A model generated the notes under the pieces. It did no database searches, was not told the DNA's origin, and was given only the letters and a program-made list of their open reading frames with translations. Below, piece after piece: positions 1 to 64,000 of a stretch of 64,000 bases of DNA. The DNA comes from Actinomycetospora lemnae. Its GTDB lineage: Bacteria > Actinomycetota > Actinomycetes > Mycobacteriales > Pseudonocardiaceae. The translations under genes were made by a program, and so were the position numbers. Position 1 is the first letter of the stretch, and each line of letters opens with the position of its first letter. The stretch lies in contig NZ_JAQZAO010000002.1 of NCBI RefSeq assembly GCF_028737315.1, positions 248,001 through 312,000 on the forward strand. Direction: 5' to 3'.

Positions 1-11
1 AGGTGGTCTCC

Positions 12-413
12 ATGGGGCTCTTCAGCAGGTGGCGCCGCGGCGGCGGTGGGAGCGGTGCCGGTGCCGGGGGGCAGCGCCAGGTGCTCGACCGCGAGGCGAC
101 GGGCGCCGATCTCGAGCACCTCCGGGCCTTCGCCCGGAGCCGCGAGGGCGTCGCGTTCTACGTCGAGCCCGAGACCACGGCCACCGACACGACGGTCGTC
201 GCGGTGGCCTTCGACGGCGAGTGGACCCGCCGTCGCGTCGGCACGCCCCGGGCCGCCGAGAAGCTCGCGCGCTCGGTGAAGGTCGCGTGCCACGACGTCA
301 CGGTCACCGGCTACCCGCCGGAGATGCGGCGCTGGAACGCGCGCGCCAAGGCCGACCGGGCCGCGCTCGAGGAGATGACCCGGGCCGAGTCGGAGCGGGA
401 CCGCGAGCGGTGA
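12..413 (+). CDS. Hypothetical protein upstream of lycopene cyclase
   Basis: A 133-residue protein whose family I do not recognise. The ATG at 12 follows AGGTGG at 1-6 with normal spacing, so I prefer it, but the frame is open to the window edge and an upstream start cannot be excluded. After a basic, Gly-rich N-terminus (about residues 8-20) there is a compact alpha/beta-looking domain and a charged, helical C-terminus rich in Arg, Glu and Ala. No signal peptide or membrane segment is visible. Its stop overlaps the GTG of the lycopene cyclase gene (GTGA at 410-413), so the two are probably translated together; that does not by itself give it a carotenoid role. Confidence 0.7.
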   Translation: MGLFSRWRRGGGGSGAGAGGQRQVLDREATGADLEHLRAFARSREGVAFYVEPETTATDTTVVAVAFDGEWTRRRVGTPRAAEKLARSVKVACHDVTVTGYPPEMRRWNARAKADRAALEEMTRAESERDRER

Positions 414-1660
414 GCCCCGGCGCGGCCGTGCCGGTCGCCGACGTGGTCGTGGCCGGGGCCGGTCCCGCCGGCCGGTCGCTGGCGCGCGCCTGCGCGGCGC
501 GCGACCTGCGCACCCTGATCGTCGACCCCAAGCCCCACCGTCCGTGGACCCACACCTACGGCGCCTGGTCCCACGAGCTGCCCGACGACCTGCCCGGTGA
601 GGTCGTCGCCGCCCGCGGCCGGGGGGTGGCGATCGCGCAGCGCACCCACGAGCTCGACGACGAGTACGTCGTGCTCGACACCGCCGCGCTCCAGGCGCAC
701 CTCACCGACCCGGCGGTGGCGGTGCGGCGCGGCCGGGGCGTCGGCGCGGTGCCCGCCGGGCCGGGCCGGCACCCCGCGGTCCTGCTCGACGACGGCACGA
801 GCGTCACCGCCCGCGTCGTCGTCGACGCCACGGGCGCCCGGCAGGCCCTGGGCCGCCGCGGCACCGCCCGCGAGCTCGACGCCGGGCCGCCGCGCGCCGA
901 GCAGACCGCGTTCGGCGTCGTCGTGCCGCGCGAGGTCGCGGCGCGCGTCAGCGGCGACCGGTTGCTGTTCATGGACTGGCGTCCCGCCCACGGGCGCCCG
1001 GGCTGGCCGACGTTCCTCTACGCGATCCCCCTCGACGACGAGCGCGTGCTGCTCGAGGAGACCTCGCTCGCCCGCCGCCCCGGGCTGCCGATGCCCGAGC
1101 TGCGCGCGCGGCTGCGGGCCCGGCTGCGCGCCGCGGGCCTCGCCGAGGCCGAGATCCCCGACGCACCCGCCGACGTCGAGAAGGTGCGCTTCCCCGTCGA
1201 CTCGCCGCGACACCGCTCGCCGTCGGGCGTGGTCGCCATCGGCGCCGCCGACCCGCTCGTGCACCCGGCGTCGGGCTTCAGCCTGGCGACGTCGCTGCGC
1301 CTCGCCCCGCGCCTGGCCACGGTGCTCGCCGACGCGCTGCGCGGTGGCACCGAGCCGGTCGGGGTCGCTCGCGCGGCCCGTCGGGTGATCCGCTCCCCCG
1401 GCGCGCTCACCGTGCACGCCCTGCGTCGCCGCGGGCTCGAGACGCTGCTGGCGATGCCGCCGGCGGAGGTGCCCGCGTTCTTCGAGCGGTTCTTCACGCT
1501 GCCGCCGGCGCACCGCCGGGCATACCTCGACGCGCGGGAGGACGTCACCGCATCGGTGGCGGCCATGTCGTCGTTGTTCGGACGGCTGACACCGCGGCTG
1601 CGCGTCCACCTGATCAGGGGAACGCTCCTCGGGGCCCGCAGCGTCCGAACGGAGCAGTAA
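410..1660 (+). CDS. crtY: Lycopene cyclase family protein (CrtY/CrtL type)
   Basis: A 416-residue flavoprotein-like enzyme expected to cyclise the ends of lycopene to beta-ionone rings at the membrane. A Rossmann dinucleotide-binding loop, GAGPAG, lies at residues 16-21. Further on are the cyclase-typical FMDW motif near 187-190, the FLYAIPL...LEETSL segment at about 202-218, and a VHPASGFSLA segment in the C-terminal third. The GTG at 410 overlaps the preceding stop codon and places the Rossmann strand at the expected distance from the N-terminus. No crtE, crtB or crtI lies in the visible window, so the rest of the carotenoid pathway must be to the left or elsewhere. It could be another lycopene-cyclase-like oxidoreductase, but the motif set fits the cyclase best. 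Confidence 0.85.
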   Translation: MSPGAAVPVADVVVAGAGPAGRSLARACAARDLRTLIVDPKPHRPWTHTYGAWSHELPDDLPGEVVAARGRGVAIAQRTHELDDEYVVLDTAALQAHLTDPAVAVRRGRGVGAVPAGPGRHPAVLLDDGTSVTARVVVDATGARQALGRRGTARELDAGPPRAEQTAFGVVVPREVAARVSGDRLLFMDWRPAHGRPGWPTFLYAIPLDDERVLLEETSLARRPGLPMPELRARLRARLRAAGLAEAEIPDAPADVEKVRFPVDSPRHRSPSGVVAIGAADPLVHPASGFSLATSLRLAPRLATVLADALRGGTEPVGVARAARRVIRSPGALTVHALRRRGLETLLAMPPAEVPAFFERFFTLPPAHRRAYLDAREDVTASVAAMSSLFGRLTPRLRVHLIRGTLLGARSVRTEQ

Positions 1661-1728
1661 CGGTACGCTCGCGAACCGGCATCGTGACGGGTTCGTGACC
1701 CGCCACCGACGAGAAGGGGACTTCCGCC

Positions 1729-2175
1729 ATGGGTGCCTACCAGACCGTGGCCGTCGGGACGGACGGCTCGGAGTCGTCGTACCGCGCGGTCGACCGGGCG
1801 GCGACGATCGCGGCCGACGCGAAGGCGCTGCTGCTGATCATCTGCGCCTACAAGCCGGCGAAGTCGACCGGCGAGGCCGAGCAGGCGCTCGGCGAGGACG
1901 CGGCGTTCCACGTCGTCGGCTCGACGCCCGCCGAGGAGACGCTGCGCGACGCCCGGGAGCGCGCCGCCGCCAAGGGCCCGGTGGAGATCGACACCGTCGC
2001 GGTGGAGGGCGACCCGATCGACCGCGTGGTCGAGGTCGTCGCCGACCGCAAGGCCGACCTGGTGGTCGTCGGCAACCGGGGCCTCAACAGCCTCGCGGGC
2101 CGGCTGCTCGGCTCGGTCCCGCAGGGCATCTCCCGCCGCGCCGGCAGCGACGTCCTCATCGTCCACACCACGTGA
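1729..2175 (+). CDS. Universal stress protein, UspA family
   Basis: A single-domain universal stress protein of 148 residues. The N-terminal strand with VGTDGSESS and the C-terminal nucleotide-binding signature G-x2-G-x9-G-S (GNRGLNSLAGRLLGS) indicate the ATP-binding subclass. A clear purine-rich ribosome site (GAGAAGGGG) precedes the ATG. The stop codon overlaps the GTG of the adenylate cyclase gene (GTGA at 2172-2175), implying translational coupling between an ATP-binding stress protein and a cAMP-producing enzyme. Function beyond stress-related nucleotide binding cannot be read from the sequence. Confidence 0.93.
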   Translation: MGAYQTVAVGTDGSESSYRAVDRAATIAADAKALLLIICAYKPAKSTGEAEQALGEDAAFHVVGSTPAEETLRDARERAAAKGPVEIDTVAVEGDPIDRVVEVVADRKADLVVVGNRGLNSLAGRLLGSVPQGISRRAGSDVLIVHTT

Positions 2176-3191
2176 CGGCCGGTCCGGACCCCGCCTCCAC
2201 CGACAGCGAGCGGTGGGCGCGGGCGCAGGAGCGGATCGAGGATCTGCTCCTGCGCGGGCCCCGGACCATGACCCGCGGCGAGGTGCAGCAGCGCACCGGG
2301 TTCACCCCGGAGCACACCGCGCGGCTGTGGAGCGCGCTCGGCTTCCCGGCCACCGCCGACGACGTCCGCGGGTTCGCCGAGGCGGACGTCGACGCGCTCG
2401 AGCTGTCGGGGCGCCTCCTCGAGGAGGACACCTTCGACGAGGCCGAGGAGCTCGCCGTCGCGCGCGCCCTCGGCCAGGGTCTGGGACGCCTCGCGGAGTG
2501 GCAGGCGACGCTCGTGCGCCGCACGATCGCCGCCGCCGGGAAGGCCGACGACCCGGACGCGATCGTCGAGGCCGTCGAGGCGCTGGTCCCGACGCTGGAG
2601 GAGCTCCAGTCCTACGTCTGGCGCCGCCACCTCGCCGTCACCGCGGGCCGGATGCTGGCGACGCTCGCGCACCCGCCCGAGGACGGGTCGTCGGAGAACC
2701 GCGTCGTCGTGGGCTTCGCCGACATCGTCGGGTTCACGAGCCTGAGCCGGAAGATCGACGAGGTCGAGCTGCGCGCGCTGCTCGAGCGCTTCGAGACCGT
2801 GTGCACCGAGGTCGTGGCGCGCCGGCACGGGCGGATCGTCAAGACCCTCGGCGACGAGATCCTCTTCGTGGCCGAGCGCGTCGAGGACGCCGTCGACATC
2901 GCGTTCCGGCTCCACGACGAGGTGCCCGACGAGGAGGGCCGCCCGACCCTGCGCGTCGGCCTCGCGCTCGGCGAGGTGCTCCCCCGCTACGGCGACGTCT
3001 ACGGGCCGGTCGTGAACATCGCCAGCCGCCTGACGTCCGAGGCCCGCCCGGGCACGGTGCTCGTCGACGAGGACCTCACCGAGGCCCTGCGCGCCACCGA
3101 CCTGGACCTCGACATCCGCGCGGTGCCCCAGCTCTCGGTGCGCGGCTACCGCCACCTGCGCCCGCACGTGATCCGGGAGCGGCGGGGGTAG
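2172..3191 (+). CDS. Class III adenylate cyclase with N-terminal regulatory domain (Rv1264-like)
   Basis: Makes cAMP from ATP. The protein has 339 residues: a helical N-terminal half (about 1-165) resembling the autoinhibitory, pH-sensing domain of M. tuberculosis Rv1264, then a class III catalytic domain. The catalytic residues are all visible: metal-binding aspartates D184 (FADIVGF) and D228 (KTLGDE), adenine-specifying K224 and D275, and transition-state residues N282 and R286 (VVNIASR). The pair K/D predicts adenylate rather than guanylate specificity. There is no membrane segment, so it is a soluble cyclase. The GTG at 2172 overlaps the usp stop codon; a longer reading frame upstream would overlap the whole usp gene and is rejected. 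Confidence 0.92.
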   Translation: MTAGPDPASTDSERWARAQERIEDLLLRGPRTMTRGEVQQRTGFTPEHTARLWSALGFPATADDVRGFAEADVDALELSGRLLEEDTFDEAEELAVARALGQGLGRLAEWQATLVRRTIAAAGKADDPDAIVEAVEALVPTLEELQSYVWRRHLAVTAGRMLATLAHPPEDGSSENRVVVGFADIVGFTSLSRKIDEVELRALLERFETVCTEVVARRHGRIVKTLGDEILFVAERVEDAVDIAFRLHDEVPDEEGRPTLRVGLALGEVLPRYGDVYGPVVNIASRLTSEARPGTVLVDEDLTEALRATDLDLDIRAVPQLSVRGYRHLRPHVIRERRG

Positions 3192-3213
3192 CAGCGAACG
3201 TCCTGTTCGCTGC
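3191..3213 (+). terminator. Hairpin terminator, member of a 38-bp dispersed repeat
   Basis: GCAGCGAAC and GTTCGCTGC form a perfect 9-bp stem around a 5-nt loop, starting at the last base of the cyclase stop codon and followed by a short T-rich stretch. A near copy sits after pgl at 26183-26205; similarity continues past the stem to about 38 bases. Confidence 0.75.
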
Positions 3214-3267
3214 TTCTACGCGCGCGAAGTCCCCGTTGATCACCGAGGCTCGCCCGCCCCGCACGCA

Positions 3268-3309
3268 CGAACGGCGCTCTCGCTGCCATCGCAGCGAGAG
3301 CGCCGTTCG
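3268..3309. terminator. Strong bidirectional hairpin between convergent genes
   Basis: A perfect 19-bp inverted repeat (arms 3268-3286 and 3291-3309, loop CATC) lies between the convergent adenylate cyclase and suf operon ends. Position and symmetry fit a bidirectional transcription terminator; there is no U-tract, as is common in actinobacteria. Confidence 0.85.
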
Positions 3310-3338
3310 TTCGGTCCTGCCGGCGCGCGGCGGTCCGC

Positions 3339-3733
3339 TCAGACGGTGAAGCCGAGCGCGCGGAGCTGCTCGCGGCCGTCGTCGGTGATCTTGTCCGGGC
3401 CCCACGGCGGCATCCAGACCCAGTTGATCCGCACGTCCTTGGCCAGCCCCCCGCCCGGGCCCTGGGTGAGGGCGGCGCGGGCCTGGTCCTCGATGACGTC
3501 GGTCAGCGGGCAGGCCGCCGAGGTCAGGGTCATGTCGAGGGTGACGACGGCGCCGGACTCCTCGCCGTGGACGTCGATGCCGTAGAGCAGGCCCAGGTCG
3601 ACCACGTTGATCCCCAGCTCGGGGTCGACGACGTCGCGCATCGCCTCCTCGAGGTCGTCGACCGAGGGCAGGTCGGCGGTGGCGGCCGGGGCCTCGGGCA
3701 TCCCGGCCGCGCCGCGCGTGACGGTGTCGTCGC

Positions 3734-3737
<4 letters not shown>
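3339..3737 (-). CDS. sufT: SufT / DUF59 (MIP18 family) iron-sulfur assembly protein
   Basis: A 132-residue protein of the DUF59/MIP18 family, which helps mature iron-sulfur proteins. The family core is clear: MRDVVDPELGINVVDLGLLY, then the TSAACPL segment with the conserved cysteine, and the C-terminal VWMPPWGPDKI. About 30 residues before the core are Ala/Pro-rich and probably disordered. The ATG has a good ribosome site (GGAGGTAC) and overlaps the sufU stop codon (ATGA at 3734-3737), so it is the last gene of the sufRBDCSUT operon; the M. tuberculosis counterpart as I recall is Rv1466. Confidence 0.93.
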
Positions 3738-6282
<2,545 letters not shown>

Positions 6283-6308
6283 TCACTACGGGTACGTGTG
6301 GTGGGTGC

Positions 6309-7571
6309 TCAGGTGTTGATCGCTTCGAGCTCGGCCTCGATGGCCGCCTCGAGACGGTCGCGCAGCGCGGGGACGCGGACCTTGGCGATGACCTCGCCGA
6401 AGAAGCCGCGCACCACGAGCCGGCGCGCCTGCGCCTCGGGGATGCCGCGCGCCATCAGGTAGAACAACTGCTCGTCGTCGAATCGTCCCGTCGCGCTGGC
6501 GTGGCCGGCGCCGACGATCTCGCCCGTCTCGATCTCGAGGTTCGGCACCGAGTCGGCGCGGGCGTTGTCGGTGAGCAGCAGGTTGCGGTTGAGCTCGTAG
6601 GTGTCGGTGCCCTCGGCGGCCTTGCGGATCAGCACGTCGCCGATCCAGACCGTGTGGGCGGCCGTTCCGCCGTCCGCACCCTGCAGCGCGCCCTTGTACA
6701 TCACGCGCGAGCGGCAGTGGGCCACCGAGTGGTCGACGAGCAGGCGCTGCTCGAAGTGCTGGCCGCCGTCGGCGAAGTACAGGCCGTCGAGCTCGACGTC
6801 GCCGCCGGGGGCCCGGTAGTTGATGACCGGGGACAGGCGCACGAGGTCGCCGCCGAGGGTCACCGAGCTGTGCCGGATCGTGGCGTCGCGGCCGACCGAG
6901 AGGTGCTGGGCGCCGACGTACACGGCGTCGTCGGCCCAGTCGTGCACCTCGACGACCTCGAGCTTCGCGCCGTCGGCGACGACGAACTCGGTGTTGGCGG
7001 CGACCGTGCCCGAGCCGCGGTGGTCGAGCACGACCACGGCCTCGGCGTGGTGCTCGAGGCGCAGCTGCAGGTGCGCGAACGCCACCTTGCCCTCGCCCGG
7101 CCCGGTGACCGTGACGGTCAGCGGCTCGTCGTCCGAGCGCGCCTCGTTCACCACCACGACGTGGGCCTGGTCGAACGACGACCACGCCTGCGCCGCCACG
7201 CGGTCGGCGGGGATGCCGCCGTCGCCGAGGCGGGCGTCGTCGCGCCCGACCGTCTCGAGCCGCGTGCCGGACCCCGCGAGGTCCGACGCGCTGTCGCCGA
7301 AGCCGGCCTGGACCGACACCGAGACGGCGCCGTCGGCGCTCGCCGAGCCGTCGTGCAGGCCGCGCAGGCGCCGCAGCGGCGTGAACCGCCACTGCTCCTC
7401 GCGCCCGCGCGGGACCTCGAACGCCTCCACGTCGTAGGACGTGTGGCGCTCCTCCCACGGCGCGAGCTTCGGCGACGACGCGGTCTTGATGCCCGGGTCC
7501 ACGTCGAGGACCGGGGACCCGGGGGCGGTCGTCGAACCGCCCCCGGTGGAAGCGACAGGTGCGTCGGTCAT
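6309..7571 (-). CDS. sufD: SufD, Fe-S assembly scaffold subunit
   Basis: SufD pairs with SufB to form the SufBCD scaffold. The 420-residue protein has a variable N-terminus, the conserved [13 protein letters not shown] entry segment (residues about 58-70), a long beta-helix core and the C-terminal family block [20 protein letters not shown] followed by VVRGFF. The ATG at 7571 overlaps the sufB stop codon (ATGA at 7568-7571). Confidence 0.96.
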
Positions 7572-9016
7572 CCGACAGCGCCCTCCATCTGCAGCTCGAT
7601 CAGGCGGTTGAGCTCGAGCGCGTACTCCATGGGCAGCTCGCGCGCGATGGGCTCGACGAACCCGCGCACGATCATCGCCATGGCCTCGTCCTCGGTGAGG
7701 CCGCGGGACATCAGGTAGAAGAGCTGGTCCTCGCTGACCTTCGAGACCGTCGCCTCGTGGCCCATCGTCACGTCGTCCTCGCGGACGTCGACGTAGGGGT
7801 AGGTGTCCGAGCGGCTGATCGTGTCGACCAGCAGCGCGTCGCACTTCACCGTCGACCGCGAGTGGTGCGCGCCCTTGTTGACGCGCACGAGGCCGCGGTA
7901 GCTGGTGCGACCGCCGCCGCGGGCCACCGACTTCGAGATGATCGTCGACGACGTGTGCGGCGCGAGGTGCACCATCTTGGCGCCCGCGTCCTGGTGCTGG
8001 CCCTCGCCGGAGAACGCCACCGAGAGCACCTCGCCCTTGGCGTGCGGCCCGGTCAGCCAGACGGCCGGGTACTTCATGGTCACCTTGGAGCCGATGTTGC
8101 CGTCGACCCACTCCATCGTCGCGCCCTCTTCGGCCTTGGCGCGCTTGGTGACCAGGTTGTAGACGTTGTTCGACCAGTTCTGGATGGTCGTGTAGCGGCA
8201 GCGGCCGCCCTTCTTCACGACGATCTCGACGACCGCGGAGTGCAGCGAGTCGGACGAGTAGATCGGCGCGGTGCAGCCCTCGACGTAGTGGACGTAGGCG
8301 TCCTCGTCGACGATGATCAGCGTCCGCTCGAACTGGCCCATGTTCTCGGTGTTGATCCGGAAGTAGGCCTGCAGCGGGATGTCCACGTGGACGCCCTTGG
8401 GCACGTAGATGAACGAGCCGCCGGACCACACCGCCGAGTTCAGCGCGGAGAACTTGTTGTCGCCGGCCGGGATGACCGAGCCGAAGTACTCCTCGAACAG
8501 CTCCGGGTGCTCGCGCAGCCCGGTGTCGGTGTCCATGAAGATGACACCCTGCTCCTCCAGGTCCTCGCGGATCTGGTGGTACACGACCTCGGACTCGTAC
8601 TGCGCCGCGACGCCGGACACCAGGCGGGCCTTCTCGGCCTCGGGGATGCCCAGCTTGTCGTAGGTGTTCTTGATGTCGGCGGGCAGGTCGTCCCAGGTCG
8701 CCGCCTGCTTCTCCGTCGACCGGACGAAGTACTTGATGTTGTCGAAGTCGATGCCCGAGAGGTCCGAGCCCCACTGCGGCATCGGCTTCTTGTCGAACGT
8801 GTTCAGCGCCTTGAGCCGAAGCTGGAGCATCCAGTCCGGCTCGTCCTTCTTCTGCGAGATGTCACGCACGACCGCCTCGTTCAGGCCGCGCTGCGCGCTC
8901 GCCCCGGCGACGTCGCTGTCGTGCCACCCGAACTGATAGGTCCCGAGCGCCGCGAGGGTCTCCTCCTGGGTGAGCTCGGGCGCCGGGGCGGTGGTCCGCT
9001 CCGCGGAGGTGGTCAT
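7568..9016 (-). CDS. sufB: SufB, Fe-S assembly scaffold subunit
   Basis: The main scaffold subunit of SufBCD, on which the nascent cluster is built. It is 482 residues long. Recognisable segments are YQFGWHD near the N-terminus, [19 protein letters not shown], the cysteine-bearing [20 protein letters not shown], and the C-terminal [17 protein letters not shown]. The corresponding M. tuberculosis gene carries an intein; none is present here, and the frame is uninterrupted. The ATG overlaps the sufR stop (ATGA at 9013-9016). Confidence 0.97.
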
Positions 9017-9705
9017 ACGACCTGCCTTCCCTTGACGTCGGTGGTGGTCGGCTGGGGAACGTGGGTGGTGCACGCGGCGTCGCCCCGCGCGATGGTGGAC
9101 AGCCGCTGGACGTGGGTGCCCAGGAGCTCGGCGAAGACCTCGGTCTCCGCCTCGCAGAGCTGCGGGAACTCGGCGGCCACGCCGGCCACCGGGCAGTGGT
9201 GCTGGCAGAGCTGCGCGCCGGTGCCGCTGCTGGGCCGCGACGACGCCGCGTAGCCCTCGCGGGACAGCGCGCCGGCCAGGGCCTCGACCCGGGCCGCACG
9301 GTCGTCCTGCGCCTCGACACCCTCGCGGTGCTCGGCGAGGAGACCGAGGATGCGCCGGCGGGCGAACGCGCGCACGGCGTCCTCCCCCGCCACCCCCGCG
9401 AGCTCGCGCAGGGCGGCGACGGCGAGCTCGGCGACGTCGGCCTCGCCGCGTCCCGCGCGCCGGCGGCCCTGCTCGGTGAGCAGGTGCTGGCGCGCCGGGC
9501 GGCCGCGGCCCCGGCCCGAGGCGCGGGGGGCGTCCCGGGTGACCACGGTGCCGTCGGCGACCAGCGCGTCGAGGTGGCGACGCACCGCCGCGCCCGAGAG
9601 CCCGAACTCGCCGGCGAGGTCCATCGCCGTGGTCGGACCGTGCTCGAGCAGCCGGCGGACGATGAGGTCCCGGGTCCGGCCGTCGTGGCCGTCGACACCG
9701 CTCAT
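9013..9705 (-). CDS. sufR: SufR, iron-sulfur-sensing repressor of the suf operon
   Basis: An ArsR/DeoR-like winged-helix regulator of 230 residues. The N-terminal helix-turn-helix (about 12-65, with [20 protein letters not shown]) is followed by a C-terminal domain with three cysteines in the pattern C-x3-C-x12-C (LCQHHC...PQLC), the expected cluster ligands. As first gene of sufRBDCSUT it should repress its own operon when loaded with a [4Fe-4S] cluster. The ATG at 9705 has an excellent ribosome site (GAGGAGGTGGGG); a longer frame to 9822 is open but runs through the promoter/operator area. Confidence 0.94.
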
Positions 9706-9749
9706 GGTCCCCACCTCCTCGCGATGACCAAGGCTCGCCTTCCTTTTGA

Positions 9750-9763
9750 CAACACCAGTCTTG
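9750..9763. promoter_or_regulatory. Candidate SufR operator
   Basis: CAAC-ACCAGT-CTTG lies 45-58 bases upstream of the sufR start. I recall the Streptomyces SufR site as CAAC-N6-GTTG; this matches it at 7 of 8 specified bases (from memory, not checked). A TTGACA (9746-9751) overlaps it on the plus strand and TTGTCA on the minus strand, so binding could block promoter access. Confidence 0.5.
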
Positions 9764-9912
9764 CGTATTTGTCGGCGCCCGGCAAAGCGGACCCCCCGGA
9801 TCGGGCCGGTGATCGCGCTCACCCAGGGTCACCTCACCTGCGCCCACCGTCCGGGTAGGGCGGGCGGTAGGGCGGGCGGGGCTCGTCACTGCGCTCGGTA
9901 TCGTCCCGTTCC

Positions 9913-11499
9913 GTGACCGGCGCTGCGCAGGCCCTGCAGGCGCCTGCCGACGTGCCCGGAGACGCCCCCGCCGTGACGCCTCCGGGCGCCACGCCGCCCC
10001 CGCCGACGCCCGACGAGCGGCGCCGGCTGCGCACCGTGCGGCGGTTCGGGACCACCGGCTCGCTGCTCATGGCGGTCGGCGCGCTGGGCTGCGGGGCGAC
10101 GCCCGCGCCGGCGTACAACCCGCTGCTCGGCACGCGGGTGCTCGGCCTGTGGGGCCGCATGCCGACGGTGTCGCTGACGCTCGCCTACCTCGGCATGGGC
10201 ATGCTCGTGCTCGCCTGGCTGTGGCTCGGGCGGCTCGCGTGGCCGGCGCGCGTGCGGCTCTCGGTGCGCCAGCTCACCCGCATCCTCGTCATGTGGATGG
10301 CGCCGCTGGCCGTGGCGCCGCCGCTGTTCTCCACCGACGTCTACGGCTACCTGTCGCAGGCCGAGGTCGTCTCGCGCGGCTTCGACCCCTACATCTACGG
10401 CGCGGCGCAGGCGCTCGGGCTCTCGGACCCGCTGGTCGCGAGCATCCCGACGATCTGGCGCACCACGCCGTCGCCGTACGGGCCCGGATTCCTGACGTTC
10501 GGGCGCCTCATCACCGGGATCGCCGGCGACGACATCGTGCTCGGGATCTACCTGCACCGGGTCCTCGCGCTCGCCGCGCTCGGCCTCGTCATCTGGGCGG
10601 TGCCGCACCTCGCACGGCGGGCGGGCGTCGAGCCGATCGCGGCGCTGTGGCTCGCGATCAGCCCGCTGGTGCTGTTCCACCTGGTCAGCGGCATCCACAA
10701 CGACGCGATCATGCTGGGCGTCGTCCTCGCCGGCATGGAGATCGGCATGCGGCGCTCGTGGGTGCTGGGTGCGCTGCTCATCGGGCTCGGCGCCTCCGGG
10801 AAGATCCCGGCGGTCGTGGCCCTGGGGTTCCTCGCCGCGCACGTGGCGCACGAGCGCGGCGGGGGCTTCGCGCGCCTGGTGCGCTACGGCGCGGGGGTCT
10901 CGGTGCTCGGGCTCGGCACGGTCGCCGCGGTGTCGGTGGGCAGCGGGCTGGGCTTCGGGTGGATCCAGGCCCTCGCCGTGCCGAACCTCCTGCGCAGCTG
11001 GCTCTCGGTCACCACCGACCTCGGGGTGCTCGGCGGCTGGCTCGGCGGGCTGCTCGGCCTCGGCGACCACACCGAGGCCGTCCTCGACCTCACGCGCGCG
11101 GCCGGTCTCGGCGTCGCCGCCCTGGTGTGCGTGCTGCTGGTGTTCATGGTGCTCAACGGGCGCCTGCACGCCGTCGCCGGCATGGGCTACGGCTTCGGCG
11201 CGGTGTTCCTCGCCGGACCCGTGCTGCATCCCTGGTACCTGCTGTGGGCCGTCGTCCCGCTCGCCGCGTCGGTGCGGGACCCGAAGATCCGCGGGTTCGC
11301 CGTCGCGGTCTGCGCGATCGTCGCCCTGCTCGTGCCGCCGACGGGCGCGGACTTCTCGTTCCGCACCTACCAGCTGCCCATGGCCATCACCGCGGCCGCG
11401 CTGCTCGCCCTGGTGCCGCTGGCCGCGGTGCGCGGGCGCGTGCCGCGGACTCCGGAGACGGAGCGGAGCGGAGCTCGACCCGATGCACCGGCCACCTAG
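9913..11499 (+). CDS. mptB: Alpha-(1->6) mannopyranosyltransferase, MptB-like (GT-C membrane enzyme)
   Basis: A polyprenyl-phosphomannose-dependent mannosyltransferase expected to build the alpha-1,6-mannan core of lipomannan/lipoarabinomannan. The 528-residue protein has a Pro-rich cytoplasmic N-terminus (about 1-40), then roughly a dozen hydrophobic segments, with the GT-C catalytic loop FSTDVYGY at 139-146 and the GIHNDA and HPWYLLW motifs later. The GTG at 9913 has no clear ribosome site, but TATCGT at 9899-9904 could be a -10 box for a leaderless transcript. Divergent from sufR, as I recall for Rv1459c/Rv1460. The last codons (ETERSGARP) are a copy of the 27-bp dispersed repeat. Confidence 0.87.
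11454..11480 (+). repeat. 27-bp dispersed repeat, copy at mptB 3' end
   Basis: Ends in AGCGGAGCTCGACC and is identical to the other copies (22832, 28.2-kb array, 40237, 53590) except at two variable positions. It is read in frame as ETERSGARP at the MptB C-terminus. Confidence 0.85.
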
Positions 11500-11509
11500 G
11501 CTGTCGAGC

Positions 11510-12439
11510 GTGTCGGGAGCCGTGCGCGCGCTGGAGGTGCGCGACCTCGTCGTGCGCTACCAGGGACGCGCGGCGGTCGACGGGCTCGACCTCGACCTCG
11601 CGCCGGGCCAGGTGCTCGCCCTGCTCGGGCCCAACGGCGCGGGCAAGACCACGACGGTCGAGGTGTGCGAGGGCCTGCGCGGGCGCGACGCGGGCGAGGT
11701 CCGGGTGCTCGGCACCGACCCCGCCGGCGCGCCGGACGCCCTGCGCGCCCGCCTGGGCGTCATGCCCCAGGGCGGCGGCGCGTACCCCGGGGTGCGCGTG
11801 CGGGAGATGGTCGGGCTCGTCGCGACGTGCTCGGCGCGCCCGCTCGACCCCGACTGGCTCGTCGAGACCCTCGGCCTCGCGTCCTGCGCCCGCACGCCCT
11901 ACAAGCGGCTCTCGGTCGGCCAGCAGCAGCGCCTCGCCCTGGCCTGCGCGGTCGTCGGGCGCCCCGAGCTCGTGTTCCTCGACGAGCCGACCGCGAGCCT
12001 CGACCCGCAGGGCCGGCGGCTCGTGTGGGACCTGGTGCGGGCGCTGCGCGCCGACGGCGTCGCCGTCCTGCTGACCACGCACCTCATGCAGGAGGCCGAG
12101 ACCCTCGCCGACCACATCGTGATCATCGACCACGGGCGCACCGTGGCCGAGGGCTCGCCCGACGACCTCACCGCCGCCGGCGCCGACCGCGAGCTGCGCT
12201 TCCGCGCCGCGGCCGGGATGGACCTGCGCCTGCTGGCGGACGCCCTGCCCGAGGGGTGCACGGTCTCCGAGCCGACGCCGGGCAGCTACCTCGTGGAGGG
12301 CTCGATCGACCCGCAGGTGCTCTCGGCGGTGACGTCGTGGTGTGCGCGCCAGGGCGTGCTCGCCGACGACCTGAGGGTCGCCCGCCGGAGCCTCGAGGAC
12401 GTGTTCCTGGAGCTCACGGGGCGGGAGCTGCGGTCGTGA
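11510..12439 (+). CDS. ABC transporter ATP-binding protein (drug/lipid exporter type)
   Basis: ATPase subunit of a two-gene exporter of the DrrA/Ybh type. From the GTG at 11510 it has 309 residues: Walker A GPNGAGKTT at 40-48, signature LSVGQQQR, Walker B ELVFLDEPTASLD, then a C-terminal extension (about 230-309) typical of exporters that pair with ABC-2 permeases. An ATG at 11483 would add nine residues and overlap mptB; I prefer the GTG 10 bases after the mptB stop. Its stop overlaps the permease start (GTGA at 12436-12439). Substrate unknown; the mptB-ABC-ctaA order (Rv1459c-Rv1456c as I recall) is conserved. Confidence 0.9.
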   Translation: MSGAVRALEVRDLVVRYQGRAAVDGLDLDLAPGQVLALLGPNGAGKTTTVEVCEGLRGRDAGEVRVLGTDPAGAPDALRARLGVMPQGGGAYPGVRVREMVGLVATCSARPLDPDWLVETLGLASCARTPYKRLSVGQQQRLALACAVVGRPELVFLDEPTASLDPQGRRLVWDLVRALRADGVAVLLTTHLMQEAETLADHIVIIDHGRTVAEGSPDDLTAAGADRELRFRAAAGMDLRLLADALPEGCTVSEPTPGSYLVEGSIDPQVLSAVTSWCARQGVLADDLRVARRSLEDVFLELTGRELRS

Positions 12440-13206
12440 CCTTCGAGGCGGGCACCTTCACCCCGGCACCCGGGCGCGGGTCCCTGGGCCGCATGCTCGC
12501 CACGCAGGTGCTGCTCGAGACCAAGCTCGCGCTGCGCCAGGGCGAGCAGGTGCTGCTCACCCTCGTCATCCCGCTCGCCCTGCTCGTCGGGCTCACGCTG
12601 CTGCGCGTCGTCCCGCTGCCCGAGCCGCGGGCGACGTCGGCGCTGGGCACGGTCCTCGCACTCGCCATCATGTCGACGGCCTTCACGAGCCAGGCGATCT
12701 CGCTGGGCTTCGACCGGCGCTACGGGGTGCTGCGCCGCCTCGCCGCGACGGCGGTGCCGCGCTGGCTCATCGTGCTCGGGCGCCTCGGCGGGATGGCGGC
12801 CGTGGTGCTCGTGCAGGTCGTCGTGCTCGCGGCGGTCGCCGTCGCGCTCGGCTGGCGGCCGGGCGCGGGCTCGCCGGGGTGGGTCGTGCTGCTCGTCGTG
12901 CTCGGCACGGCGGCCTTCGGCGCGGTCGGCGTCCTGCTCGGTGGCAGCCTCCGCGCGGAACTGGTCCTCGCCGTCGCCAACATCGTGTGGTTCGTGCTGC
13001 TCTTCGCCGGCGGGGTCCTCGTCCCGGCCGCCGCCCTGCCCGGTCCGCTCGCGACCGTCGTGCAGCTGCTGCCGTCCGGGGCGCTCGCCGAGGGGCTGCG
13101 CACGGCCCTGGTCGGCGGCACCCCGTCGACCGTGCACGTCGTCGTCCTGCTCGCCTGGACCGTCGTCGCCGGCGGCATCGCCGTCCGGACCGTGCGCTGG
13201 TCCTGA
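12436..13206 (+). CDS. ABC-2 type transporter permease
   Basis: Membrane partner of the preceding ATPase. The 256-residue protein has a cytoplasmic N-terminus and six hydrophobic segments, with a GFDRRYGVLRRLAATAVPR loop between the second and third that matches the coupling region of ABC-2 permeases. The GTG start overlaps the ATPase stop codon, so the two subunits are made in step. The substrate cannot be told; a lipid or lipoglycan precursor is only a guess from the mptB neighbour. Confidence 0.88.
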   Translation: MTFEAGTFTPAPGRGSLGRMLATQVLLETKLALRQGEQVLLTLVIPLALLVGLTLLRVVPLPEPRATSALGTVLALAIMSTAFTSQAISLGFDRRYGVLRRLAATAVPRWLIVLGRLGGMAAVVLVQVVVLAAVAVALGWRPGAGSPGWVVLLVVLGTAAFGAVGVLLGGSLRAELVLAVANIVWFVLLFAGGVLVPAAALPGPLATVVQLLPSGALAEGLRTALVGGTPSTVHVVVLLAWTVVAGGIAVRTVRWS

Positions 13207-13211
13207 GCGCG

Positions 13212-13229
13212 CCTACGACCGGTCGTAGG
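13212..13229. promoter_or_regulatory. Perfect 18-bp palindrome upstream of ctaA
   Basis: CCTACGACCGGTCGTAGG is a perfect dyad without a spacer, 5 bases after the permease stop and 43 bases before the ctaA start. A TAGGAT at 13260-13265, 7 bases before the ctaA GTG, fits a -10 box for a leaderless transcript. The dyad may be an operator or part of a terminator. Confidence 0.5.
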
Positions 13230-13272
13230 ACTGATCCGGCTCCGCAGCGCTGCGCGTCCTAGGATCGGCCTC

Positions 13273-14244
13273 GTGCTGGAGCGCCTCCCCGCCACCCCGC
13301 CCCGGCTGATGCGCGGGCTCGCCATGGCCGCGGTCGTCGGCCAGGCGGGCATCGCGGTCACGGGTGCCGTCGTCCGCGTCACCGGGTCCGGGCTCGGCTG
13401 CCCGACCTGGCCCCAGTGCTTCCCGGGCAGCCTCGTGCCCGTCCCGCACCCCGAGATCGCGGTCCTGCACCAGTGGGTGGAGTTCGGCAACCGCCTGCTC
13501 GGGATCGCCCTCGTGCTCGTCACCGGGGCCTGCCTGCTCGCCGCGATCAACGTCCGCCCGCGCCGGCGCCGGCTGATCCTCCTCGCGGCGACGATGCCCC
13601 TCGGCGTGGTCGCGCAGGCCGTCATCGGCGGGATCACGGTGCTCGCGGGCCTGGCCTGGTACACGGTGGCGCCGCACTTCCTCGTCACGATCCCGCTCAT
13701 CTGGCTCGCCGTGCTCCTCGTGCGCGAGTCCTCCCCCGCCGCCGTGGCCGCGCCGCCGGGGACGCCCTGGCGCCCCGCGGTCGCGCCGGCGCTGCGCGGG
13801 CTGCTGGTCGTGACCTCGGTCGTGCTCGTCGCCCTGCTCGTGGCCGGCACGCTCGTCACGGCCGCCGGACCGCACGGCGGCGACGCCGCCACCCCCCGCC
13901 TGGCCGCGATCCCGCTCCCCTCGCTCGCGACGGCGCACGCCCACCTGCTGTTCGCGTTCCTCGGCCTGCTCGTGGGCGTGGGCTTCATGGTCCACGCGGT
14001 CGGCGCGCCCCGGGCGGTGATCGTGCGACTGCGGGTGCTCGTCGTCCTGACGCTCGCGCAGGGAGCGCTCGGCGGTGTCCAGTACGCCCTCGGCGTCCCC
14101 GAGCTCCTCGTGGCACTGCACGTCCTCGGCGCCGTGGTCATCGTCGCGGCGACGGCCTGGCTGTGGTCGGCGACCGCCGAGCCGGACGCCGTGACGCTCG
14201 CGGCCTCCGACGTCCCCGCTCCCGCGCTGGCCGGGAGGTCCTGA
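13273..14244 (+). CDS. ctaA: CtaA, heme A synthase
   Basis: Oxidises heme O to heme A for the aa3-type cytochrome oxidase. The 323-residue protein has eight hydrophobic segments and the paired histidines that hold the hemes: HQWVEFGNR and PHFL in the first half, HAHLLFAF and HVLGA in the second. The TGSGLGCPTWPQC loop carries the conserved cysteine pair outside the membrane. Its stop lies one base before the qor start, whose ribosome site is inside ctaA. ctaB, for the preceding step, is 2.2 kb away on the other strand. Confidence 0.95.
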   Translation: MLERLPATPPRLMRGLAMAAVVGQAGIAVTGAVVRVTGSGLGCPTWPQCFPGSLVPVPHPEIAVLHQWVEFGNRLLGIALVLVTGACLLAAINVRPRRRRLILLAATMPLGVVAQAVIGGITVLAGLAWYTVAPHFLVTIPLIWLAVLLVRESSPAAVAAPPGTPWRPAVAPALRGLLVVTSVVLVALLVAGTLVTAAGPHGGDAATPRLAAIPLPSLATAHAHLLFAFLGLLVGVGFMVHAVGAPRAVIVRLRVLVVLTLAQGALGGVQYALGVPELLVALHVLGAVVIVAATAWLWSATAEPDAVTLAASDVPAPALAGRS

Positions 14245-14245
14245 C

Positions 14246-15211
14246 GTGCGCGCCATCCGCGTGACCCGCCTCGGCGGCCCCGAGGTGCTCGAGCCCGCCG
14301 ACCTGCCCGACCCCGAGCCCGGCGAGGGCGAGGCGCTCGTCGAGCTCGCGGCGATCGGCGTCAACTACATCGACACCTACTTCCGCACCGGCACCTACCC
14401 GACGTCGCTGCCCTTCGTGCCCGGCCTCGAGGGCGGCGGCACCGTGCGCGCCGTCGGCGCCGGCGTCACCACCGTCGCGCCCGGCGACCGCGTGGTCTGG
14501 ACCAACACCCTCGGCTCCTACGCGACGCTCGCGACCGTCCCGGCCGCCGAGCTCGTCACCGTCCCGGACGCCGTGGACCTCGAGACCGCCACCGCGGTGG
14601 TCCTCCAGGGCATGACCGCCCACTACCTGCTCCACGACACCTACCCGGTGGCGCCGGGCGACGTCGTGCTCGTGCACGCCGGCGCCGGGGGCATGGGCCT
14701 GCTGTTGTGCCAGATGGCCCGCGCGCTCGGAGCCCGGGTGCTCGCGACGACCTCGTCGGAGGAGAAGGACGCCCTGGCCCGCGGGGCCGGCGCGCACGAG
14801 ACCCTGCGGTACGGGGACGACCTCGCCGACCGGGTCCGCGCCCTCACCGACGGCGAAGGCGTCGCGGCGGTCTACGACGGCGTCGGCGCCGCCACCTTCG
14901 ACGCGTCCCTGGCGAGCCTGCGCATCCGGGGCGTGCTGGCCCTCTACGGCGCCGCGAGCGGCCCGGTCCCGCCCGTCGACCCCCAGCGCCTCAACAGCGG
15001 CGGCTCGCTCTACCTCACCCGCCCGTCCCTGCACTGGCACGTCCGCACCCCCGAGGCCCTGGCGGCCCGGGCGTCCGACGTGTTCTCCGCGGTCGCGGCC
15101 GGCGACCTGTCGGTGCGCATCGGCGGCCGCTACGCCCTCGACGACGCCGCCACCGCCCACCGCGACCTCCAGTCGCGCCGGACGACGGGCAAGCTGCTCC
15201 TGCTGCCGTGA
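14246..15211 (+). CDS. qor: Quinone oxidoreductase (zeta-crystallin type, MDR family)
   Basis: NADPH-dependent quinone reductase of the zinc-free medium-chain dehydrogenase family. It has 321 residues: a GroES-like N-terminal domain with GVNYIDTYFRTGTYP, then a Rossmann domain with the NADP-binding VHAGAGGMGLLLCQMA loop, and the C-terminal TTGKLLLLP ending typical of Qor. The zinc ligands of alcohol dehydrogenases are missing. It follows ctaA directly with a GGGAGGTC ribosome site and probably shares its transcript. Confidence 0.93.
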   Translation: MRAIRVTRLGGPEVLEPADLPDPEPGEGEALVELAAIGVNYIDTYFRTGTYPTSLPFVPGLEGGGTVRAVGAGVTTVAPGDRVVWTNTLGSYATLATVPAAELVTVPDAVDLETATAVVLQGMTAHYLLHDTYPVAPGDVVLVHAGAGGMGLLLCQMARALGARVLATTSSEEKDALARGAGAHETLRYGDDLADRVRALTDGEGVAAVYDGVGAATFDASLASLRIRGVLALYGAASGPVPPVDPQRLNSGGSLYLTRPSLHWHVRTPEALAARASDVFSAVAAGDLSVRIGGRYALDDAATAHRDLQSRRTTGKLLLLP

Positions 15212-15222
15212 GCTCTCCGTCC

Positions 15223-15277
15223 CGATCTCTCGAGGATGTCGTCAGCGCACCGCCGTGGTGACACTCCCGGGAGATCG
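15223..15277. repeat. 55-bp palindromic element, copy A
   Basis: Two 18-base arms (15223-15240 and 15260-15277) pair at 14 of 18 positions around a 19-base centre. The outer end is CGATCTC/GAGATCG. It has the same 18-19-18 layout as copy B at 15412. Confidence 0.8.
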
Positions 15278-15411
15278 AACGAGAGAGGTCGTCTCGGACG
15301 CCGTGGCGTGTCAGCAGGCCCCGATCTCGTGGGGCGGCGCGGGCCGTCGTCGATCCGGGCTCGTCGCGTCGGCTCGTGCCGACGGCGAGGGGGTCCCGCG
15401 CACCTCCAGAT

Positions 15412-15466
15412 CGATCTCCCGAGAGTGTCGCCAGTGTCCAGCAGCCCGGACACTCTCGAGAGATCG
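15412..15466. repeat. 55-bp palindromic element, copy B
   Basis: Arms 15412-15429 and 15449-15466 pair at 17 of 18 positions around a 19-base centre, with core GACACTCTCGAGAGATCG. Together with copy A it fills most of the 312-base gap between qor and the next gene; I see no gene in that gap (15212-15523). Confidence 0.85.
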
Positions 15467-15523
15467 AGATGGAGAGCTGTCGGCGCACGGAACCGCCCGG
15501 GCGCGGGCTGCGTCGAAGCCGGC

Positions 15524-16477
15524 ATGGACCTCGAGCGACCGTTCCGCGGGTCCGAAGCCGTCGGGCGTGGCCTCCTCACGCCGGGACGGCTCCGCGGGCC
15601 GGGATTCGTCCCCCTCGGGCACGACGTCTACGTGAGCGCCGGGACGGCCGTCGACCAGGTCACGCTGGCCCGCGCCGCGATGCTGCGCCACCCCGACGGG
15701 AGCCTGACGGGGACGGCCGCGGCGGTGCTCTGGGGCGCCGGCGCGGCGGTCGCGGACGTCACCACCACCACGGAGCTCTCGGGGCTGACCGAGGTCCTGG
15801 TGCCGGGCGCGGGCATCCGATCGCGGGGAGACCTCGACGTCCGGCGCGCCGCGCTGCCGCAGGACGAGGTCGTCACGTGGCCGGACGGGAGCGACGGCGC
15901 GGTCCTGCGCCTCACCTCGCCCGCGCGGACGGTCCTCGAGGTCGCCCGCCGCCTGCCCACGGTGGAGGCGGTGGTGGTCGCCGACGCCCTCGCCCGGCGC
16001 TGCGGGCTCGGAGGGGCCGACGTCGTCGCGCTGGCCGACCGGCACACCGGCGAGCGTGGGATGGCCCGGGTGCGCGCGGCTGCGGCCCTGATGAACCCGC
16101 GGACCGACACGCCCCGGCGCACCCGGGTGCGGCTCGGGGTGCTGTCCGCGCGCCTGCCGACCCCGGTGGTGGGCGCGGTGGTGACGGTGGCGGCGACCGA
16201 GGAGGTCGTCGCCGAGCTCGACCTGGCCTGGCCGGGGACACGCGGCGGCGTGCTCGTGGACCGCGATCCCGCGGACGCGTGGTCGCGCGCGGGCGCGCTG
16301 CTCGACCACGGGTGGGAGGTGGTGTCGCTCGGGGCCGGCGGCGAGCAACCCGTGGCGCAGGTGGTCGAGCGCATCGTCGCGTTCTCCGCGCGCCTCGACC
16401 GGCTGCGGTGGCGCGACGTCCCGGACATGCGCGGACGCCTCCCGCGACGGCCGTCCGCGCCGCGGCTGTGGGTCTAG
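15524..16477 (+). CDS. AbiEi/endonuclease-like actinobacterial protein of unknown role
   Basis: A 317-residue protein of a family common in actinobacteria. The N-terminal half (MDLERPFRGSEAVGRGLLTPGR ... FVPLGHDVYV) resembles the winged-helix/AbiEi-like domain of type IV antitoxins. The C-terminal third, with AELDLAWP and LVDRDP, resembles the DUF559/very-short-patch endonuclease fold, but I do not see a full D-(E/D)xK catalytic set. No toxin partner adjoins it. The ATG at 15524 starts right at the family's usual N-terminus; the upstream open frame runs through the palindromic repeats and is not coding. Function is uncertain. Confidence 0.8.
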   Translation: MDLERPFRGSEAVGRGLLTPGRLRGPGFVPLGHDVYVSAGTAVDQVTLARAAMLRHPDGSLTGTAAAVLWGAGAAVADVTTTTELSGLTEVLVPGAGIRSRGDLDVRRAALPQDEVVTWPDGSDGAVLRLTSPARTVLEVARRLPTVEAVVVADALARRCGLGGADVVALADRHTGERGMARVRAAAALMNPRTDTPRRTRVRLGVLSARLPTPVVGAVVTVAATEEVVAELDLAWPGTRGGVLVDRDPADAWSRAGALLDHGWEVVSLGAGGEQPVAQVVERIVAFSARLDRLRWRDVPDMRGRLPRRPSAPRLWV

Positions 16478-16483
16478 CGGAGC

Positions 16484-17419
16484 CTAGAACGGCCAGCCGA
16501 AGACCGGCCAGCCGATGGCCGAGTCCACCGCCACGGCCACGAAGAGCCCGGTGAGGTAGGTGTTCGAGAGGTGGAACAGCCGCATCGACTGCACCACCTC
16601 GTCACGCCTGACCGCGCGGTCGAGGCGGTGGGCCGCGACGAGGAACCAGATCCCGCCGAGCGCGGCGGCCCCCAGGTAGATCCAGGAGGTCGCGGGGATC
16701 AGCAGCGCCGACCAGGCCACCATCGCCCAGGAGTACGCGACGATCTGGCGGCTCACGCGCCGGGGCGAGGCGACGACGGGCAGCATCGGGATGCCGGCCG
16801 CGGCGTAGTCGTCGCGGTAGCGCATCGCGAGCGCCCAGAAGTGCGGCGGCGTCCAGAAGAAGATGATCGCGAAGAGCACCAGGGCGGGCCACTGCACGGT
16901 GCCCGTCACGGCCGCCCAGCCGATCACCACCGGCATGCAGCCGGCCGCGCCGCCCCAGACGATGTTCTGCGAGGTCCGGCGCTTGAGCAGCAGCGTGTAG
17001 ACGAGGATGTAGAACGCGATCGCCGCGACCGACAGGCCGGCCGCGACCCAGTTCGCGGTCAGCCCGAGCCACACGGCCGACGCCGCGCCGAGCAGCAGCC
17101 CGAAGACCAGGGCGTGCGAGCGGGGCACCGCGTCGCGGGCCAGGGGACGCTTGCGGGTGCGGGCCATCTTCGCGTCGATGTCCGCGTCGACGACGCAGTT
17201 CAACGCGTGCGCGCTGGCCGCGGCGCCGGCGCCGCCGACGAGCACCGCCAGCACGAGCCAGAGGGACGGCACCGACCGCTCGGCGAGCATCATCGCCGGC
17301 ACCGTGACCACGAGCAGCTGCTCGATGATCCGGGCCTTGGTCAGCGCCAGGTAGGCCCGCACGGTGGTGAGCAGACCGCCCCGCCGCGTCGCGGGGACCG
17401 GGCCGACCGCCGTGCTCAC
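16484..17419 (-). CDS. ctaB: CtaB, protoheme IX farnesyltransferase (heme O synthase)
   Basis: UbiA-family membrane prenyltransferase that adds a farnesyl group to heme B, giving heme O for CtaA. With the GTG at 17419 it has 311 residues and about nine membrane segments. The two Asp-rich loops are present: NCVVDADIDAKMARTRKRPL and YRDDYAAAGIPMLP. I choose this GTG because AGGTG lies seven bases upstream; another GTG at 17461 would add 14 residues. It is convergent with the preceding AbiEi-like gene and divergent from tkt. Confidence 0.95.
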   Translation of the reverse strand: MSTAVGPVPATRRGGLLTTVRAYLALTKARIIEQLLVVTVPAMMLAERSVPSLWLVLAVLVGGAGAAASAHALNCVVDADIDAKMARTRKRPLARDAVPRSHALVFGLLLGAASAVWLGLTANWVAAGLSVAAIAFYILVYTLLLKRRTSQNIVWGGAAGCMPVVIGWAAVTGTVQWPALVLFAIIFFWTPPHFWALAMRYRDDYAAAGIPMLPVVASPRRVSRQIVAYSWAMVAWSALLIPATSWIYLGAAALGGIWFLVAAHRLDRAVRRDEVVQSMRLFHLSNTYLTGLFVAVAVDSAIGWPVFGWPF

Positions 17420-17846
17420 TCGGGGGCACCTCGCTGTGGTGGACGGAACTGCTCCTGGCACGACGCGCGTCTCCTACACGCTGTCGTCGGGGAAGTCTGC
17501 ACCCCCGCGGCTCCGCGCGCTCGCGGGGGGCGTCCCCCGGGCGGTGCGGTGTCCGACACGTCACGGGCACGTGACGCGGTCGGGACCGCTCGCCGAACGA
17601 CCCGGCGATCATAGGTGTCCGGTGTCCGTGAGGGGCGCGGAGGGTATACGCACTGGCGTGCCATGACGGAGGATCGATGCAGGTCCGAGCCGCCGTGGTG
17701 CGGACCCGAATCGATCCCGTGGGAGCATCGCCCGGGCCGGGGCACGTGGTCGTGCGACGCCGCCGTCCGACGCCGGAGCCCGGGCAAGGACCGACGCGTC
17801 GTGGCCGCGCCCACGGCGCACGACACGCGCAGGAAAGGCACGGTTC
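17420..17846. promoter_or_regulatory. Divergent ctaB-tkt intergenic region
   Basis: A 427-base gap that should hold the promoters of both genes. It contains the dyad GTCACG-GGCA-CGTGAC (17560-17575) and a TATACG at 17645-17650 that could be the tkt -10 box, implying a leader of about 190 bases. Within the leader, an ATG at 17677 preceded by GGAGG opens a 57-codon frame ending in a GTGA overlap with tkt (listed separately). Otherwise I see no gene. Confidence 0.6.
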
Positions 17847-17850
17847 GTGA
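17677..17850 (+). CDS. Possible leader ORF overlapping the tkt start
   Basis: A frame of 57 codons plus stop, with GGAGG seven bases before its ATG, ends with TGA overlapping the tkt GTG (GTGA at 17847-17850). The product begins MQVRAAVVRTRIDP and is Arg-rich. It could couple translation into tkt or be accidental in GC-rich DNA; I have no family match. Confidence 0.25.
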   Translation: MQVRAAVVRTRIDPVGASPGPGHVVVRRRRPTPEPGQGPTRRGRAHGARHAQERHGS

Positions 17851-19994
17851 CCGCGACCGATGTGAGCAGCACGCAGCCCGCGAGCGAGGACCCGGACGAG
17901 ATCCAGGCGCTCCTGACCCCGCACCGTCCGGACGACTGGTCCGACCTCGACCAGAAGGCCGTGGACACCATCCGCGTGCTCGCCGCCGACGCCGTCCAGA
18001 AGGTCGGCAACGGTCACCCGGGGACGGCGATGTCCCTCGCCCCCCTGGCCTACGAGCTCTTCCAGCACACGATGCGCCACGACCCGGCGGCGCCGGGCTG
18101 GCAGGGCCGTGACCGCTTCGTCCTGTCCGCCGGACACTCGAGCCTCACGCTCTACCTGCAGCTGTTCCTCGCCGGCTACGGCCTGGAGATGCGCGACCTG
18201 CAGGAGCTGCGGACCTGGGACTCGGCCACCCCGGGCCACCCGGAGTACAGCCACACGCCCGGCGTCGAGATCACCACCGGCCCACTGGGCCAGGGTCTCG
18301 CGTCGGCGGTCGGCATGGCGATGGCCGCCCGCCGCGAGCGCGGCCTGTTCGACCCGGAGGCGCCGGAGGGCGAGAGCCCGTTCGACCACTTCATCTACGT
18401 CATCGCCTCCGACGGTGACATCGAGGAGGGCGTGACGGCCGAGGCGAGCTCGATCGCCGGCCGCCAGCAGCTCGGCAACCTCGTCGTCATCTACGACGAC
18501 AACCACATCTCGATCGAGGACGACACCACCGTCGCCCTGTCCGAGGACGTGGTGAAGCGCTACGAGGCCTACGGCTGGCACACGCAGGTGGTGCGCGGCG
18601 GCGAGAACGTCGTCGGGATCCGCGAGGCGCTGGCCAACGCGAGGGCCGAGACCGGCCGTCCCAGCTTCATCGCGCTGCGGACGATCATCGGCTATCCCGC
18701 GCCGGAGAAGATGAACACCGGGGCGGCGCACGGCGCGGCGCTGGGCGAGGACGAGGTCCGCGCCGTCAAGGAGATCCTCGGCTTCGACCCGGACGCCCAC
18801 TTCCACATCGACCAGGACGTCCTCGAGCACACCCGCGGCGTCGGCGAGCGCGGCAAGGCCGCCCACGAGCAGTGGGACAAGCAGTTCGCCGACTGGGCCG
18901 AGGCCAACCCCGAGCGCCGCGCGCTGCTCGAGCGCATGGCCCGTCGCCAGCTGCCCGACGGGTGGCACGAGAAGCTCCCGACCTGGGAGGCCGGCGGCGA
19001 CCCGGTCGCCACCCGCAAGGCCCTGCAGAAGATCCTCGGCGAGATCGGCCCCGTGCTGCCCGAGCTCTGGGGCGGGTCGGCCGACCTCGCGGAGTCGAAC
19101 AACACCACGATCAAGGGCGCCGACTCGTTCGGCCCATCGACGGTCTCCACGAACATGTGGGGCCGGATGAGCCCCTACGGCCGCACCCTGCACTTCGGGG
19201 TCCGCGAGCACGCCATGGGCTCGATCCTCAACGGGATCGCGCTGCACGGCGGCACCCGCGTCTACGGCGGCACGTTCCTGATCTTCTCGGACTACATGCG
19301 CCCGCCGGTCCGGCTCGCGGCCCTGATGAAGCTGCCGACGACCTACATCTGGACCCACGACTCGATCGGTCTCGGCGAGGACGGGCCCACCCACCAGCCG
19401 ATCGAGCAGCTCGCCTCGCTCCGCGCGGTGCCGGGCCTGTCGGTCGTGCGTCCCGCGGACGCCAACGAGACCGCCGCGTGCGTCCGGCACATCCTCGACA
19501 ACCCGACCGGGCCCGCCGGCCTCGCGCTGACCCGGCAGAACCTGCCGATCCTCGAGGGCACCGACACCGACGGCGTCGGCCGCGGCGGCTACGTCCTCGC
19601 CGACGCGAGCGGCGGGCAGCCCCGACTGGTGCTCATCGCCACCGGCTCCGAGGTGCAGCTCGCCGTCGAGGCGCGGAAGGTGTTCGAGGCCGAGGGCGTT
19701 CCCACGCGCGTGGTGAGCATGCCCTGCGTCGAGTGGTTCGAGGCGCAGGACCGGTCGTACACCCGCCACGTCATCCCGCCGGAGGTCACGGCGCGCGTCT
19801 CGGTCGAGGCGGCCGTCGCCCAGTCGTGGCACAAGTTCGTCGGCGACGACGGCGAGTGCGTCTCGATCGAGCACTTCGGGGCCAGCGCCGACTACAAGAC
19901 CCTGTTCCAGCAGTTCGGCTTCACGACCGAGCACGTGGTCGAGGCCGGACGCCGCTCGCTCGCCCGCGCCGCCGAGCGCGCCGAGCGCTCCTGA
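17847..19994 (+). CDS. tkt: Transketolase
   Basis: Thiamine-diphosphate enzyme moving two-carbon units between sugar phosphates in the non-oxidative pentose-phosphate pathway. It has 715 residues, normal for the family. Visible motifs are [13 protein letters not shown] near the N-terminus, [20 protein letters not shown], the TPP motif ASDGDIEEG ... [10 protein letters not shown], and [20 protein letters not shown] in the pyrimidine-binding domain. The GTG at 17847 follows AGGAAAGG. It leads the block tkt-tal-pgi-zwf-opcA-pgl. Confidence 0.98.
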
Positions 19995-20022
19995 TCCCGG
20001 TCCGCAGTCCGAGGAGGACCCC

Positions 20023-21150
20023 ATGGCCAGCAACACCCCCCTCGCCGACCTCTCCGCGGCCGGCGTGTCGGTCTGGCTCGACGACCTGTCCCGCCAGCGC
20101 ATCGAGTCCGGCAACCTCACCTCGCTGATCGAGGAGTACGAGGTCGTCGGCGTCACCAGCAACCCGACGATCTTCGCCAGCGCCTTCGCGCAGGCCGACC
20201 ACTACGCCGAGGACCTCGACGGGCTCGCCGCCCGCGGCGCCTCGGTGGAGGAGGCGATCCGCGAGCTCACCACCGAGGACGTCCGGCGCGCCTGCGACGT
20301 CTTCCGCAGCGTGTGGCAGCGCACCGGCGGCGTCGACGGCCGCGTCTCGCTCGAGGTCGACCCGGGCAAGGCCCACGACACCGAGGGCACCGTCGCCGAG
20401 GCCGCCGACCTGTGGAAGACGGTCGACCGGCCCAACCTCATGATCAAGATCCCGGCGACCCTCGAGGGCATCCCGGCGATCACGCGCACGCTCGCCGAGG
20501 GCATCAGCGTCAACGTCACCCTGATCTTCTCGGTCGAGCGCTACCGCCAGGTCATGGACGCGTTCCTCGCCGGCATGGAGCAGGCCCGCGCCAACGGGCA
20601 CGACCTGTCGTCGATGGCGTCGGTCGCGTCGTTCTTCGTCTCGCGCGTGGACTCCGAGGTCGACAAGCGCCTCGATGCCATCGGCACCGAGGCCGCGCTG
20701 AACCTGCGCGGCACCGCGGCGATCGCCAACGCCCGCCTCGCCTACGCGGCCTACCTCGAGGTGTTCGGCACCGAGCGGTGGGCGGCGCTCAAGGGCGCCG
20801 GGGCCAAGGCCCAGCGCCCCCTCTGGGCCTCGACCGGCGTGAAGAACAAGGCCTACCCGGACACGCTCTACGTCACGGAGCTGGTCGCCCCGAACACCGT
20901 GAACACGATGCCGGAGGCGACGCTGACGGCGTTCGCCGACCACGGCGAGCTGCACGGCGACGCGGTCAGCGGCACCGAGGAGGCGGCGCGCGAGGTGTTC
21001 GCGGGGCTCAGCCACGTCGGCATCGACATCGACGACGTCTTCCTCACGCTCGAGAACGAGGGCGTCCAGAAGTTCGACGACTCCTGGCAGGAGCTCACCG
21101 CCACGGTGTCCGACCAGCTGACCCGCCGGAGCCCGGAGCAGGCGCAGTGA
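20023..21150 (+). CDS. tal: Transaldolase
   Basis: Transfers a dihydroxyacetone unit between sugar phosphates. The 375-residue protein belongs to the longer TalB-like actinobacterial group. The Schiff-base lysine is K142 in LMIKIPAT; the family start [11 protein letters not shown] and [10 protein letters not shown] are clear, as is [15 protein letters not shown] strong ribosome site (GAGGAGG) precedes the ATG. The stop overlaps the pgi GTG (GTGA at 21147-21150). Confidence 0.97.
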
Positions 21151-22883
21151 GCGGCGGCGTCGAGGTCGACATCGTCGACTCCGGGCTCTCCGACGCCGCC
21201 GACGCGCTGGTCGAGAAGCTCGTCGGCGACGCCGCGGCGTCGAAGCTCTCGGCCGGCGACGCCACCCTGTGGGGTCCGGACGCCGAGCCCGAGGCGAGCA
21301 AGCGCCTCGCCTGGGTGACCCTGCACGAGACCTCGCGCCCGCTGGTCGACGAGCTGACCGCCCTGCGCCGCGAGCTGCACGACGACGGCGTCGACCGCGT
21401 CGTGCTCGCGGGCATGGGCGGCTCGTCGCTGGCCCCCGAGGTCATCTGCGCGACCCGGTCGGGCGGGGCGATCGGTGGCGAGTTCCCGCTGGTCGTGCTG
21501 GACACCACCGACCCGATGCAGGTCTCCGACGCGCTCGCGGGCGACCTGTCCCGCACGGTGCTCGTCGTGTCGTCGAAGTCGGGCGGCACCGTCGAGACCG
21601 ACAGCCAGCGCCGGGTGTTCGCCGAGGTGTTCGAGGCCAACGGCATCGACGCCGCCTCGCGCATGGTCGTCGTCACCGACCCGGGCACGAAGCTCGCGGA
21701 CCTCGCCCGCGACCAGGGCTACCGCAAGCTCATCGAGGCCGACCCGGGCGTCGGTGGGCGCTACTCGGCGCTCACCGCGTTCGGTCTCGTGCCCTCGGCG
21801 CTCACCGGCGTCGACGTGGGCGCGCTGCTCGACGAGGCGGCCGCGGTCGCCCCGGAGCTCGCGCGCGACAGCGCCGACAACCCCGCGATCCGCCTCGCCG
21901 CGGCCATGGCGGCGGCGCACGGCGCCGGCGCGGAGAAGGTCGTGCTGGCCGACACCGGCTCCGGGCTGGTCGGCTTCGGCAACTGGGCCGAGCAGCTCAT
22001 CGCCGAGTCCACCGGCAAGCAGGGCACCGGTCTGCTCCCGGTCGTCGTGGAGGGCAGCCCCGATGCGGATCCAGGGAGTGCACCGGGCTTCGGCGACCAC
22101 GGCAGCGACGCCACCGCGGTGGCCGTCGGGCCGGCGGAGTCCGGCGCACAGGTGTCGGTCACCGGCACGCTCGGCGGGCAGTTCCTGCTCTGGGAGCACG
22201 CCGTCGCGCTGGCCGGGCGCCTCCTCGGGATCAACCCGTTCGACCAGCCCGACGTCGAGTCCGCCAAGCAGGCCACGCGTGACCTGCTGGCCGCGGCCGG
22301 CGACGGGTCGGGCGGCGACGGTGGGGCCGCCGCCGACGACGCCCCGATCGCCACCGACGGCCCGGTCGAGATCCGGGCCGCGGGCGACGCGAGCTGGCTC
22401 GGGACGCCGGACACCGTCATCGACGCCATCCAGGCGCTGGTGGACGCGGCGCCGGACCACGGCTACATCGCGATCCAGGCCTACCTCGACCGGCTCGACG
22501 ACGCCTCGTTCGCGACGCTGCGCCCGGAGCTGGCGAAGGCGACGGGGCTGCAGACCACGTTCGGGTGGGGGCCGCGGTTCCTCCACTCGACCGGTCAGTA
22601 CCACAAGGGCGGGCACCAGAACGGCGTGTTCCTGCAGATCACGGGCTCGGTGGCCGACGACCTGGCCATCCCCGGGCAGCCGTTCACGTTCGGCACGCTC
22701 GAGCACGCGCAGGCGCGCGGGGACGCCGGGGTGCTCGCGGCGGCCAAGAACGGCGGCACGCCGCGGCCGGTCCTGCGGCTGCACCTGGCGGACCGCGCCG
22801 CCGGGCTGGTGGCGCTCGCGAACGCGGTGCGGGAGACGAAGCGCAGCGGAGCTCGACCAGACGACGGGGTGGTGGGCCGGTGA
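21147..22883 (+). CDS. pgi: Glucose-6-phosphate isomerase (tal-linked type)
   Basis: Interconverts glucose-6-phosphate and fructose-6-phosphate, returning carbon to the oxidative branch. The 578-residue protein has two SIS sugar-isomerase domains: [15 protein letters not shown] in the first and [20 protein letters not shown] ... NPFDQPDVE with [13 protein letters not shown] in the second. This is the type found next to, or fused to, transaldolase, not the animal-type Pgi. An Asp/Gly/Ala-rich linker lies around residues 390-405. The C-terminal tail [10 protein letters not shown] is a copy of the 27-bp dispersed repeat. Start and stop overlap tal and zwf by four bases. Confidence 0.93.
22832..22858 (+). 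repeat. 27-bp dispersed repeat, copy at pgi 3' end
   Basis: Same element as at mptB, ending AGCGGAGCTCGACC, here read as ETKRSGARP in the same frame, eight codons before the pgi stop. Confidence 0.85.
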
Positions 22884-24436
22884 CCTTCGGGTCGGGACAC
22901 GCGGGGGTCCACGGGGAGTGGACCAACCCGCTGCGGGACGCACGCGACAAGCGCCTCCCGCGGATCGCGGGGCCCTCCGGTCTCGTCCTGTTCGGCGTGA
23001 CCGGTGACCTGGCCCGCAAGAAGCTGATGCCCGCCATCTACGACCTCGCCAACCGCGGCCTGCTCCCCCCGGGCTTCGCGCTCGTCGGGTTCGCGCGCCG
23101 CGACTGGGCCGACCAGGACTTCGCCGAGGTCGTGCACGACGCGGTGCGGGAGCACTCCCGCACGCCCTTCCGGCAGGAGGTCTGGGACCGCCTGTCGGAG
23201 GGGCTGCGGTTCGTGCAGGGCACCTTCGACGACGACGAGGCGTTCGACCGGCTGGCGGCGTGTGTCGCCGAGCTGGACGCCCAGCGCGGCACCAACGGCA
23301 ACCACGCGTTCTACCTGTCGATCCCGCCGTCGGCGTTCCCGACCGTGTGCAAGCAGCTCTCGCGCTCGGGCCTCGCCGACGACGAGGGGGACGTGTGGCG
23401 CCGCGTCGTCATCGAGAAGCCCTTCGGGCACGACCTGCGCTCGGCGCAGGAGCTCAACGGCATCGTCAACGACGTCTTCCCCGAGGACTCGGTCTTCCGG
23501 ATCGACCACTACCTCGGCAAGGAGACCGTCCAGAACCTGCTGGCGCTGCGGTTCGCCAACGAGCTGTTCGAGCCCATCTGGAACGCCCACCACGTCGACC
23601 ACGTGCAGATCACGATGGCCGAGGACATCGGGGTGGGCGGGCGCGCCGGCTACTACGACGGCATCGGCGCGGCGCGCGACGTCATCCAGAACCACCTGCT
23701 GCAGCTGCTCGCGCTGACGGCGATGGAGGAGCCGGTCTCCTTCTCCCCCGACGACCTGCGCGAGGAGAAGATCAAGGTCCTGTCGGCGACGACGCTCGCC
23801 GAGCCGATCGACGAGACCACCGCCCGCGGGCAGTACGCCGCCGGCTGGCAGGGCTCGACCGAGGTCAAGGGCCTCCAGCAGGAGGAGGGCTTCCCGCCGG
23901 ACTCGGTCACCGAGACCTACGCGGCGATCACGTGCGAGGTGAACACCCGCCGCTGGGCCGGCGTGCCGTTCTACCTGCGCACCGGCAAGCGCCTGGGCCG
24001 GCGCGTCACCGAGATCGCCGTGGTGTTCAAGCGGGCCCCGCACCTGCCGTTCGACCAGACCATGACCGAGGAGCTCGGCCAGAACGCTCTGGTCGTGCGC
24101 GTCCAGCCGGACGAGGGCGTCACCCTGCGGTTCGGGTCGAAGGTGCCGGGCTCGGGCATGGAGGTCCGCGACGTCACGATGGACTTCGGCTACGGCACGG
24201 CGTTCACCGAGGCCTCCCCCGAGGCCTACGAGCGGCTGCTGCTCGACGTCCTGCTCGGCGAGCCGTCGCTGTTCCCGACCAACACCGAGGTCGAGCTGTC
24301 GTGGCGCATCCTCGACCCGGTGATCGCGAAGTGGCACCGCGAGGGCACGCCCGACAGCTACCCGGCCGGGACCTGGGGCCCGCGCTCGGCCGACCTCGTG
24401 CTCGAGCGCACCGGTCGCGTCTGGCGGCGTCCATGA
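22880..24436 (+). CDS. zwf: Glucose-6-phosphate dehydrogenase
   Basis: First enzyme of the oxidative pentose-phosphate pathway, oxidising glucose-6-phosphate with NADP. It has 518 residues. The coenzyme loop GVTGDLARKKLM is at 39-50 and the substrate-binding motif RIDHYLGKE starts at 207; EKPFGHDL and FYLRTGKRL are also present. GTG at 22880 overlaps the pgi stop. Its activator gene opcA follows after 13 bases. Confidence 0.98.
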   Translation: MTFGSGHAGVHGEWTNPLRDARDKRLPRIAGPSGLVLFGVTGDLARKKLMPAIYDLANRGLLPPGFALVGFARRDWADQDFAEVVHDAVREHSRTPFRQEVWDRLSEGLRFVQGTFDDDEAFDRLAACVAELDAQRGTNGNHAFYLSIPPSAFPTVCKQLSRSGLADDEGDVWRRVVIEKPFGHDLRSAQELNGIVNDVFPEDSVFRIDHYLGKETVQNLLALRFANELFEPIWNAHHVDHVQITMAEDIGVGGRAGYYDGIGAARDVIQNHLLQLLALTAMEEPVSFSPDDLREEKIKVLSATTLAEPIDETTARGQYAAGWQGSTEVKGLQQEEGFPPDSVTETYAAITCEVNTRRWAGVPFYLRTGKRLGRRVTEIAVVFKRAPHLPFDQTMTEELGQNALVVRVQPDEGVTLRFGSKVPGSGMEVRDVTMDFGYGTAFTEASPEAYERLLLDVLLGEPSLFPTNTEVELSWRILDPVIAKWHREGTPDSYPAGTWGPRSADLVLERTGRVWRRP

Positions 24437-24449
24437 GGGAGAGGGACAC

Positions 24450-25403
24450 ATGATCGTCGACCTGCCGTCGACGGACACGTCGGCGGTCAACCGCACGATG
24501 GTCGACCTGCGCGAGAGCGCGGGCGCGGTGGCGCTCGGGCGGGTGCTGACGCTGATCATCATCACCGAGGACGGCCCGGAGGCCGAGGCGGCGATCCAGG
24601 CCGCCAACGACGCCAGCCGCGAGCACCCGTGCCGCGTGCTCGTCCTCGCCCGCGGGGTGCGCCGGGCCGCGTCGCGGCTCGACGCCCAGATCCGCATCGG
24701 TGGCGACGCCGGCGCGAGCGAGGTCATCGTCCTGCGCATGTACGGGCCGCTGGCCGACCAGGGCGGCGCGATCGTGGTGCCCCTGCTCCTGCCCGACGCG
24801 CCGATCGTGGCGTGGTGGCCGGGCGAGGCGCCGGCGGTGCCCGCGGAGGACCCCGTCGGGTCGGTCGCCGGGCGCCGGATCACCGACGTCGCGCAGGCCA
24901 AGTCGCCGTCGAAGGCGCTGGGCAAGCTGCGCCAGCGCTACCACCCCGGCGACACCGACCTCGCCTGGAGCCGGATCACCAGCTGGCGTGCGCTCCTCAC
25001 CGCGGCGCTCGACCAGCCGCCGCACGAGCGGATCACCGCCGCGTCGGTGACCGGCGCCGCGGACTCGGCGTCCACCGACCTCCTGGCCGGCTGGCTCGCC
25101 TCGCGGCTGGGCTGCCCGGTGAGCCGCAAGTCCGAGGACGTGCCGGGCGGCCAGGGCGGGCAGATCGCCGCGGTGCGTCTCGAGCGCGCGAGCGGCGCGG
25201 TCGAGCTCCGACGCCTCGACGCGAAGAGCGCGGTCCTCTCGCAGTCCGGGCAGCCGGACCGGCGCGTGGCCCTGTCGCGGCGCACCACCCGTGAGTGCCT
25301 CGCCGAGGAGCTGCGCCGTCTCGACCCCGACGACATCTTCGCCGAGGCGCTCGAGGCGGTGCCGGCCGGACGCTCGCGGCCGTCGAGGAAGGTGAGCGCA
25401 TGA
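24450..25403 (+). CDS. opcA: OpcA, glucose-6-phosphate dehydrogenase assembly protein
   Basis: Allosteric partner needed for full Zwf activity in cyanobacteria and actinobacteria. The 317-residue protein shows the family blocks VNRTMVDLRES at the N-terminus, PLLLPDAPIVAWWPG in the middle and LLAGWLASRLGCPV further on. GAGGGAGAGG precedes the ATG. Its position between zwf and pgl is the usual one, and its stop overlaps the pgl start (ATGA at 25400-25403). Confidence 0.95.
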   Translation: MIVDLPSTDTSAVNRTMVDLRESAGAVALGRVLTLIIITEDGPEAEAAIQAANDASREHPCRVLVLARGVRRAASRLDAQIRIGGDAGASEVIVLRMYGPLADQGGAIVVPLLLPDAPIVAWWPGEAPAVPAEDPVGSVAGRRITDVAQAKSPSKALGKLRQRYHPGDTDLAWSRITSWRALLTAALDQPPHERITAASVTGAADSASTDLLAGWLASRLGCPVSRKSEDVPGGQGGQIAAVRLERASGAVELRRLDAKSAVLSQSGQPDRRVALSRRTTRECLAEELRRLDPDDIFAEALEAVPAGRSRPSRKVSA

Positions 25404-26176
25404 CCTCGGGGGGCGGGCAACCGACCGTCGTCGTCCACGCCGACGAGCAGACGACGGCCCGGGACGCCGCCGACCGCCTGATCACCGCACTCGCCGAGGC
25501 CCAGGCCGCGCGCGGGTCGGCGTCGGTGGTGCTCACCGGCGGCGGGATCGGGATCGCGATGCTGCGCGAGGTCGCGGGCTCGTCCCGGCGCGACGAGGTG
25601 GACTGGCCCACGGTCGAGGTCTTCTGGGGCGACGAGCGCTTCGTCCCCGCCGGTGACGCCGAGCGCAACGACGCCCAGGCGCGCGAGGCGCTGCTCGACG
25701 CGCTGCCCCTCGACCCCGCCCGCGTCCACCCGATGGCGGCGTCCGACGCCCCCGAGGACGCCGGCGGGGGCGACCCGGACCTCGCCGCCGACGCCTACGC
25801 CAAGACGCTGTCGGCCGCGGCGTCCCGGCTCGGCGGCGGCGCGGCGATCCCCGCGTTCGACGTGCTGCTCGCCGGCTGCGGGCCCGAGGGCCACGTGCTG
25901 TCGGTCTTCCCCGACTCCCCCGCCGTCCACGCGGCCGCGGCCGGGGTCGTCGGGGTGCGCGACTGCCCGAAGCCGCCGCCCACGCGCGTCAGCCTCACGC
26001 TCCCCGCCGCCCGTCACGCCCGCGAGGTCTGGCTGGTGGCGGCCGGCGGGGGCAAGGCCGAGGCGATCGCCCGGGCGCACGGCGGCGCGTCCGAGGTCGA
26101 CGTCCCGCTCGCCGGGCTGCGCGGCACCGAGCGGACGCTGTGGCTGCTCGACGAGGCGGCGGCCGCGCAGCTCTGA
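25400..26176 (+). CDS. pgl: 6-phosphogluconolactonase
   Basis: Hydrolyses 6-phosphogluconolactone, the product of Zwf. The 258-residue protein belongs to the DevB/NagB-like family: VVLTGGGIGIAML near the N-terminus, VEVFWGDERFVP, and FDVLLAGCGPEGHVLSVFPDSPAV, where the family usually has GMGxDGHxASLFP. It ends the pentose-phosphate block and is followed by the hairpin at 26183. Confidence 0.96.
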   Translation: MTSGGGQPTVVVHADEQTTARDAADRLITALAEAQAARGSASVVLTGGGIGIAMLREVAGSSRRDEVDWPTVEVFWGDERFVPAGDAERNDAQAREALLDALPLDPARVHPMAASDAPEDAGGGDPDLAADAYAKTLSAAASRLGGGAAIPAFDVLLAGCGPEGHVLSVFPDSPAVHAAAAGVVGVRDCPKPPPTRVSLTLPAARHAREVWLVAAGGGKAEAIARAHGGASEVDVPLAGLRGTERTLWLLDEAAAAQL

Positions 26177-26182
26177 CCCCGG

Positions 26183-26205
26183 GCAGCGAACGTGCTGTTC
26201 GCCGC
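26183..26205. terminator. Hairpin terminator between convergent pgl and small membrane gene
   Basis: GCAGCGAAC and GTTCGCCGC form an 8-9 bp stem with loop GTGCT, seven bases after the pgl stop and just beyond the stop of the convergent gene. It is the second copy of the repeat at 3191; the two copies match at about 32 of 38 bases. Confidence 0.75.
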
Positions 26206-26207
26206 CT

Positions 26208-26483
26208 CTAGGCGATCGAACGGCGCGTCCGCTCCGCCGGCGGCGCCTCCCACGGACGCAGCTCGCGCTCGTAAATGTCGCAGAGCCGCAGGTAGGCGGC
26301 CCACCGGGCGGCCAGGGCGCGGCCCAGCGCGAGGTCTCGCCGAGGGGTGTGCTGGCGCGTGGGGGCCGACGACCACGCAGGGTCCCGCCCGGTCGGGTCG
26401 CCACCGGAGCGCGAGTCGGCGCCGTAGCGCGTGGTGGCGAGGAGAGCGGCGACGACGAGGACGCCGAACACGATGGTGGCCAT
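26208..26483 (-). CDS. Small membrane protein, DPTGRDPAW family, copy A
   Basis: A 91-residue protein with one N-terminal hydrophobic segment (about 3-17) and a basic soluble tail. It is clearly paralogous to the gene at 28273-28533: both share RYGxDSR, then DPTGRDPAW, a helical LAxRxAA stretch, and YxRxLRPWE. The ATG has a very good ribosome site (GAGGAGGAAT). It is divergent from the MocR-type regulator at 26604 with phased repeats between them. I do not know a function; the layout suggests a membrane-anchored accessory protein. Confidence 0.85.
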   Translation of the reverse strand: MATIVFGVLVVAALLATTRYGADSRSGGDPTGRDPAWSSAPTRQHTPRRDLALGRALAARWAAYLRLCDIYERELRPWEAPPAERTRRSIA

Positions 26484-26520
26484 GGGATTCCTCCTCAGGT
26501 CGTGGCTGGTCGTCCTTCAC

Positions 26521-26591
26521 AGTGGCCTGCAGTGGCAGCTCTGCCCAGGGCCACCTCGGCAGGAGTGGCAGCCAAGGTGGCAGAAGTGGCA
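26521..26591 (+). promoter_or_regulatory. Phased AGTGGCA direct repeats, probable MocR operator
   Basis: AGTGGC(A) occurs at 26521, 26531, 26564 and 26585, with a variant AGGTGGCA at 26575. Offsets 0, 10, 43, 54 and 64 are close to multiples of 10.6, so all copies face the same side of the helix. They fill the gap between copy A of the small membrane protein and the MocR gene. MocR regulators are known to bind direct repeats, and AGTGG is part of the PdxR-type motif as I remember it. Confidence 0.65.
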
Positions 26592-26603
26592 GGATGCTCG
26601 GTC

Positions 26604-28136
26604 ATGGACGACCACCTCGGTGCCGGGAGCCTCGCCCGCCTGCTCGCCGGCTGGCGCGAGAGCGGTGGCCCGGGGGCCAGCGCGCAGGCCGCGCTCGCCG
26701 GGCGCATCACCTCGCTGCTCGCCGACGGACGCCTGGCGGTGGGCACGCGGGTCCCCAGCGAGCGCGAGCTCGCCGGCGCCCTCGGTGTCGGGCGCGGCAC
26801 GGTCGCCGCGGCGTACGAGGAGCTGCGCGAGGCGGGCCACCTCGTGCGCCGGCGCGGCTCGGGCACGTGGACGGCGGTGCCCTCCGCGCGGCCGTCCGGG
26901 CCGGGCGGGCCGCCGGCGCCGCTCGACGGCACGCTGCACGTCGGCGCCACCGGTTTCGCGCCGTTCGCGCCGATGGGCACGCCGACCGCCCAGGTGCCGG
27001 GCCGCGAGGTCATCGACCTCGCCCACGCCGCGCCCTGGGCACCCATGGAGGCCGTGACCGAGGCCGGTGCGCGGGCGCTCGCGGAGCTGCCCACCCACCT
27101 CGCGAGCACCGGCTACGACGTCCTCGGGCTGCCCGCGCTGCGCGAGGCCGTCGCCGCCCGGCTCACCGCGCAGGGCCTGCGCACCTCGGCGGACGAGGTG
27201 ATGATCACCGCCGGCGCCCAGCACGCCCACTCCCTCGTGGCCCGCACGCTCGTCCGTCCCGGCGACCGGGTGCTCATCGAGCAGCCCACCTACCCCGGCG
27301 CCATCGAGCTGTGCCGCCACGCCTCGGCGCGCGCGGTGCCGGTCGCGATGGTCGACGACGCGGCGACCGGCCGCCCCGGCTGGGACCTCGACGCCCTCGC
27401 CGCGGCGATGCGCGCGTCCTCGCCCACGCTCGGCTACCTCGTCGTCGACCACCAGAACCCGACCGGCGCGGTGATGCCTCCCGAGACGCGGGCGGCCGTC
27501 GTCGCCGCGGCCGGGCGGCACGGCGTGACGCTGGTGGTCGACGACTGCCTGCGCGACATGTGGCTCGACACCCCCGTCCCGCCGCCCCTCGGCGCCTGGG
27601 CCGGCGCCGGCGGCACCCCGGTGATCACCACCGGCGGGCTCTCGAAGACGGTGTGGGGCGGGCTGCGCATCGGCTGGCTGCGGGCCCCGCGGACCCTGCT
27701 GCGGCGCATCGCGGCCGCCCGCTCGTCGGACGACATCTCCACCCCCGTCCTCGAGCAGCTCGTCGCCGTCGGTCTCGTCGAGCGTCTCGACGAGCTCGTG
27801 GACCAGAGCCGCCGGGTGCTCGCGCACCGTCGTGACCACCTGCGCGCCGCCCTCGCCGAGGCCCTGCCCGAGTGGCGCGTCCCGAACCCCTCGGGCGGCT
27901 TCAGCCTCTGGGTCGACCTCGGCGTCCCCCGCTCGAGCGCCCTGGTCGAGGCGGCGGGCCGCTTCGGCGTCCACCTCGCCGCCGGTCCCCGGTTCGCCAC
28001 CGGCGGTGCGTTCGAGCAGTACCTGCGCCTGCCCTACACCCTCACCCCCGACGCCCTCGACGACGCCGTGGCCCGGCTCGCCGAGGCGTGGGACTCCCTC
28101 GGCGTCGGGACCTCCACGCTCACGACCGTCGTGTGA
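26604..28136 (+). CDS. MocR-type regulator (GntR winged helix fused to aminotransferase)
   Basis: A transcription factor that senses pyridoxal phosphate or an amino compound. Of 510 residues, the first 80 or so form a GntR winged helix (VGTRVPSERELAGALGVGRG ... LVRRRGSGTW); the rest is a fold-type I aminotransferase domain with DHQNPTGAVMP and PLP lysine K348 in GGLSKTVWGGLRIGW. It is divergent from the small membrane gene, and the phased AGTGGCA repeats lie between. Which ligand and targets it has is unknown; PdxR and GabR are relatives, but no vitamin B6 or GABA gene adjoins. Confidence 0.93.
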   Translation: MDDHLGAGSLARLLAGWRESGGPGASAQAALAGRITSLLADGRLAVGTRVPSERELAGALGVGRGTVAAAYEELREAGHLVRRRGSGTWTAVPSARPSGPGGPPAPLDGTLHVGATGFAPFAPMGTPTAQVPGREVIDLAHAAPWAPMEAVTEAGARALAELPTHLASTGYDVLGLPALREAVAARLTAQGLRTSADEVMITAGAQHAHSLVARTLVRPGDRVLIEQPTYPGAIELCRHASARAVPVAMVDDAATGRPGWDLDALAAAMRASSPTLGYLVVDHQNPTGAVMPPETRAAVVAAAGRHGVTLVVDDCLRDMWLDTPVPPPLGAWAGAGGTPVITTGGLSKTVWGGLRIGWLRAPRTLLRRIAAARSSDDISTPVLEQLVAVGLVERLDELVDQSRRVLAHRRDHLRAALAEALPEWRVPNPSGGFSLWVDLGVPRSSALVEAAGRFGVHLAAGPRFATGGAFEQYLRLPYTLTPDALDDAVARLAEAWDSLGVGTSTLTTVV

Positions 28137-28152
28137 GCCCCGACCGCGCCTG

Positions 28153-28309
28153 CTCCGTCTCCCACTGCTCGGGTCGAGCTCCGCTGCGCTCCGTCTCCCA
28201 CTACTCGGGTCGAGCTCCGCTGCGCTCCGTCTCCCACTACTCGGGTCGAGCTCCGCTGCGCTCCGTCTCCCACTACTCGGGTCGAGCTCCGCTGCGCTCC
28301 GTCTCCCAC
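28153..28309. repeat. 36-bp tandem array built on the 27-bp dispersed repeat
   Basis: GTCTCCCA recurs at 28157, 28193, 28229, 28265 and 28301, giving four complete 36-bp periods plus a partial one. The units are identical except for one base in the first (GCTCGG for ACTCGG). Each unit holds the 27-bp element (minus-strand sense) plus a 9-base linker. There are no spacers, so it is not a CRISPR array. The stop codon of the small membrane protein copy B lies inside it. Confidence 0.95.
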
Positions 28310-28533
28310 GGCCGCAGGCTGCGGTCGTACGCCGCCCACAGCTGCCGGTGGGCCGCCACCCGGCGGGCCAGCTCGCCCAGCAGCACCGCGTCCCCGCGCA
28401 CCGTGTGCGGCCGGCGCGTCACCGGCCAGGCCGGGTCGCGACCCGTCGGGTCCTGCTCACCGCGGCTGTCGACGCCGTAGCGCGCGACCGCCAGGAACCC
28501 CAGGACCAGCAGCACTCCCCAGAACGTGACCAT
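28273..28533 (-). CDS. Small membrane protein, DPTGRDPAW family, copy B
   Basis: An 86-residue paralogue of the protein at 26208-26483: an N-terminal hydrophobic segment (about 3-17), RYGVDSR, DPTGRDPAW, a helical middle, and YDRSLRPWE. The last residues [10 protein letters not shown] are encoded by the final unit of the 36-bp array, and the TAG comes from the array linker. I choose the ATG at 28533 (GAGGGG nine bases upstream, and it aligns with copy A); an ATG at 28542 would add three residues. It is divergent from an Lrp-type regulator. Function unknown. Confidence 0.82.
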   Translation of the reverse strand: MVTFWGVLLVLGFLAVARYGVDSRGEQDPTGRDPAWPVTRRPHTVRGDAVLLGELARRVAAHRQLWAAYDRSLRPWETERSGARPE

Positions 28534-28582
28534 CTCGACCATCCCCTCGCACCCCTGCGCTGATGAGGACAATTCTCGAAGG

Positions 28583-28594
28583 CCAGAGCTCTGG
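28583..28594. promoter_or_regulatory. Palindrome upstream of the Lrp-type gene
   Basis: CCAGAGCTCTGG is a perfect 12-bp dyad 33 bases before the regulator start and 49 bases before the divergent membrane gene. AT-rich GGACAATTCTCG just upstream looks like a half site of the Lrp class. A plausible autoregulatory site for both genes. Confidence 0.45.
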
Positions 28595-28627
28595 ACTCCA
28601 TGGCGAACTCACGGGGATAGTGGCGAC

Positions 28628-29119
28628 ATGACTGCAGTATCCGAAGCCCGGGGCACCCAGCGCCTGGAGAACGACAAGCTGCTCGACGAGACCAACCGGC
28701 GCATCCTCGCGGAGCTCGAGGCCGACCCCCGCCAGAGCATGTCGGCGCTGGGCCGGCGCATCGGGATGTCGGCCCCGGCGGTCACCGAGCGGGTCCAGCG
28801 GCTCGAGCGGACGGGCGTCATCCGGGGCTACCGCCTCGACATCGACCCGGCCGCGCTCGGCTACCCGATCGCCGCGTGGGTGCGCGTCCGGCCGGCGCTG
28901 GGCCAGGGGAAGATCTCCGAGCAGCTCGCGGCCCGCCAGCCCGAGGTCGTCGAGTGCCACAAGATCACCGGCGAGGACTGCCTGCTCATGCGCGTGCAGG
29001 TCCGCGACGTCGCCGACCTCGACCGTGTCCTCGAGATCTGGCAGGACCACGCCGCCACCGTGACCGCGGTCGTGAAGTCGAGCCCGGTCGAGCTGCGGAA
29101 CATCCCCACCGACGCCTGA
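28628..29119 (+). CDS. Lrp/AsnC family transcriptional regulator
   Basis: An amino-acid-responsive regulator of 163 residues. An N-terminal helix-turn-helix (about 20-65: LDETNRRILAELEADPRQSMSALGRRIGMS) is followed by a RAM ligand-binding domain with ECHKITGEDCLLMRVQV, the usual effector region. The ATG at 28628 has only a weak ribosome site. Divergent from the small membrane protein copy B; a universal stress gene follows on the same strand. Confidence 0.93.
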   Translation: MTAVSEARGTQRLENDKLLDETNRRILAELEADPRQSMSALGRRIGMSAPAVTERVQRLERTGVIRGYRLDIDPAALGYPIAAWVRVRPALGQGKISEQLAARQPEVVECHKITGEDCLLMRVQVRDVADLDRVLEIWQDHAATVTAVVKSSPVELRNIPTDA

Positions 29120-29246
29120 TCCCGTCCGCCCGATCGGGCGATCGGGACATCGGGGACGGACGTCGCAGCGGAGCACCGGGCGCTCGCGGGCCGCCGGGGC
29201 GCGCGGCATGATCGGACGCCCTGGTGATCGTCGGGAGGAGCACGAC

Positions 29247-29705
29247 GTGTCCGAACCGGCCCCCACCCGCACCGGTGACGTCGCCGTCGGCGTGGACGGC
29301 AGCGACGGCTCCCGCGCCGCGCTCGCGTGGGCGATGGACGAGGCCGCGCGCCGGGGCGTCGCGGTGCACGCCATCACGGCCTATGCGGGCCCGGACGTGT
29401 GGTCGACCGCGGAAGGGCTCGTCCCCGACGCCCGGGTCCTGCACGACGCGGCCCAGCGCGAGGTGGCCGCCGCGGTCGAGGAGGTCTCCGCGGCGCGCCG
29501 CGAGCGCGGGCTGGCGGTGCCCGAGGTCCGGACCGAGGTCGCCATGGGGCCGGCGTCGACCGTCCTGCTCCACCACGCGCGCGGGGCCTCGGTCCTCGTC
29601 GTGGGCCACCGCGGGCGCGGCGGCCTGGCCAGCCGGTTCATCGGCTCGGTCGGGCTGAGCGCCGTCATCCACGCGGACTGCACGGTCGTGGTGGTCCGCG
29701 ACTAG
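29247..29705 (+). CDS. Universal stress protein, UspA family
   Basis: A 152-residue single Usp domain with GVDGSDGSRAAL at the N-terminal strand and the ATP-binding signature GHRGRGGLASRFIGS. The GTG at 29247 is favoured because GGGAGGAG lies just upstream; an ATG at 29208 would add 13 unrelated residues. It is convergent with the benzoylformate decarboxylase gene five bases away. Second Usp in the window; the two are only distantly alike. Confidence 0.93.
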   Translation: MSEPAPTRTGDVAVGVDGSDGSRAALAWAMDEAARRGVAVHAITAYAGPDVWSTAEGLVPDARVLHDAAQREVAAAVEEVSAARRERGLAVPEVRTEVAMGPASTVLLHHARGASVLVVGHRGRGGLASRFIGSVGLSAVIHADCTVVVVRD

Positions 29706-29710
29706 CGACC

Positions 29711-31279
29711 TCAGGCCACGATCACGTCCAGCACCACCGGCCCCGGCGAGCGCAGCGCCTCGGCGAGGGCGGGCTCGAGCTCGTCGGGACGCTCGACGCG
29801 CACGCCGGCGACGCCCTGCCCGGCGGCGAGCGCGACGAAGTCGAGGCCCGGCAGCGCGGTGCCGACGGGCTTGGTGATGCCGAAGTGCTCGGCGAACTGG
29901 TCGAGCGCGCGGTAGCGGGCGTTGTGCACGACGACGACGGTCAGCGCCACCCCGAGCTGCGCGGCCGACCACAGCGCCTGGATGCCGTACATCGCGGACC
30001 CGTCACCGACCAGCGCCACCACCCGCTCCGGGCGCGCCAGCGCCATCCCGACCGCTGCGGGCAGCCCGTGGCCCAGGCCGCCGCTCGCGCACGTGTAGAA
30101 GCTCGCGGCGCGGTCGAACGGCAGGTGCGCGTGCATGGGGCCGCGGGTGGCGGGCGCCTCCTCGACGACCACCGAGTCCGCGGGCCGCAGGTCGGCGAGC
30201 GTCTGCAGCAGCAGCTCCTCGGTGATGACGTCCCCGTCGGCGGCGACGCGGCCGGCCGACACCCCGGGCGCGGGAAACGGACGCCGCGGCGGCGTCGGCC
30301 CGGCGAGCAGCGCGCGCACCCCGTGGCGTACCCCGGTGACGATCGACGTGCCGACCGGCGTCCACGCCGCGTGCGCCGGGTCCTCGGTGAGCTGCACCAG
30401 CGTGGTGGCGTCGGGGACCGCGGTGTCGCCCGGCACCGCGCCCTCGGTGTGGAACGGGAAGACCGGCGAGCCCAGGACGACGACGACGTCGTGGGCGTCG
30501 AGGGCGGCGCGGATGCCGTCGTGCGCGGCGGGCAGGAAGCCGCCGAAGAGCCGGTGGCGCTCGGGGAAGCCGCAGCGCGGCGACATGGGCGCGACGTACA
30601 CGCGCGCGGCGTGGCGCTCGGCGAGGGCGACGACGTCGTCGAACGCCCCGTCGCGGTCCACCTCCCCGCCGACGACGAACGCCGGCGCGCGGGCGGCGGC
30701 CAGCTCGTCGGCGACCTGCGCGAGCGCCTGCGGGTCGCCCGCGACCGTCCCGACCACGGTGTGCGGGGGCACGGCCGGCGCGGGCTGGTCCCAGTCGTCG
30801 ACCGGCACCGAGACCAGCACCGGCCCGCACGGCGGCGTGGTGGCGACGTGGATCGCCCGCGCCAGCGTCGCCGGCACGTCCGCGGCCCGCGCCGGCTCGC
30901 GGCTGTACTTGACGTAGGGCTCGGGGAACTCCGCCGGGCGCTCCGCGAACAGGAACGGCTCGCCGACGAGCAGCGAGCGCGCCTGCTGCCCCGCGACCAG
31001 CACGAGCGGCGTGCGGTTGCGGAAGGCGGTGAACACGTTGCCCAGCGCGTGGCCCACGCCCGCCGCGGAGTGCAGGTTCACCAGCGCCGCGCGGCCCGTG
31101 CCCTGGGCGTAGCCGTCGGCGGCGCCCACCGCGACGGACTCCTGCAGGCCCAGCACGTAGCGGAAGTCGTCGGGGAAGTCCCGGAACATCGGCAGCTCGG
31201 TCGAGCCCGGGTTGCCGAAGATCGTCGTGATGCCGTGGCCGCGCAGCACGGCCAGGGACGCCTCGCGCACCGTCACCAT
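29711..31279 (-). CDS. mdlC: Benzoylformate decarboxylase
   Basis: Thiamine-diphosphate enzyme converting benzoylformate to benzaldehyde, the middle step of mandelate breakdown. The 522-residue protein keeps the active-site residues at the same numbers as the Pseudomonas enzyme as I recall them: S26 (GNPGSTE), E47 (LQESVA), H70 (LHSAAG) and the histidine of ERHRLFGGFLP. The TPP motif is GDGSAMYGIQALWSAAQ. No mandelate dehydrogenase, racemase or benzaldehyde dehydrogenase adjoins, so the substrate could be another 2-keto acid. The ATG lacks a clear ribosome site; a longer open frame to 31387 overlaps the neighbour's promoter. Confidence 0.88.
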   Translation of the reverse strand: MVTVREASLAVLRGHGITTIFGNPGSTELPMFRDFPDDFRYVLGLQESVAVGAADGYAQGTGRAALVNLHSAAGVGHALGNVFTAFRNRTPLVLVAGQQARSLLVGEPFLFAERPAEFPEPYVKYSREPARAADVPATLARAIHVATTPPCGPVLVSVPVDDWDQPAPAVPPHTVVGTVAGDPQALAQVADELAAARAPAFVVGGEVDRDGAFDDVVALAERHAARVYVAPMSPRCGFPERHRLFGGFLPAAHDGIRAALDAHDVVVVLGSPVFPFHTEGAVPGDTAVPDATTLVQLTEDPAHAAWTPVGTSIVTGVRHGVRALLAGPTPPRRPFPAPGVSAGRVAADGDVITEELLLQTLADLRPADSVVVEEAPATRGPMHAHLPFDRAASFYTCASGGLGHGLPAAVGMALARPERVVALVGDGSAMYGIQALWSAAQLGVALTVVVVHNARYRALDQFAEHFGITKPVGTALPGLDFVALAAGQGVAGVRVERPDELEPALAEALRSPGPVVLDVIVA

Positions 31280-31322
31280 GCCGGGCAGCCCATCACGGGC
31301 GGCGGCGGCACGCGAGGGCCCT

Positions 31323-31343
31323 CCCGGTGCCCGGAACACCGGG
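31323..31343. promoter_or_regulatory. Inverted repeat in the mdlC-DUF488 divergent gap
   Basis: CCCGGTG and CACCGGG (loop 7 bases) sit between the two divergent starts. TACCCC at 31344-31349, just before the GTG at 31356, could be a -10 box for a leaderless message. Confidence 0.35.
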
Positions 31344-31355
31344 TACCCCCGGCGC

Positions 31356-31895
31356 GTGGACACGCTCTGGACCGTCGGCCACGGCACGCTCGACGGCCCC
31401 GCGGTCGCGCGGCTCGTCGCGGAGGCCGGGGTCGCGGCGGTCGTGGACGTCCGCCGCCACCCCGGCAGCCGTCGCGACCCGTCGGTCGCCCGCGAGGCCC
31501 TGGGGCCGGTGCTCGCCGACCACGGCGTCGCCTACCGCTGAGACGAGCGCCTCGACGGGCGCCGCAGCCGCCCGGCCGACTCCCCCGACACCGCGCTGCG
31601 CGACCGCTCGTTCGCCGGCTACGCGGCCCACATGCGCACGCCGGTGTTCGGCGACGCCGTCACCGAGCTGCTCGCCGCCGGGGAGCCGACCGCGATCCTG
31701 TGCTCGGAGTCGGTGTGGTGGCGCTGCCACCGCCGTCTCGTCGCCGACCACGCCCTGCTCGTCCGCGGTGCGGCGGTCCGCCACCTGATGCACGACGGCC
31801 GGACGCCCGAGCACCGCCCCACCGACGGCGTCCGGGTCGCCGGGGAGCAGCTCGTCTACGACGACGGGCAGGCGCCGCTCCCCGGCACCGGGTGA
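31356..31895 (+). pseudogene. DUF488 family protein interrupted by one in-frame TGA
   Basis: The frame from GTG 31356 to the stop at 31893-31895 would encode 179 residues of the DUF488 family (VGHGTL, VVDVRRHPGSRRDP, then FAGYAAHMRTP, ESVWWRCHRRLVADH). It is broken by TGA at 31539-31541 (codon 62), after GVAYR and before DERLDGRR. Related proteins usually have Trp there (YRWDPRLGGRR style), so a single TGG to TGA change explains it. Both halves are otherwise intact in one frame. A recent nonsense mutation is most likely; a sequencing error or readthrough is possible. Confidence 0.85.
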
Positions 31896-31914
31896 TCAGG
31901 GCCCGGCCCAGGGC

Positions 31915-33219
31915 TCAGGGCTCGTCCACGAGGTCGCCCGCCAGGTACTCCTGGTAGGCGGCGAGGTCCAGCAGGCCGTGGCCGCAGTAGTTGAAGAGGA
32001 TGACGCGCTCCTCGCCCTTGGCCGTCGCGTCGTTCGCCTCCTGGATCACCGACGCGATCCCGTGGCCCGCCTCGGGCGCCGGCACCTTGCCCTCGACCCG
32101 CGCGAACAGCACGTTCGCCTCGAACACCGCCCGCTGGCGGTGCGCCACCGCCTCCATCCGCCCCTCGTGCACGAGCTTGGAGATGATCGGCGAGTCGCCG
32201 TGGTAGCGCAGCCCGCCCGCGTGGATGCCCGGCGGCACGAAGTCGTGGCCCAGCGTGTACATGTTCATCAGCGGCGTGAAGCCGGCGGTGTCGCCGTAGT
32301 CGTACTCGTAGCGGCCCTGCGTCAGCGTCGGGCACGACGCCGGCTCGGCCGCGAGCAGGCGCACCGACGGGTCGGGCAGGAACGGCAGCGCGATGCCGCC
32401 GAGGTTCGACCCGCCGCCGCACGGCGCGATGACGACGTCCGGGCGGGTCTCCCCCGCGCTCTCCAGCTGCTGCTGGGCCTCGAGCCCGATCACCGTCTGG
32501 TGCAGCAGCACGTGGTTGAGCACCGAACCCAGCGCGTAGTGGGTGTCGTCGCGACCGACGGCGTCGCGGACCGCGTCGGAGATCGCGGCCCCGAGCGAGC
32601 CGGGGTGGGACGGGTCGTCGATCGGGGACGGGACGACCGTGCCGCCCCAGGTCTCCATGATGACCTTGCGGTAGGGCTTCTGCTCGAAGCTCTTGCGCAC
32701 CATGTAGACCGCGCACTCGACGTCGTACTGCGCGCACGCGAACGAGAGCGCGGTACCCCACTGGCCCGCACCCGTCTCGGTGGTGAGCCGGGTGATGCCC
32801 TCCTTCGCGTTGTAGAACGCCTGCGGCACCGCCGAGTTCGGCTTGTGCGAGCCCGCGGGCGACACCGACTCGTCCTTGAAGTAGATGCGCGCGGGCGTGC
32901 CCAGCGCGGCCTCGAGCCGGCGGGCGCGCACGAGCGGCGTGGGCCGCCACAGGCGCAGGACGTCGAGGACCTCGCCCGGGATGTCGATCCAGGGGTCGGT
33001 CGCCATCTCCTGGCCGATGAGCTCCTGGGCGAACAGCGGCGCGAGGTCGTCCGGGCCGACCGGCTCCCGCGTGGCCGGGTGCAGCGGCGGGTCCAACGGC
33101 GCCCCGAACAGGTCCGACAGGTGCGGTGCGACGTTGAACCACGCCGTGGGCAGCGCGGACTGCGGGAGCGAGAAGCGGGTGTCTGTGGTGTCAGCTGGGG
33201 CCGCCATGGCCCGGATCAT
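31915..33219 (-). CDS. trpB: Tryptophan synthase beta chain, TrpB2 type
   Basis: PLP enzyme joining indole and serine. The 434-residue length, the N-terminal extension and the motif [19 protein letters not shown], with the PLP lysine, mark the TrpB2 branch and not the TrpA-dependent TrpB1. [14 protein letters not shown] is the phosphate-binding loop, and [12 protein letters not shown] forms the C-terminal substrate region. No trpA, trpC or trpD is nearby, so it is a stand-alone enzyme, perhaps an indole scavenger. The start may be ATG 33219 or ATG 33207; neither has a strong ribosome site. Confidence 0.92.
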
Positions 33220-33240
33220 GTCAGCTCGCGGGCGGGCGGG

Positions 33241-33585
33241 TCAGCTCTCCCCGCGCTTCGCGCGCAGCTTCGCGAGCGCCTCGTCCAGCAGGGCCTCGCC
33301 GTCGGCGTCCGAACGACGCTCCTTCACGTAGGCCAGGTGCGTCTTGTACGGCTCGGTGCGCTTGGCCGGCGGCGGGTTCTTCTCGTCGGTGTTGGCGGGC
33401 AGGCCGCAGCGCGGGCAGTCCCAGGTCGTCGGGATCTCGGCGTCCATCGCGAACGACGGGCGCGTCTCGTGCCCGTTGGAGCACCAGAACGAGACCACGG
33501 TGCGCGCCGCGCTCTCCCCGCGCTCGGACTCCCCCATGGGGCCCGAACCCACCCGGGTGCCTCGGATCGCGTTGCCAGTCGCCAT
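33241..33585 (-). CDS. rbpA: RbpA, RNA polymerase-binding protein
   Basis: An actinobacterial protein that binds RNA polymerase and the principal sigma factor and stabilises open complexes. It has 114 residues. The disordered N-terminal tail (MATGNAIRGTRVGSGPMGE) leads into the core with FWCSNGH ... WDCPRCGLPA, then the basic linker PPAKRTEPYKTHLAYVKERRS and the sigma-interaction helices. GGAGGTA precedes the ATG at a slightly long distance. It lies between TrpB2 and secG. Confidence 0.96.
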   Translation of the reverse strand: MATGNAIRGTRVGSGPMGESERGESAARTVVSFWCSNGHETRPSFAMDAEIPTTWDCPRCGLPANTDEKNPPPAKRTEPYKTHLAYVKERRSDADGEALLDEALAKLRAKRGES

Positions 33586-33641
33586 CGCCGGAGTACCTCC
33601 GCGTCCAGGGGCGGCCGGGCGCTCGGCACCCGGGCCACCCG

Positions 33642-33878
33642 TCAACCTTCGATCTTGACGAGCAGCCCCGTGCCGACGATCGAGATCAGCCAGATGGCCC
33701 CGACGAACAGGGTGAGGCGGTCGAGGTTCTTCTCGACGACGCTCGACCCGGCGAGGCTCGACTGCACCCCGCCGCCGAACAGCGACGACAGCCCGCCGCC
33801 CCGCCCGCGGTGCAGCAGCACCAGCAGCACCAGCAGCACGCTGGACGCGATGAGCAGGATGTCGAGGAACAGTCGCAT
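33642..33878 (-). CDS. secG: SecG, preprotein translocase subunit
   Basis: Small subunit of the SecYEG protein export channel. The 78-residue protein has two membrane segments (about 3-21 and 55-75) with the conserved loop GRGGGLSSLFGGGVQSSLAGS between them. The ATG at 33878 is the only canonical start in the right place; the nearest GGAGG is 14 bases upstream, rather far. It follows the glycolytic genes, as in most actinobacteria. Confidence 0.95.
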   Translation of the reverse strand: MRLFLDILLIASSVLLVLLVLLHRGRGGGLSSLFGGGVQSSLAGSSVVEKNLDRLTLFVGAIWLISIVGTGLLVKIEG

Positions 33879-33906
33879 GTCGGTGTCCGTGACCTCCGGG
33901 AGCCGA

Positions 33907-33926
33907 CCCCACCCGGCCGGGTGGGG
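33907..33926. terminator. Perfect GC palindrome between tpiA and secG
   Basis: CCCCACCCGGCCGGGTGGGG can fold into an 8-bp stem with loop GGCC. It lies upstream of secG and downstream of the larger element at 33962, in the gap after tpiA. Confidence 0.55.
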
Positions 33927-33961
33927 CTCTGGCCGTCCCGATGTGCGGGATCGGCGCTGGT

Positions 33962-34029
33962 GGTGCACGATACCCCGCCCCGGTCACGGTCCTGTCAGGA
34001 CCCGTCGGCCGAACGGGGCATCGTGCACC
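33962..34029. repeat. 68-bp nested palindrome after tpiA
   Basis: Outer arms 33962-33977 and 34014-34029 pair at 15 of 16 bases (GGTGCACGAT.CCCCG). Inside is a second perfect hairpin, GGTCC-TGTCA-GGACC. It starts five bases after the tpiA stop and probably ends the gap-pgk-tpiA transcript, but is larger than a normal terminator. Confidence 0.75.
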
Positions 34030-34034
34030 CGGCG

Positions 34035-34820
34035 TCAGGGCAGGGGGCCACCCGCAGCGAGGGCGCACAGCTCGGCGAAGCCCTCGGGGTCGAGGCTCGC
34101 CCCGCCGACCAGCGCGCCGTCGACGTCGTCGCTCTTCACGAGGTCGGCGACGTTGTTCGACTTCACCGAGCCGCCGTAGAGGATGCGCACGCGGTCGGCG
34201 ACCCCGGCGCCGTGCACCTCGCGGAGGCGCTCACGCAGCGCGTGGCAGACCTCCTGGGCGTCGGCGACCCCGGCGGTCTTGCCGGTGCCGATCGCCCACA
34301 CCGGCTCGTAGGCCACGACCACCTTGGCGACGTCGTCGGCCGACAGGCCCTTGAGCGCGCCGTCGAGCTGGCCCGTGCAGTGCGCCACGTGCCCGCCGGC
34401 GTCGCGGACCTCCTCGCCCTCCCCCAGGCACAGGATCGGCGTGAGGCCGTGGCGCAGGGCCGCGTGCACCTTGCGGTTGACCAGCTCGTCGTCCTCACCG
34501 TGGATCGTGCGGCGCTCCGAGTGCCCCACGACGACCCACGTGCACCCGAGCTTCGCGAGCATCGCCCCCGACACGTCACCGGTGAACGCCCCGGAGTCCT
34601 CGGGCGAGAGGTCCTGGCCGCCGTAGGTGATCGGCATCGAGTCGGCGTCGACCAGCGTCTGCACGCTGCGCAGGTCGGTGAACGGCGGGAGCACCGCGAC
34701 GTCGACGACGTCGAAGTACTTGCCGGGCAGGGCGAACGCGAGCTTCTGCGTCACCCCGATGGCCTCGAGGTGGTTGAGGTTCATCTTCCAGTTGCCGGCG
34801 ATCAGCGGCTTGCGCGCCAT
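34035..34820 (-). CDS. tpiA: Triosephosphate isomerase
   Basis: Interconverts dihydroxyacetone phosphate and glyceraldehyde-3-phosphate. The 261-residue protein has AGNWKMN (catalytic lysine), GHSERR (catalytic histidine), [12 protein letters not shown] (catalytic glutamate) and the phosphate loop [11 protein letters not shown]. The ATG shares one base with the pgk stop (TGATG), so it is coupled to pgk. Confidence 0.98.
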
Positions 34821-36054
34821 CAGGACTCCTCACCGGGGCGAGCGGAGCGATGGGAGGACTCGAGGACGGCGATGCCCGGCAGCACGTGCCCCTCGAGGAA
34901 CTCGAGGGAGGCCCCGCCGCCGGTGGAGATGTGGCCGAAGCGGCCCTCGTCCAGCCCCGCGGCCCGGATCGCCGACGCCGAGTCGCCGCCGCCGATGACG
35001 CTGAACGCGCTGGTCGACGCCACGGCCTCCGCGACGCCCTTGGTGCCCGCCGCGAACGGCTCCATCTCGAACACGCCCATCGGCCCGTTCCAGAACACCG
35101 TCGCCGCGTCGGCCAGCGCCGCACCGAACGCCGACACCGTCTCCGGGCCGATGTCCAGGCCGAGCCAGCCCTCGGGCATCTCCGACACCGACACCGTCCG
35201 GGTCTGCGCGTCCGCCGCGAACTCGGACGCGACGACCACGTCGGTGGGCAGCACCAGGGTGTCGGCGTACTTCGTCAGGAGCTCCCTGCACGTGTCGACC
35301 TGGTCGGACTCGAGCTTCGATCCGCCGACGTCGTGGCCCTGCGCGGCGAGGAAGGTGAAGCACATCGCCCCGCCGACCAGCAGCTTGTCGACCTTCGGCA
35401 GCAGGTTCGAGAGCACCCCGAGCTTGTCGGAGACCTTCGAGCCGCCGAGGATCACCACGTAGGGCCGCTCGGGGTCGCCGACGAGCCGGCGCAGCACCTC
35501 GGTCTCGCGGGCGACGAGGTCGCCGGCGTAGGCCGGGAGCTTGCGGGCCACCTCGACCACCGAGGCCTGCTCGCGGTGCACGACGCCGAAGCCGTCGGAG
35601 ACGAACGCGCCCCCCGGGACCAGCTCGGCGAGCGCGCTCGCGAGCTCCTCGCGCTCCCGGGCGTCGCCCGTCTCGCGGGGGTCGCAGCGCACGTTGGCGA
35701 GCACGAGCGCCTCGCCGGCCTCCAGCGCCTCGGCCTTCTCGTGCGCCGAGGGGCCGACGACGTCCTCGGCCAGGTGCACGCGCTGGTCGAGCAGCTGACC
35801 GAGCCGCGCCACCACCGGCGACAGGCTCATCAGCCGGTCGCGGCCCGGCGGCTCGCCGCCCTTCGGACGGCCCAGGTGCGCCGTCATGACGAGCTTGGCC
35901 CCGGCGTCGAGGAGCTTGCGGACCGTCGGCAGGGCGGCCTGGATGCGCCCGTCGTCGGTGATGTTCCAGCCGTCGAGGGGCACGTTGAGGTCGACGCGCA
36001 GCAGGACGAAGCGGTCCTGCACCCCCTCGCCGACGAGGTCGTCGACGGTCCTCA

Positions 36055-36055
<1 letters not shown>
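34820..36055 (-). CDS. pgk: Phosphoglycerate kinase
   Basis: Transfers phosphate between 1,3-bisphosphoglycerate and ADP. It has 411 residues with the family segments [37 protein letters not shown] and [13 protein letters not shown]. Both ends overlap neighbours by one base (TGATG with gap and with tpiA). The C-terminal tail [10 protein letters not shown] is encoded by GGGGCGAGCGGAGCG, a short sequence that recurs near 55009. Confidence 0.98.
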
Positions 36056-37223
<1,168 letters not shown>

Positions 37224-37227
37224 ACGC

Positions 37228-38217
37228 TCAGCGGTCGGCCATCTCCGACATCTCCTCGGTCACCACCGAGGACGTGTCCGGAACGCGCATGTCCTTGGCC
37301 TTCTTGTCGGCCATCGCGAGCAGGCGACGGATGCGCCCGGCCACCGCGTCCTTGGTCATCGGCGGGTCCGCGAGCTGGCCCAGCTCCTCCAGCGAGGCCT
37401 GCTCGTGCTCGACACGCAGGCGCCCGGCCTGCACGAGGTGGTCGGGCACCTCCTCGCCGAGCAGCTCCAGCGCCCGGTTGACCCGCGCCGACGCCGTCAC
37501 GGCCGCCTTCACCGAGCGGCGCAGGTTGGCGTCGTCGAAGTTCGCCAGCCGGTTGGCCGTCGCGCGCACCTCGCGGCGCATGCGGCGCTCCTCCCAGGCG
37601 AGCACCGAGGTGTGGGCGCCCAGGCGCGTGAGCAGCGCGCCGATCGCGTCGCCGTCGCGCACCACGACCCGGTCGGCACCGCGGACCTCGCGGGCCTTCG
37701 CCACCACGCCGAGCCGGCGGGCGGCGCCGACCAGCGCCATCGCCGCCTCCATGCCCGGGCACGTGATCTCCAGCGCGGAGCTGCGGCCGGGCTCGGTCAG
37801 CGAGCCGTGCGCGAGGAACGCCCCGCGCCACGCGGCCTCGGCGTCGCACACGCCGCCGGACACGACCTGCGGCGGCAGGCCCCGGACGGGACGCCCGCGC
37901 GGGTCGAGCAGGCCGGTCTGGCGGGCCAGCGAGTCGCCGTCGGTCGCGACGCGCACGACGTAGCGGGTGCCCTTGCGCAGGCCGCCCTGGGACAGGACGT
38001 GGACCTCGGGGTTGTGCCCGTACAGGTCGTGGATCTCGCCGCGCAGGCGGCGGGCGCCGGCGCCGGTGTCGAGCTCGGCCTCGACGACGACCCGCCCACC
38101 GACGATGTGCAGACCCCCGCCGAAGCGCAACAGGGCCGCCACCTCGGCGCGGCGGCAGCACGTCTTCGACACCGCGAGCCGGCTCAGCTCGTCCTTGACC
38201 GCTGCGGTCATGGCCAC
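37228..38217 (-). CDS. whiA: WhiA, sporulation/cell-division transcription regulator
   Basis: Regulator that combines a LAGLIDADG-like N-terminal fold with a C-terminal helix-turn-helix. With the GTG at 38217 the protein has 329 residues and begins (M)[15 protein letters not shown], the usual WhiA start; GGAGGA lies five bases upstream. An ATG two codons later would form an ATGA overlap with yvcK and is also possible. [17 protein letters not shown] and the HTH segment [20 protein letters not shown] are clear. The rapZ-yvcK-whiA trio is conserved across Gram-positives. Confidence 0.95.
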
Positions 38218-39320
38218 CTTCGGTCCTCCTCCTGGTGCGGGCGGGGGTCGGCCCCGGGCACGGTGGCGCCGCCGTGGACGCCGTTCGTCGCTGCCCCGGC
38301 CGACTGCTCGACACGGTGGTGGGCGGCGTCGGCGAGGGCCTCGGCGAGGGCCTCGGGGTCGTGCCGGGGGCTGCCGTCGGAGGCCCCGACGGCGGTGAGC
38401 AGGATGTCTGCGCCGAACGCCTCGGCGCCGCGGCGCAGGCGGTCGGGCTCCGGGACGGCGCTGGTGTCCGCGACGACGACGTCGAGACGCAGACGGGGCG
38501 CGTGCGCCGCGAGCACCTCGAGGTGCTGCTCCGGCGAGAACCCGGAGGTCTCGCCGGGCTGCGGGGCGAGGTTGAGCACGAGGACCTTGCGGGCCTCGCT
38601 CTCGACCAGCGCCGTGAACAGCTCGGGGACCAGCAGGTGGGGCAGGACGCTCGAGAACCACGAGCCCGGACCCAGCGTGATGACGTCCGCGGTCCGCAGC
38701 GCCTCGACCGCCTCCGGGCACGCCTTGGGCCGGCGCGGGTCGAGGCGCACCTGCTGCACGCGCCCCGGCGTCGTCGCGACGGCGACCTGGCCGCGGATGC
38801 GGTGGGCGACGTCGCGGTCCTGATCGCCGCCGGCCGGGCCCGACCGGCGGGGCTGGATGCCGGTGACGTCGGCCTCGATGTCGACGGGCTGCGTGCTCAT
38901 CGGCAGCACCCGGCCGGTGACCCCGAGCAGGCGGCAGGCCTGGTCGAGCGCGGCCACCGGGTCGTCGAGGACCTCCACCAGCCCGGCCAGCAGGAGGTTG
39001 CCGACGGCGTGGCCCGCGAGCGCGCCGTGGCCGCCGTAGCGGTGCTCGAAGACCCGCTGCCACAGCGTGTTCTCCGGACCCGCGTTCTCCTGGCCGGCCA
39101 GCGCGCCCAGCGCCATGCGCAGGTCGCCCAGGGGCAGGATGTCCAGCTCGCGGCGGATGCGGCCCGACGAGCCGCCGTCGTCGGCGACCACCACGACCGC
39201 GGTGATGTCGTCGGTCAGCCGGCGCAGGGCCGTCAGCGTGGCGTGCAGCCCGTGGCCACCGCCGAGCGCCACGGCCCTGAGGGGCCTCCCCCCAGGGCGC
39301 TCCCCGTCGCCGGCGCTCAC
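38208..39320 (-). CDS. yvcK: YvcK/CofD-like gluconeogenesis factor
   Basis: UDP-sugar-binding protein linked to carbon metabolism and cell shape. It is 370 residues long with [42 protein letters not shown] and [19 protein letters not shown]-terminal tail of about 35 residues looks disordered. The GTG at 39320 overlaps the rapZ stop (GTGA) and the 3' end overlaps whiA. Confidence 0.95.
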
Positions 39321-40216
39321 TCGCGCCCCACGTCGCGGTGCGACACCGTCACGCGCACGCCGTCCTCGCCGGTCATGCGCCGGGCGAGCTCCTCGGCGAT
39401 CGCGACGCTGCGGTGCTTGCCGCCGGTGCAGCCCACCGCGACGGTCAGGTAGCGCTTGCCCTCGCGGCGGTAGCCCGCGCCGACCAGGCGCAGGAGCTCG
39501 AGGTAGCGCTCGAGGAACTCCTCGGCGCCCTCCTGGGACAGCACGTAGTCGGAGACCACGGCCTCGCGCCCGTCGTGCTCGCGCAGCTCGGGGATCCAGT
39601 GCGGGTTGGGCAGGAAGCGCATGTCGACGACGAGGTCGGCGTCGGGCGGCAGCCCGTGCTTGTAGCCGAACGAGACGACGGTGACGCTGTGCCCGACGTC
39701 GGCCGCGGCGTCGCCGAAGGCGCTCTCGATGGCCGTGCGCAGCTGGTGCACCGACCGGTTCGAGGTGTCGACGACGAGGTCGGCCTGGTCGTGCAGCGGG
39801 GCGAGCAGCTCGCGCTCGGCGCGGATGCCGTCCGACAGGCGCCCGTCGCCCTGCAGCGGGTGGGAGCGGCGGTTCGACTCGAAGCGGCGGATGAGCACGG
39901 CGTCCGACGCGTCGAGGAACAGCACCCGCGGGCGGTGGCCGCGGGCGTCGAGCTCCTTGATGACCGCCCCCAGGTCGGCGGTGAACGCGCGGCTGCGCAC
40001 GTCCATGACCACCGCGATCCGCGTGACCTGCCCCGACGAGCGCGCCCCGAGGTCGACCATCGTCTCGATCAGCTCGGGCGGCAGGTTGTCGACGACGAAC
40101 CAGCCGAGGTCCTCGAGCACCTTGGCGGCCGTGCTCCGCCCGGCGCCCGAGAGCCCCGAGACGATCGCGACCTCGATCCCGCCCGGGTGCGGGGGTGCCC
40201 CCGCCCGGTCCGTCAT
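39317..40216 (-). CDS. rapZ: RapZ/YvcJ family nucleotide-binding protein
   Basis: RNase adapter/nucleotide hydrolase family, 299 residues. The P-loop reads [12 protein letters not shown], with Arg in place of the usual Lys; I recall this as normal for actinobacteria. [57 protein letters not shown] and [10 protein letters not shown] are family signatures. The ATG overlaps the uvrC stop codon (ATGA at 40213-40216). Confidence 0.96.
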
Positions 40217-42276
40217 GCCGTCCCCCCGGTCTCGATGGTCGAGCTCCGCTGCGCTGCGTCTCCGTCGTCGAGCGCGTCGAGCACCGCCTCCGCCGTGCGC
40301 CGGCCGACGCCGGGCACCTCGGTGATCTGCTCGACCGTCGCGGCCCGCAGCTTGCGCACCGAGCCGAAGTGCTTGAGCAGCGCCGTGCGCCGGGCCTCGC
40401 CCAGCCCGGGCACGCCGTCGAGCGCGGACGCCGTCATCCGCGTCGAGCGCTTCTGGCGGTGGTAGGTGATCGCGAAGCGGTGCGCCTCGTCCCGGACGCG
40501 CTGGAGCAGGTAGAGCGCCTCGCTCTGGCGCGGGAGGATCGCCGGGTCCTCCTCGCCGGGGAGCCAGACCTCCTCCAGGCGCTTGGCCAGCCCCACCACC
40601 GCGACGTCGCTGATCCCGAGCTCGCCCAGGACCTCGGCCGCGGCCGCCACCTGGGGGGCGCCGCCGTCGACGACCAGCAGGTTCGGCGGGTACGCGAACT
40701 TCCGCGGGCGGCCGGTCGTCGGGTCGATGCCCGGCAGCGGGCCCTCGTCGGGCGCGACCTCGCCGGTGGCCGGGGCACCGTCGCTGGTCTCCCCCGCGCA
40801 CGCCGTGTCGGTGTGGTCGGGCGCCCTGTCGGCGTGCTCCCCTGATTCCGCGGTCTCCTTGAGGTAGCGCGCGAAGCGCCGGCGCACCACCTCCGCGATC
40901 GCCGCGACGTCGCCGCCCTCGGCGCCGCCGCGGATCGAGTAGCGCCGGTAGTCGGCTTTCTTCGGCAGCCCGTCCTCGAACACCACGAGGCTCGCCACCA
41001 CGTCGGAGCCCTGCACGTGGCTGACGTCGGTGCACTCGATGCGCAGCGGCGCGGTGTCGAGGCCCAGCTGTTCCTGGAGCTCCTCGAGGGCGGCGCTGCG
41101 CGCGGTGAGGTCGCCGGCGCGGCGCAGCTTGTGCTGGGTGAGCGCCTCCTTGGCGTTGCGCTCCACGGTCTCGGCGAGCGTGCGCTTGTCGCCGCGCTGG
41201 GCGACGCGCAGCGAGACCCGTGAGCCCCGCAGCTCCGAGAGCCACTGGCTCAGCGCCGGCGCGTCGTCGGGCATCGCCGGGACGAGCACCTCGCGCGGCA
41301 CCGGCTGCACGGCGTCGTCCGCGGAGCCCGCGAGCGCGGCCTGCTCGCCGTAGAACTGCGCGAGGAACTGCCCGACGAGGTCCGGCACGTCACTGTCGGC
41401 CTCGGTCTCGACGACCCAGCCGCGCTGGCCGCGGACCCGCCCGCCGCGGACGTGGAACACCTGGACGGCGGCCTCGAGCTCGTCGGTCGCGAACGCGACG
41501 ACGTCGGCGTCGGTGCCGTCGCCGAGCACGACGGCCTGCTTCTCGACGACGCGCTTGAGCGCCCCCGCGTCGTCACGCAGCCGCGCGGCCTTCTCGAAGT
41601 CCATGTCGGCCGCGGCGACCTGCATGTCCTTCTCGATGCGGCCGATGAGCTGGTCGGTGTGGCCGGCGAGGAAGTCGCAGAAGTCGAGGACGATCTGCCG
41701 GTGCTCCTCGGCGCTGACGCGGCCGACGCACGGCGCCGCGCACTTGTCGATGTAGCCGAGCATGCAGGGGCGCCCGATCTGCCCGTGGCGCTTGAACACC
41801 CCGCCCGAGCACTGGCGCGCCGGGAACACCCGCGTCAGCAGCTTCACCGTCTCGCGGATCGCCCAGGCGTGGGCGTAGGGCCCGAAGTACCGCACGCCCT
41901 TCTTGCGGGGACCCCGGTAGACCCGCAGCTGCGGGTACTCCTCGTTCAGCGTGACCGCGAGGACCGGGTAGGTCTTGTCGTCGCGGTAGCGGACGTTGAA
42001 CCGCGGGTCGAACTCCTTGATCCAGTTGTACTCGAGCTGGAGGGCCTCGACCTCGGTGTGGACCACCGTCCACTGCACGGCCGCCGCGGTGGTGACCATC
42101 CGTCGCGTGCGCGGGTGCAGACCGGCCACGTCGGCGAAGTACGAGTTGAGCCGGCTGCGCAGGCTCTTGGCCTTCCCGACGTAGATGACCCGCCCGTTCT
42201 CGTCCGAGAACCGGTACACGCCGGGCGCCTCCGGGATGCTCCCCGGGGCGGGTCGGTACGTCTGCGGGTCGGCCAT
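40213..42276 (-). CDS. uvrC: UvrC, excinuclease ABC subunit C
   Basis: Makes both incisions in nucleotide excision repair. The 687-residue protein has an N-terminal GIY-YIG nuclease ([25 protein letters not shown] split over residues 18-42), a UvrB-binding UVR segment, the RNase H-like endonuclease with [16 protein letters not shown], and a C-terminal double helix-hairpin-helix. An acidic insertion of about 45 residues (near 480-525) sits in the second nuclease. The tail [15 protein letters not shown] comes from a copy of the 27-bp repeat, read in another frame than in mptB and pgi. Confidence 0.97.
40237..40263 (-). repeat. 27-bp dispersed repeat, copy at uvrC 3' end
   Basis: On the minus strand it ends AGCGGAGCTCGACC like the other copies. 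It encodes part of the UvrC C-terminal tail, eight codons before the stop. Confidence 0.85.
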
Positions 42277-42338
42277 GGTGACCCCCAGCGTAGGCGCGTC
42301 CGTCCGGCCGTCCGGCGTGCACCCGGATGGGTGGAATC

Positions 42339-42379
42339 GGCGTGTCGGACGGCGTGTCGCGGCGTGTCACTGGCGTGTC
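42339..42379 (-). promoter_or_regulatory. Four phased GACACGCC repeats upstream of uvrC
   Basis: GACACGCC (plus-strand GGCGTGTC) occurs at 42339, 42351, 42361 and 42372, spaced 12, 10 and 11 bases, 63-103 bases before the uvrC start. The near-helical spacing suggests cooperative binding of a regulator. I see no LexA-type GAAC-N4-GTTC site here. Confidence 0.55.
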
Positions 42380-42402
42380 GTCCTCGGGCCAGACGGTCGA
42401 GC

Positions 42403-42434
42403 GGGAGACGCTGCGGCGACCCGGAGCGTCTCCC
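42403..42434. terminator. Hairpin after the small gene at 42441
   Basis: GGGAGACGCT and AGCGTCTCCC form a perfect 10-bp stem with a 12-base loop, six bases downstream of the stop of the next minus-strand gene. It separates that gene from the uvrC promoter. Confidence 0.7.
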
Positions 42435-42440
42435 CCGACC

Positions 42441-42737
42441 TCAGAGCGAGGGGGTGGCGTCCGCCGGCGCCGGCTCGCCGGGACGGCGGCCCAGGACGTC
42501 GGTGAGGAAGGCCTCCAGGTTCGTGGGCTCCCCCGCCGCGTCCAGGCGCGGGTGCTCACGGAGACCGTGGGCGGCCTCCTCCACGGCACTCTCGACCAGG
42601 GCCCGCTCCTCGGACCCCACGACCAGGTAGCCCCGGAGGGACCCCTGCCACGGACGGCGCCACTGCAGGTAGGTGAGGTCGGTGTCCTCGATCTCCTGCA
42701 GTTGCACCCGATTGCCGAGCCACGACACGTCGCTCAT
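42441..42737 (-). CDS. Small hypothetical protein
   Basis: A 98-residue protein I cannot assign. It begins MSDVSWLGNRVQLQEIEDTD and has a WRRPWQGSLRGYLVVGSEER stretch, then an acidic helical part and a Pro/Ala-rich end. No membrane segment or signal is visible. The ATG has an excellent ribosome site (AAGGAGGTC), and the hairpin at 42403 follows its stop, so it looks like a real single-gene unit. TTTACC at about 42833 (minus-strand GGTAAA) might belong to its promoter. Confidence 0.7.
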   Translation of the reverse strand: MSDVSWLGNRVQLQEIEDTDLTYLQWRRPWQGSLRGYLVVGSEERALVESAVEEAAHGLREHPRLDAAGEPTNLEAFLTDVLGRRPGEPAPADATPSL

Positions 42738-42892
42738 GGGGACCTCCTTCACGCGGGGAGCTGATCTCCGGGCCCTCGGGGGCGGCATCGGCCCCGCGTT
42801 CCACGTCCAGGCTGACCTCCCGGACACGGTCGGTAAACCCCTCGCGGCGTCGTGTCGCTCACGGCGTGGTGTCGGCCACCGGGCAGGAGCTC

Positions 42893-43621
42893 CTACCGGG
42901 TGTCGAGGACGAGGTAGCCCTCGGCGGTGCGGTCCGGCCCCAAGTCGGCCGCCTTGGCCTGCGAACGGCCCCAGCCCCACATGCGGCCGCGCAGGTCGTC
43001 CATGTGCGCGGTCTGGCTCTTGTGGGCGCGCAGGGCCTCGACCTTGCGGTCGAAGGCCGCGGTGGTGTCGACGTAGTGGTCGGCGCCCTCGCCCATGTGG
43101 GAGATCCACACCTCGGAGACGGTGTGGGCCTCCAGGCCCTCGTCGGCGAGCAGCTCCGGGTGGGCGAACGGGTTGCGGGCGTCGGGGTAGACCGCGCACA
43201 TCGCGGCCTCGCCGGCCGCGGTGTGGTCGGGGTGGCTGCCGTACATCGAGCGCACGTTGCGCGTCGGGGACTGGGTGACGACCCGGTCGGGGCGGACCTG
43301 CCGGATGACCCGGGTGATGTCGCGACGCAGCTCGTGGGTGACGTAGAGGCGGCCGTCGGGCCAGCCGAGGAAGTGCAGCTCGTCGACACCGAGGATCGCC
43401 GCGGCCGCCGTCTGCTCCTCGCGGCGCAGCGACGCCATGTCGGTGCGGGTGATCTCCTCGTCGAACCCGCCCGCGTCGCCGTCGGTGATGAGGCAGTAGA
43501 CGACGCGGTGGCCGGCGTCGGTCCAGGTGGCGACCGAGCCGCCGCTGCCGAAGTCGATGTCGTCGGGGTGGGCGACCACCACGAGGACGGTGATCGGGTT
43601 CTCGGGCTGATCAGGCTCCAC
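42893..43621 (-). CDS. PIG-L/LmbE family zinc deacetylase
   Basis: A 242-residue N-acetylglucosamine-type deacetylase. The zinc motif AHPDD is at 17-21 and the third ligand region is SHPDHTAAG; LITDGDAGG and FLGWPDGRL are also family features. It belongs to the same superfamily as MshB and Mca of mycothiol metabolism, but the substrate cannot be told. GTG at 43621 follows the stop of the SWIM protein by 10 bases. Confidence 0.9.
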   Translation of the reverse strand: MEPDQPENPITVLVVVAHPDDIDFGSGGSVATWTDAGHRVVYCLITDGDAGGFDEEITRTDMASLRREEQTAAAAILGVDELHFLGWPDGRLYVTHELRRDITRVIRQVRPDRVVTQSPTRNVRSMYGSHPDHTAAGEAAMCAVYPDARNPFAHPELLADEGLEAHTVSEVWISHMGEGADHYVDTTAAFDRKVEALRAHKSQTAHMDDLRGRMWGWGRSQAKAADLGPDRTAEGYLVLDTR

Positions 43622-43631
43622 GGTGCTGAAC

Positions 43632-44468
43632 CTACGCCGGTGGCTCCGCCATCCGCCGGTAGAGCGGGCGCAGCACCTCGCGCACGTCCTCGCCGCCGAC
43701 GTCCAGCGGCGGCAGCTCGTCGAGCAGGGCGTCGGACGTGGGGGCGCGCGGGTGCGCCGGCGCGTCCGGGACGGGCACGCCGGGGCGGTGGAAGCGGTCG
43801 AGGAGGTCCGCGAGCGCCGTGGGGGCGCCGGCGCCGGCGTCGCGGCGGTCGCGCAGGGCCGCGAGCAGCGTCGCCCGGTCGCGGCCCCGCCAGCGCAGGA
43901 GCGCGAACGGGTCGACGTCGAACTCCTCGGCGGCGAGGTAGGCGACGGCCGCGAGGTGCTTGCACGGCACCGACCAGTCGGGGCACGAGCAGTCCATCGG
44001 CAGCTCGCCCGAGCCCTGCGGGAACAGCGAGAGCCCGACGCGGGCGAGGACGTCCTCGAGGTCGTCGGGCACCTCGCCGGCGAGCAGGGCCGCGGCGTAC
44101 CAGGAGTCGGCGGCCAGCGCGTCGAGCACCGCGTCCCAGGCCTCGTCGGCGAACGGGCGCAGGCCGATCCGTTCGCGGTAGGGCTCGTCACGGCTGCCCT
44201 GGACGGTCGCGGTGATCGCGCCGGGCTCGATCGCGAGGTCGATCACCTGCCCGGCGCGGGCGTAGGTCTTCCCGCGGTCGAGCCGCCCGCCGACGCCGAG
44301 CGCGGTGAGGACCGCGAGGAAGCGCCCCGACCACCACGACTCCCCGATCGCGCCCCGGCGGCTGCGGGCCACGATGCCGTCCTCGACGGGCTTGCGCTTG
44401 CCGAACTCGGCGCCGCTCTCGGGGAAGCGTTCGCGGAACCGGGGACCCGAGCGCGTCTCACGCACCAT
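43632..44468 (-). CDS. SWIM zinc-finger protein, partner of SNF2 helicase
   Basis: A 278-residue protein with the SWIM zinc ligands C160, C162, C169 and H171 (CSCPDWSVPCKH). The N-terminal half has the family start RFRERFPESGAEFGKRK and WWSGRFLAVL. Such proteins are usually encoded next to a SNF2-type helicase in actinobacteria, and here the first 11 bases overlap the helicase 3' end. The function of the pair is not established; DNA repair or chromosome maintenance is a guess. Confidence 0.9.
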   Translation of the reverse strand: MVRETRSGPRFRERFPESGAEFGKRKPVEDGIVARSRRGAIGESWWSGRFLAVLTALGVGGRLDRGKTYARAGQVIDLAIEPGAITATVQGSRDEPYRERIGLRPFADEAWDAVLDALAADSWYAAALLAGEVPDDLEDVLARVGLSLFPQGSGELPMDCSCPDWSVPCKHLAAVAYLAAEEFDVDPFALLRWRGRDRATLLAALRDRRDAGAGAPTALADLLDRFHRPGVPVPDAPAHPRAPTSDALLDELPPLDVGGEDVREVLRPLYRRMAEPPA

Positions 44469-47400
44469 CGTCGTCGTCCACCTCCTCGGGTTCGGCGTCC
44501 AGCCGCAGCACCGTCGCGAGCTCGTCGGTCGACAGGTCGGTGAGCCAGTCCTCGCCGTCGCGCACCGCGAGGTCGGCGAGCTCGCGCTTGCCGGCGATGA
44601 GGTCGTCGATCCGCTCCTCCAGCGTGCCCGCGCAGACCAGCTTGCGGACCCCGACCGTGCGCTTCTGGCCGATCCGGAAGGCGCGGTCGGTGGCCTGGTC
44701 CTCGACGGCCGGGTTCCACCAGCGGTCGAGGTGCACGACGTGCTGGGCGGCGGTCAGCGTGATCCCGGTCCCGCCCGCCCGGAGCGAGAGCAGGAACAGT
44801 GACGGGCCGTCGCCGCGCTGGAAGCGCTCGACCATCGTGTCCCGCGCGCGCCGCGAGACCCCGCCGTGCAGCCACGCGACCTCGGTGTCGAACCGGGCCG
44901 CGAGGTGCGGGGCCAGCATGTCGCCGAAGGCCGCGAACTGCGTGAACAGCAGCGCGCGGTCCCCGGCGGCGAGCACCTCGGCGAGGATCTCCTCGAGCCG
45001 CGCGATCTTGCCCGAGCGCCGCCCGATCGGGGAGCCGTCGTGCAGCAGCAGCGCCGGGTGGTCGCAGACCTGCTTGAGCTTCGTCATCGCCGCGAGCACG
45101 CGCCCGCGCCGCTCGATGCCCGGTGCGACGTCGTCGAGCTCGCCGAGCATCTCGTCGACGACGACCCGGTAGAGCGAGGCCTGCTCCGCGGTCAGCCCGC
45201 ACCGCTCGACGGTCTCGATCTTCTCGGGCAGGTCGTCGACGACCGCCGGGTCGGTCTTGAGCCGGCGCAGCAGGAACGGGCGGGTGCGCCGGCGCAGGTC
45301 CTCGGCGACGTCGACGCGGCCGTGGCGCTCGACGGGGACGGCGTAGCGCTCGCGGAAGGCGGTGGCGCTGCCGAGCATCCCCGGGTTGACCGCGTCCATG
45401 ATCGACCACAGCTCGGCGAGGCGGTTCTCGACCGGCGTGCCGGTCAGCGCGAGGCGGTGCTCGGCGTCGAGGCGGCGGACCGCCCGGGCGCCGCGGGAGC
45501 GGTTGTTCTTGACCATCTGCGCCTCGTCGAGCACCACGCGGTGCCAGGCGAGCTCGGCGAACGCGTCGGTGTCGCGCACGAGCGTGCCGTACGAGGTGAC
45601 GACGAGGTCGGCGCCGTCGGCGGCCTCGCGGGGCTCGGACCGCCCGGCCCCGTGGTGGACCGCGACGCGCAGCTCCGGGACGAACCGCTCGGCCTCCCGG
45701 CGCCACGTCGAGACCACCGAGGTGGGGCAGACGAGCAGGGTCGGGCCCACGTCCGCGTCGGCGCGCTCGTGGGACTCCAGGGCCAGGACCTGCAGCGTCT
45801 TGCCGAGCCCCATGTCGTCGGCGAGCACCCCGCCGAGTCGCAGCCGCGCGAGGAACGCGAGCCACGACAGCCCGCGGCGCTGGTAGGGCCTCAGGGTCGC
45901 GCGGACGCCGGGCGGGGTGTCGAGGGGCTCGAGGGTGGTGCCGCCGGCGAGCAGGTCACCGAGCTCGCCGTCGAGGCGCAGCGACTCCACGGGCAGGGGC
46001 GCGGGGACGTCGTCGGGGTGGGTGACGGCGAGGTGGAGCACGTCGCCGACGGTCGGGCGCTCGCGCCGCTCGGCGAGGAAGGCCAGGCCGTCGCGGAGGC
46101 GCTCGGGGTCGACGGCGACCCAGCGCCCGCGCAGCCGCACGAGCGGGGCCTTGGCACGCACCAGCGCGTCCATCTCGGCGTTCGACAGCTCCTCGCCGTC
46201 GACGGCGAGCCGCCAGGTGAAGTCGACGAGGTCGTCCTTGCCGATCTTGGCGCCGGTGTCGACGACGCCGTCGGGCCGCGCCTGTCCCCCGGCACCGGCG
46301 AGCCCGAGGCGGGCGGGCCCGGCGCGCCAGCCCGCGGGCAGCAGGACGCCGAAGCCGGCGCGGTCGAGGTCGGCGGCGACGTGGGCGAGGAAGTGGTGCG
46401 TGCCGGCGAGGTCGAGGTCCATGCCGCCGGGCCGCGGGACGCGCAGTGCCTCGGCGAGCTCCGGGTAGACGCGGGCGGCGCGGCCCAGCTCGCCCAGCAG
46501 GACCTCGGCGGGGTCGTCGAGCCAGCGGCGCAGGGCCGTCGGGTCGCGCCAGACGGTGTCGGCGTCGACGGTCAGGCTCGGGTCCTGGGCGGACTGCAGC
46601 GCGAACGTCAGCCGGAACAGGGGCTCCGGCTCGTCGAGGGCGTGCCCGAGGTGGTCGGTGACGACCTCGTCGAGACGGAACGACGCCCGCGCGGGCCCGG
46701 CGTGCGGGGCGCCGACGACGGCCCACCGGCGCAGCCCGGCGACCAGCCCGTCGGGCGGGGCGGGGTCGCCCAGCACCGGCTCGTCGCCGAGGGCGTGCGC
46801 CCAGTCCGGGGCGGTCGCGAGCTCCTCGCTGCCGGTGAGGCGGGCGCGCGCGTGGGCGTCGACGGCCGCCGCGAGCGCCGCCTCGACCACCGCCGCGGCG
46901 CTCGCCGGCTCCTCCCCCGCGACCTGCTCGCAGCGGCACACCGGGGGCAGGGCGGCGGCGAGCGTGTCGGCGGCGACGAGGTCGGGGCCCTGGAGGACGG
47001 GCCGCCAGACCAGGCCGGCTCCCGGAGCCTCCTCGTCCGGCGCCGGCAGCACGCGGCCGCGGGTGACGAGGTCCGCGGCCAGCGCGTCGACCGCGCGCAG
47101 GGCCACGACCGAGGCGCTCGCGACGGTGCCGGCGGGCGGGGTGGGCGGCGGGGCGCCGGGCGGGAGCTCGAGGACCGGGACGGTCCAGTCGGCGAGCACC
47201 GGGTCGCCGGCGTGGGGGCCGGTCTCCTCGCGGTCGAGGTCGTCGGAGTCCCGCGGGGCGTCGGCGTCCGAGGGCAGCGCGAGGACGGCGACGCCGGCGG
47301 TGGCGCTCGTCGTGCCCCACACGGCCGCGAGCCGGTCGGCCGGCACCGCGAACGGGTGCGGGCGCGCGCCGCGGCGGGCGCGGCTGGTGCTGTGGGCGGG

Positions 47401-47475
47401 GAGATCGGGGTCCTCGGCCCACAGGCAGACGCCGCGCCCGGGCGACCAGAGGGCGTGCAGCGCGAGCAGGCTCAG
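44458..47475 (-). CDS. SNF2-family DNA helicase (DEAD/DEAH box), probable CTG start
   Basis: A Swi2/Snf2 ATPase of about 1005 residues. The N-terminal half (about 1-520) is the variable SNF2-associated bacterial region; the motor follows with Walker A GLGKT (K559), DEAQ at 650-653, LTGTPVENRLAELWSIMD, and the second RecA lobe LLFTQFAAFGDML and RAFRIGQKRTVGVRKLV. In-frame coding similarity reaches LHALWSPGRG, yet no ATG, GTG or TTG lies in frame between there and deep inside the Rieske gene. The best start is CTG at 47475 (overlapping the Rieske stop as CTGA) or CTG at 47469 (eight bases after AGGTG). Confidence 0.9.
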   Translation of the reverse strand: MSLLALHALWSPGRGVCLWAEDPDLPAHSTSRARRGARPHPFAVPADRLAAVWGTTSATAGVAVLALPSDADAPRDSDDLDREETGPHAGDPVLADWTVPVLELPPGAPPPTPPAGTVASASVVALRAVDALAADLVTRGRVLPAPDEEAPGAGLVWRPVLQGPDLVAADTLAAALPPVCRCEQVAGEEPASAAAVVEAALAAAVDAHARARLTGSEELATAPDWAHALGDEPVLGDPAPPDGLVAGLRRWAVVGAPHAGPARASFRLDEVVTDHLGHALDEPEPLFRLTFALQSAQDPSLTVDADTVWRDPTALRRWLDDPAEVLLGELGRAARVYPELAEALRVPRPGGMDLDLAGTHHFLAHVAADLDRAGFGVLLPAGWRAGPARLGLAGAGGQARPDGVVDTGAKIGKDDLVDFTWRLAVDGEELSNAEMDALVRAKAPLVRLRGRWVAVDPERLRDGLAFLAERRERPTVGDVLHLAVTHPDDVPAPLPVESLRLDGELGDLLAGGTTLEPLDTPPGVRATLRPYQRRGLSWLAFLARLRLGGVLADDMGLGKTLQVLALESHERADADVGPTLLVCPTSVVSTWRREAERFVPELRVAVHHGAGRSEPREAADGADLVVTSYGTLVRDTDAFAELAWHRVVLDEAQMVKNNRSRGARAVRRLDAEHRLALTGTPVENRLAELWSIMDAVNPGMLGSATAFRERYAVPVERHGRVDVAEDLRRRTRPFLLRRLKTDPAVVDDLPEKIETVERCGLTAEQASLYRVVVDEMLGELDDVAPGIERRGRVLAAMTKLKQVCDHPALLLHDGSPIGRRSGKIARLEEILAEVLAAGDRALLFTQFAAFGDMLAPHLAARFDTEVAWLHGGVSRRARDTMVERFQRGDGPSLFLLSLRAGGTGITLTAAQHVVHLDRWWNPAVEDQATDRAFRIGQKRTVGVRKLVCAGTLEERIDDLIAGKRELADLAVRDGEDWLTDLSTDELATVLRLDAEPEEVDDDDGA

Positions 47476-47921
47476 CTCACCTGCACCGTGCCGTCGACGA
47501 CGCGTGCGGGCAGCTCGGTGAGACCCCGCTCGGCCGGTCCCTCGTGCACCGCGCCGGTGGCGGCCTCGAACCGGCTCTGGTGGGCGGGGCAGGTGATGAC
47601 GCCGCCCTCGGGCGCGGCGACCGTCGCGCCCTGGTGCGGGCAGGTCGCGTCGAACGCCCGCACCGTGCCGGCGGCGGGCTGGACGACGACGACCGGGCGC
47701 TCGCCGCCGCGCAGGACCGTGCCGCCACCGACCGGGACGTCGGCGAGCGGGACGGTGGCGAGCGGCGCGGGAGCGGCGCCGGGGGCCGGGGAGGCCGGCG
47801 CGGGTGCGGGGGCGGCCGACCCGGCGCTCGAGGAGCACGCCGCCAGCGCGCCGGGGACCGCGAGGGCGGCCGCCAGCCCGCAGAGGACCGTGCGGCGGTT
47901 GGGTCCGGTGGTGGTGGGCAC
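47472..47921 (-). CDS. Rieske [2Fe-2S] protein with Tat/lipoprotein signal
   Basis: A 149-residue exported electron-transfer protein. The N-terminus has twin arginines (R9-R10), a hydrophobic stretch and a lipobox ending in C29 (GALAAC), so it is probably a Tat-exported lipoprotein. A Pro/Ala linker (33-55) leads to a Rieske domain with ligands C94, H96 (CPHQG), C111 and H114 (CPAHQS). The GTG at 47921 follows GGAGG. Its stop overlaps the proposed helicase start, a strange pairing with a cytosolic DNA motor. No redox partner is adjacent. Confidence 0.9.
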   Translation of the reverse strand: MPTTTGPNRRTVLCGLAAALAVPGALAACSSSAGSAAPAPAPASPAPGAAPAPLATVPLADVPVGGGTVLRGGERPVVVVQPAAGTVRAFDATCPHQGATVAAPEGGVITCPAHQSRFEAATGAVHEGPAERGLTELPARVVDGTVQVS

Positions 47922-48006
47922 CGAGGCCTCCGTCTTCGTGGAAGTGATCGTGATCCTGCGGTGACCAGTCTGCCCGCGCACCCCGTCACCGCTCGGTGAG
48001 CCCTCT

Positions 48007-48049
48007 CGTGAGTACTTTCGTCGGCTATAGGCGTGGAAAGTGCTCACGA
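48007..48049. repeat. 43-bp palindromic element, copy 1
   Basis: CGTGAG ... CTCACG ends, arms of about 13 bases with one mismatch, and a 16-base centre holding CTATAG. It lies four bases beyond the 3' end of the HAD gene. Same length and layout as copy 2 at 48747. Confidence 0.85.
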
Positions 48050-48052
48050 GGG

Positions 48053-48745
48053 TCAGGGCGCGGGCTCCTCGGGCAGGGCCAGCAGGCCCTCGACGACGTC
48101 GTCGAGGGCGGGCGCGGTGACGTGCGGGCGGGCGACGGCGTCGGGGATGCGGCCCTCGAGGCGCTCGCAGAACCCGCCGACCAGGCCCGCCGACACCGCG
48201 CCGTGCACGTCCCACGAGTGCACGGCCACGAGCGCGGTCCGGGCGGGCGGCGTCGCGGTCCGCTCGCACGCCCAGTGGTAGACCCGCGCCGGTGGCTTGA
48301 ACATCTTCAGCTCCGCGCACGACATGACGTCGGTGAACCGGTCGCGCACCCCGCCGGCCTCGAGCGCCGCGCCCGCGACCTCCGCCGAGCCGTGCGTGAA
48401 CCCGTAGGCCGGCACACCCGCCTCGGCGAGCCGCTGCAGCGCCGGCGCGACGTCGGGGTGCACGGGCAGCTCCCGGAAGCCGTCGAGCACCGAGGCGACC
48501 TGGTCGTCGGTGAGGTCGCGCCCGCAGGTGCGTCGCAGCATGTCGGCGGCGACGGTCGCGAACGGCGGCGCCTCGCCGGCCAGCGTCATCGCCATGCCCT
48601 GGTGCAGCAGCCGCGCGAAGAACAGCTCCAGCTCGTGACCGGGGCGCCCCAGCGCCTCGATCCGGGGGCGCAGACCCTCCAGCTGCAGGCACGTCTCGAA
48701 CAGGTCGAACAGGACGACCTGGGGCCTCCGGGCGGGTGCACTCAT
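48053..48745 (-). CDS. HAD-superfamily hydrolase (2-haloacid dehalogenase-like)
   Basis: A 230-residue hydrolase of the type II haloacid dehalogenase group. The nucleophile region is VLFDLFETC (D14); YGFTHGSAEV is motif II, FKPPARVYHWA carries the motif III lysine, and AVHSWDVHGA is motif IV. A helical cap lies between motifs I and II. The substrate may be a haloacid or a phosphate ester. The gene is exactly framed by two 43-bp palindromic elements (48007 and 48747), so it may have entered as a unit. I chose the ATG at 48745; an upstream open frame runs through the palindrome. Confidence 0.87.
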   Translation of the reverse strand: MSAPARRPQVVLFDLFETCLQLEGLRPRIEALGRPGHELELFFARLLHQGMAMTLAGEAPPFATVAADMLRRTCGRDLTDDQVASVLDGFRELPVHPDVAPALQRLAEAGVPAYGFTHGSAEVAGAALEAGGVRDRFTDVMSCAELKMFKPPARVYHWACERTATPPARTALVAVHSWDVHGAVSAGLVGGFCERLEGRIPDAVARPHVTAPALDDVVEGLLALPEEPAP

Positions 48746-48746
48746 G

Positions 48747-48789
48747 CGTGAGCAGTTGCCCCGCGTATCGCCGCGGAAACTGCTCACGA
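48747..48789. repeat. 43-bp palindromic element, copy 2
   Basis: CGTGAG ... CTCACG with arms of 11-12 bases around a 16-base centre containing GTATCG. It begins two bases upstream of the HAD start, and the pyrD stop codon (48784-48786) lies inside it. Confidence 0.85.
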
Positions 48790-49784
48790 CGCGGCGAGCT
48801 CCCGGAGCACCCGCCGCGGCCAGGCCGGGCCGCCGTAGACGAACCCGGTGTAGGCCTGCACGAGCGTGGCGCCGGCCTCGAGGCGGGCGCGGGCCTCGGC
48901 GCCCGAGTCGATCCCGCCGACCGACACGAGCGTCAGCCGCTCCCCCACGCGCGCCCGCAGCCGCGCCAGCACCGCCCGCGCGGGTCCCACCAGCGGTGCG
49001 CCGGAGAGCCCGCCCGCCCCCGCCGCCTCGACCACGTCCGGTGCCGAGGCGAGATCGGACCGCGCGACCGTCGTGTTGGTGGCGACGATCCCGTCGAGCC
49101 CCTGCGCCAGGGCCAGGTCGGCGACGGCGTCGACGCCCGCGTCGTCCAGGTCGGCGGTGATCTTCACGAGCAGCGGCGTCGCGCCGACCTCGTCGCGCAC
49201 GGCGGCGAGCAGCGGCTCGAGGGCGTCAACGCCCTGCAGGTCACGCAGCCCGGGCGTGTTCGGGGAGCTGACGTTGACGACGACGTAGTCGGCGTGCGGG
49301 CCCAGCACCCGCGCGGAGTACCGGTAGTCCGCGACGGCGTCGGACGCGGTCTTCGAACGCCCGATGTTGACGCCGACCACGGTGCCCGCACCCCGCTGCC
49401 GCAGCGCCGCGAGGCGGGCCGCGACGACGTCGGCGCCGGCGTTGTTGAACCCCATCCGGTTGACCAGCGCCCGGTCGGCCGGCAGGCGGAACAGCCGCGG
49501 GCGCGGGTTGCCCGGCTGCGGGCGCGCGGTCACCGTGCCGACCTCCACCGCCCCGAACCCCAGCCGCGCGAGGCCGCGCACGCCCTCGGCGTCCTTGTCG
49601 TAGCCGGCCGCGACGCCGAGCGGGTTGGCGAAGCGCAGACCCATGGCCTCGACGGGCGCGACGTCCGCGGACGGCGCGGGCAGCACCGGCGTCGCGGCGC
49701 GCAGGGCGGTGACGCCGACGCGGTGGGTCAGCTCCGCGGGCACCCGCGTCGCGACGTGCCGGAAGAGCAGTTCGTAGGCGTCCA

Positions 49785-49785
<1 letters not shown>
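48784..49785 (-). CDS. pyrD: Dihydroorotate dehydrogenase, class 2 (quinone)
   Basis: Fourth step of pyrimidine synthesis, oxidising dihydroorotate with a quinone at the inner membrane face. The 333-residue protein has the class 2 N-terminal helix ([18 protein letters not shown]), the FMN-binding [40 protein letters not shown] with the catalytic serine, and SVGGIDSG ... YTGFVYGGP. The ATG shares one base with the preceding gene's stop (TGATG at 49783-49787). Its own stop is inside the 43-bp element. Confidence 0.96.
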
Positions 49786-52677
<2,892 letters not shown>

Positions 52678-52747
52678 TGCGGTCTCCTCGTTCTCGGTGG
52701 TCGAGCCCCGCTGCCCGCCCGCCATCATCCTCAGGACGCGGGGCCCC

Positions 52748-52770
52748 GGCATCACCACGGTGGTGATGCC
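52748..52770. terminator. Perfect 23-bp palindrome after rpe
   Basis: GGCATCACCAC, one central base, then GTGGTGATGCC. It lies five bases after the rpe stop and 71 bases before ribE. It may be a terminator for rpe or an operator for the rib genes. Confidence 0.55.
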
Positions 52771-52774
52771 GCTC

Positions 52775-53458
52775 TCATCGTCCGGCCAGGTGCGCCGACG
52801 CCCGTGCCGCCTGGTCGCGCAGCGCCTCCACCGCCCGTTCGGGGTCGTCGGCGCCGTACACCGCCGAGCCCGCGACGAAGCAGTCGACGCCCGCCTCGGC
52901 GGCCTGCTCGACGGTGTCGCGGCTGATCCCGCCGTCGATCTCGACGAGGACGTTGAGGTGCCCGGTGTCGACGAGCCGCCGCGCCGTGCGCACCTTGTCG
53001 AGCACCTCGGGCATGAACTTCTGCCCGCCGAACCCGGGCTCGACGCTCATGACGAGCAGGGTGTCGTAGTCGCGCAGCACCTCGACCCAGTCCTCGAGCG
53101 GGGTGCCCGGCTTGATCGACAGACCGGCGAGCGCGCCCGCCGCCCGGATGTCCCGCGAGACCTTGCGCGGGTCGTGGGCGGCCTCCGCGTGCACCGTGAC
53201 GTTGCGCGAGCCGGCCTCGGCGTAGCCGGGCGCCCAGCGGTCCGGATCGTTGATCATCAGGTGGCAGTCGAGCGGGATCGCCGTTGCCCGCTCCAGGGCC
53301 TCGACGACCGGCAGCCCGAGCGTCAGGTTCGGCACGAAGTGCCCGTCCATGACGTCGACGTGCAGCCAGTCCGCGCCCGGGACCGCGGCCGCCTCCTCCG
53401 CCAGGCGCGCGAAGTCGGCGGACAGGATGCTCGGAGCGATCATCGGGGCACGCGCCAC
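52775..53458 (-). CDS. rpe: Ribulose-5-phosphate 3-epimerase
   Basis: Epimerises ribulose- and xylulose-5-phosphate, linking to the pentose-phosphate genes at 17.8-26 kb. With GTG 53458 it has 227 residues; ATG 53443 gives 222. [32 protein letters not shown] (metal ligands) and [16 protein letters not shown] are diagnostic. TACCAT seven bases before the GTG could be a -10 box for a leaderless message, which favours the GTG. Confidence 0.95.
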
Positions 53459-53507
53459 GTGACTGATGGTAGTGGCCTCGTCGCTGTCGTTGGGCCGGGC
53501 GGGGTCC

Positions 53508-54998
53508 TCAGCGCCTCCGGAGGGCGGCGGCGTACATGGCGTCGGTGCCGTGGCGGTGGGGCCAGAGCTGCACGCCGGGGCCGTCGACGGGAGACGCAGC
53601 GGAGCGGAGCTCGACCCCTGGAACGGCCGCGGTGTCCGGCACCTCCGGCAGCAGCGCCGGGGTGTCGAGCAGCTCGGCTCCGGTCTCGGCCGCGACGGCG
53701 ACGACGACGGCCGTGGTCTCCTCGGGGTGCGGCGAGCAGGTCGCGTACGTGACGACGCCGCCGGGGCGCGTGCGCTCGAGGGCGGCGCGCAGCAGGCTGC
53801 GCTGGAGCTCGGTGAGCTCGGCGACGTCCTCGGGCTGCCGGCGCCAGCGGGCCTCGGGACGCCGGCGCAGCGCCCCGAGCCCGGTGCAGGGCGCGTCGAC
53901 GAGCACGCGGTCGTAGGCCTCCTCGGGCAGCGTGATCTCGCGGGCGTCACCGGTGTGCACGCGCACGCCCAGCCCCTCGGTGGCCTGCTCGACCAGCCGC
54001 GCGCGGTGCGGTGCGCGGTCCACGGCGTCGAGCGTTGCGCCCTCGATCGCGGCGAGCGCCCCGAGCATCACGGCCTTGCCGCCCGGCCCGGCGCACAGGT
54101 CGAGCCAGCGGGTGTCGTCCCCCTCGACCGGCGCGCGGGCGGCGACGAGCGCCACGAGCTGGCTGCCCTCGTCCTGGACCACCGCGAGGCCCTCGCGGAC
54201 CGGGGCGAGGTCGCCCGGGTCGCCGCCCTCGGTGAGCAGCACGCCGTACGGCGAGTAGGGCGACTCCTCGCCGCCGGTGATGGCCGCGAGCTCCTCGGCG
54301 CTGATCTCGCCGGGCCGCGCGGCGAGGTGCACGGCGGGGCGGGCGTCGTCGGCGGCGAGGGCGGCAGCCAGTTCATCGGTGCCGCCCAGGGCCTGCGCGA
54401 ACACCTCCGCGATCCACCGCGGGTGGGCGTGGGCCAGGGCGAGCCGGCCCAGGGCGTCGGCCGGGGCGAGGCGGTCGACCCACGCGGCCTCGTCCCGCTC
54501 GGCGACCCGGCGCAGCACGGCGTTGACGAACCCGGTCGGCCGCGAGCCCGCCCGCGCGCGGACCAGCTCGACGACCGAGCTCACCGCCGCGTGCGGGGGG
54601 ATGCGCGTGCGCAGGAGCTGCTGGGCGCCGAGGCGCAGGGCGTCGAGCACGACCCCGTCGAGATCGGCGAGCGGGCGGTCGCAGCAGGCCCCCAGCACCG
54701 TGTCGAGCAGGCCCTGCGCGCGGCAGGCGCCGTAGGTGAGGTCGGTGGCGAGCGCGGCGTCGCGGCCGGTGATCCGCCGCTCGCGCAGCAGGTTCGGCAG
54801 GGTCAGGTTCGCGTAGGCGGCGTCCTCGCGGACCGCGCGCAGCGTGTCGAGGGCGGCCTCGCGGGCGGGGTCGCCGCTCGGCGGGCGTGCCGGGCCCTGG
54901 CGTCCGCGGGGCGGCCCGCTGCGGCGCTTGGCGTCCGGCTTGCGGCGTGGGCCGCGCCCGGAGCGGTGCCCGCCGGGCGGGACGGAGCTGTCGGTCAT
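53508..54998 (-). CDS. rsmB: RsmB, 16S rRNA m5C967 methyltransferase
   Basis: SAM-dependent RNA methyltransferase (Sun/Fmu). The 496-residue protein has a basic tail, a NusB-like RNA-binding domain (about 45-175), then the methyltransferase with [14 protein letters not shown], the cysteines of VDAPCTG and [11 protein letters not shown], and the end [20 protein letters not shown] copy of the 27-bp repeat encodes [11 protein letters not shown] in a loop about 30 residues before the C-terminus. ATG 54998 is chosen; GTG 55004 would add two residues. Confidence 0.95.
53590..53616 (+). repeat. 27-bp dispersed repeat, copy inside rsmB
   Basis: Plus-strand sequence ends AGCGGAGCTCGACC. It is antisense to rsmB, so the gene reads the opposite strand of the element, unlike the other copies. 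It lies 82 bases from the rsmB stop. Confidence 0.8.
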
Positions 54999-55026
54999 GC
55001 GCACCCCGTCGCTTCGCTCGCCCCGG

Positions 55027-55953
55027 TCACTCGAACCGCTCCCCCGGCTCGGGGCGCACGCCCCGGGCCCAGTCGACCGCGGGCATGGGCTTCTTGCCGC
55101 CGGGCTGGACGTCGCCGAGGGCGACGGTGGCGGTGGCCGTGCCGACGAGGACCCGCTGGCGCTCGACGCGGATCGTGCCCGGATCGAGGTCCGGCTCGCC
55201 GGTGGTCAGCACGGGGCCGAGCTTGAGCCGGGCGTCGCGGAACGTCGTCCAGGCGCCCGGGGCGGGCGTGACGGCACGGACGAGCCGGTCGACGGCCGGC
55301 GCGGGGAGGGTCCAGGGCACGCGGGCGTCGTCGACGGTGACCTTCGGGGCGTACGAGACGCCGTCGGCCGGCTGGGGTACGGCCACGAGCTCGCCGTCCT
55401 CGATGCCGTCGAGGGTGTGCTCGAGCAGGCCCGCGCCGGACGCGGCGAGCCGCTCGAGCAGGGCGCCGGCGGTGTCGTGGCGGCCGATCTCCTCGGTGAC
55501 CGTGCCGTAGACGGGGCCGGTGTCCATGCCCTCCTCGAGCGCGAACGTGCTCGCGCCGGTGATCTCGTCGCCGGCGCGGATCGCCGCCTGCACGGGCGCG
55601 GCGCCCCGCCACGCCGGGAGCAGCGAGAAGTGCAGGTTGACCCAGCCGTGCCGCGGGATCGCGAGCGCCTCGCGACGCAGCAGGTCGCCGTAGGCGACGA
55701 CGGGACAGCAGTCGGGCGCGAGGTCGGCGAGCTGCGCCAGGAACTCCGGCTCCGAGGCCTTCGCCGGCGTCAGGACCGGCACCCCGGCCTCGTCGGCGAG
55801 CGCGCCGACCGGGCTGCGCTGCGGGCGGCGCGAGCGACCGGCCGGCGCGTCGGGGCGGGTGACGACGGCGACGACCTCGTGGCGCCTGCTCGCGAGCAGG
55901 CGGCGCAGGGACGGCAGGGCGGGCTCGGGGGTGCCCGCGAAGACGAGGCGCAC
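55027..55953 (-). CDS. fmt: Methionyl-tRNA formyltransferase
   Basis: Formylates initiator Met-tRNA. The 308-residue protein begins (M)[15 protein letters not shown]; the catalytic region [17 protein letters not shown] and MDTGPVY carry the Asn-His-Asp set. The C-terminal OB-like domain follows. It sits three bases after def, which removes the formyl group later. Confidence 0.97.
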
Positions 55954-55956
55954 GGG

Positions 55957-56508
55957 CTACAGGGCTCGCCCGAACAGCGGGTGCGGGCTCTGCTTGACGG
56001 TCGGCGGCGCGGCGGGGTCGAACCACGGCGCCTCGCGGATCGCCTTCATCGCCTCGCGGCGGGTCTCCGGGTCGAGCTTGTCGAGGAAGAGGACACCGTC
56101 GAGGTGGTCGGTCTCGTGCTGGATCGCGCGGGCCACCAGCGCGGTGCCCTCGACCGTCTGCGGCTCGCCGTGCAGGTCCCACCCGGTGGCGACGACGTGC
56201 TCGAAGCGCCGGCAGTCGAACCGCAGGCCGGGGATCGACAGGCAGCCCTCGGGCCCGAACTGCTCGGTGTCGTCGGCCGCGTTCCACGTCGGGTTGACCA
56301 TGTGGCCCTCGACGCCGTCGGCGCGGAACACGAACACCCGCAGGCCGACGCCGATCTGGGGCGCCGCGAGGCCCGCGCCGCCCTGGTCGCGCATCGTCTC
56401 CTGGAGATCCGCGACGAGGGTGGCGAGCTCGCGGTCGAAGTCGACCACCGGGTCGGCCTTCGTCCGCAGCACGGGGTCGCCGAACAGGCGCAACGGCTGG
56501 ACGGTCAT
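55957..56508 (-). CDS. def: Peptide deformylase
   Basis: Metalloenzyme removing the N-formyl group of new proteins. In 183 residues the three motifs are GAGLAAPQIG (44-53), EGCLS with metal ligand C89, and QHETDHLDG with H131, E132 and H135. It ends in a longer C-terminal tail than the E. coli enzyme, as usual in actinobacteria. Operon with fmt and rsmB. Confidence 0.97.
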   Translation of the reverse strand: MTVQPLRLFGDPVLRTKADPVVDFDRELATLVADLQETMRDQGGAGLAAPQIGVGLRVFVFRADGVEGHMVNPTWNAADDTEQFGPEGCLSIPGLRFDCRRFEHVVATGWDLHGEPQTVEGTALVARAIQHETDHLDGVLFLDKLDPETRREAMKAIREAPWFDPAAPPTVKQSPHPLFGRAL

Positions 56509-56579
56509 CGATCCTTCTCTCGACGGGAGCTCGGGACGGCTCCCTGGCAACGGCTCGACCGTCCAGCGTAGTCCTCTTC

Positions 56580-57143
56580 TCAGGGCTTCCACGCGGGGTC
56601 GCGGCCGATGAAGCCGAGCAGCCGGGCCTGCGCGTCGGCGTCGTCGGGCACCGGCACGCGCGGCCCGTACTGCCCCGAGCCCCGGATGACCTCCTCCATC
56701 GGCTCCATGCCCGCGACCAGGGCGGCGCACTCGTCCGGGTCGAGGCGGTCGTCCTGACCGGTGGCGCGGGCGAGGTCCCAGGTGTGCATGAGCACGTCGG
56801 TCGTGTAGATCCTGTCGGTCGCGGCCGCGACGGTCATCGCGCCGAGGTGCGGGTTGGCGATCTCCCGGCCGGCGGTCTCCGGGTCGTCGAGCAGCGCCTG
56901 GACCGCGGCGACCTGGTGGTCCCAGGCGGCCACGGGATCGTCGTCGGCGCTCGGGCCCGCCGGGACGGGGACGCCCGACCCGACGAGGAAGGCGGGGAAC
57001 CACGTCGTCAGGTGCCCGACGACGTCGCGCGCCGTCCACGCCGGCACGGGCGTCGGGACGTCCCAGTCGGCGGTGCCGCGGACGCGGTCGGTGAAGGTGG
57101 CGGCGACGCGGCGGTGGCGGTCGGCCGGGGTCTCGGCGGTCAT
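56580..57143 (-). CDS. DinB-like / mycothiol-dependent maleylpyruvate isomerase-type protein (TIGR03086)
   Basis: A 187-residue four-helix-bundle protein. PVPAWTARDVVGHLTTWFPAF is the family's first metal-binding helix, and DRIYTTDVLMHTWDLARATG gives the second set of histidine/aspartate ligands. Related proteins are thiol-dependent metal enzymes using mycothiol. In other actinobacteria such genes often adjoin an ArsR-type regulator; none is here, yet two operator-like palindromes lie upstream. GGGAGGAG precedes the ATG. Confidence 0.85.
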   Translation of the reverse strand: MTAETPADRHRRVAATFTDRVRGTADWDVPTPVPAWTARDVVGHLTTWFPAFLVGSGVPVPAGPSADDDPVAAWDHQVAAVQALLDDPETAGREIANPHLGAMTVAAATDRIYTTDVLMHTWDLARATGQDDRLDPDECAALVAGMEPMEEVIRGSGQYGPRVPVPDDADAQARLLGFIGRDPAWKP

Positions 57144-57162
57144 CGGGGCTCCTCCCGCGTGT

Positions 57163-57221
57163 TCAACCTGTCGGTTGACGAGACTGGCACGGGTGCACGA
57201 CGTGGTCAACCGTGTGGTTGT
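57163..57221. promoter_or_regulatory. Twin TCAACC-N4-GGTTGA palindromes
   Basis: TCAACC-TGTC-GGTTGA (57163-57178, perfect) and TCAACC-GTGT-GGTTGT (57206-57221) lie 43 bases apart, about four helical turns, in the 83-base gap between priA and the DinB-like gene. They look like a double operator for an ArsR- or TetR-like repressor encoded elsewhere. Confidence 0.65.
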
Positions 57222-57226
57222 GCTCG

Positions 57227-59332
57227 CTAGAGCGGGTCGAGCGGGTCGAGCAGCACGCGCACCGGCTCGCGCTCCTTGCGCGCCGACCGGACGGCCTGGG
57301 CGGCGTGGAGCTCCCGCGCGAGCGTCCGGCCCTCGGTGCGCGGGACGCGGACGAGGCAGCGCTCGGCGCCCTCGGTGCGCTCCTCGGCGCCCGGGAGCTT
57401 CGTGCCGGGCGGCAGCTCGACGGGGCCGAGCACCTCGACCGTCGCGGGGAGCGCCGCGAGCAGGTCGGCGACGGCGGGCGGCGGGCCGTCGACCGCGGCC
57501 ATGCGCATCGCCGGGGGCAGCGCGAGGTCGGTGCGGGCGGCGAGCTCGGTGGCGGCGTGCCCGACCGGGTCCCAGCGCACCAGCGCCTGGACCGCGGCGT
57601 TCGACGAGTCGGCCATGACGACGACGCGACCCCCCTCCGGCGCGGGGCGGACGAGCGCGGCGGCCCCGAACCAGCGGCGCAGCGTCTCCTCCCCCGCCCG
57701 CAGCTCGGGACGGGCGAGCAGCACCGCGCCGTCGAGCAGCAGCGCCGCGCCGTAGCCGCCCTCGGCCACGGGCTCGGCGCCGGGGGTGGCGACGACCAGC
57801 GCGGGGCTCGCCGGCACGTGGTCGAGCACGGCCGACCCGCCCCCGGAGGTGCGCACCACCGTCTGCGGGAAGGACCGCCCCAGCTCCTCGGCCGTGCGCT
57901 CCGACCCGACGGCGAGGGCCCGCAGGCGCGGCGACCCGCAGGCGCCGCAGCGGTAGGCGGGATCGGGGTGCCCGCACCAGCGACAGGTGGGGGCGGCGGC
58001 GTCCCCGTGGCTCGGCAGGGCCAGCGGGCCGGCGCAGCGGCGGCAGCGGGCGGGCTCGCGGCAGTTGCCGCACGCGACGGCGGGCAGGTAGCCGCGTCGG
58101 GGCACCTGGACGAGGACCGGGGCGCCGGCGGTGAGGGCGGCCCGCGCGGCCTCGAACGCCACCGACGGCATGCGCGCGGCCCGGGCGGCGGGGTCGCGCA
58201 GGAGCTGGCGGTCGTCCTCGCCGATCGCCGTGACGCGCGGGCCCCGGGCGCGGACGGTCGTCCGGTCGGCGACGACGTCGTGCGCCCAGCCGCTGGCGAC
58301 GAGCAGCGCGGCCTCGGCGGTGCGCGCGAACCCGGCGACGAGCAGGGCGGCGCCGTCGCGGTGCGCGCGGGTCATGGCGACGTCGCGCGCGTGGGGGTAG
58401 GGCGCGCGGGGCTCGGCGTGGGAGTCGTCGCCGTCGTCCCACACGGCGATCAGCCCGGGGTCGCGGACGGGGGCGAACGCCGTCGCGCGGGTGCCGACGA
58501 CGATGCGCACGTCCCCGCGGGCCACGGCGAGCCAGCGGCGGTAGCGCTCGGCGGGCCCGAGGTCGGCGGCGAGGGCGACGACGGCGTCGGCGCCGGCCAC
58601 GGCCTCGCAGGCGGCCTGGACGCGGTCGAGGTCGCGCCGGTCGGGCACCACGAGCACCGCGCTGCGCCCGCCCGCGGCCGTCGTGGCCGCGGCCTCGGCG
58701 AGCCGGGCGGGCCAGTCCTCGCCGGGCAGGGCCTGCCAGACGGCGTGCGCCCCGCGGCCCGCCGCGAGCGCCTCGAGCAGCGCGGGCCCGCGGGGGTAGG
58801 CACCCCAGCCGTGCTGCGCGGGCGCGCGCGGCTCCGGGCGCTCGGGCGGGGTCTCGGCCTCGACCCGGGCGTGGCGGGGCGGGACGGCGAGGCGCAGGAC
58901 GTCGGCGAGCGTGCCCGCGTAGCGGTCGGCGACCGCCCGGCACAGCCCCGCGAGCTCGGGGCCGAGCACCGGCTCGGGCGAGACGACCTTCTCCAGCCAG
59001 CCCAGGCGCCCGTCGTGCTCGCTGGTCTCCTCGCGCGCGAGCACGAAGCCGTCGACCAGGCGCCCGGCGAAGCGCACCCGCACCCGCGCGCCGGGCACGG
59101 CGTCGGCGGCCAGCTGCTCGGGGACCTGGTAGTCGAAGGTGCGGTCGAGGTGCGCGAGGTTCACGTCGACGGCGACCGTGGCGACCGGGCGCTCCGCGGC
59201 GGGCAGGCGCTCGTTGCGGTGGGGCTTCTTCGCCGGCGCCGGCTTCGTCGGTGTCGGCGCGGGCTTCGCGGGCGGGTCGGGCTTCTCGACGGGTCGCGGC
59301 GCCGCGAACAGCGCCTCGCCCGTCTCGCTCAC
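57227..59332 (-). CDS. priA: PriA-like replication restart protein lacking helicase motifs
   Basis: A 701-residue PriA homologue. An N-terminal Pro/Lys/Ala linker (about 13-45) precedes the DNA-binding domain (VAVDVNLAHLDRTFDYQVP). The zinc region has eight cysteines (CGNCREPARCRRC and CRWCGHPDPAYRCGAC). The ATPase site is degenerate: no GxGKT Walker A is present and WDDGDDS stands where the DEEH box should be. I recall that actinobacterial PriA proteins share this loss and are thought to lack helicase activity. The GTG start at 59332 lies 3' of the metK terminator. Confidence 0.9.
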   Translation of the reverse strand: MSETGEALFAAPRPVEKPDPPAKPAPTPTKPAPAKKPHRNERLPAAERPVATVAVDVNLAHLDRTFDYQVPEQLAADAVPGARVRVRFAGRLVDGFVLAREETSEHDGRLGWLEKVVSPEPVLGPELAGLCRAVADRYAGTLADVLRLAVPPRHARVEAETPPERPEPRAPAQHGWGAYPRGPALLEALAAGRGAHAVWQALPGEDWPARLAEAAATTAAGGRSAVLVVPDRRDLDRVQAACEAVAGADAVVALAADLGPAERYRRWLAVARGDVRIVVGTRATAFAPVRDPGLIAVWDDGDDSHAEPRAPYPHARDVAMTRAHRDGAALLVAGFARTAEAALLVASGWAHDVVADRTTVRARGPRVTAIGEDDRQLLRDPAARAARMPSVAFEAARAALTAGAPVLVQVPRRGYLPAVACGNCREPARCRRCAGPLALPSHGDAAAPTCRWCGHPDPAYRCGACGSPRLRALAVGSERTAEELGRSFPQTVVRTSGGGSAVLDHVPASPALVVATPGAEPVAEGGYGAALLLDGAVLLARPELRAGEETLRRWFGAAALVRPAPEGGRVVVMADSSNAAVQALVRWDPVGHAATELAARTDLALPPAMRMAAVDGPPPAVADLLAALPATVEVLGPVELPPGTKLPGAEERTEGAERCLVRVPRTEGRTLARELHAAQAVRSARKEREPVRVLLDPLDPL

Positions 59333-59388
59333 GCGCCCCGGTCTACCAGAACGCCCCGACCGGCCCGTGGCCCTCTGCCGAGCCGGCT

Positions 59389-59449
59389 GATCAGGAGTAC
59401 GTCACGCACCTCCGGTCCCCGTCGGAGCGTGCCCGGGGTGCTCCTGATC
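59389..59449. repeat. 61-bp palindromic element upstream of priA
   Basis: GATCAGGAG (59389-59397) and CTCCTGATC (59441-59449) form the ends, with further pairing inside (CACGC.CCTCCG against CGGAGCGTG). The GAGTAC/GTGCTC shoulders resemble those of the 43-bp element at 48007. Confidence 0.7.
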
Positions 59450-59451
59450 TC

Positions 59452-59511
59452 CACGACACGACGCCGGCCCGGCACCCCGAGCGTGCTGGGGTGCCGGGCC
59501 GGCGTGTCGTG
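59452..59511. terminator. Long hairpin downstream of metK
   Basis: Arms 59463-59478 and 59488-59503 form a perfect 16-bp GC stem with a 9-base loop. CACGACAC/GTGTCGTG extends it by 8 bp beyond a 3-base bulge. It lies 66 bases after the metK stop and should end its transcript. Confidence 0.85.
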
Positions 59512-59577
59512 CGGGCGAGGTGGTGGCGATCCTGGCGTTCAACGCCAGCGTGGACGCCACGCTGACACGCGCAGGTG

Positions 59578-60771
<1,194 letters not shown>

Positions 60772-60907
60772 AATCTCTCCCTGCCTCGACAATGGGACCC
60801 GTCCACACTAACGGCATCCCCACGAAGTGCGAGGGCGCTGACCTGCCTGAATGCCACACCTGTCACAGAACGGTTGTGTTCATGAGCAGAACGTGGGATT
60901 GCCCCGA

Positions 60908-62155
60908 TCAGCGCAGCCGCTCGGCCACCGCGTCCCAGACACGGGCCGCGAGGGCGGCCTTCGAGCCCATCGGCAGGGGCTCGGAGGTGCCGTCGGCGCC
61001 CAGCAGCCAGCCCTCGTTGTCCTCGACCTCGAACGCCCTGCCGACGCCGACGGCGTTGACGACGAGCAGGTCGCAGCCCTTGCGCTCCAGCTTGGCGCGC
61101 GCGTAGTCGAGCACGCTGCCGTGCTCGTCGCCGGTCTCCGCGGCGAACCCGACGACGAGGCGGCGCGGGACGTCCTCGGTGACGAGCTCGCGCAGGATGT
61201 CGGGGTTGAACTCGAGCGGGATCGAGGGCGGCTCGTCACCCTTCTTGATCTTGCCGACGGACAGCGCCGCGGGCCGGAAGTCCGAGACCGCGGCGGCCAT
61301 GACGACGACGTCGGCCGCCTTCGCCGCGTCCAGCACGGCGTCGCGCATCTCACGCGTCGTCTGCACGCGGCGCAGCTCGACCGCGGCGGGCGGGTCGAGG
61401 TCGGCCGTGGTGCCCGCGACCAGCGTGACCTCGGCCCCGCGCTGGGCCGCCACGCGGGCGAGCGCGTAGCCCTGGCGGCCCGACGAGCGGTTGCCCAGGG
61501 TGCGCACGGGGTCGAGCGGCTCGGCCGTCCCACCCGCGGACACGACGACGCGCCGACCCTCGAGGTCGCGGGGCAGCGGGAACGGCTCGCCGTCGGTGAC
61601 CGCACCCCACTCGAGGAGCAGCCGCGCGAACTCGGCGATCTCGGCCGGCTCGGGCAGGCGGCCGGGCCCGGTGTCGGCGCCGGTCAGGCGCCCGGAGGCG
61701 GGCTCCAGCACGATCGTGCCGCGCCGGCGCAGCGTCGCGACGTTGTCGACCGTCGCGGGGTGCTCCCACATCTCGGTGTGCATCGCCGGCGCCGCCAGCA
61801 CGGGGCAGCGGGCCGTCAGCAGCGTCGAGGTCAGCAGGTCGTCGGCGCGGCCCTGGGCCATGCGGGCGAGCAGGTCGGCCGTCGCGGGGACGAGGACCAC
61901 CAGCTCGGCGCGCCGCCCGAGGGCCACGTGCTCGACGTCGTACACGTTCTCGAAGACGCCGGAGAGCACCGGGCGCCCGGACAGCGCCTCGAACGTGGCC
62001 GCGCCGATGAACTCCAGCGCCGCCCGGGTGGCCACCACCTGCACGTGGTGTCCGGCCTCGCGCAGGCGCCGCAGCACCTCGCAGGCCTTGTAGGCGGCGA
62101 TGCCGCCGGCGACCCCGAGGACGATCTCCCGGGGTCGGGACTGCTGCTCGGTCAC
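60908..62155 (-). CDS. coaBC: CoaBC, bifunctional phosphopantothenoylcysteine synthetase/decarboxylase
   Basis: Two steps of coenzyme A synthesis. Of 415 residues, the first 185 or so form the FMN-dependent decarboxylase (GVAGGIAAYKACEVLRRL, catalytic H76 in VEHVALG, and PAMHTEMW); the rest is the CTP-type synthetase with VSAGGTAEPLDPVR, NRSSGRQGYALA, MAAAVSDFRP and KIKK. The GTG at 62155 is ten bases after the rpoZ stop. Confidence 0.97.
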   Translation of the reverse strand: MTEQQSRPREIVLGVAGGIAAYKACEVLRRLREAGHHVQVVATRAALEFIGAATFEALSGRPVLSGVFENVYDVEHVALGRRAELVVLVPATADLLARMAQGRADDLLTSTLLTARCPVLAAPAMHTEMWEHPATVDNVATLRRRGTIVLEPASGRLTGADTGPGRLPEPAEIAEFARLLLEWGAVTDGEPFPLPRDLEGRRVVVSAGGTAEPLDPVRTLGNRSSGRQGYALARVAAQRGAEVTLVAGTTADLDPPAAVELRRVQTTREMRDAVLDAAKAADVVVMAAAVSDFRPAALSVGKIKKGDEPPSIPLEFNPDILRELVTEDVPRRLVVGFAAETGDEHGSVLDYARAKLERKGCDLLVVNAVGVGRAFEVEDNEGWLLGADGTSEPLPMGSKAALAARVWDAVAERLR

Positions 62156-62165
62156 GTCGGGGAGG

Positions 62166-62447
62166 TCACTCGCCCTCGGTGTGCTCGAGCAGGCCGGAGT
62201 GGATCTCGCGCATGGCCACCGACAGCGGCTTCTCGCGCGGGCCCGGCTCGACGAGCGGGCCGACGTACTCCAGCAGCCCCTCGCCCAGCTGGGCGTAGTA
62301 GTCGTTGATCTGACGGGCGCGCTTGGCCGCGTAGATGACCAGCGCGTACTTGGAGCTCACCGTCTCCAGCAGCTCGTCGATCGGGGGGTTGGTGATCCCC
62401 TCCGGCCCCTCGAGGATGCTGCCGGCCCGTCCGGTGGGAATGCTCAC
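62166..62447 (-). CDS. rpoZ: RNA polymerase omega subunit
   Basis: Small RNA polymerase subunit that aids folding of beta-prime. The 93-residue protein has [20 protein letters not shown] and [20 protein letters not shown], the conserved omega core. GTG at 62447 overlaps the gmk stop codon (GTGA at 62444-62447) and follows AGGAG. The mihF-gmk-rpoZ-coaBC-metK order is the usual actinobacterial one. Confidence 0.97.
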
Positions 62448-63127
62448 TCGCTCGCTCCTGCAGAGGTCGCGCCGGACGCGGACCGGTCCGGCGCAGGGGA
62501 TGAGTCTGTCGACACGGCCCTCCGGCCGGCGCGCTCGGCGCCGTCGACGGGAGGACCGACGCTCAACTCTACCAACCGGCGTGCGGTCTCCCCGACGTCG
62601 TGGTTCACCACCGTCACGTCGAACTCGCTGCGGGCGGCCAGTTCCTCGCGCGCGGTGGCCAGACGGCGGTCGACGACCTCGGTGGCCTCGGTGCCGCGAC
62701 CGATCAACCGGTCGACCAGGACCTCCCACGACGGCGGCTCGAGGAACACGAACAGCGCGTCCGGGCGCTGCGCGCGCACCGCCCGCGCCCCGGCGAGGTC
62801 GAGCTCGAGGAGCACCGGCTCGCCCGCGGCGAGGTGCTCGTCGACGGGGGCGCGCGGCGTCCCCGACCGGTGCATCCCGCCGTGGATCTCCGCCCACTCG
62901 AGCAGCTCGCCCTCGGCGATCATCCGGTTGAACTCGGCGGCCGACACGAACCGGTAGTCGCGCCCGTCGACCTCCCCGGGCCGGGCGGCCCGGGTGGTCG
63001 CCGAGACGCTGAACCAGATCGGCGCGTGGATGCGCCGCAGCTCGGCGACCACCGTGCTCTTCCCGACCCCCGACGGCCCGGCCAGCACCATCAGCCGGCC
63101 GGGCCCACGGGCGGGGGAAGGGGTCAC
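62444..63127 (-). CDS. gmk: Guanylate kinase
   Basis: Phosphorylates GMP to GDP. The 227-residue protein has the P-loop GPSGVGKST at 17-25, the GMP-binding [21 protein letters not shown] (split over about 45-65) and [14 protein letters not shown] Ser/Ala-rich tail of about 35 residues extends the C-terminus beyond the usual length. GTG 63127 starts four bases after mihF. Confidence 0.96.
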
Positions 63128-63131
63128 CGGC

Positions 63132-63449
63132 TCACTCGCCGGAGAACTCGTCGAGCAGTGCCTTGCGCTGCCGCTCGCCCAGACCGCGCAGGCGGCGGCT
63201 CGGGGCGATCTCGAGGCGCTCCATGATCTGCTGGGCGCGCACCTTGCCGACACCCGGCATGGCCTCGAGCAGCGCCGAGACCTTCATCTTGCCGAGCACC
63301 TCGTCCGAGTCGGCCTGCTCGAGCACCTCCGAGAGGCTGGTGCCTCCCCGCTTGAGCCGCTCCTTGAGCTCGGCCCGGGCACGGCGAGCGGCGGCGGCCT
63401 TCTCCAGCGCCGCGGCCCGCTGCTCCTCGGTCAGCTCGGGTAATGCCAC
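63132..63449 (-). CDS. mihF: Actinobacterial integration host factor (mIHF)
   Basis: Nucleoid-associated DNA-binding protein of 105 residues. (M)[21 protein letters not shown] begins the long N-terminal helix; [20 protein letters not shown] is the helix-two-turn-helix DNA-binding segment. The GTG at 63449 follows GGAGGAG closely. The 199-base gap upstream separates it from pyrF and should hold its promoter; I see nothing else there. Confidence 0.96.
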
Positions 63450-63648
63450 GTTCTCCTCCGGGGGTCGTGACGACGGGTCCGGCTCCCCGCAGGGGCGGCC
63501 CCGTGATGGCGAATGGCTTGACGGGTGCTGGCGAACGTACCGCGCGAGGCCGACACCGACAGTCCGTGGGGCGGGAGTGTCCGCAGGTCGGACGCCGGTC
63601 GCGCCCACCGGAGCGTGATCTCCGACCATCGGCACCCACCGGACCTGA

Positions 63649-64000
63649 CTACCCCGTGAGCGTCCCGTTCAGCGCGCCGACCGCAGCTCTCAGCGCTCGG
63701 TGGTCGGGGCCCGCGGTGAGGACCTCCCGGGCGCTCACCGGCACCACCGGTCCCCCGACCCCGCCCGGTCCGTCCGGCGCGTCCGCCCCGCCGAACACCG
63801 CCGCCACGTCGTCCGGCGTGCCGCCCTGCGCGCCGAGCCCGGGCACGAGCACCGGCCCGCCGAGGGCGGACAGGTCCAGCCCGTGGTCGCGCCCGGTCGT
63901 GCCGCGGGTGAGCCCGACGACGACGCCCGCGGCGCCGTCGCCCGGACCGTCGCGGTGCGCGGCGTTGTGGTCGGCCAGCGCGTCGACGACGGACTGGGCC
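63649..64000 (-). CDS. pyrF: Orotidine 5'-phosphate decarboxylase, type 2, C-terminal part
   Basis: The last step of UMP synthesis. Only the C-terminal 116 or so residues are in the window; the frame stays open to position 64000 and the start lies outside. VVVGLTRGTTGRDHGL and VLVPGLGAQGGTPDDVAAVF match the phosphate-binding end of the type 2 (mycobacterial/Myxococcus) family. The stop is TAG at 63649-63651. Confidence 0.9.
   Translation of the reverse strand, partial: AQSVVDALADHNAAHRDGPGDGAAGVVVGLTRGTTGRDHGLDLSALGGPVLVPGLGAQGGTPDDVAAVFGGADAPDGPGGVGGPVVPVSAREVLTAGPDHRALRAAVGALNGTLTG

Follow-up and report, generated by a model that had tools for sequence, protein, structure and literature searches.

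The window analysed here, 64,000 bp of the Actinomycetospora lemnae genome, contains eight copies of a 27-bp repeat at five loci. The loci and the two variable positions of the repeat, 8 and 13, had been described in an earlier note, and both proved real and exact, every one of the eight copies being an exact match to GGAGACGNAGCGNAGCGGAGCTCGACC. A class A copy (N8=G, N13=G) at 11454..11480 on the plus strand lies in the final codons of mptB (9913-11499), a net insertion of 36 bp at a site that is also filled in G012 and is empty in G005, the closest relative, and in seven other near relatives. The plus-strand copy at 22832..22858 (N8=A, N13=C) lies at the end of a pgi-like gene (21147-22883), again as a net 36 bp; at this site G011 carries a 45-bp form, G008 a copy with two mismatches, and G005 is empty. 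On the minus strand, an array of four identical elements (28172..28306; units at 28172-28198, 28208-28234, 28244-28270 and 28280-28306) repeats with a period of 36 bp and a 9-bp spacer, covering the 3' end of a small ORF (28273-28542) together with the gap that follows; G005 is without it, and in G003 the homologous gene carries an element at the same point. The two remaining copies lie at 40237..40263 (minus strand; N8=C, N13=C), near the end of uvrC (40213-42276) and with a net insertion of 36 bp relative to G005, and at 53590..53616 (plus strand; N8=C, N13=G), antisense in rsmB (53508-55004). The uvrC gene additionally contains the middle module of the 45-bp form (GGGGAGCACGCCGACAGGG) at 40824..40842 on the minus strand, in a stretch 18 bp longer than its G005 counterpart. 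MptB was named by NF038066, UvrC and RsmB by Pfam and NCBIfam, and the pgi-like gene by PF00342 together with the isomerase part of PRK09533, at a score under that model's cut-off; a family search with the 89-aa product of the small ORF, called small membrane protein B in the note, gave no match. The mptB gene, the pgi-like gene and the 89-aa ORF end with similar tails in the reading frame the note had given, uvrC takes its tail from the element in another frame, and the rsmB copy is antisense, as stated there. When up to six mismatches to GGAGACGNAGCGNAGCGGAGCTCGACC were allowed, the sole further match in the window was at 13233 (six mismatches). This intergenic copy (13233..13259, minus strand) belongs to a CG/CG sub-family (GGACGCGCAGCGCTGCGGAGCCGGATC, two mismatches to that form), and its flanks, TCCTAGGAC and TCCTACGAC, overlap the element start; in alignment, the extra sequence is also present in G008 and G006 and missing from G005 and other relatives.

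Across the genome to which the window belongs (G000), 154 copies with at most two mismatches were counted against none for a reversed-pattern control, which rules out chance, and 25 of the 27 positions are nearly invariant, the two variable bases forming the centres of CGNAG motifs. The proposal in the note that the repeat settles at the 3' ends of genes does not survive this wider view. With genes called by our own codon-score caller, in which errors are likely, 47 of the 83 sites of G000 are in mid-gene and 18 are intergenic; of the remainder, which lie no more than 45 bp from a gene boundary, 12 are at starts and 6 at stops. The stop count compares with 5.0 expected (P=0.64), so that copies in this genome fall without regard to stop codons, the outcome that the note had named as refuting its proposal; the five window loci are not typical of the genome. 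Among 63 sites in other Actinomycetospora, the stop zone holds 10 against about 3.3 expected, and starts (13) and intergenic gaps (15) are enriched as well, a pattern consistent with insertions being less strongly selected against when they lie outside gene interiors. Within genes, copies most often lie in mid-gene on the sense strand in phase 0 (GD.A.RSST), rather than forming the ETERSGARP tail. Genic copies in sense and antisense number 50:15 in G000, 37:11 in other Actinomycetospora and 9:0 in Williamsia; in the first two sets, phase 0 accounts for 31 of the 50 and 30 of the 37 sense copies. Neighbouring copies less than 400 bp apart share a strand in 17 of 17 pairs. One copy, at L155, is called antisense, yet the sense strand there reads as a plausible protein.

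The suggestion in the note that conservation acts at the DNA level or reflects mobility is borne out by orthologous empty sites, which reveal discrete insertions. Relative to G005, the net insertion is 36 bp at nine of 11 single sites, and the other two, of 38 and 35 bp, are both intergenic. Further size exceptions occur in ddl: the insertion in G000 is +33 at position 527, and at position 1501 occupied alleles align over 102 to 128 bases, empty ones over 69 to 79. G005 and G000 are 93% identical over 15 kb, yet they carry one and 116 copies, respectively, at no more than one mismatch. Site reuse is clearest at L139/7255, where class A (+36) occupies the site in G000 and G012 and class B (+54) in G010 and G008, and six near relatives are empty. 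On a tree of 10 species plus an outgroup, eight sites, picked because G000 occupies them, required 21 presence changes against a shuffled mean of 19.6; phylogenetic signal is absent, and sister species differ at the same sites.

Sequence change at shared sites is uneven. In 27 pooled pair rows, divergence reached 29% in the right 9 bp and 31.5% at N8/N13, compared with 13.7% in the left 9 bp, 14.2% in the flanks and 7.2% in the core; the slower change of the core is not claimed as selection, since the pattern had picked most of the pairs, and the rows include some reciprocal and a few doubtful ones. The left and right 9-bp segments resemble each other at an offset of 36 (z 6.4), a signal that shrinks once codon phase is controlled for: identity of at least 7/9 was found in 10 of 157 cases, and 12 control shifts matched for phase gave 0 to 5. 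Together with clear single cases such as L004 and L322, this weakly suggests a 9-bp target duplication.

The element exists in two length classes. Class A is the 27-bp unit and carries GCGNAGC, while class B is 45 bp long, has the same ends, carries CCGAYRGG and inserts as 54 bp. When pairs of ends no more than 3 kb apart were collected from the examined loci, the lengths were 22, 26, 27, 41, 45 and 47; the same search returned 27 single pairings of 191 to 2964 bp, taken as chance. Positions 4-5 and 22-23, to which terminal complementarity is confined, covary as complementary dinucleotides across sub-families. Among 250 class A shapes, from DNA mostly retrieved by the GA/TC pattern, 237 are AGA/TC; the other 13 include five ACG/CG and three ACA/TG, altered yet complementary at both pairs, and one AGG/CC, likewise complementary. 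The 119 class A rows listed with C at position 4, from eight genomes, divide into 64 CG/CG, 39 CA/TG, 8 CA/CG and 8 others, with 16 breaking the covariation; position 5 is associated with position 22 at P=5e-21 in these rows and at P=0.002 in 24 class B rows. The covariation could stem from a few sub-family events, or from inverted ends recognised in double-stranded DNA. Class A folds no better than its shuffles (z 0.1 to 1.1 as DNA, 0.2 to 0.7 as RNA), class B reaches z of -1.3 and -1.2, and the predicted fold differs from the covarying one; the hairpin idea finds no support in these energies.

All 18 Actinomycetospora genomes searched, their genus taken from named matches, carry the element, in 1 to 116 copies with at most one mismatch, and it is also present in Williamsia. 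Copy-rich genomes are G000, G014 and G011 (116, 107 and 90), copy-poor ones G005, G017 and G006 (1, 6 and 9). In ileS, three lineages of the Mycobacterium group carry 36 bp at the identical codon with an identical core; in two of them this is the only copy in the genome, and once the insert is excluded, each carrying lineage has a non-carrying lineage as its nearest neighbour. The three hits on one codon might be due to transfer of an ileS segment. No exact match was found in viral contigs. An Rfam search of ten loci with the 45-bp form or its module, at E up to 5, gave four weak matches, all under gathering scores and none taken as relevant. A literature search returned no paper on this repeat in the library covered, and the papers matching an 11-mer term were unrelated by title.

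Taken together, these observations favour, at a probability of roughly 0.6, a very small non-autonomous mobile element whose ends are recognised jointly and which is moved by an enzyme acting in trans. It adds about 36 bp net, made of the 27 bp and some 9 variable bp on the right side, and usually lands between CG and GG; both strands are used, and genes as well as gaps. Within genes, 36 bp amount to 12 codons without a stop, so proteins stay in frame. The complementary pairs at positions 4-5 and 22-23 may reflect recognition of both ends together, and the freely varying bases would occupy putative hairpin loops, GNA in class A and GANN in class B. The active form may thus be a folded single-stranded DNA handled by the putative enzyme, the same sites being probably emptied and refilled repeatedly, and arrays of period 36 would arise by local duplication of unit and spacer. 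A search for the moving enzyme, confined to Y1_Tnp, found none.

Enzyme-free copying, in which replication template switching at short homologies (GGGAG, CGG) spreads the element and slippage removes it, is considered unlikely, although several features agree with it: the targets at 22832, 28172 and ddl 1501 already held GGGAG or GGGAGAC, like the element start, G005 bears a possible scar at L139/3981, and in arrays the spacer is duplicated together with the core. The near-constant size, two length classes, coupled ends and sharp boundaries would not be expected from such a process, and the base after the GG that follows the insert is A in only about 10% of copies, most of which do not continue as GGAG. 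Selection on a host DNA site, a 27-bp target of a chromosome-organising or repair protein whose position matters so little that copies come and go, would suit both the near invariance of 25 positions beside a drift of about 30% at N8/N13 and in the right 9 bp, and the identical ileS cores. It appears slightly more doubtful still, as the single copy in G005 against 116 speaks against it, the low core divergence comes mostly from pattern-picked copies, and binding alone leaves discrete 36-bp insertions at reused sites unexplained.

A route via RNA, with an RNA copy entering transcripts or the sense strand before being copied back, would explain the sense excess in all three sets; this bias is mostly that of one phase, which selection for harmless peptides explains equally well, and intergenic copies are common, making the route very improbable. 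Ordinary conserved protein tails or chance deserve practically no credence: three window genes do end alike, but most aligned orthologues lack the tail, the same DNA occurs in other frames, antisense and between genes, and the control count was zero, which refutes both. In the available excerpts of PMC3733652 and PMC3116915, REP/REPIN repeats are 20-40 bp long, interspersed and found in tandem clusters including flanking sequence, all of which the 27-bp element resembles. Movement as a REP element by a RAYT (Y1 tyrosine transposase) would accord with the small size, GGAG start and coupled ends, and yet is hardly credible: Y1_Tnp (PF01797) is absent from 18/18 Actinomycetospora genomes, with the control search positive in 5/14, a stable palindrome or palindromic hairpin core is lacking, 65 of 83 sites are genic, and close neighbours share a strand. 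REP tags are given in the same excerpts as GTAG or CGTC at one end (PMC3733652), and in the 27-bp element CGTC sits 3 bp from the end, on the other strand. RAYT is thereby largely ruled out in Actinomycetospora, though PF01797 could miss a diverged Y1 enzyme.

The favoured reading, a mobile element moved in trans, has partial parallels elsewhere. Tiny dispersed repeats of cyanobacteria (SDR) are reportedly mobile, to judge from the title of Elhai et al. 2008. The likeness lies in small size, dispersal and the term mobile (SDR5 in the accessible part of PMC4390886); as far as that part describes SDR, the present element differs in being actinobacterial, in having no fixed octamer target, in its net +36 or +54, in its in-frame gene insertions and in its coupled ends. 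Rickettsia palindromic elements, according to the available portion of PMC10969869, are palindromic, about 150 bp long, and inserted in frame and translated in many unrelated genes. The 27-bp element shares the latter trait and differs, on the same portion, in its length of 27 or 45 bp, the absence of a stable palindrome and sites that differ between close species. As for the features of MITEs (DDE transposase), the element has complementary ends at positions 4-5 and 22-23, a weak signal of target duplication and, among end pairs longer than 47 bp, single pairings taken as chance. GNA/GNNA mini-hairpin DNA was studied as oligonucleotides in the excerpt of PMC4686876. Compared with what is described there, class A GCGNAGC places its variable base at the loop centre, and class B CCGAYRGG has variable loop bases. 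We know of no link between such mini-hairpins and mobile elements.

Many bacteria carry very small dispersed repeats, whose movement is seldom observed directly. If mobile, the repeat would be an unusually small mobile DNA element, usually adding 36 bp (12 aa) without breaking the protein, and the same landing sites are reused in different actinobacterial species. More tentatively, it might represent a new class of mobile DNA built on ultra-stable mini-hairpins of single-stranded DNA, with a GNA loop in the 27-bp and a GANN loop in the 45-bp form. A trans-acting non-RAYT enzyme would then insert and remove it with precision at preferred sites, with the result that in many species essential genes would repeatedly gain and lose the same 12-codon insert. 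Close species pairs, with clean empty and filled alleles, near-constant sizes and site reuse, offer a natural experiment, and the clean alleles and copy contrast mean that the moving enzyme could be sought by species comparison. Conserved proteins, including D-Ala-D-Ala ligase (at two sites) and IleRS, accept a 12-residue insert more than once.

The 27-bp element GGAGACGNAGCGNAGCGGAGCTCGACC occurs in the window as eight exact copies spread over five loci. All five of the loci named in the earlier note carry it as exact matches, and the reading frames and protein tails found there agree with that account; family models confirm MptB, UvrC and RsmB as identities of window genes. The source genome (G000) holds 154 copies at up to two mismatches (69 forward, 85 reverse), and a reversed-pattern control at the same threshold gave 0 matches. 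The 869-codon nirB gene (L147) contains three copies, all sense phase 0, at 3440, 3695 and 4031, with 2, 1 and 0 mismatches, respectively.

Comparison with the closest relative, G005, which is 93% identical over 15 kb and has one copy only, even at three mismatches, provides empty alleles. Eleven single sites could be located in the G005 stretches compared. Nine differ by a net 36 bp (one of these prints as 30 owing to a separate 6-bp gap), the intergenic site L012 by 38 bp and the intergenic site L152/3096 by 35 bp. Genes interrupted in G000 include those for a PutA-like protein (L144), NirB (L147), a UvrA-like protein (L026) and D-Ala-D-Ala ligase (ddl, L022). The left flank tends to end in CG (frequencies 0.70 and 0.83 in 69 G000 singles; 0.69 and 0.72 in 64 singles from other genomes), and right bases 10 and 11 tend to be GG (0.70 and 0.64; 0.70 and 0.56). 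The copies are very probably discrete insertions that are often gained and lost.

The insert appears to extend beyond the 27-bp core. At shared sites, divergence between species is 29% in the nine bases to the right, 13.7% in the nine to the left, 14.2% in the flanks, 31.5% at the variable positions N8 and N13, and 7.2% in the core, where pairs were mostly picked by pattern. Of 157 singles, 51 have TCG at the second or third of the right-hand bases, where the background count is about 6.5 per position, which makes the right nine look like inserted sequence. There are also signs of a 9-bp target duplication (z 6.4), but they weaken under a codon-phase control.

Paired ends of the element in the loci examined lie 27 bp apart in 266 cases and 45 bp in nine, with single cases of 22, 26, 41 and 47; another 27 pairings, each seen once and spanning 191 to 2964 bp, are taken as chance. 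In 250 shapes of the 27-bp form (class A), from loci mostly retrieved with a GA/TC pattern, positions 3-5 and 22-23 read AGA/TC in 237, ACG/CG in five and ACA/TG in three; AGG/CC, GGA/TC and CGA/TC, all complementary at 4-5, occur once each, as do the non-complementary AGA/CC and ACA/CG. A second pattern, which required C at position 4 and allowed any right dinucleotide, listed 150 matches from 8 of 18 genomes. Its 119 listed 27-bp matches comprise CG/CG (64), CA/TG (39), CA/CG (8), CA/TC and CG/CC (2 each), and CC/CG, CA/GC, CG/TC and CG/TG (one each); the 24 listed 45-bp matches comprise CA/TG (12), CG/CG (8), CG/TG (3) and CA/CG (1), and seven have other lengths, some chance-like. G000 gave 58 matches to this pattern vs 4 to its reversal. 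N8 and N13 are the central bases of CGNAG motifs, and a passage of PMC4686876 describes GCGNAGC as a known ultra-stable DNA mini-hairpin type with a GNA or GNNA loop; energy models applied to the element did not see mini-hairpin stability.

The middle of the 45-bp form (class B) is present in 17 of 18 genomes, at 0 to 42 copies, and seems to insert alone, into a hairpin-like target. At two unrelated loci, L264 (minus strand, about 920) and L291 (about 2392), a stretch 24 bp longer than in relatives contains GAGCACGCCGA[TC]AGGGGGT, where relatives have TCCCGACGCCGGGT. The module GAGCACGCCGATAGG also lies between unrelated inverted repeats (GACAGCA..TGCTGTC, GCAAGC..GCTTGC and GCTGAC..GTCAGC) at L293 (about 1344), L296 (about 304, minus strand) and L330 (about 2816, minus strand), as if pairing mattered in the outer stem and sequence did not. 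Within uvrC, a module copy at 40824-40842 (minus strand), where the sequence runs 18 bp longer than in G005, accompanies the 27-bp element close to the gene end. An Rfam search of the module loci gave no relevant match.

The proposal that the element is a C-terminal, gene-3'-end feature does not hold in G000. Of 83 distinct sites (up to two mismatches, among the matches listed), 47 are mid-gene. Intergenic space holds 18 against an expectation of 5.8, the zones within 45 bp of a start hold 12 against 4.9, and the corresponding 45-bp zones at stops hold six against 5.0 (P=0.64). Other Actinomycetospora, with 63 sites, have 25 mid-gene, 15 intergenic, 13 at starts and 10 at stops (about 3.3 expected); the 18 Williamsia sites divide into 5, 9, 2 and 2. 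Genic copies are sense rather than antisense at 50:15, 37:11 and 9:0 in G000, other Actinomycetospora and Williamsia, and sense copies read GD.A.RSST in 31/50, 30/37 and 5/9, respectively. This pattern is read as survival of harmless insertions; a bias at the insertion step itself may also lie behind it.

Genus-wide alignments show the sister pairs G000/G005, G010/G011 and G008/G004, separated by about 7 to 11% on the tree, to be unlike at the same sites. At L139/7255, G000 and G012 have class A, G010 and G008 have class B, and G005, G011, G004, G006, G002 and G017 are empty; site 22832 carries class A in G000 and G008 (two mismatches in the latter) and class B in G011. Concordant pairs also occur: G010 and G011 are both filled at L139/3981, and G004 and G008 at ddl 1501. 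On the tree of ten species plus outgroup, with sister-pair support of 1.000, eight sites need 21 changes against a shuffled-label mean of 19.6, and 94% of shuffles require no more than that; the G000/G005 contrast follows from the choice of these sites, which were selected for occupancy in G000. A possible scar is seen in G005 at L139/3981, although G012 and G017 likewise have 10-12 extra bases there; at ddl 1501, what resembles a remnant in G005 could instead represent the original target. The ddl gene has two insertion sites: at 527, G000 has +33 and G012 +36, and at 1501, where 6 of the 10 genus genomes aligning across the site carry the element, allele lengths differ and right flanks vary.

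At up to one mismatch, all 18 Actinomycetospora genomes carry the element (1 to 116 copies each), and 43 further genomes from 41 other genera in the same sample have no copies. An order-wide sample (n=298) adds only two genomes of one genus beyond Actinomycetospora, with a single copy each; the matches listed from a named collection (80 of at least 108 stretches) fall in Actinomycetospora, Williamsia and Mycobacterium pinniadriaticum. Among 248 Mycobacterium-group genomes, the ileS segment was matched in 242; in an alignment of 31 sequences (30 loci plus M. pinniadriaticum), 36 bp lie at one same codon in G123, G165 and G338 and are missing from the other 27 loci. TIGR00392 identifies the gene as ileS (the match at L339 is partial), and G338 is identical to M. 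pinniadriaticum across the stretch. With the insert left out (810 columns), each insert-bearing lineage is closest to one without it: G123 to G446 (0.895, vs 0.802 to G165 and 0.684 to G338), G165 to G212 (0.817, vs 0.802 to G123), and G338 to G398 and G334 (0.698, vs 0.684 to G123). No second copy occurs in G123 or G165 at up to three mismatches. Independent insertions at the same codon are possible, as is transfer of an ileS segment between lineages. In Williamsia muralis (L081, 5735) the element lies in ileS at a position unlike the Mycobacterium-group site, and ileS has thus been hit at two places in two genera.

The REP transposase (RAYT) domain Y1_Tnp is absent from all 18 Actinomycetospora genomes, no convincing long element bearing both ends was found in the loci examined (2.46 Mb), and the viral contigs searched gave 0 matches. 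The overall reading, with a probability of roughly 0.6, is of a non-autonomous mobile element whose two ends would be recognised jointly, probably with the DNA as a folded single strand, and which a putative enzyme encoded outside the element would move.
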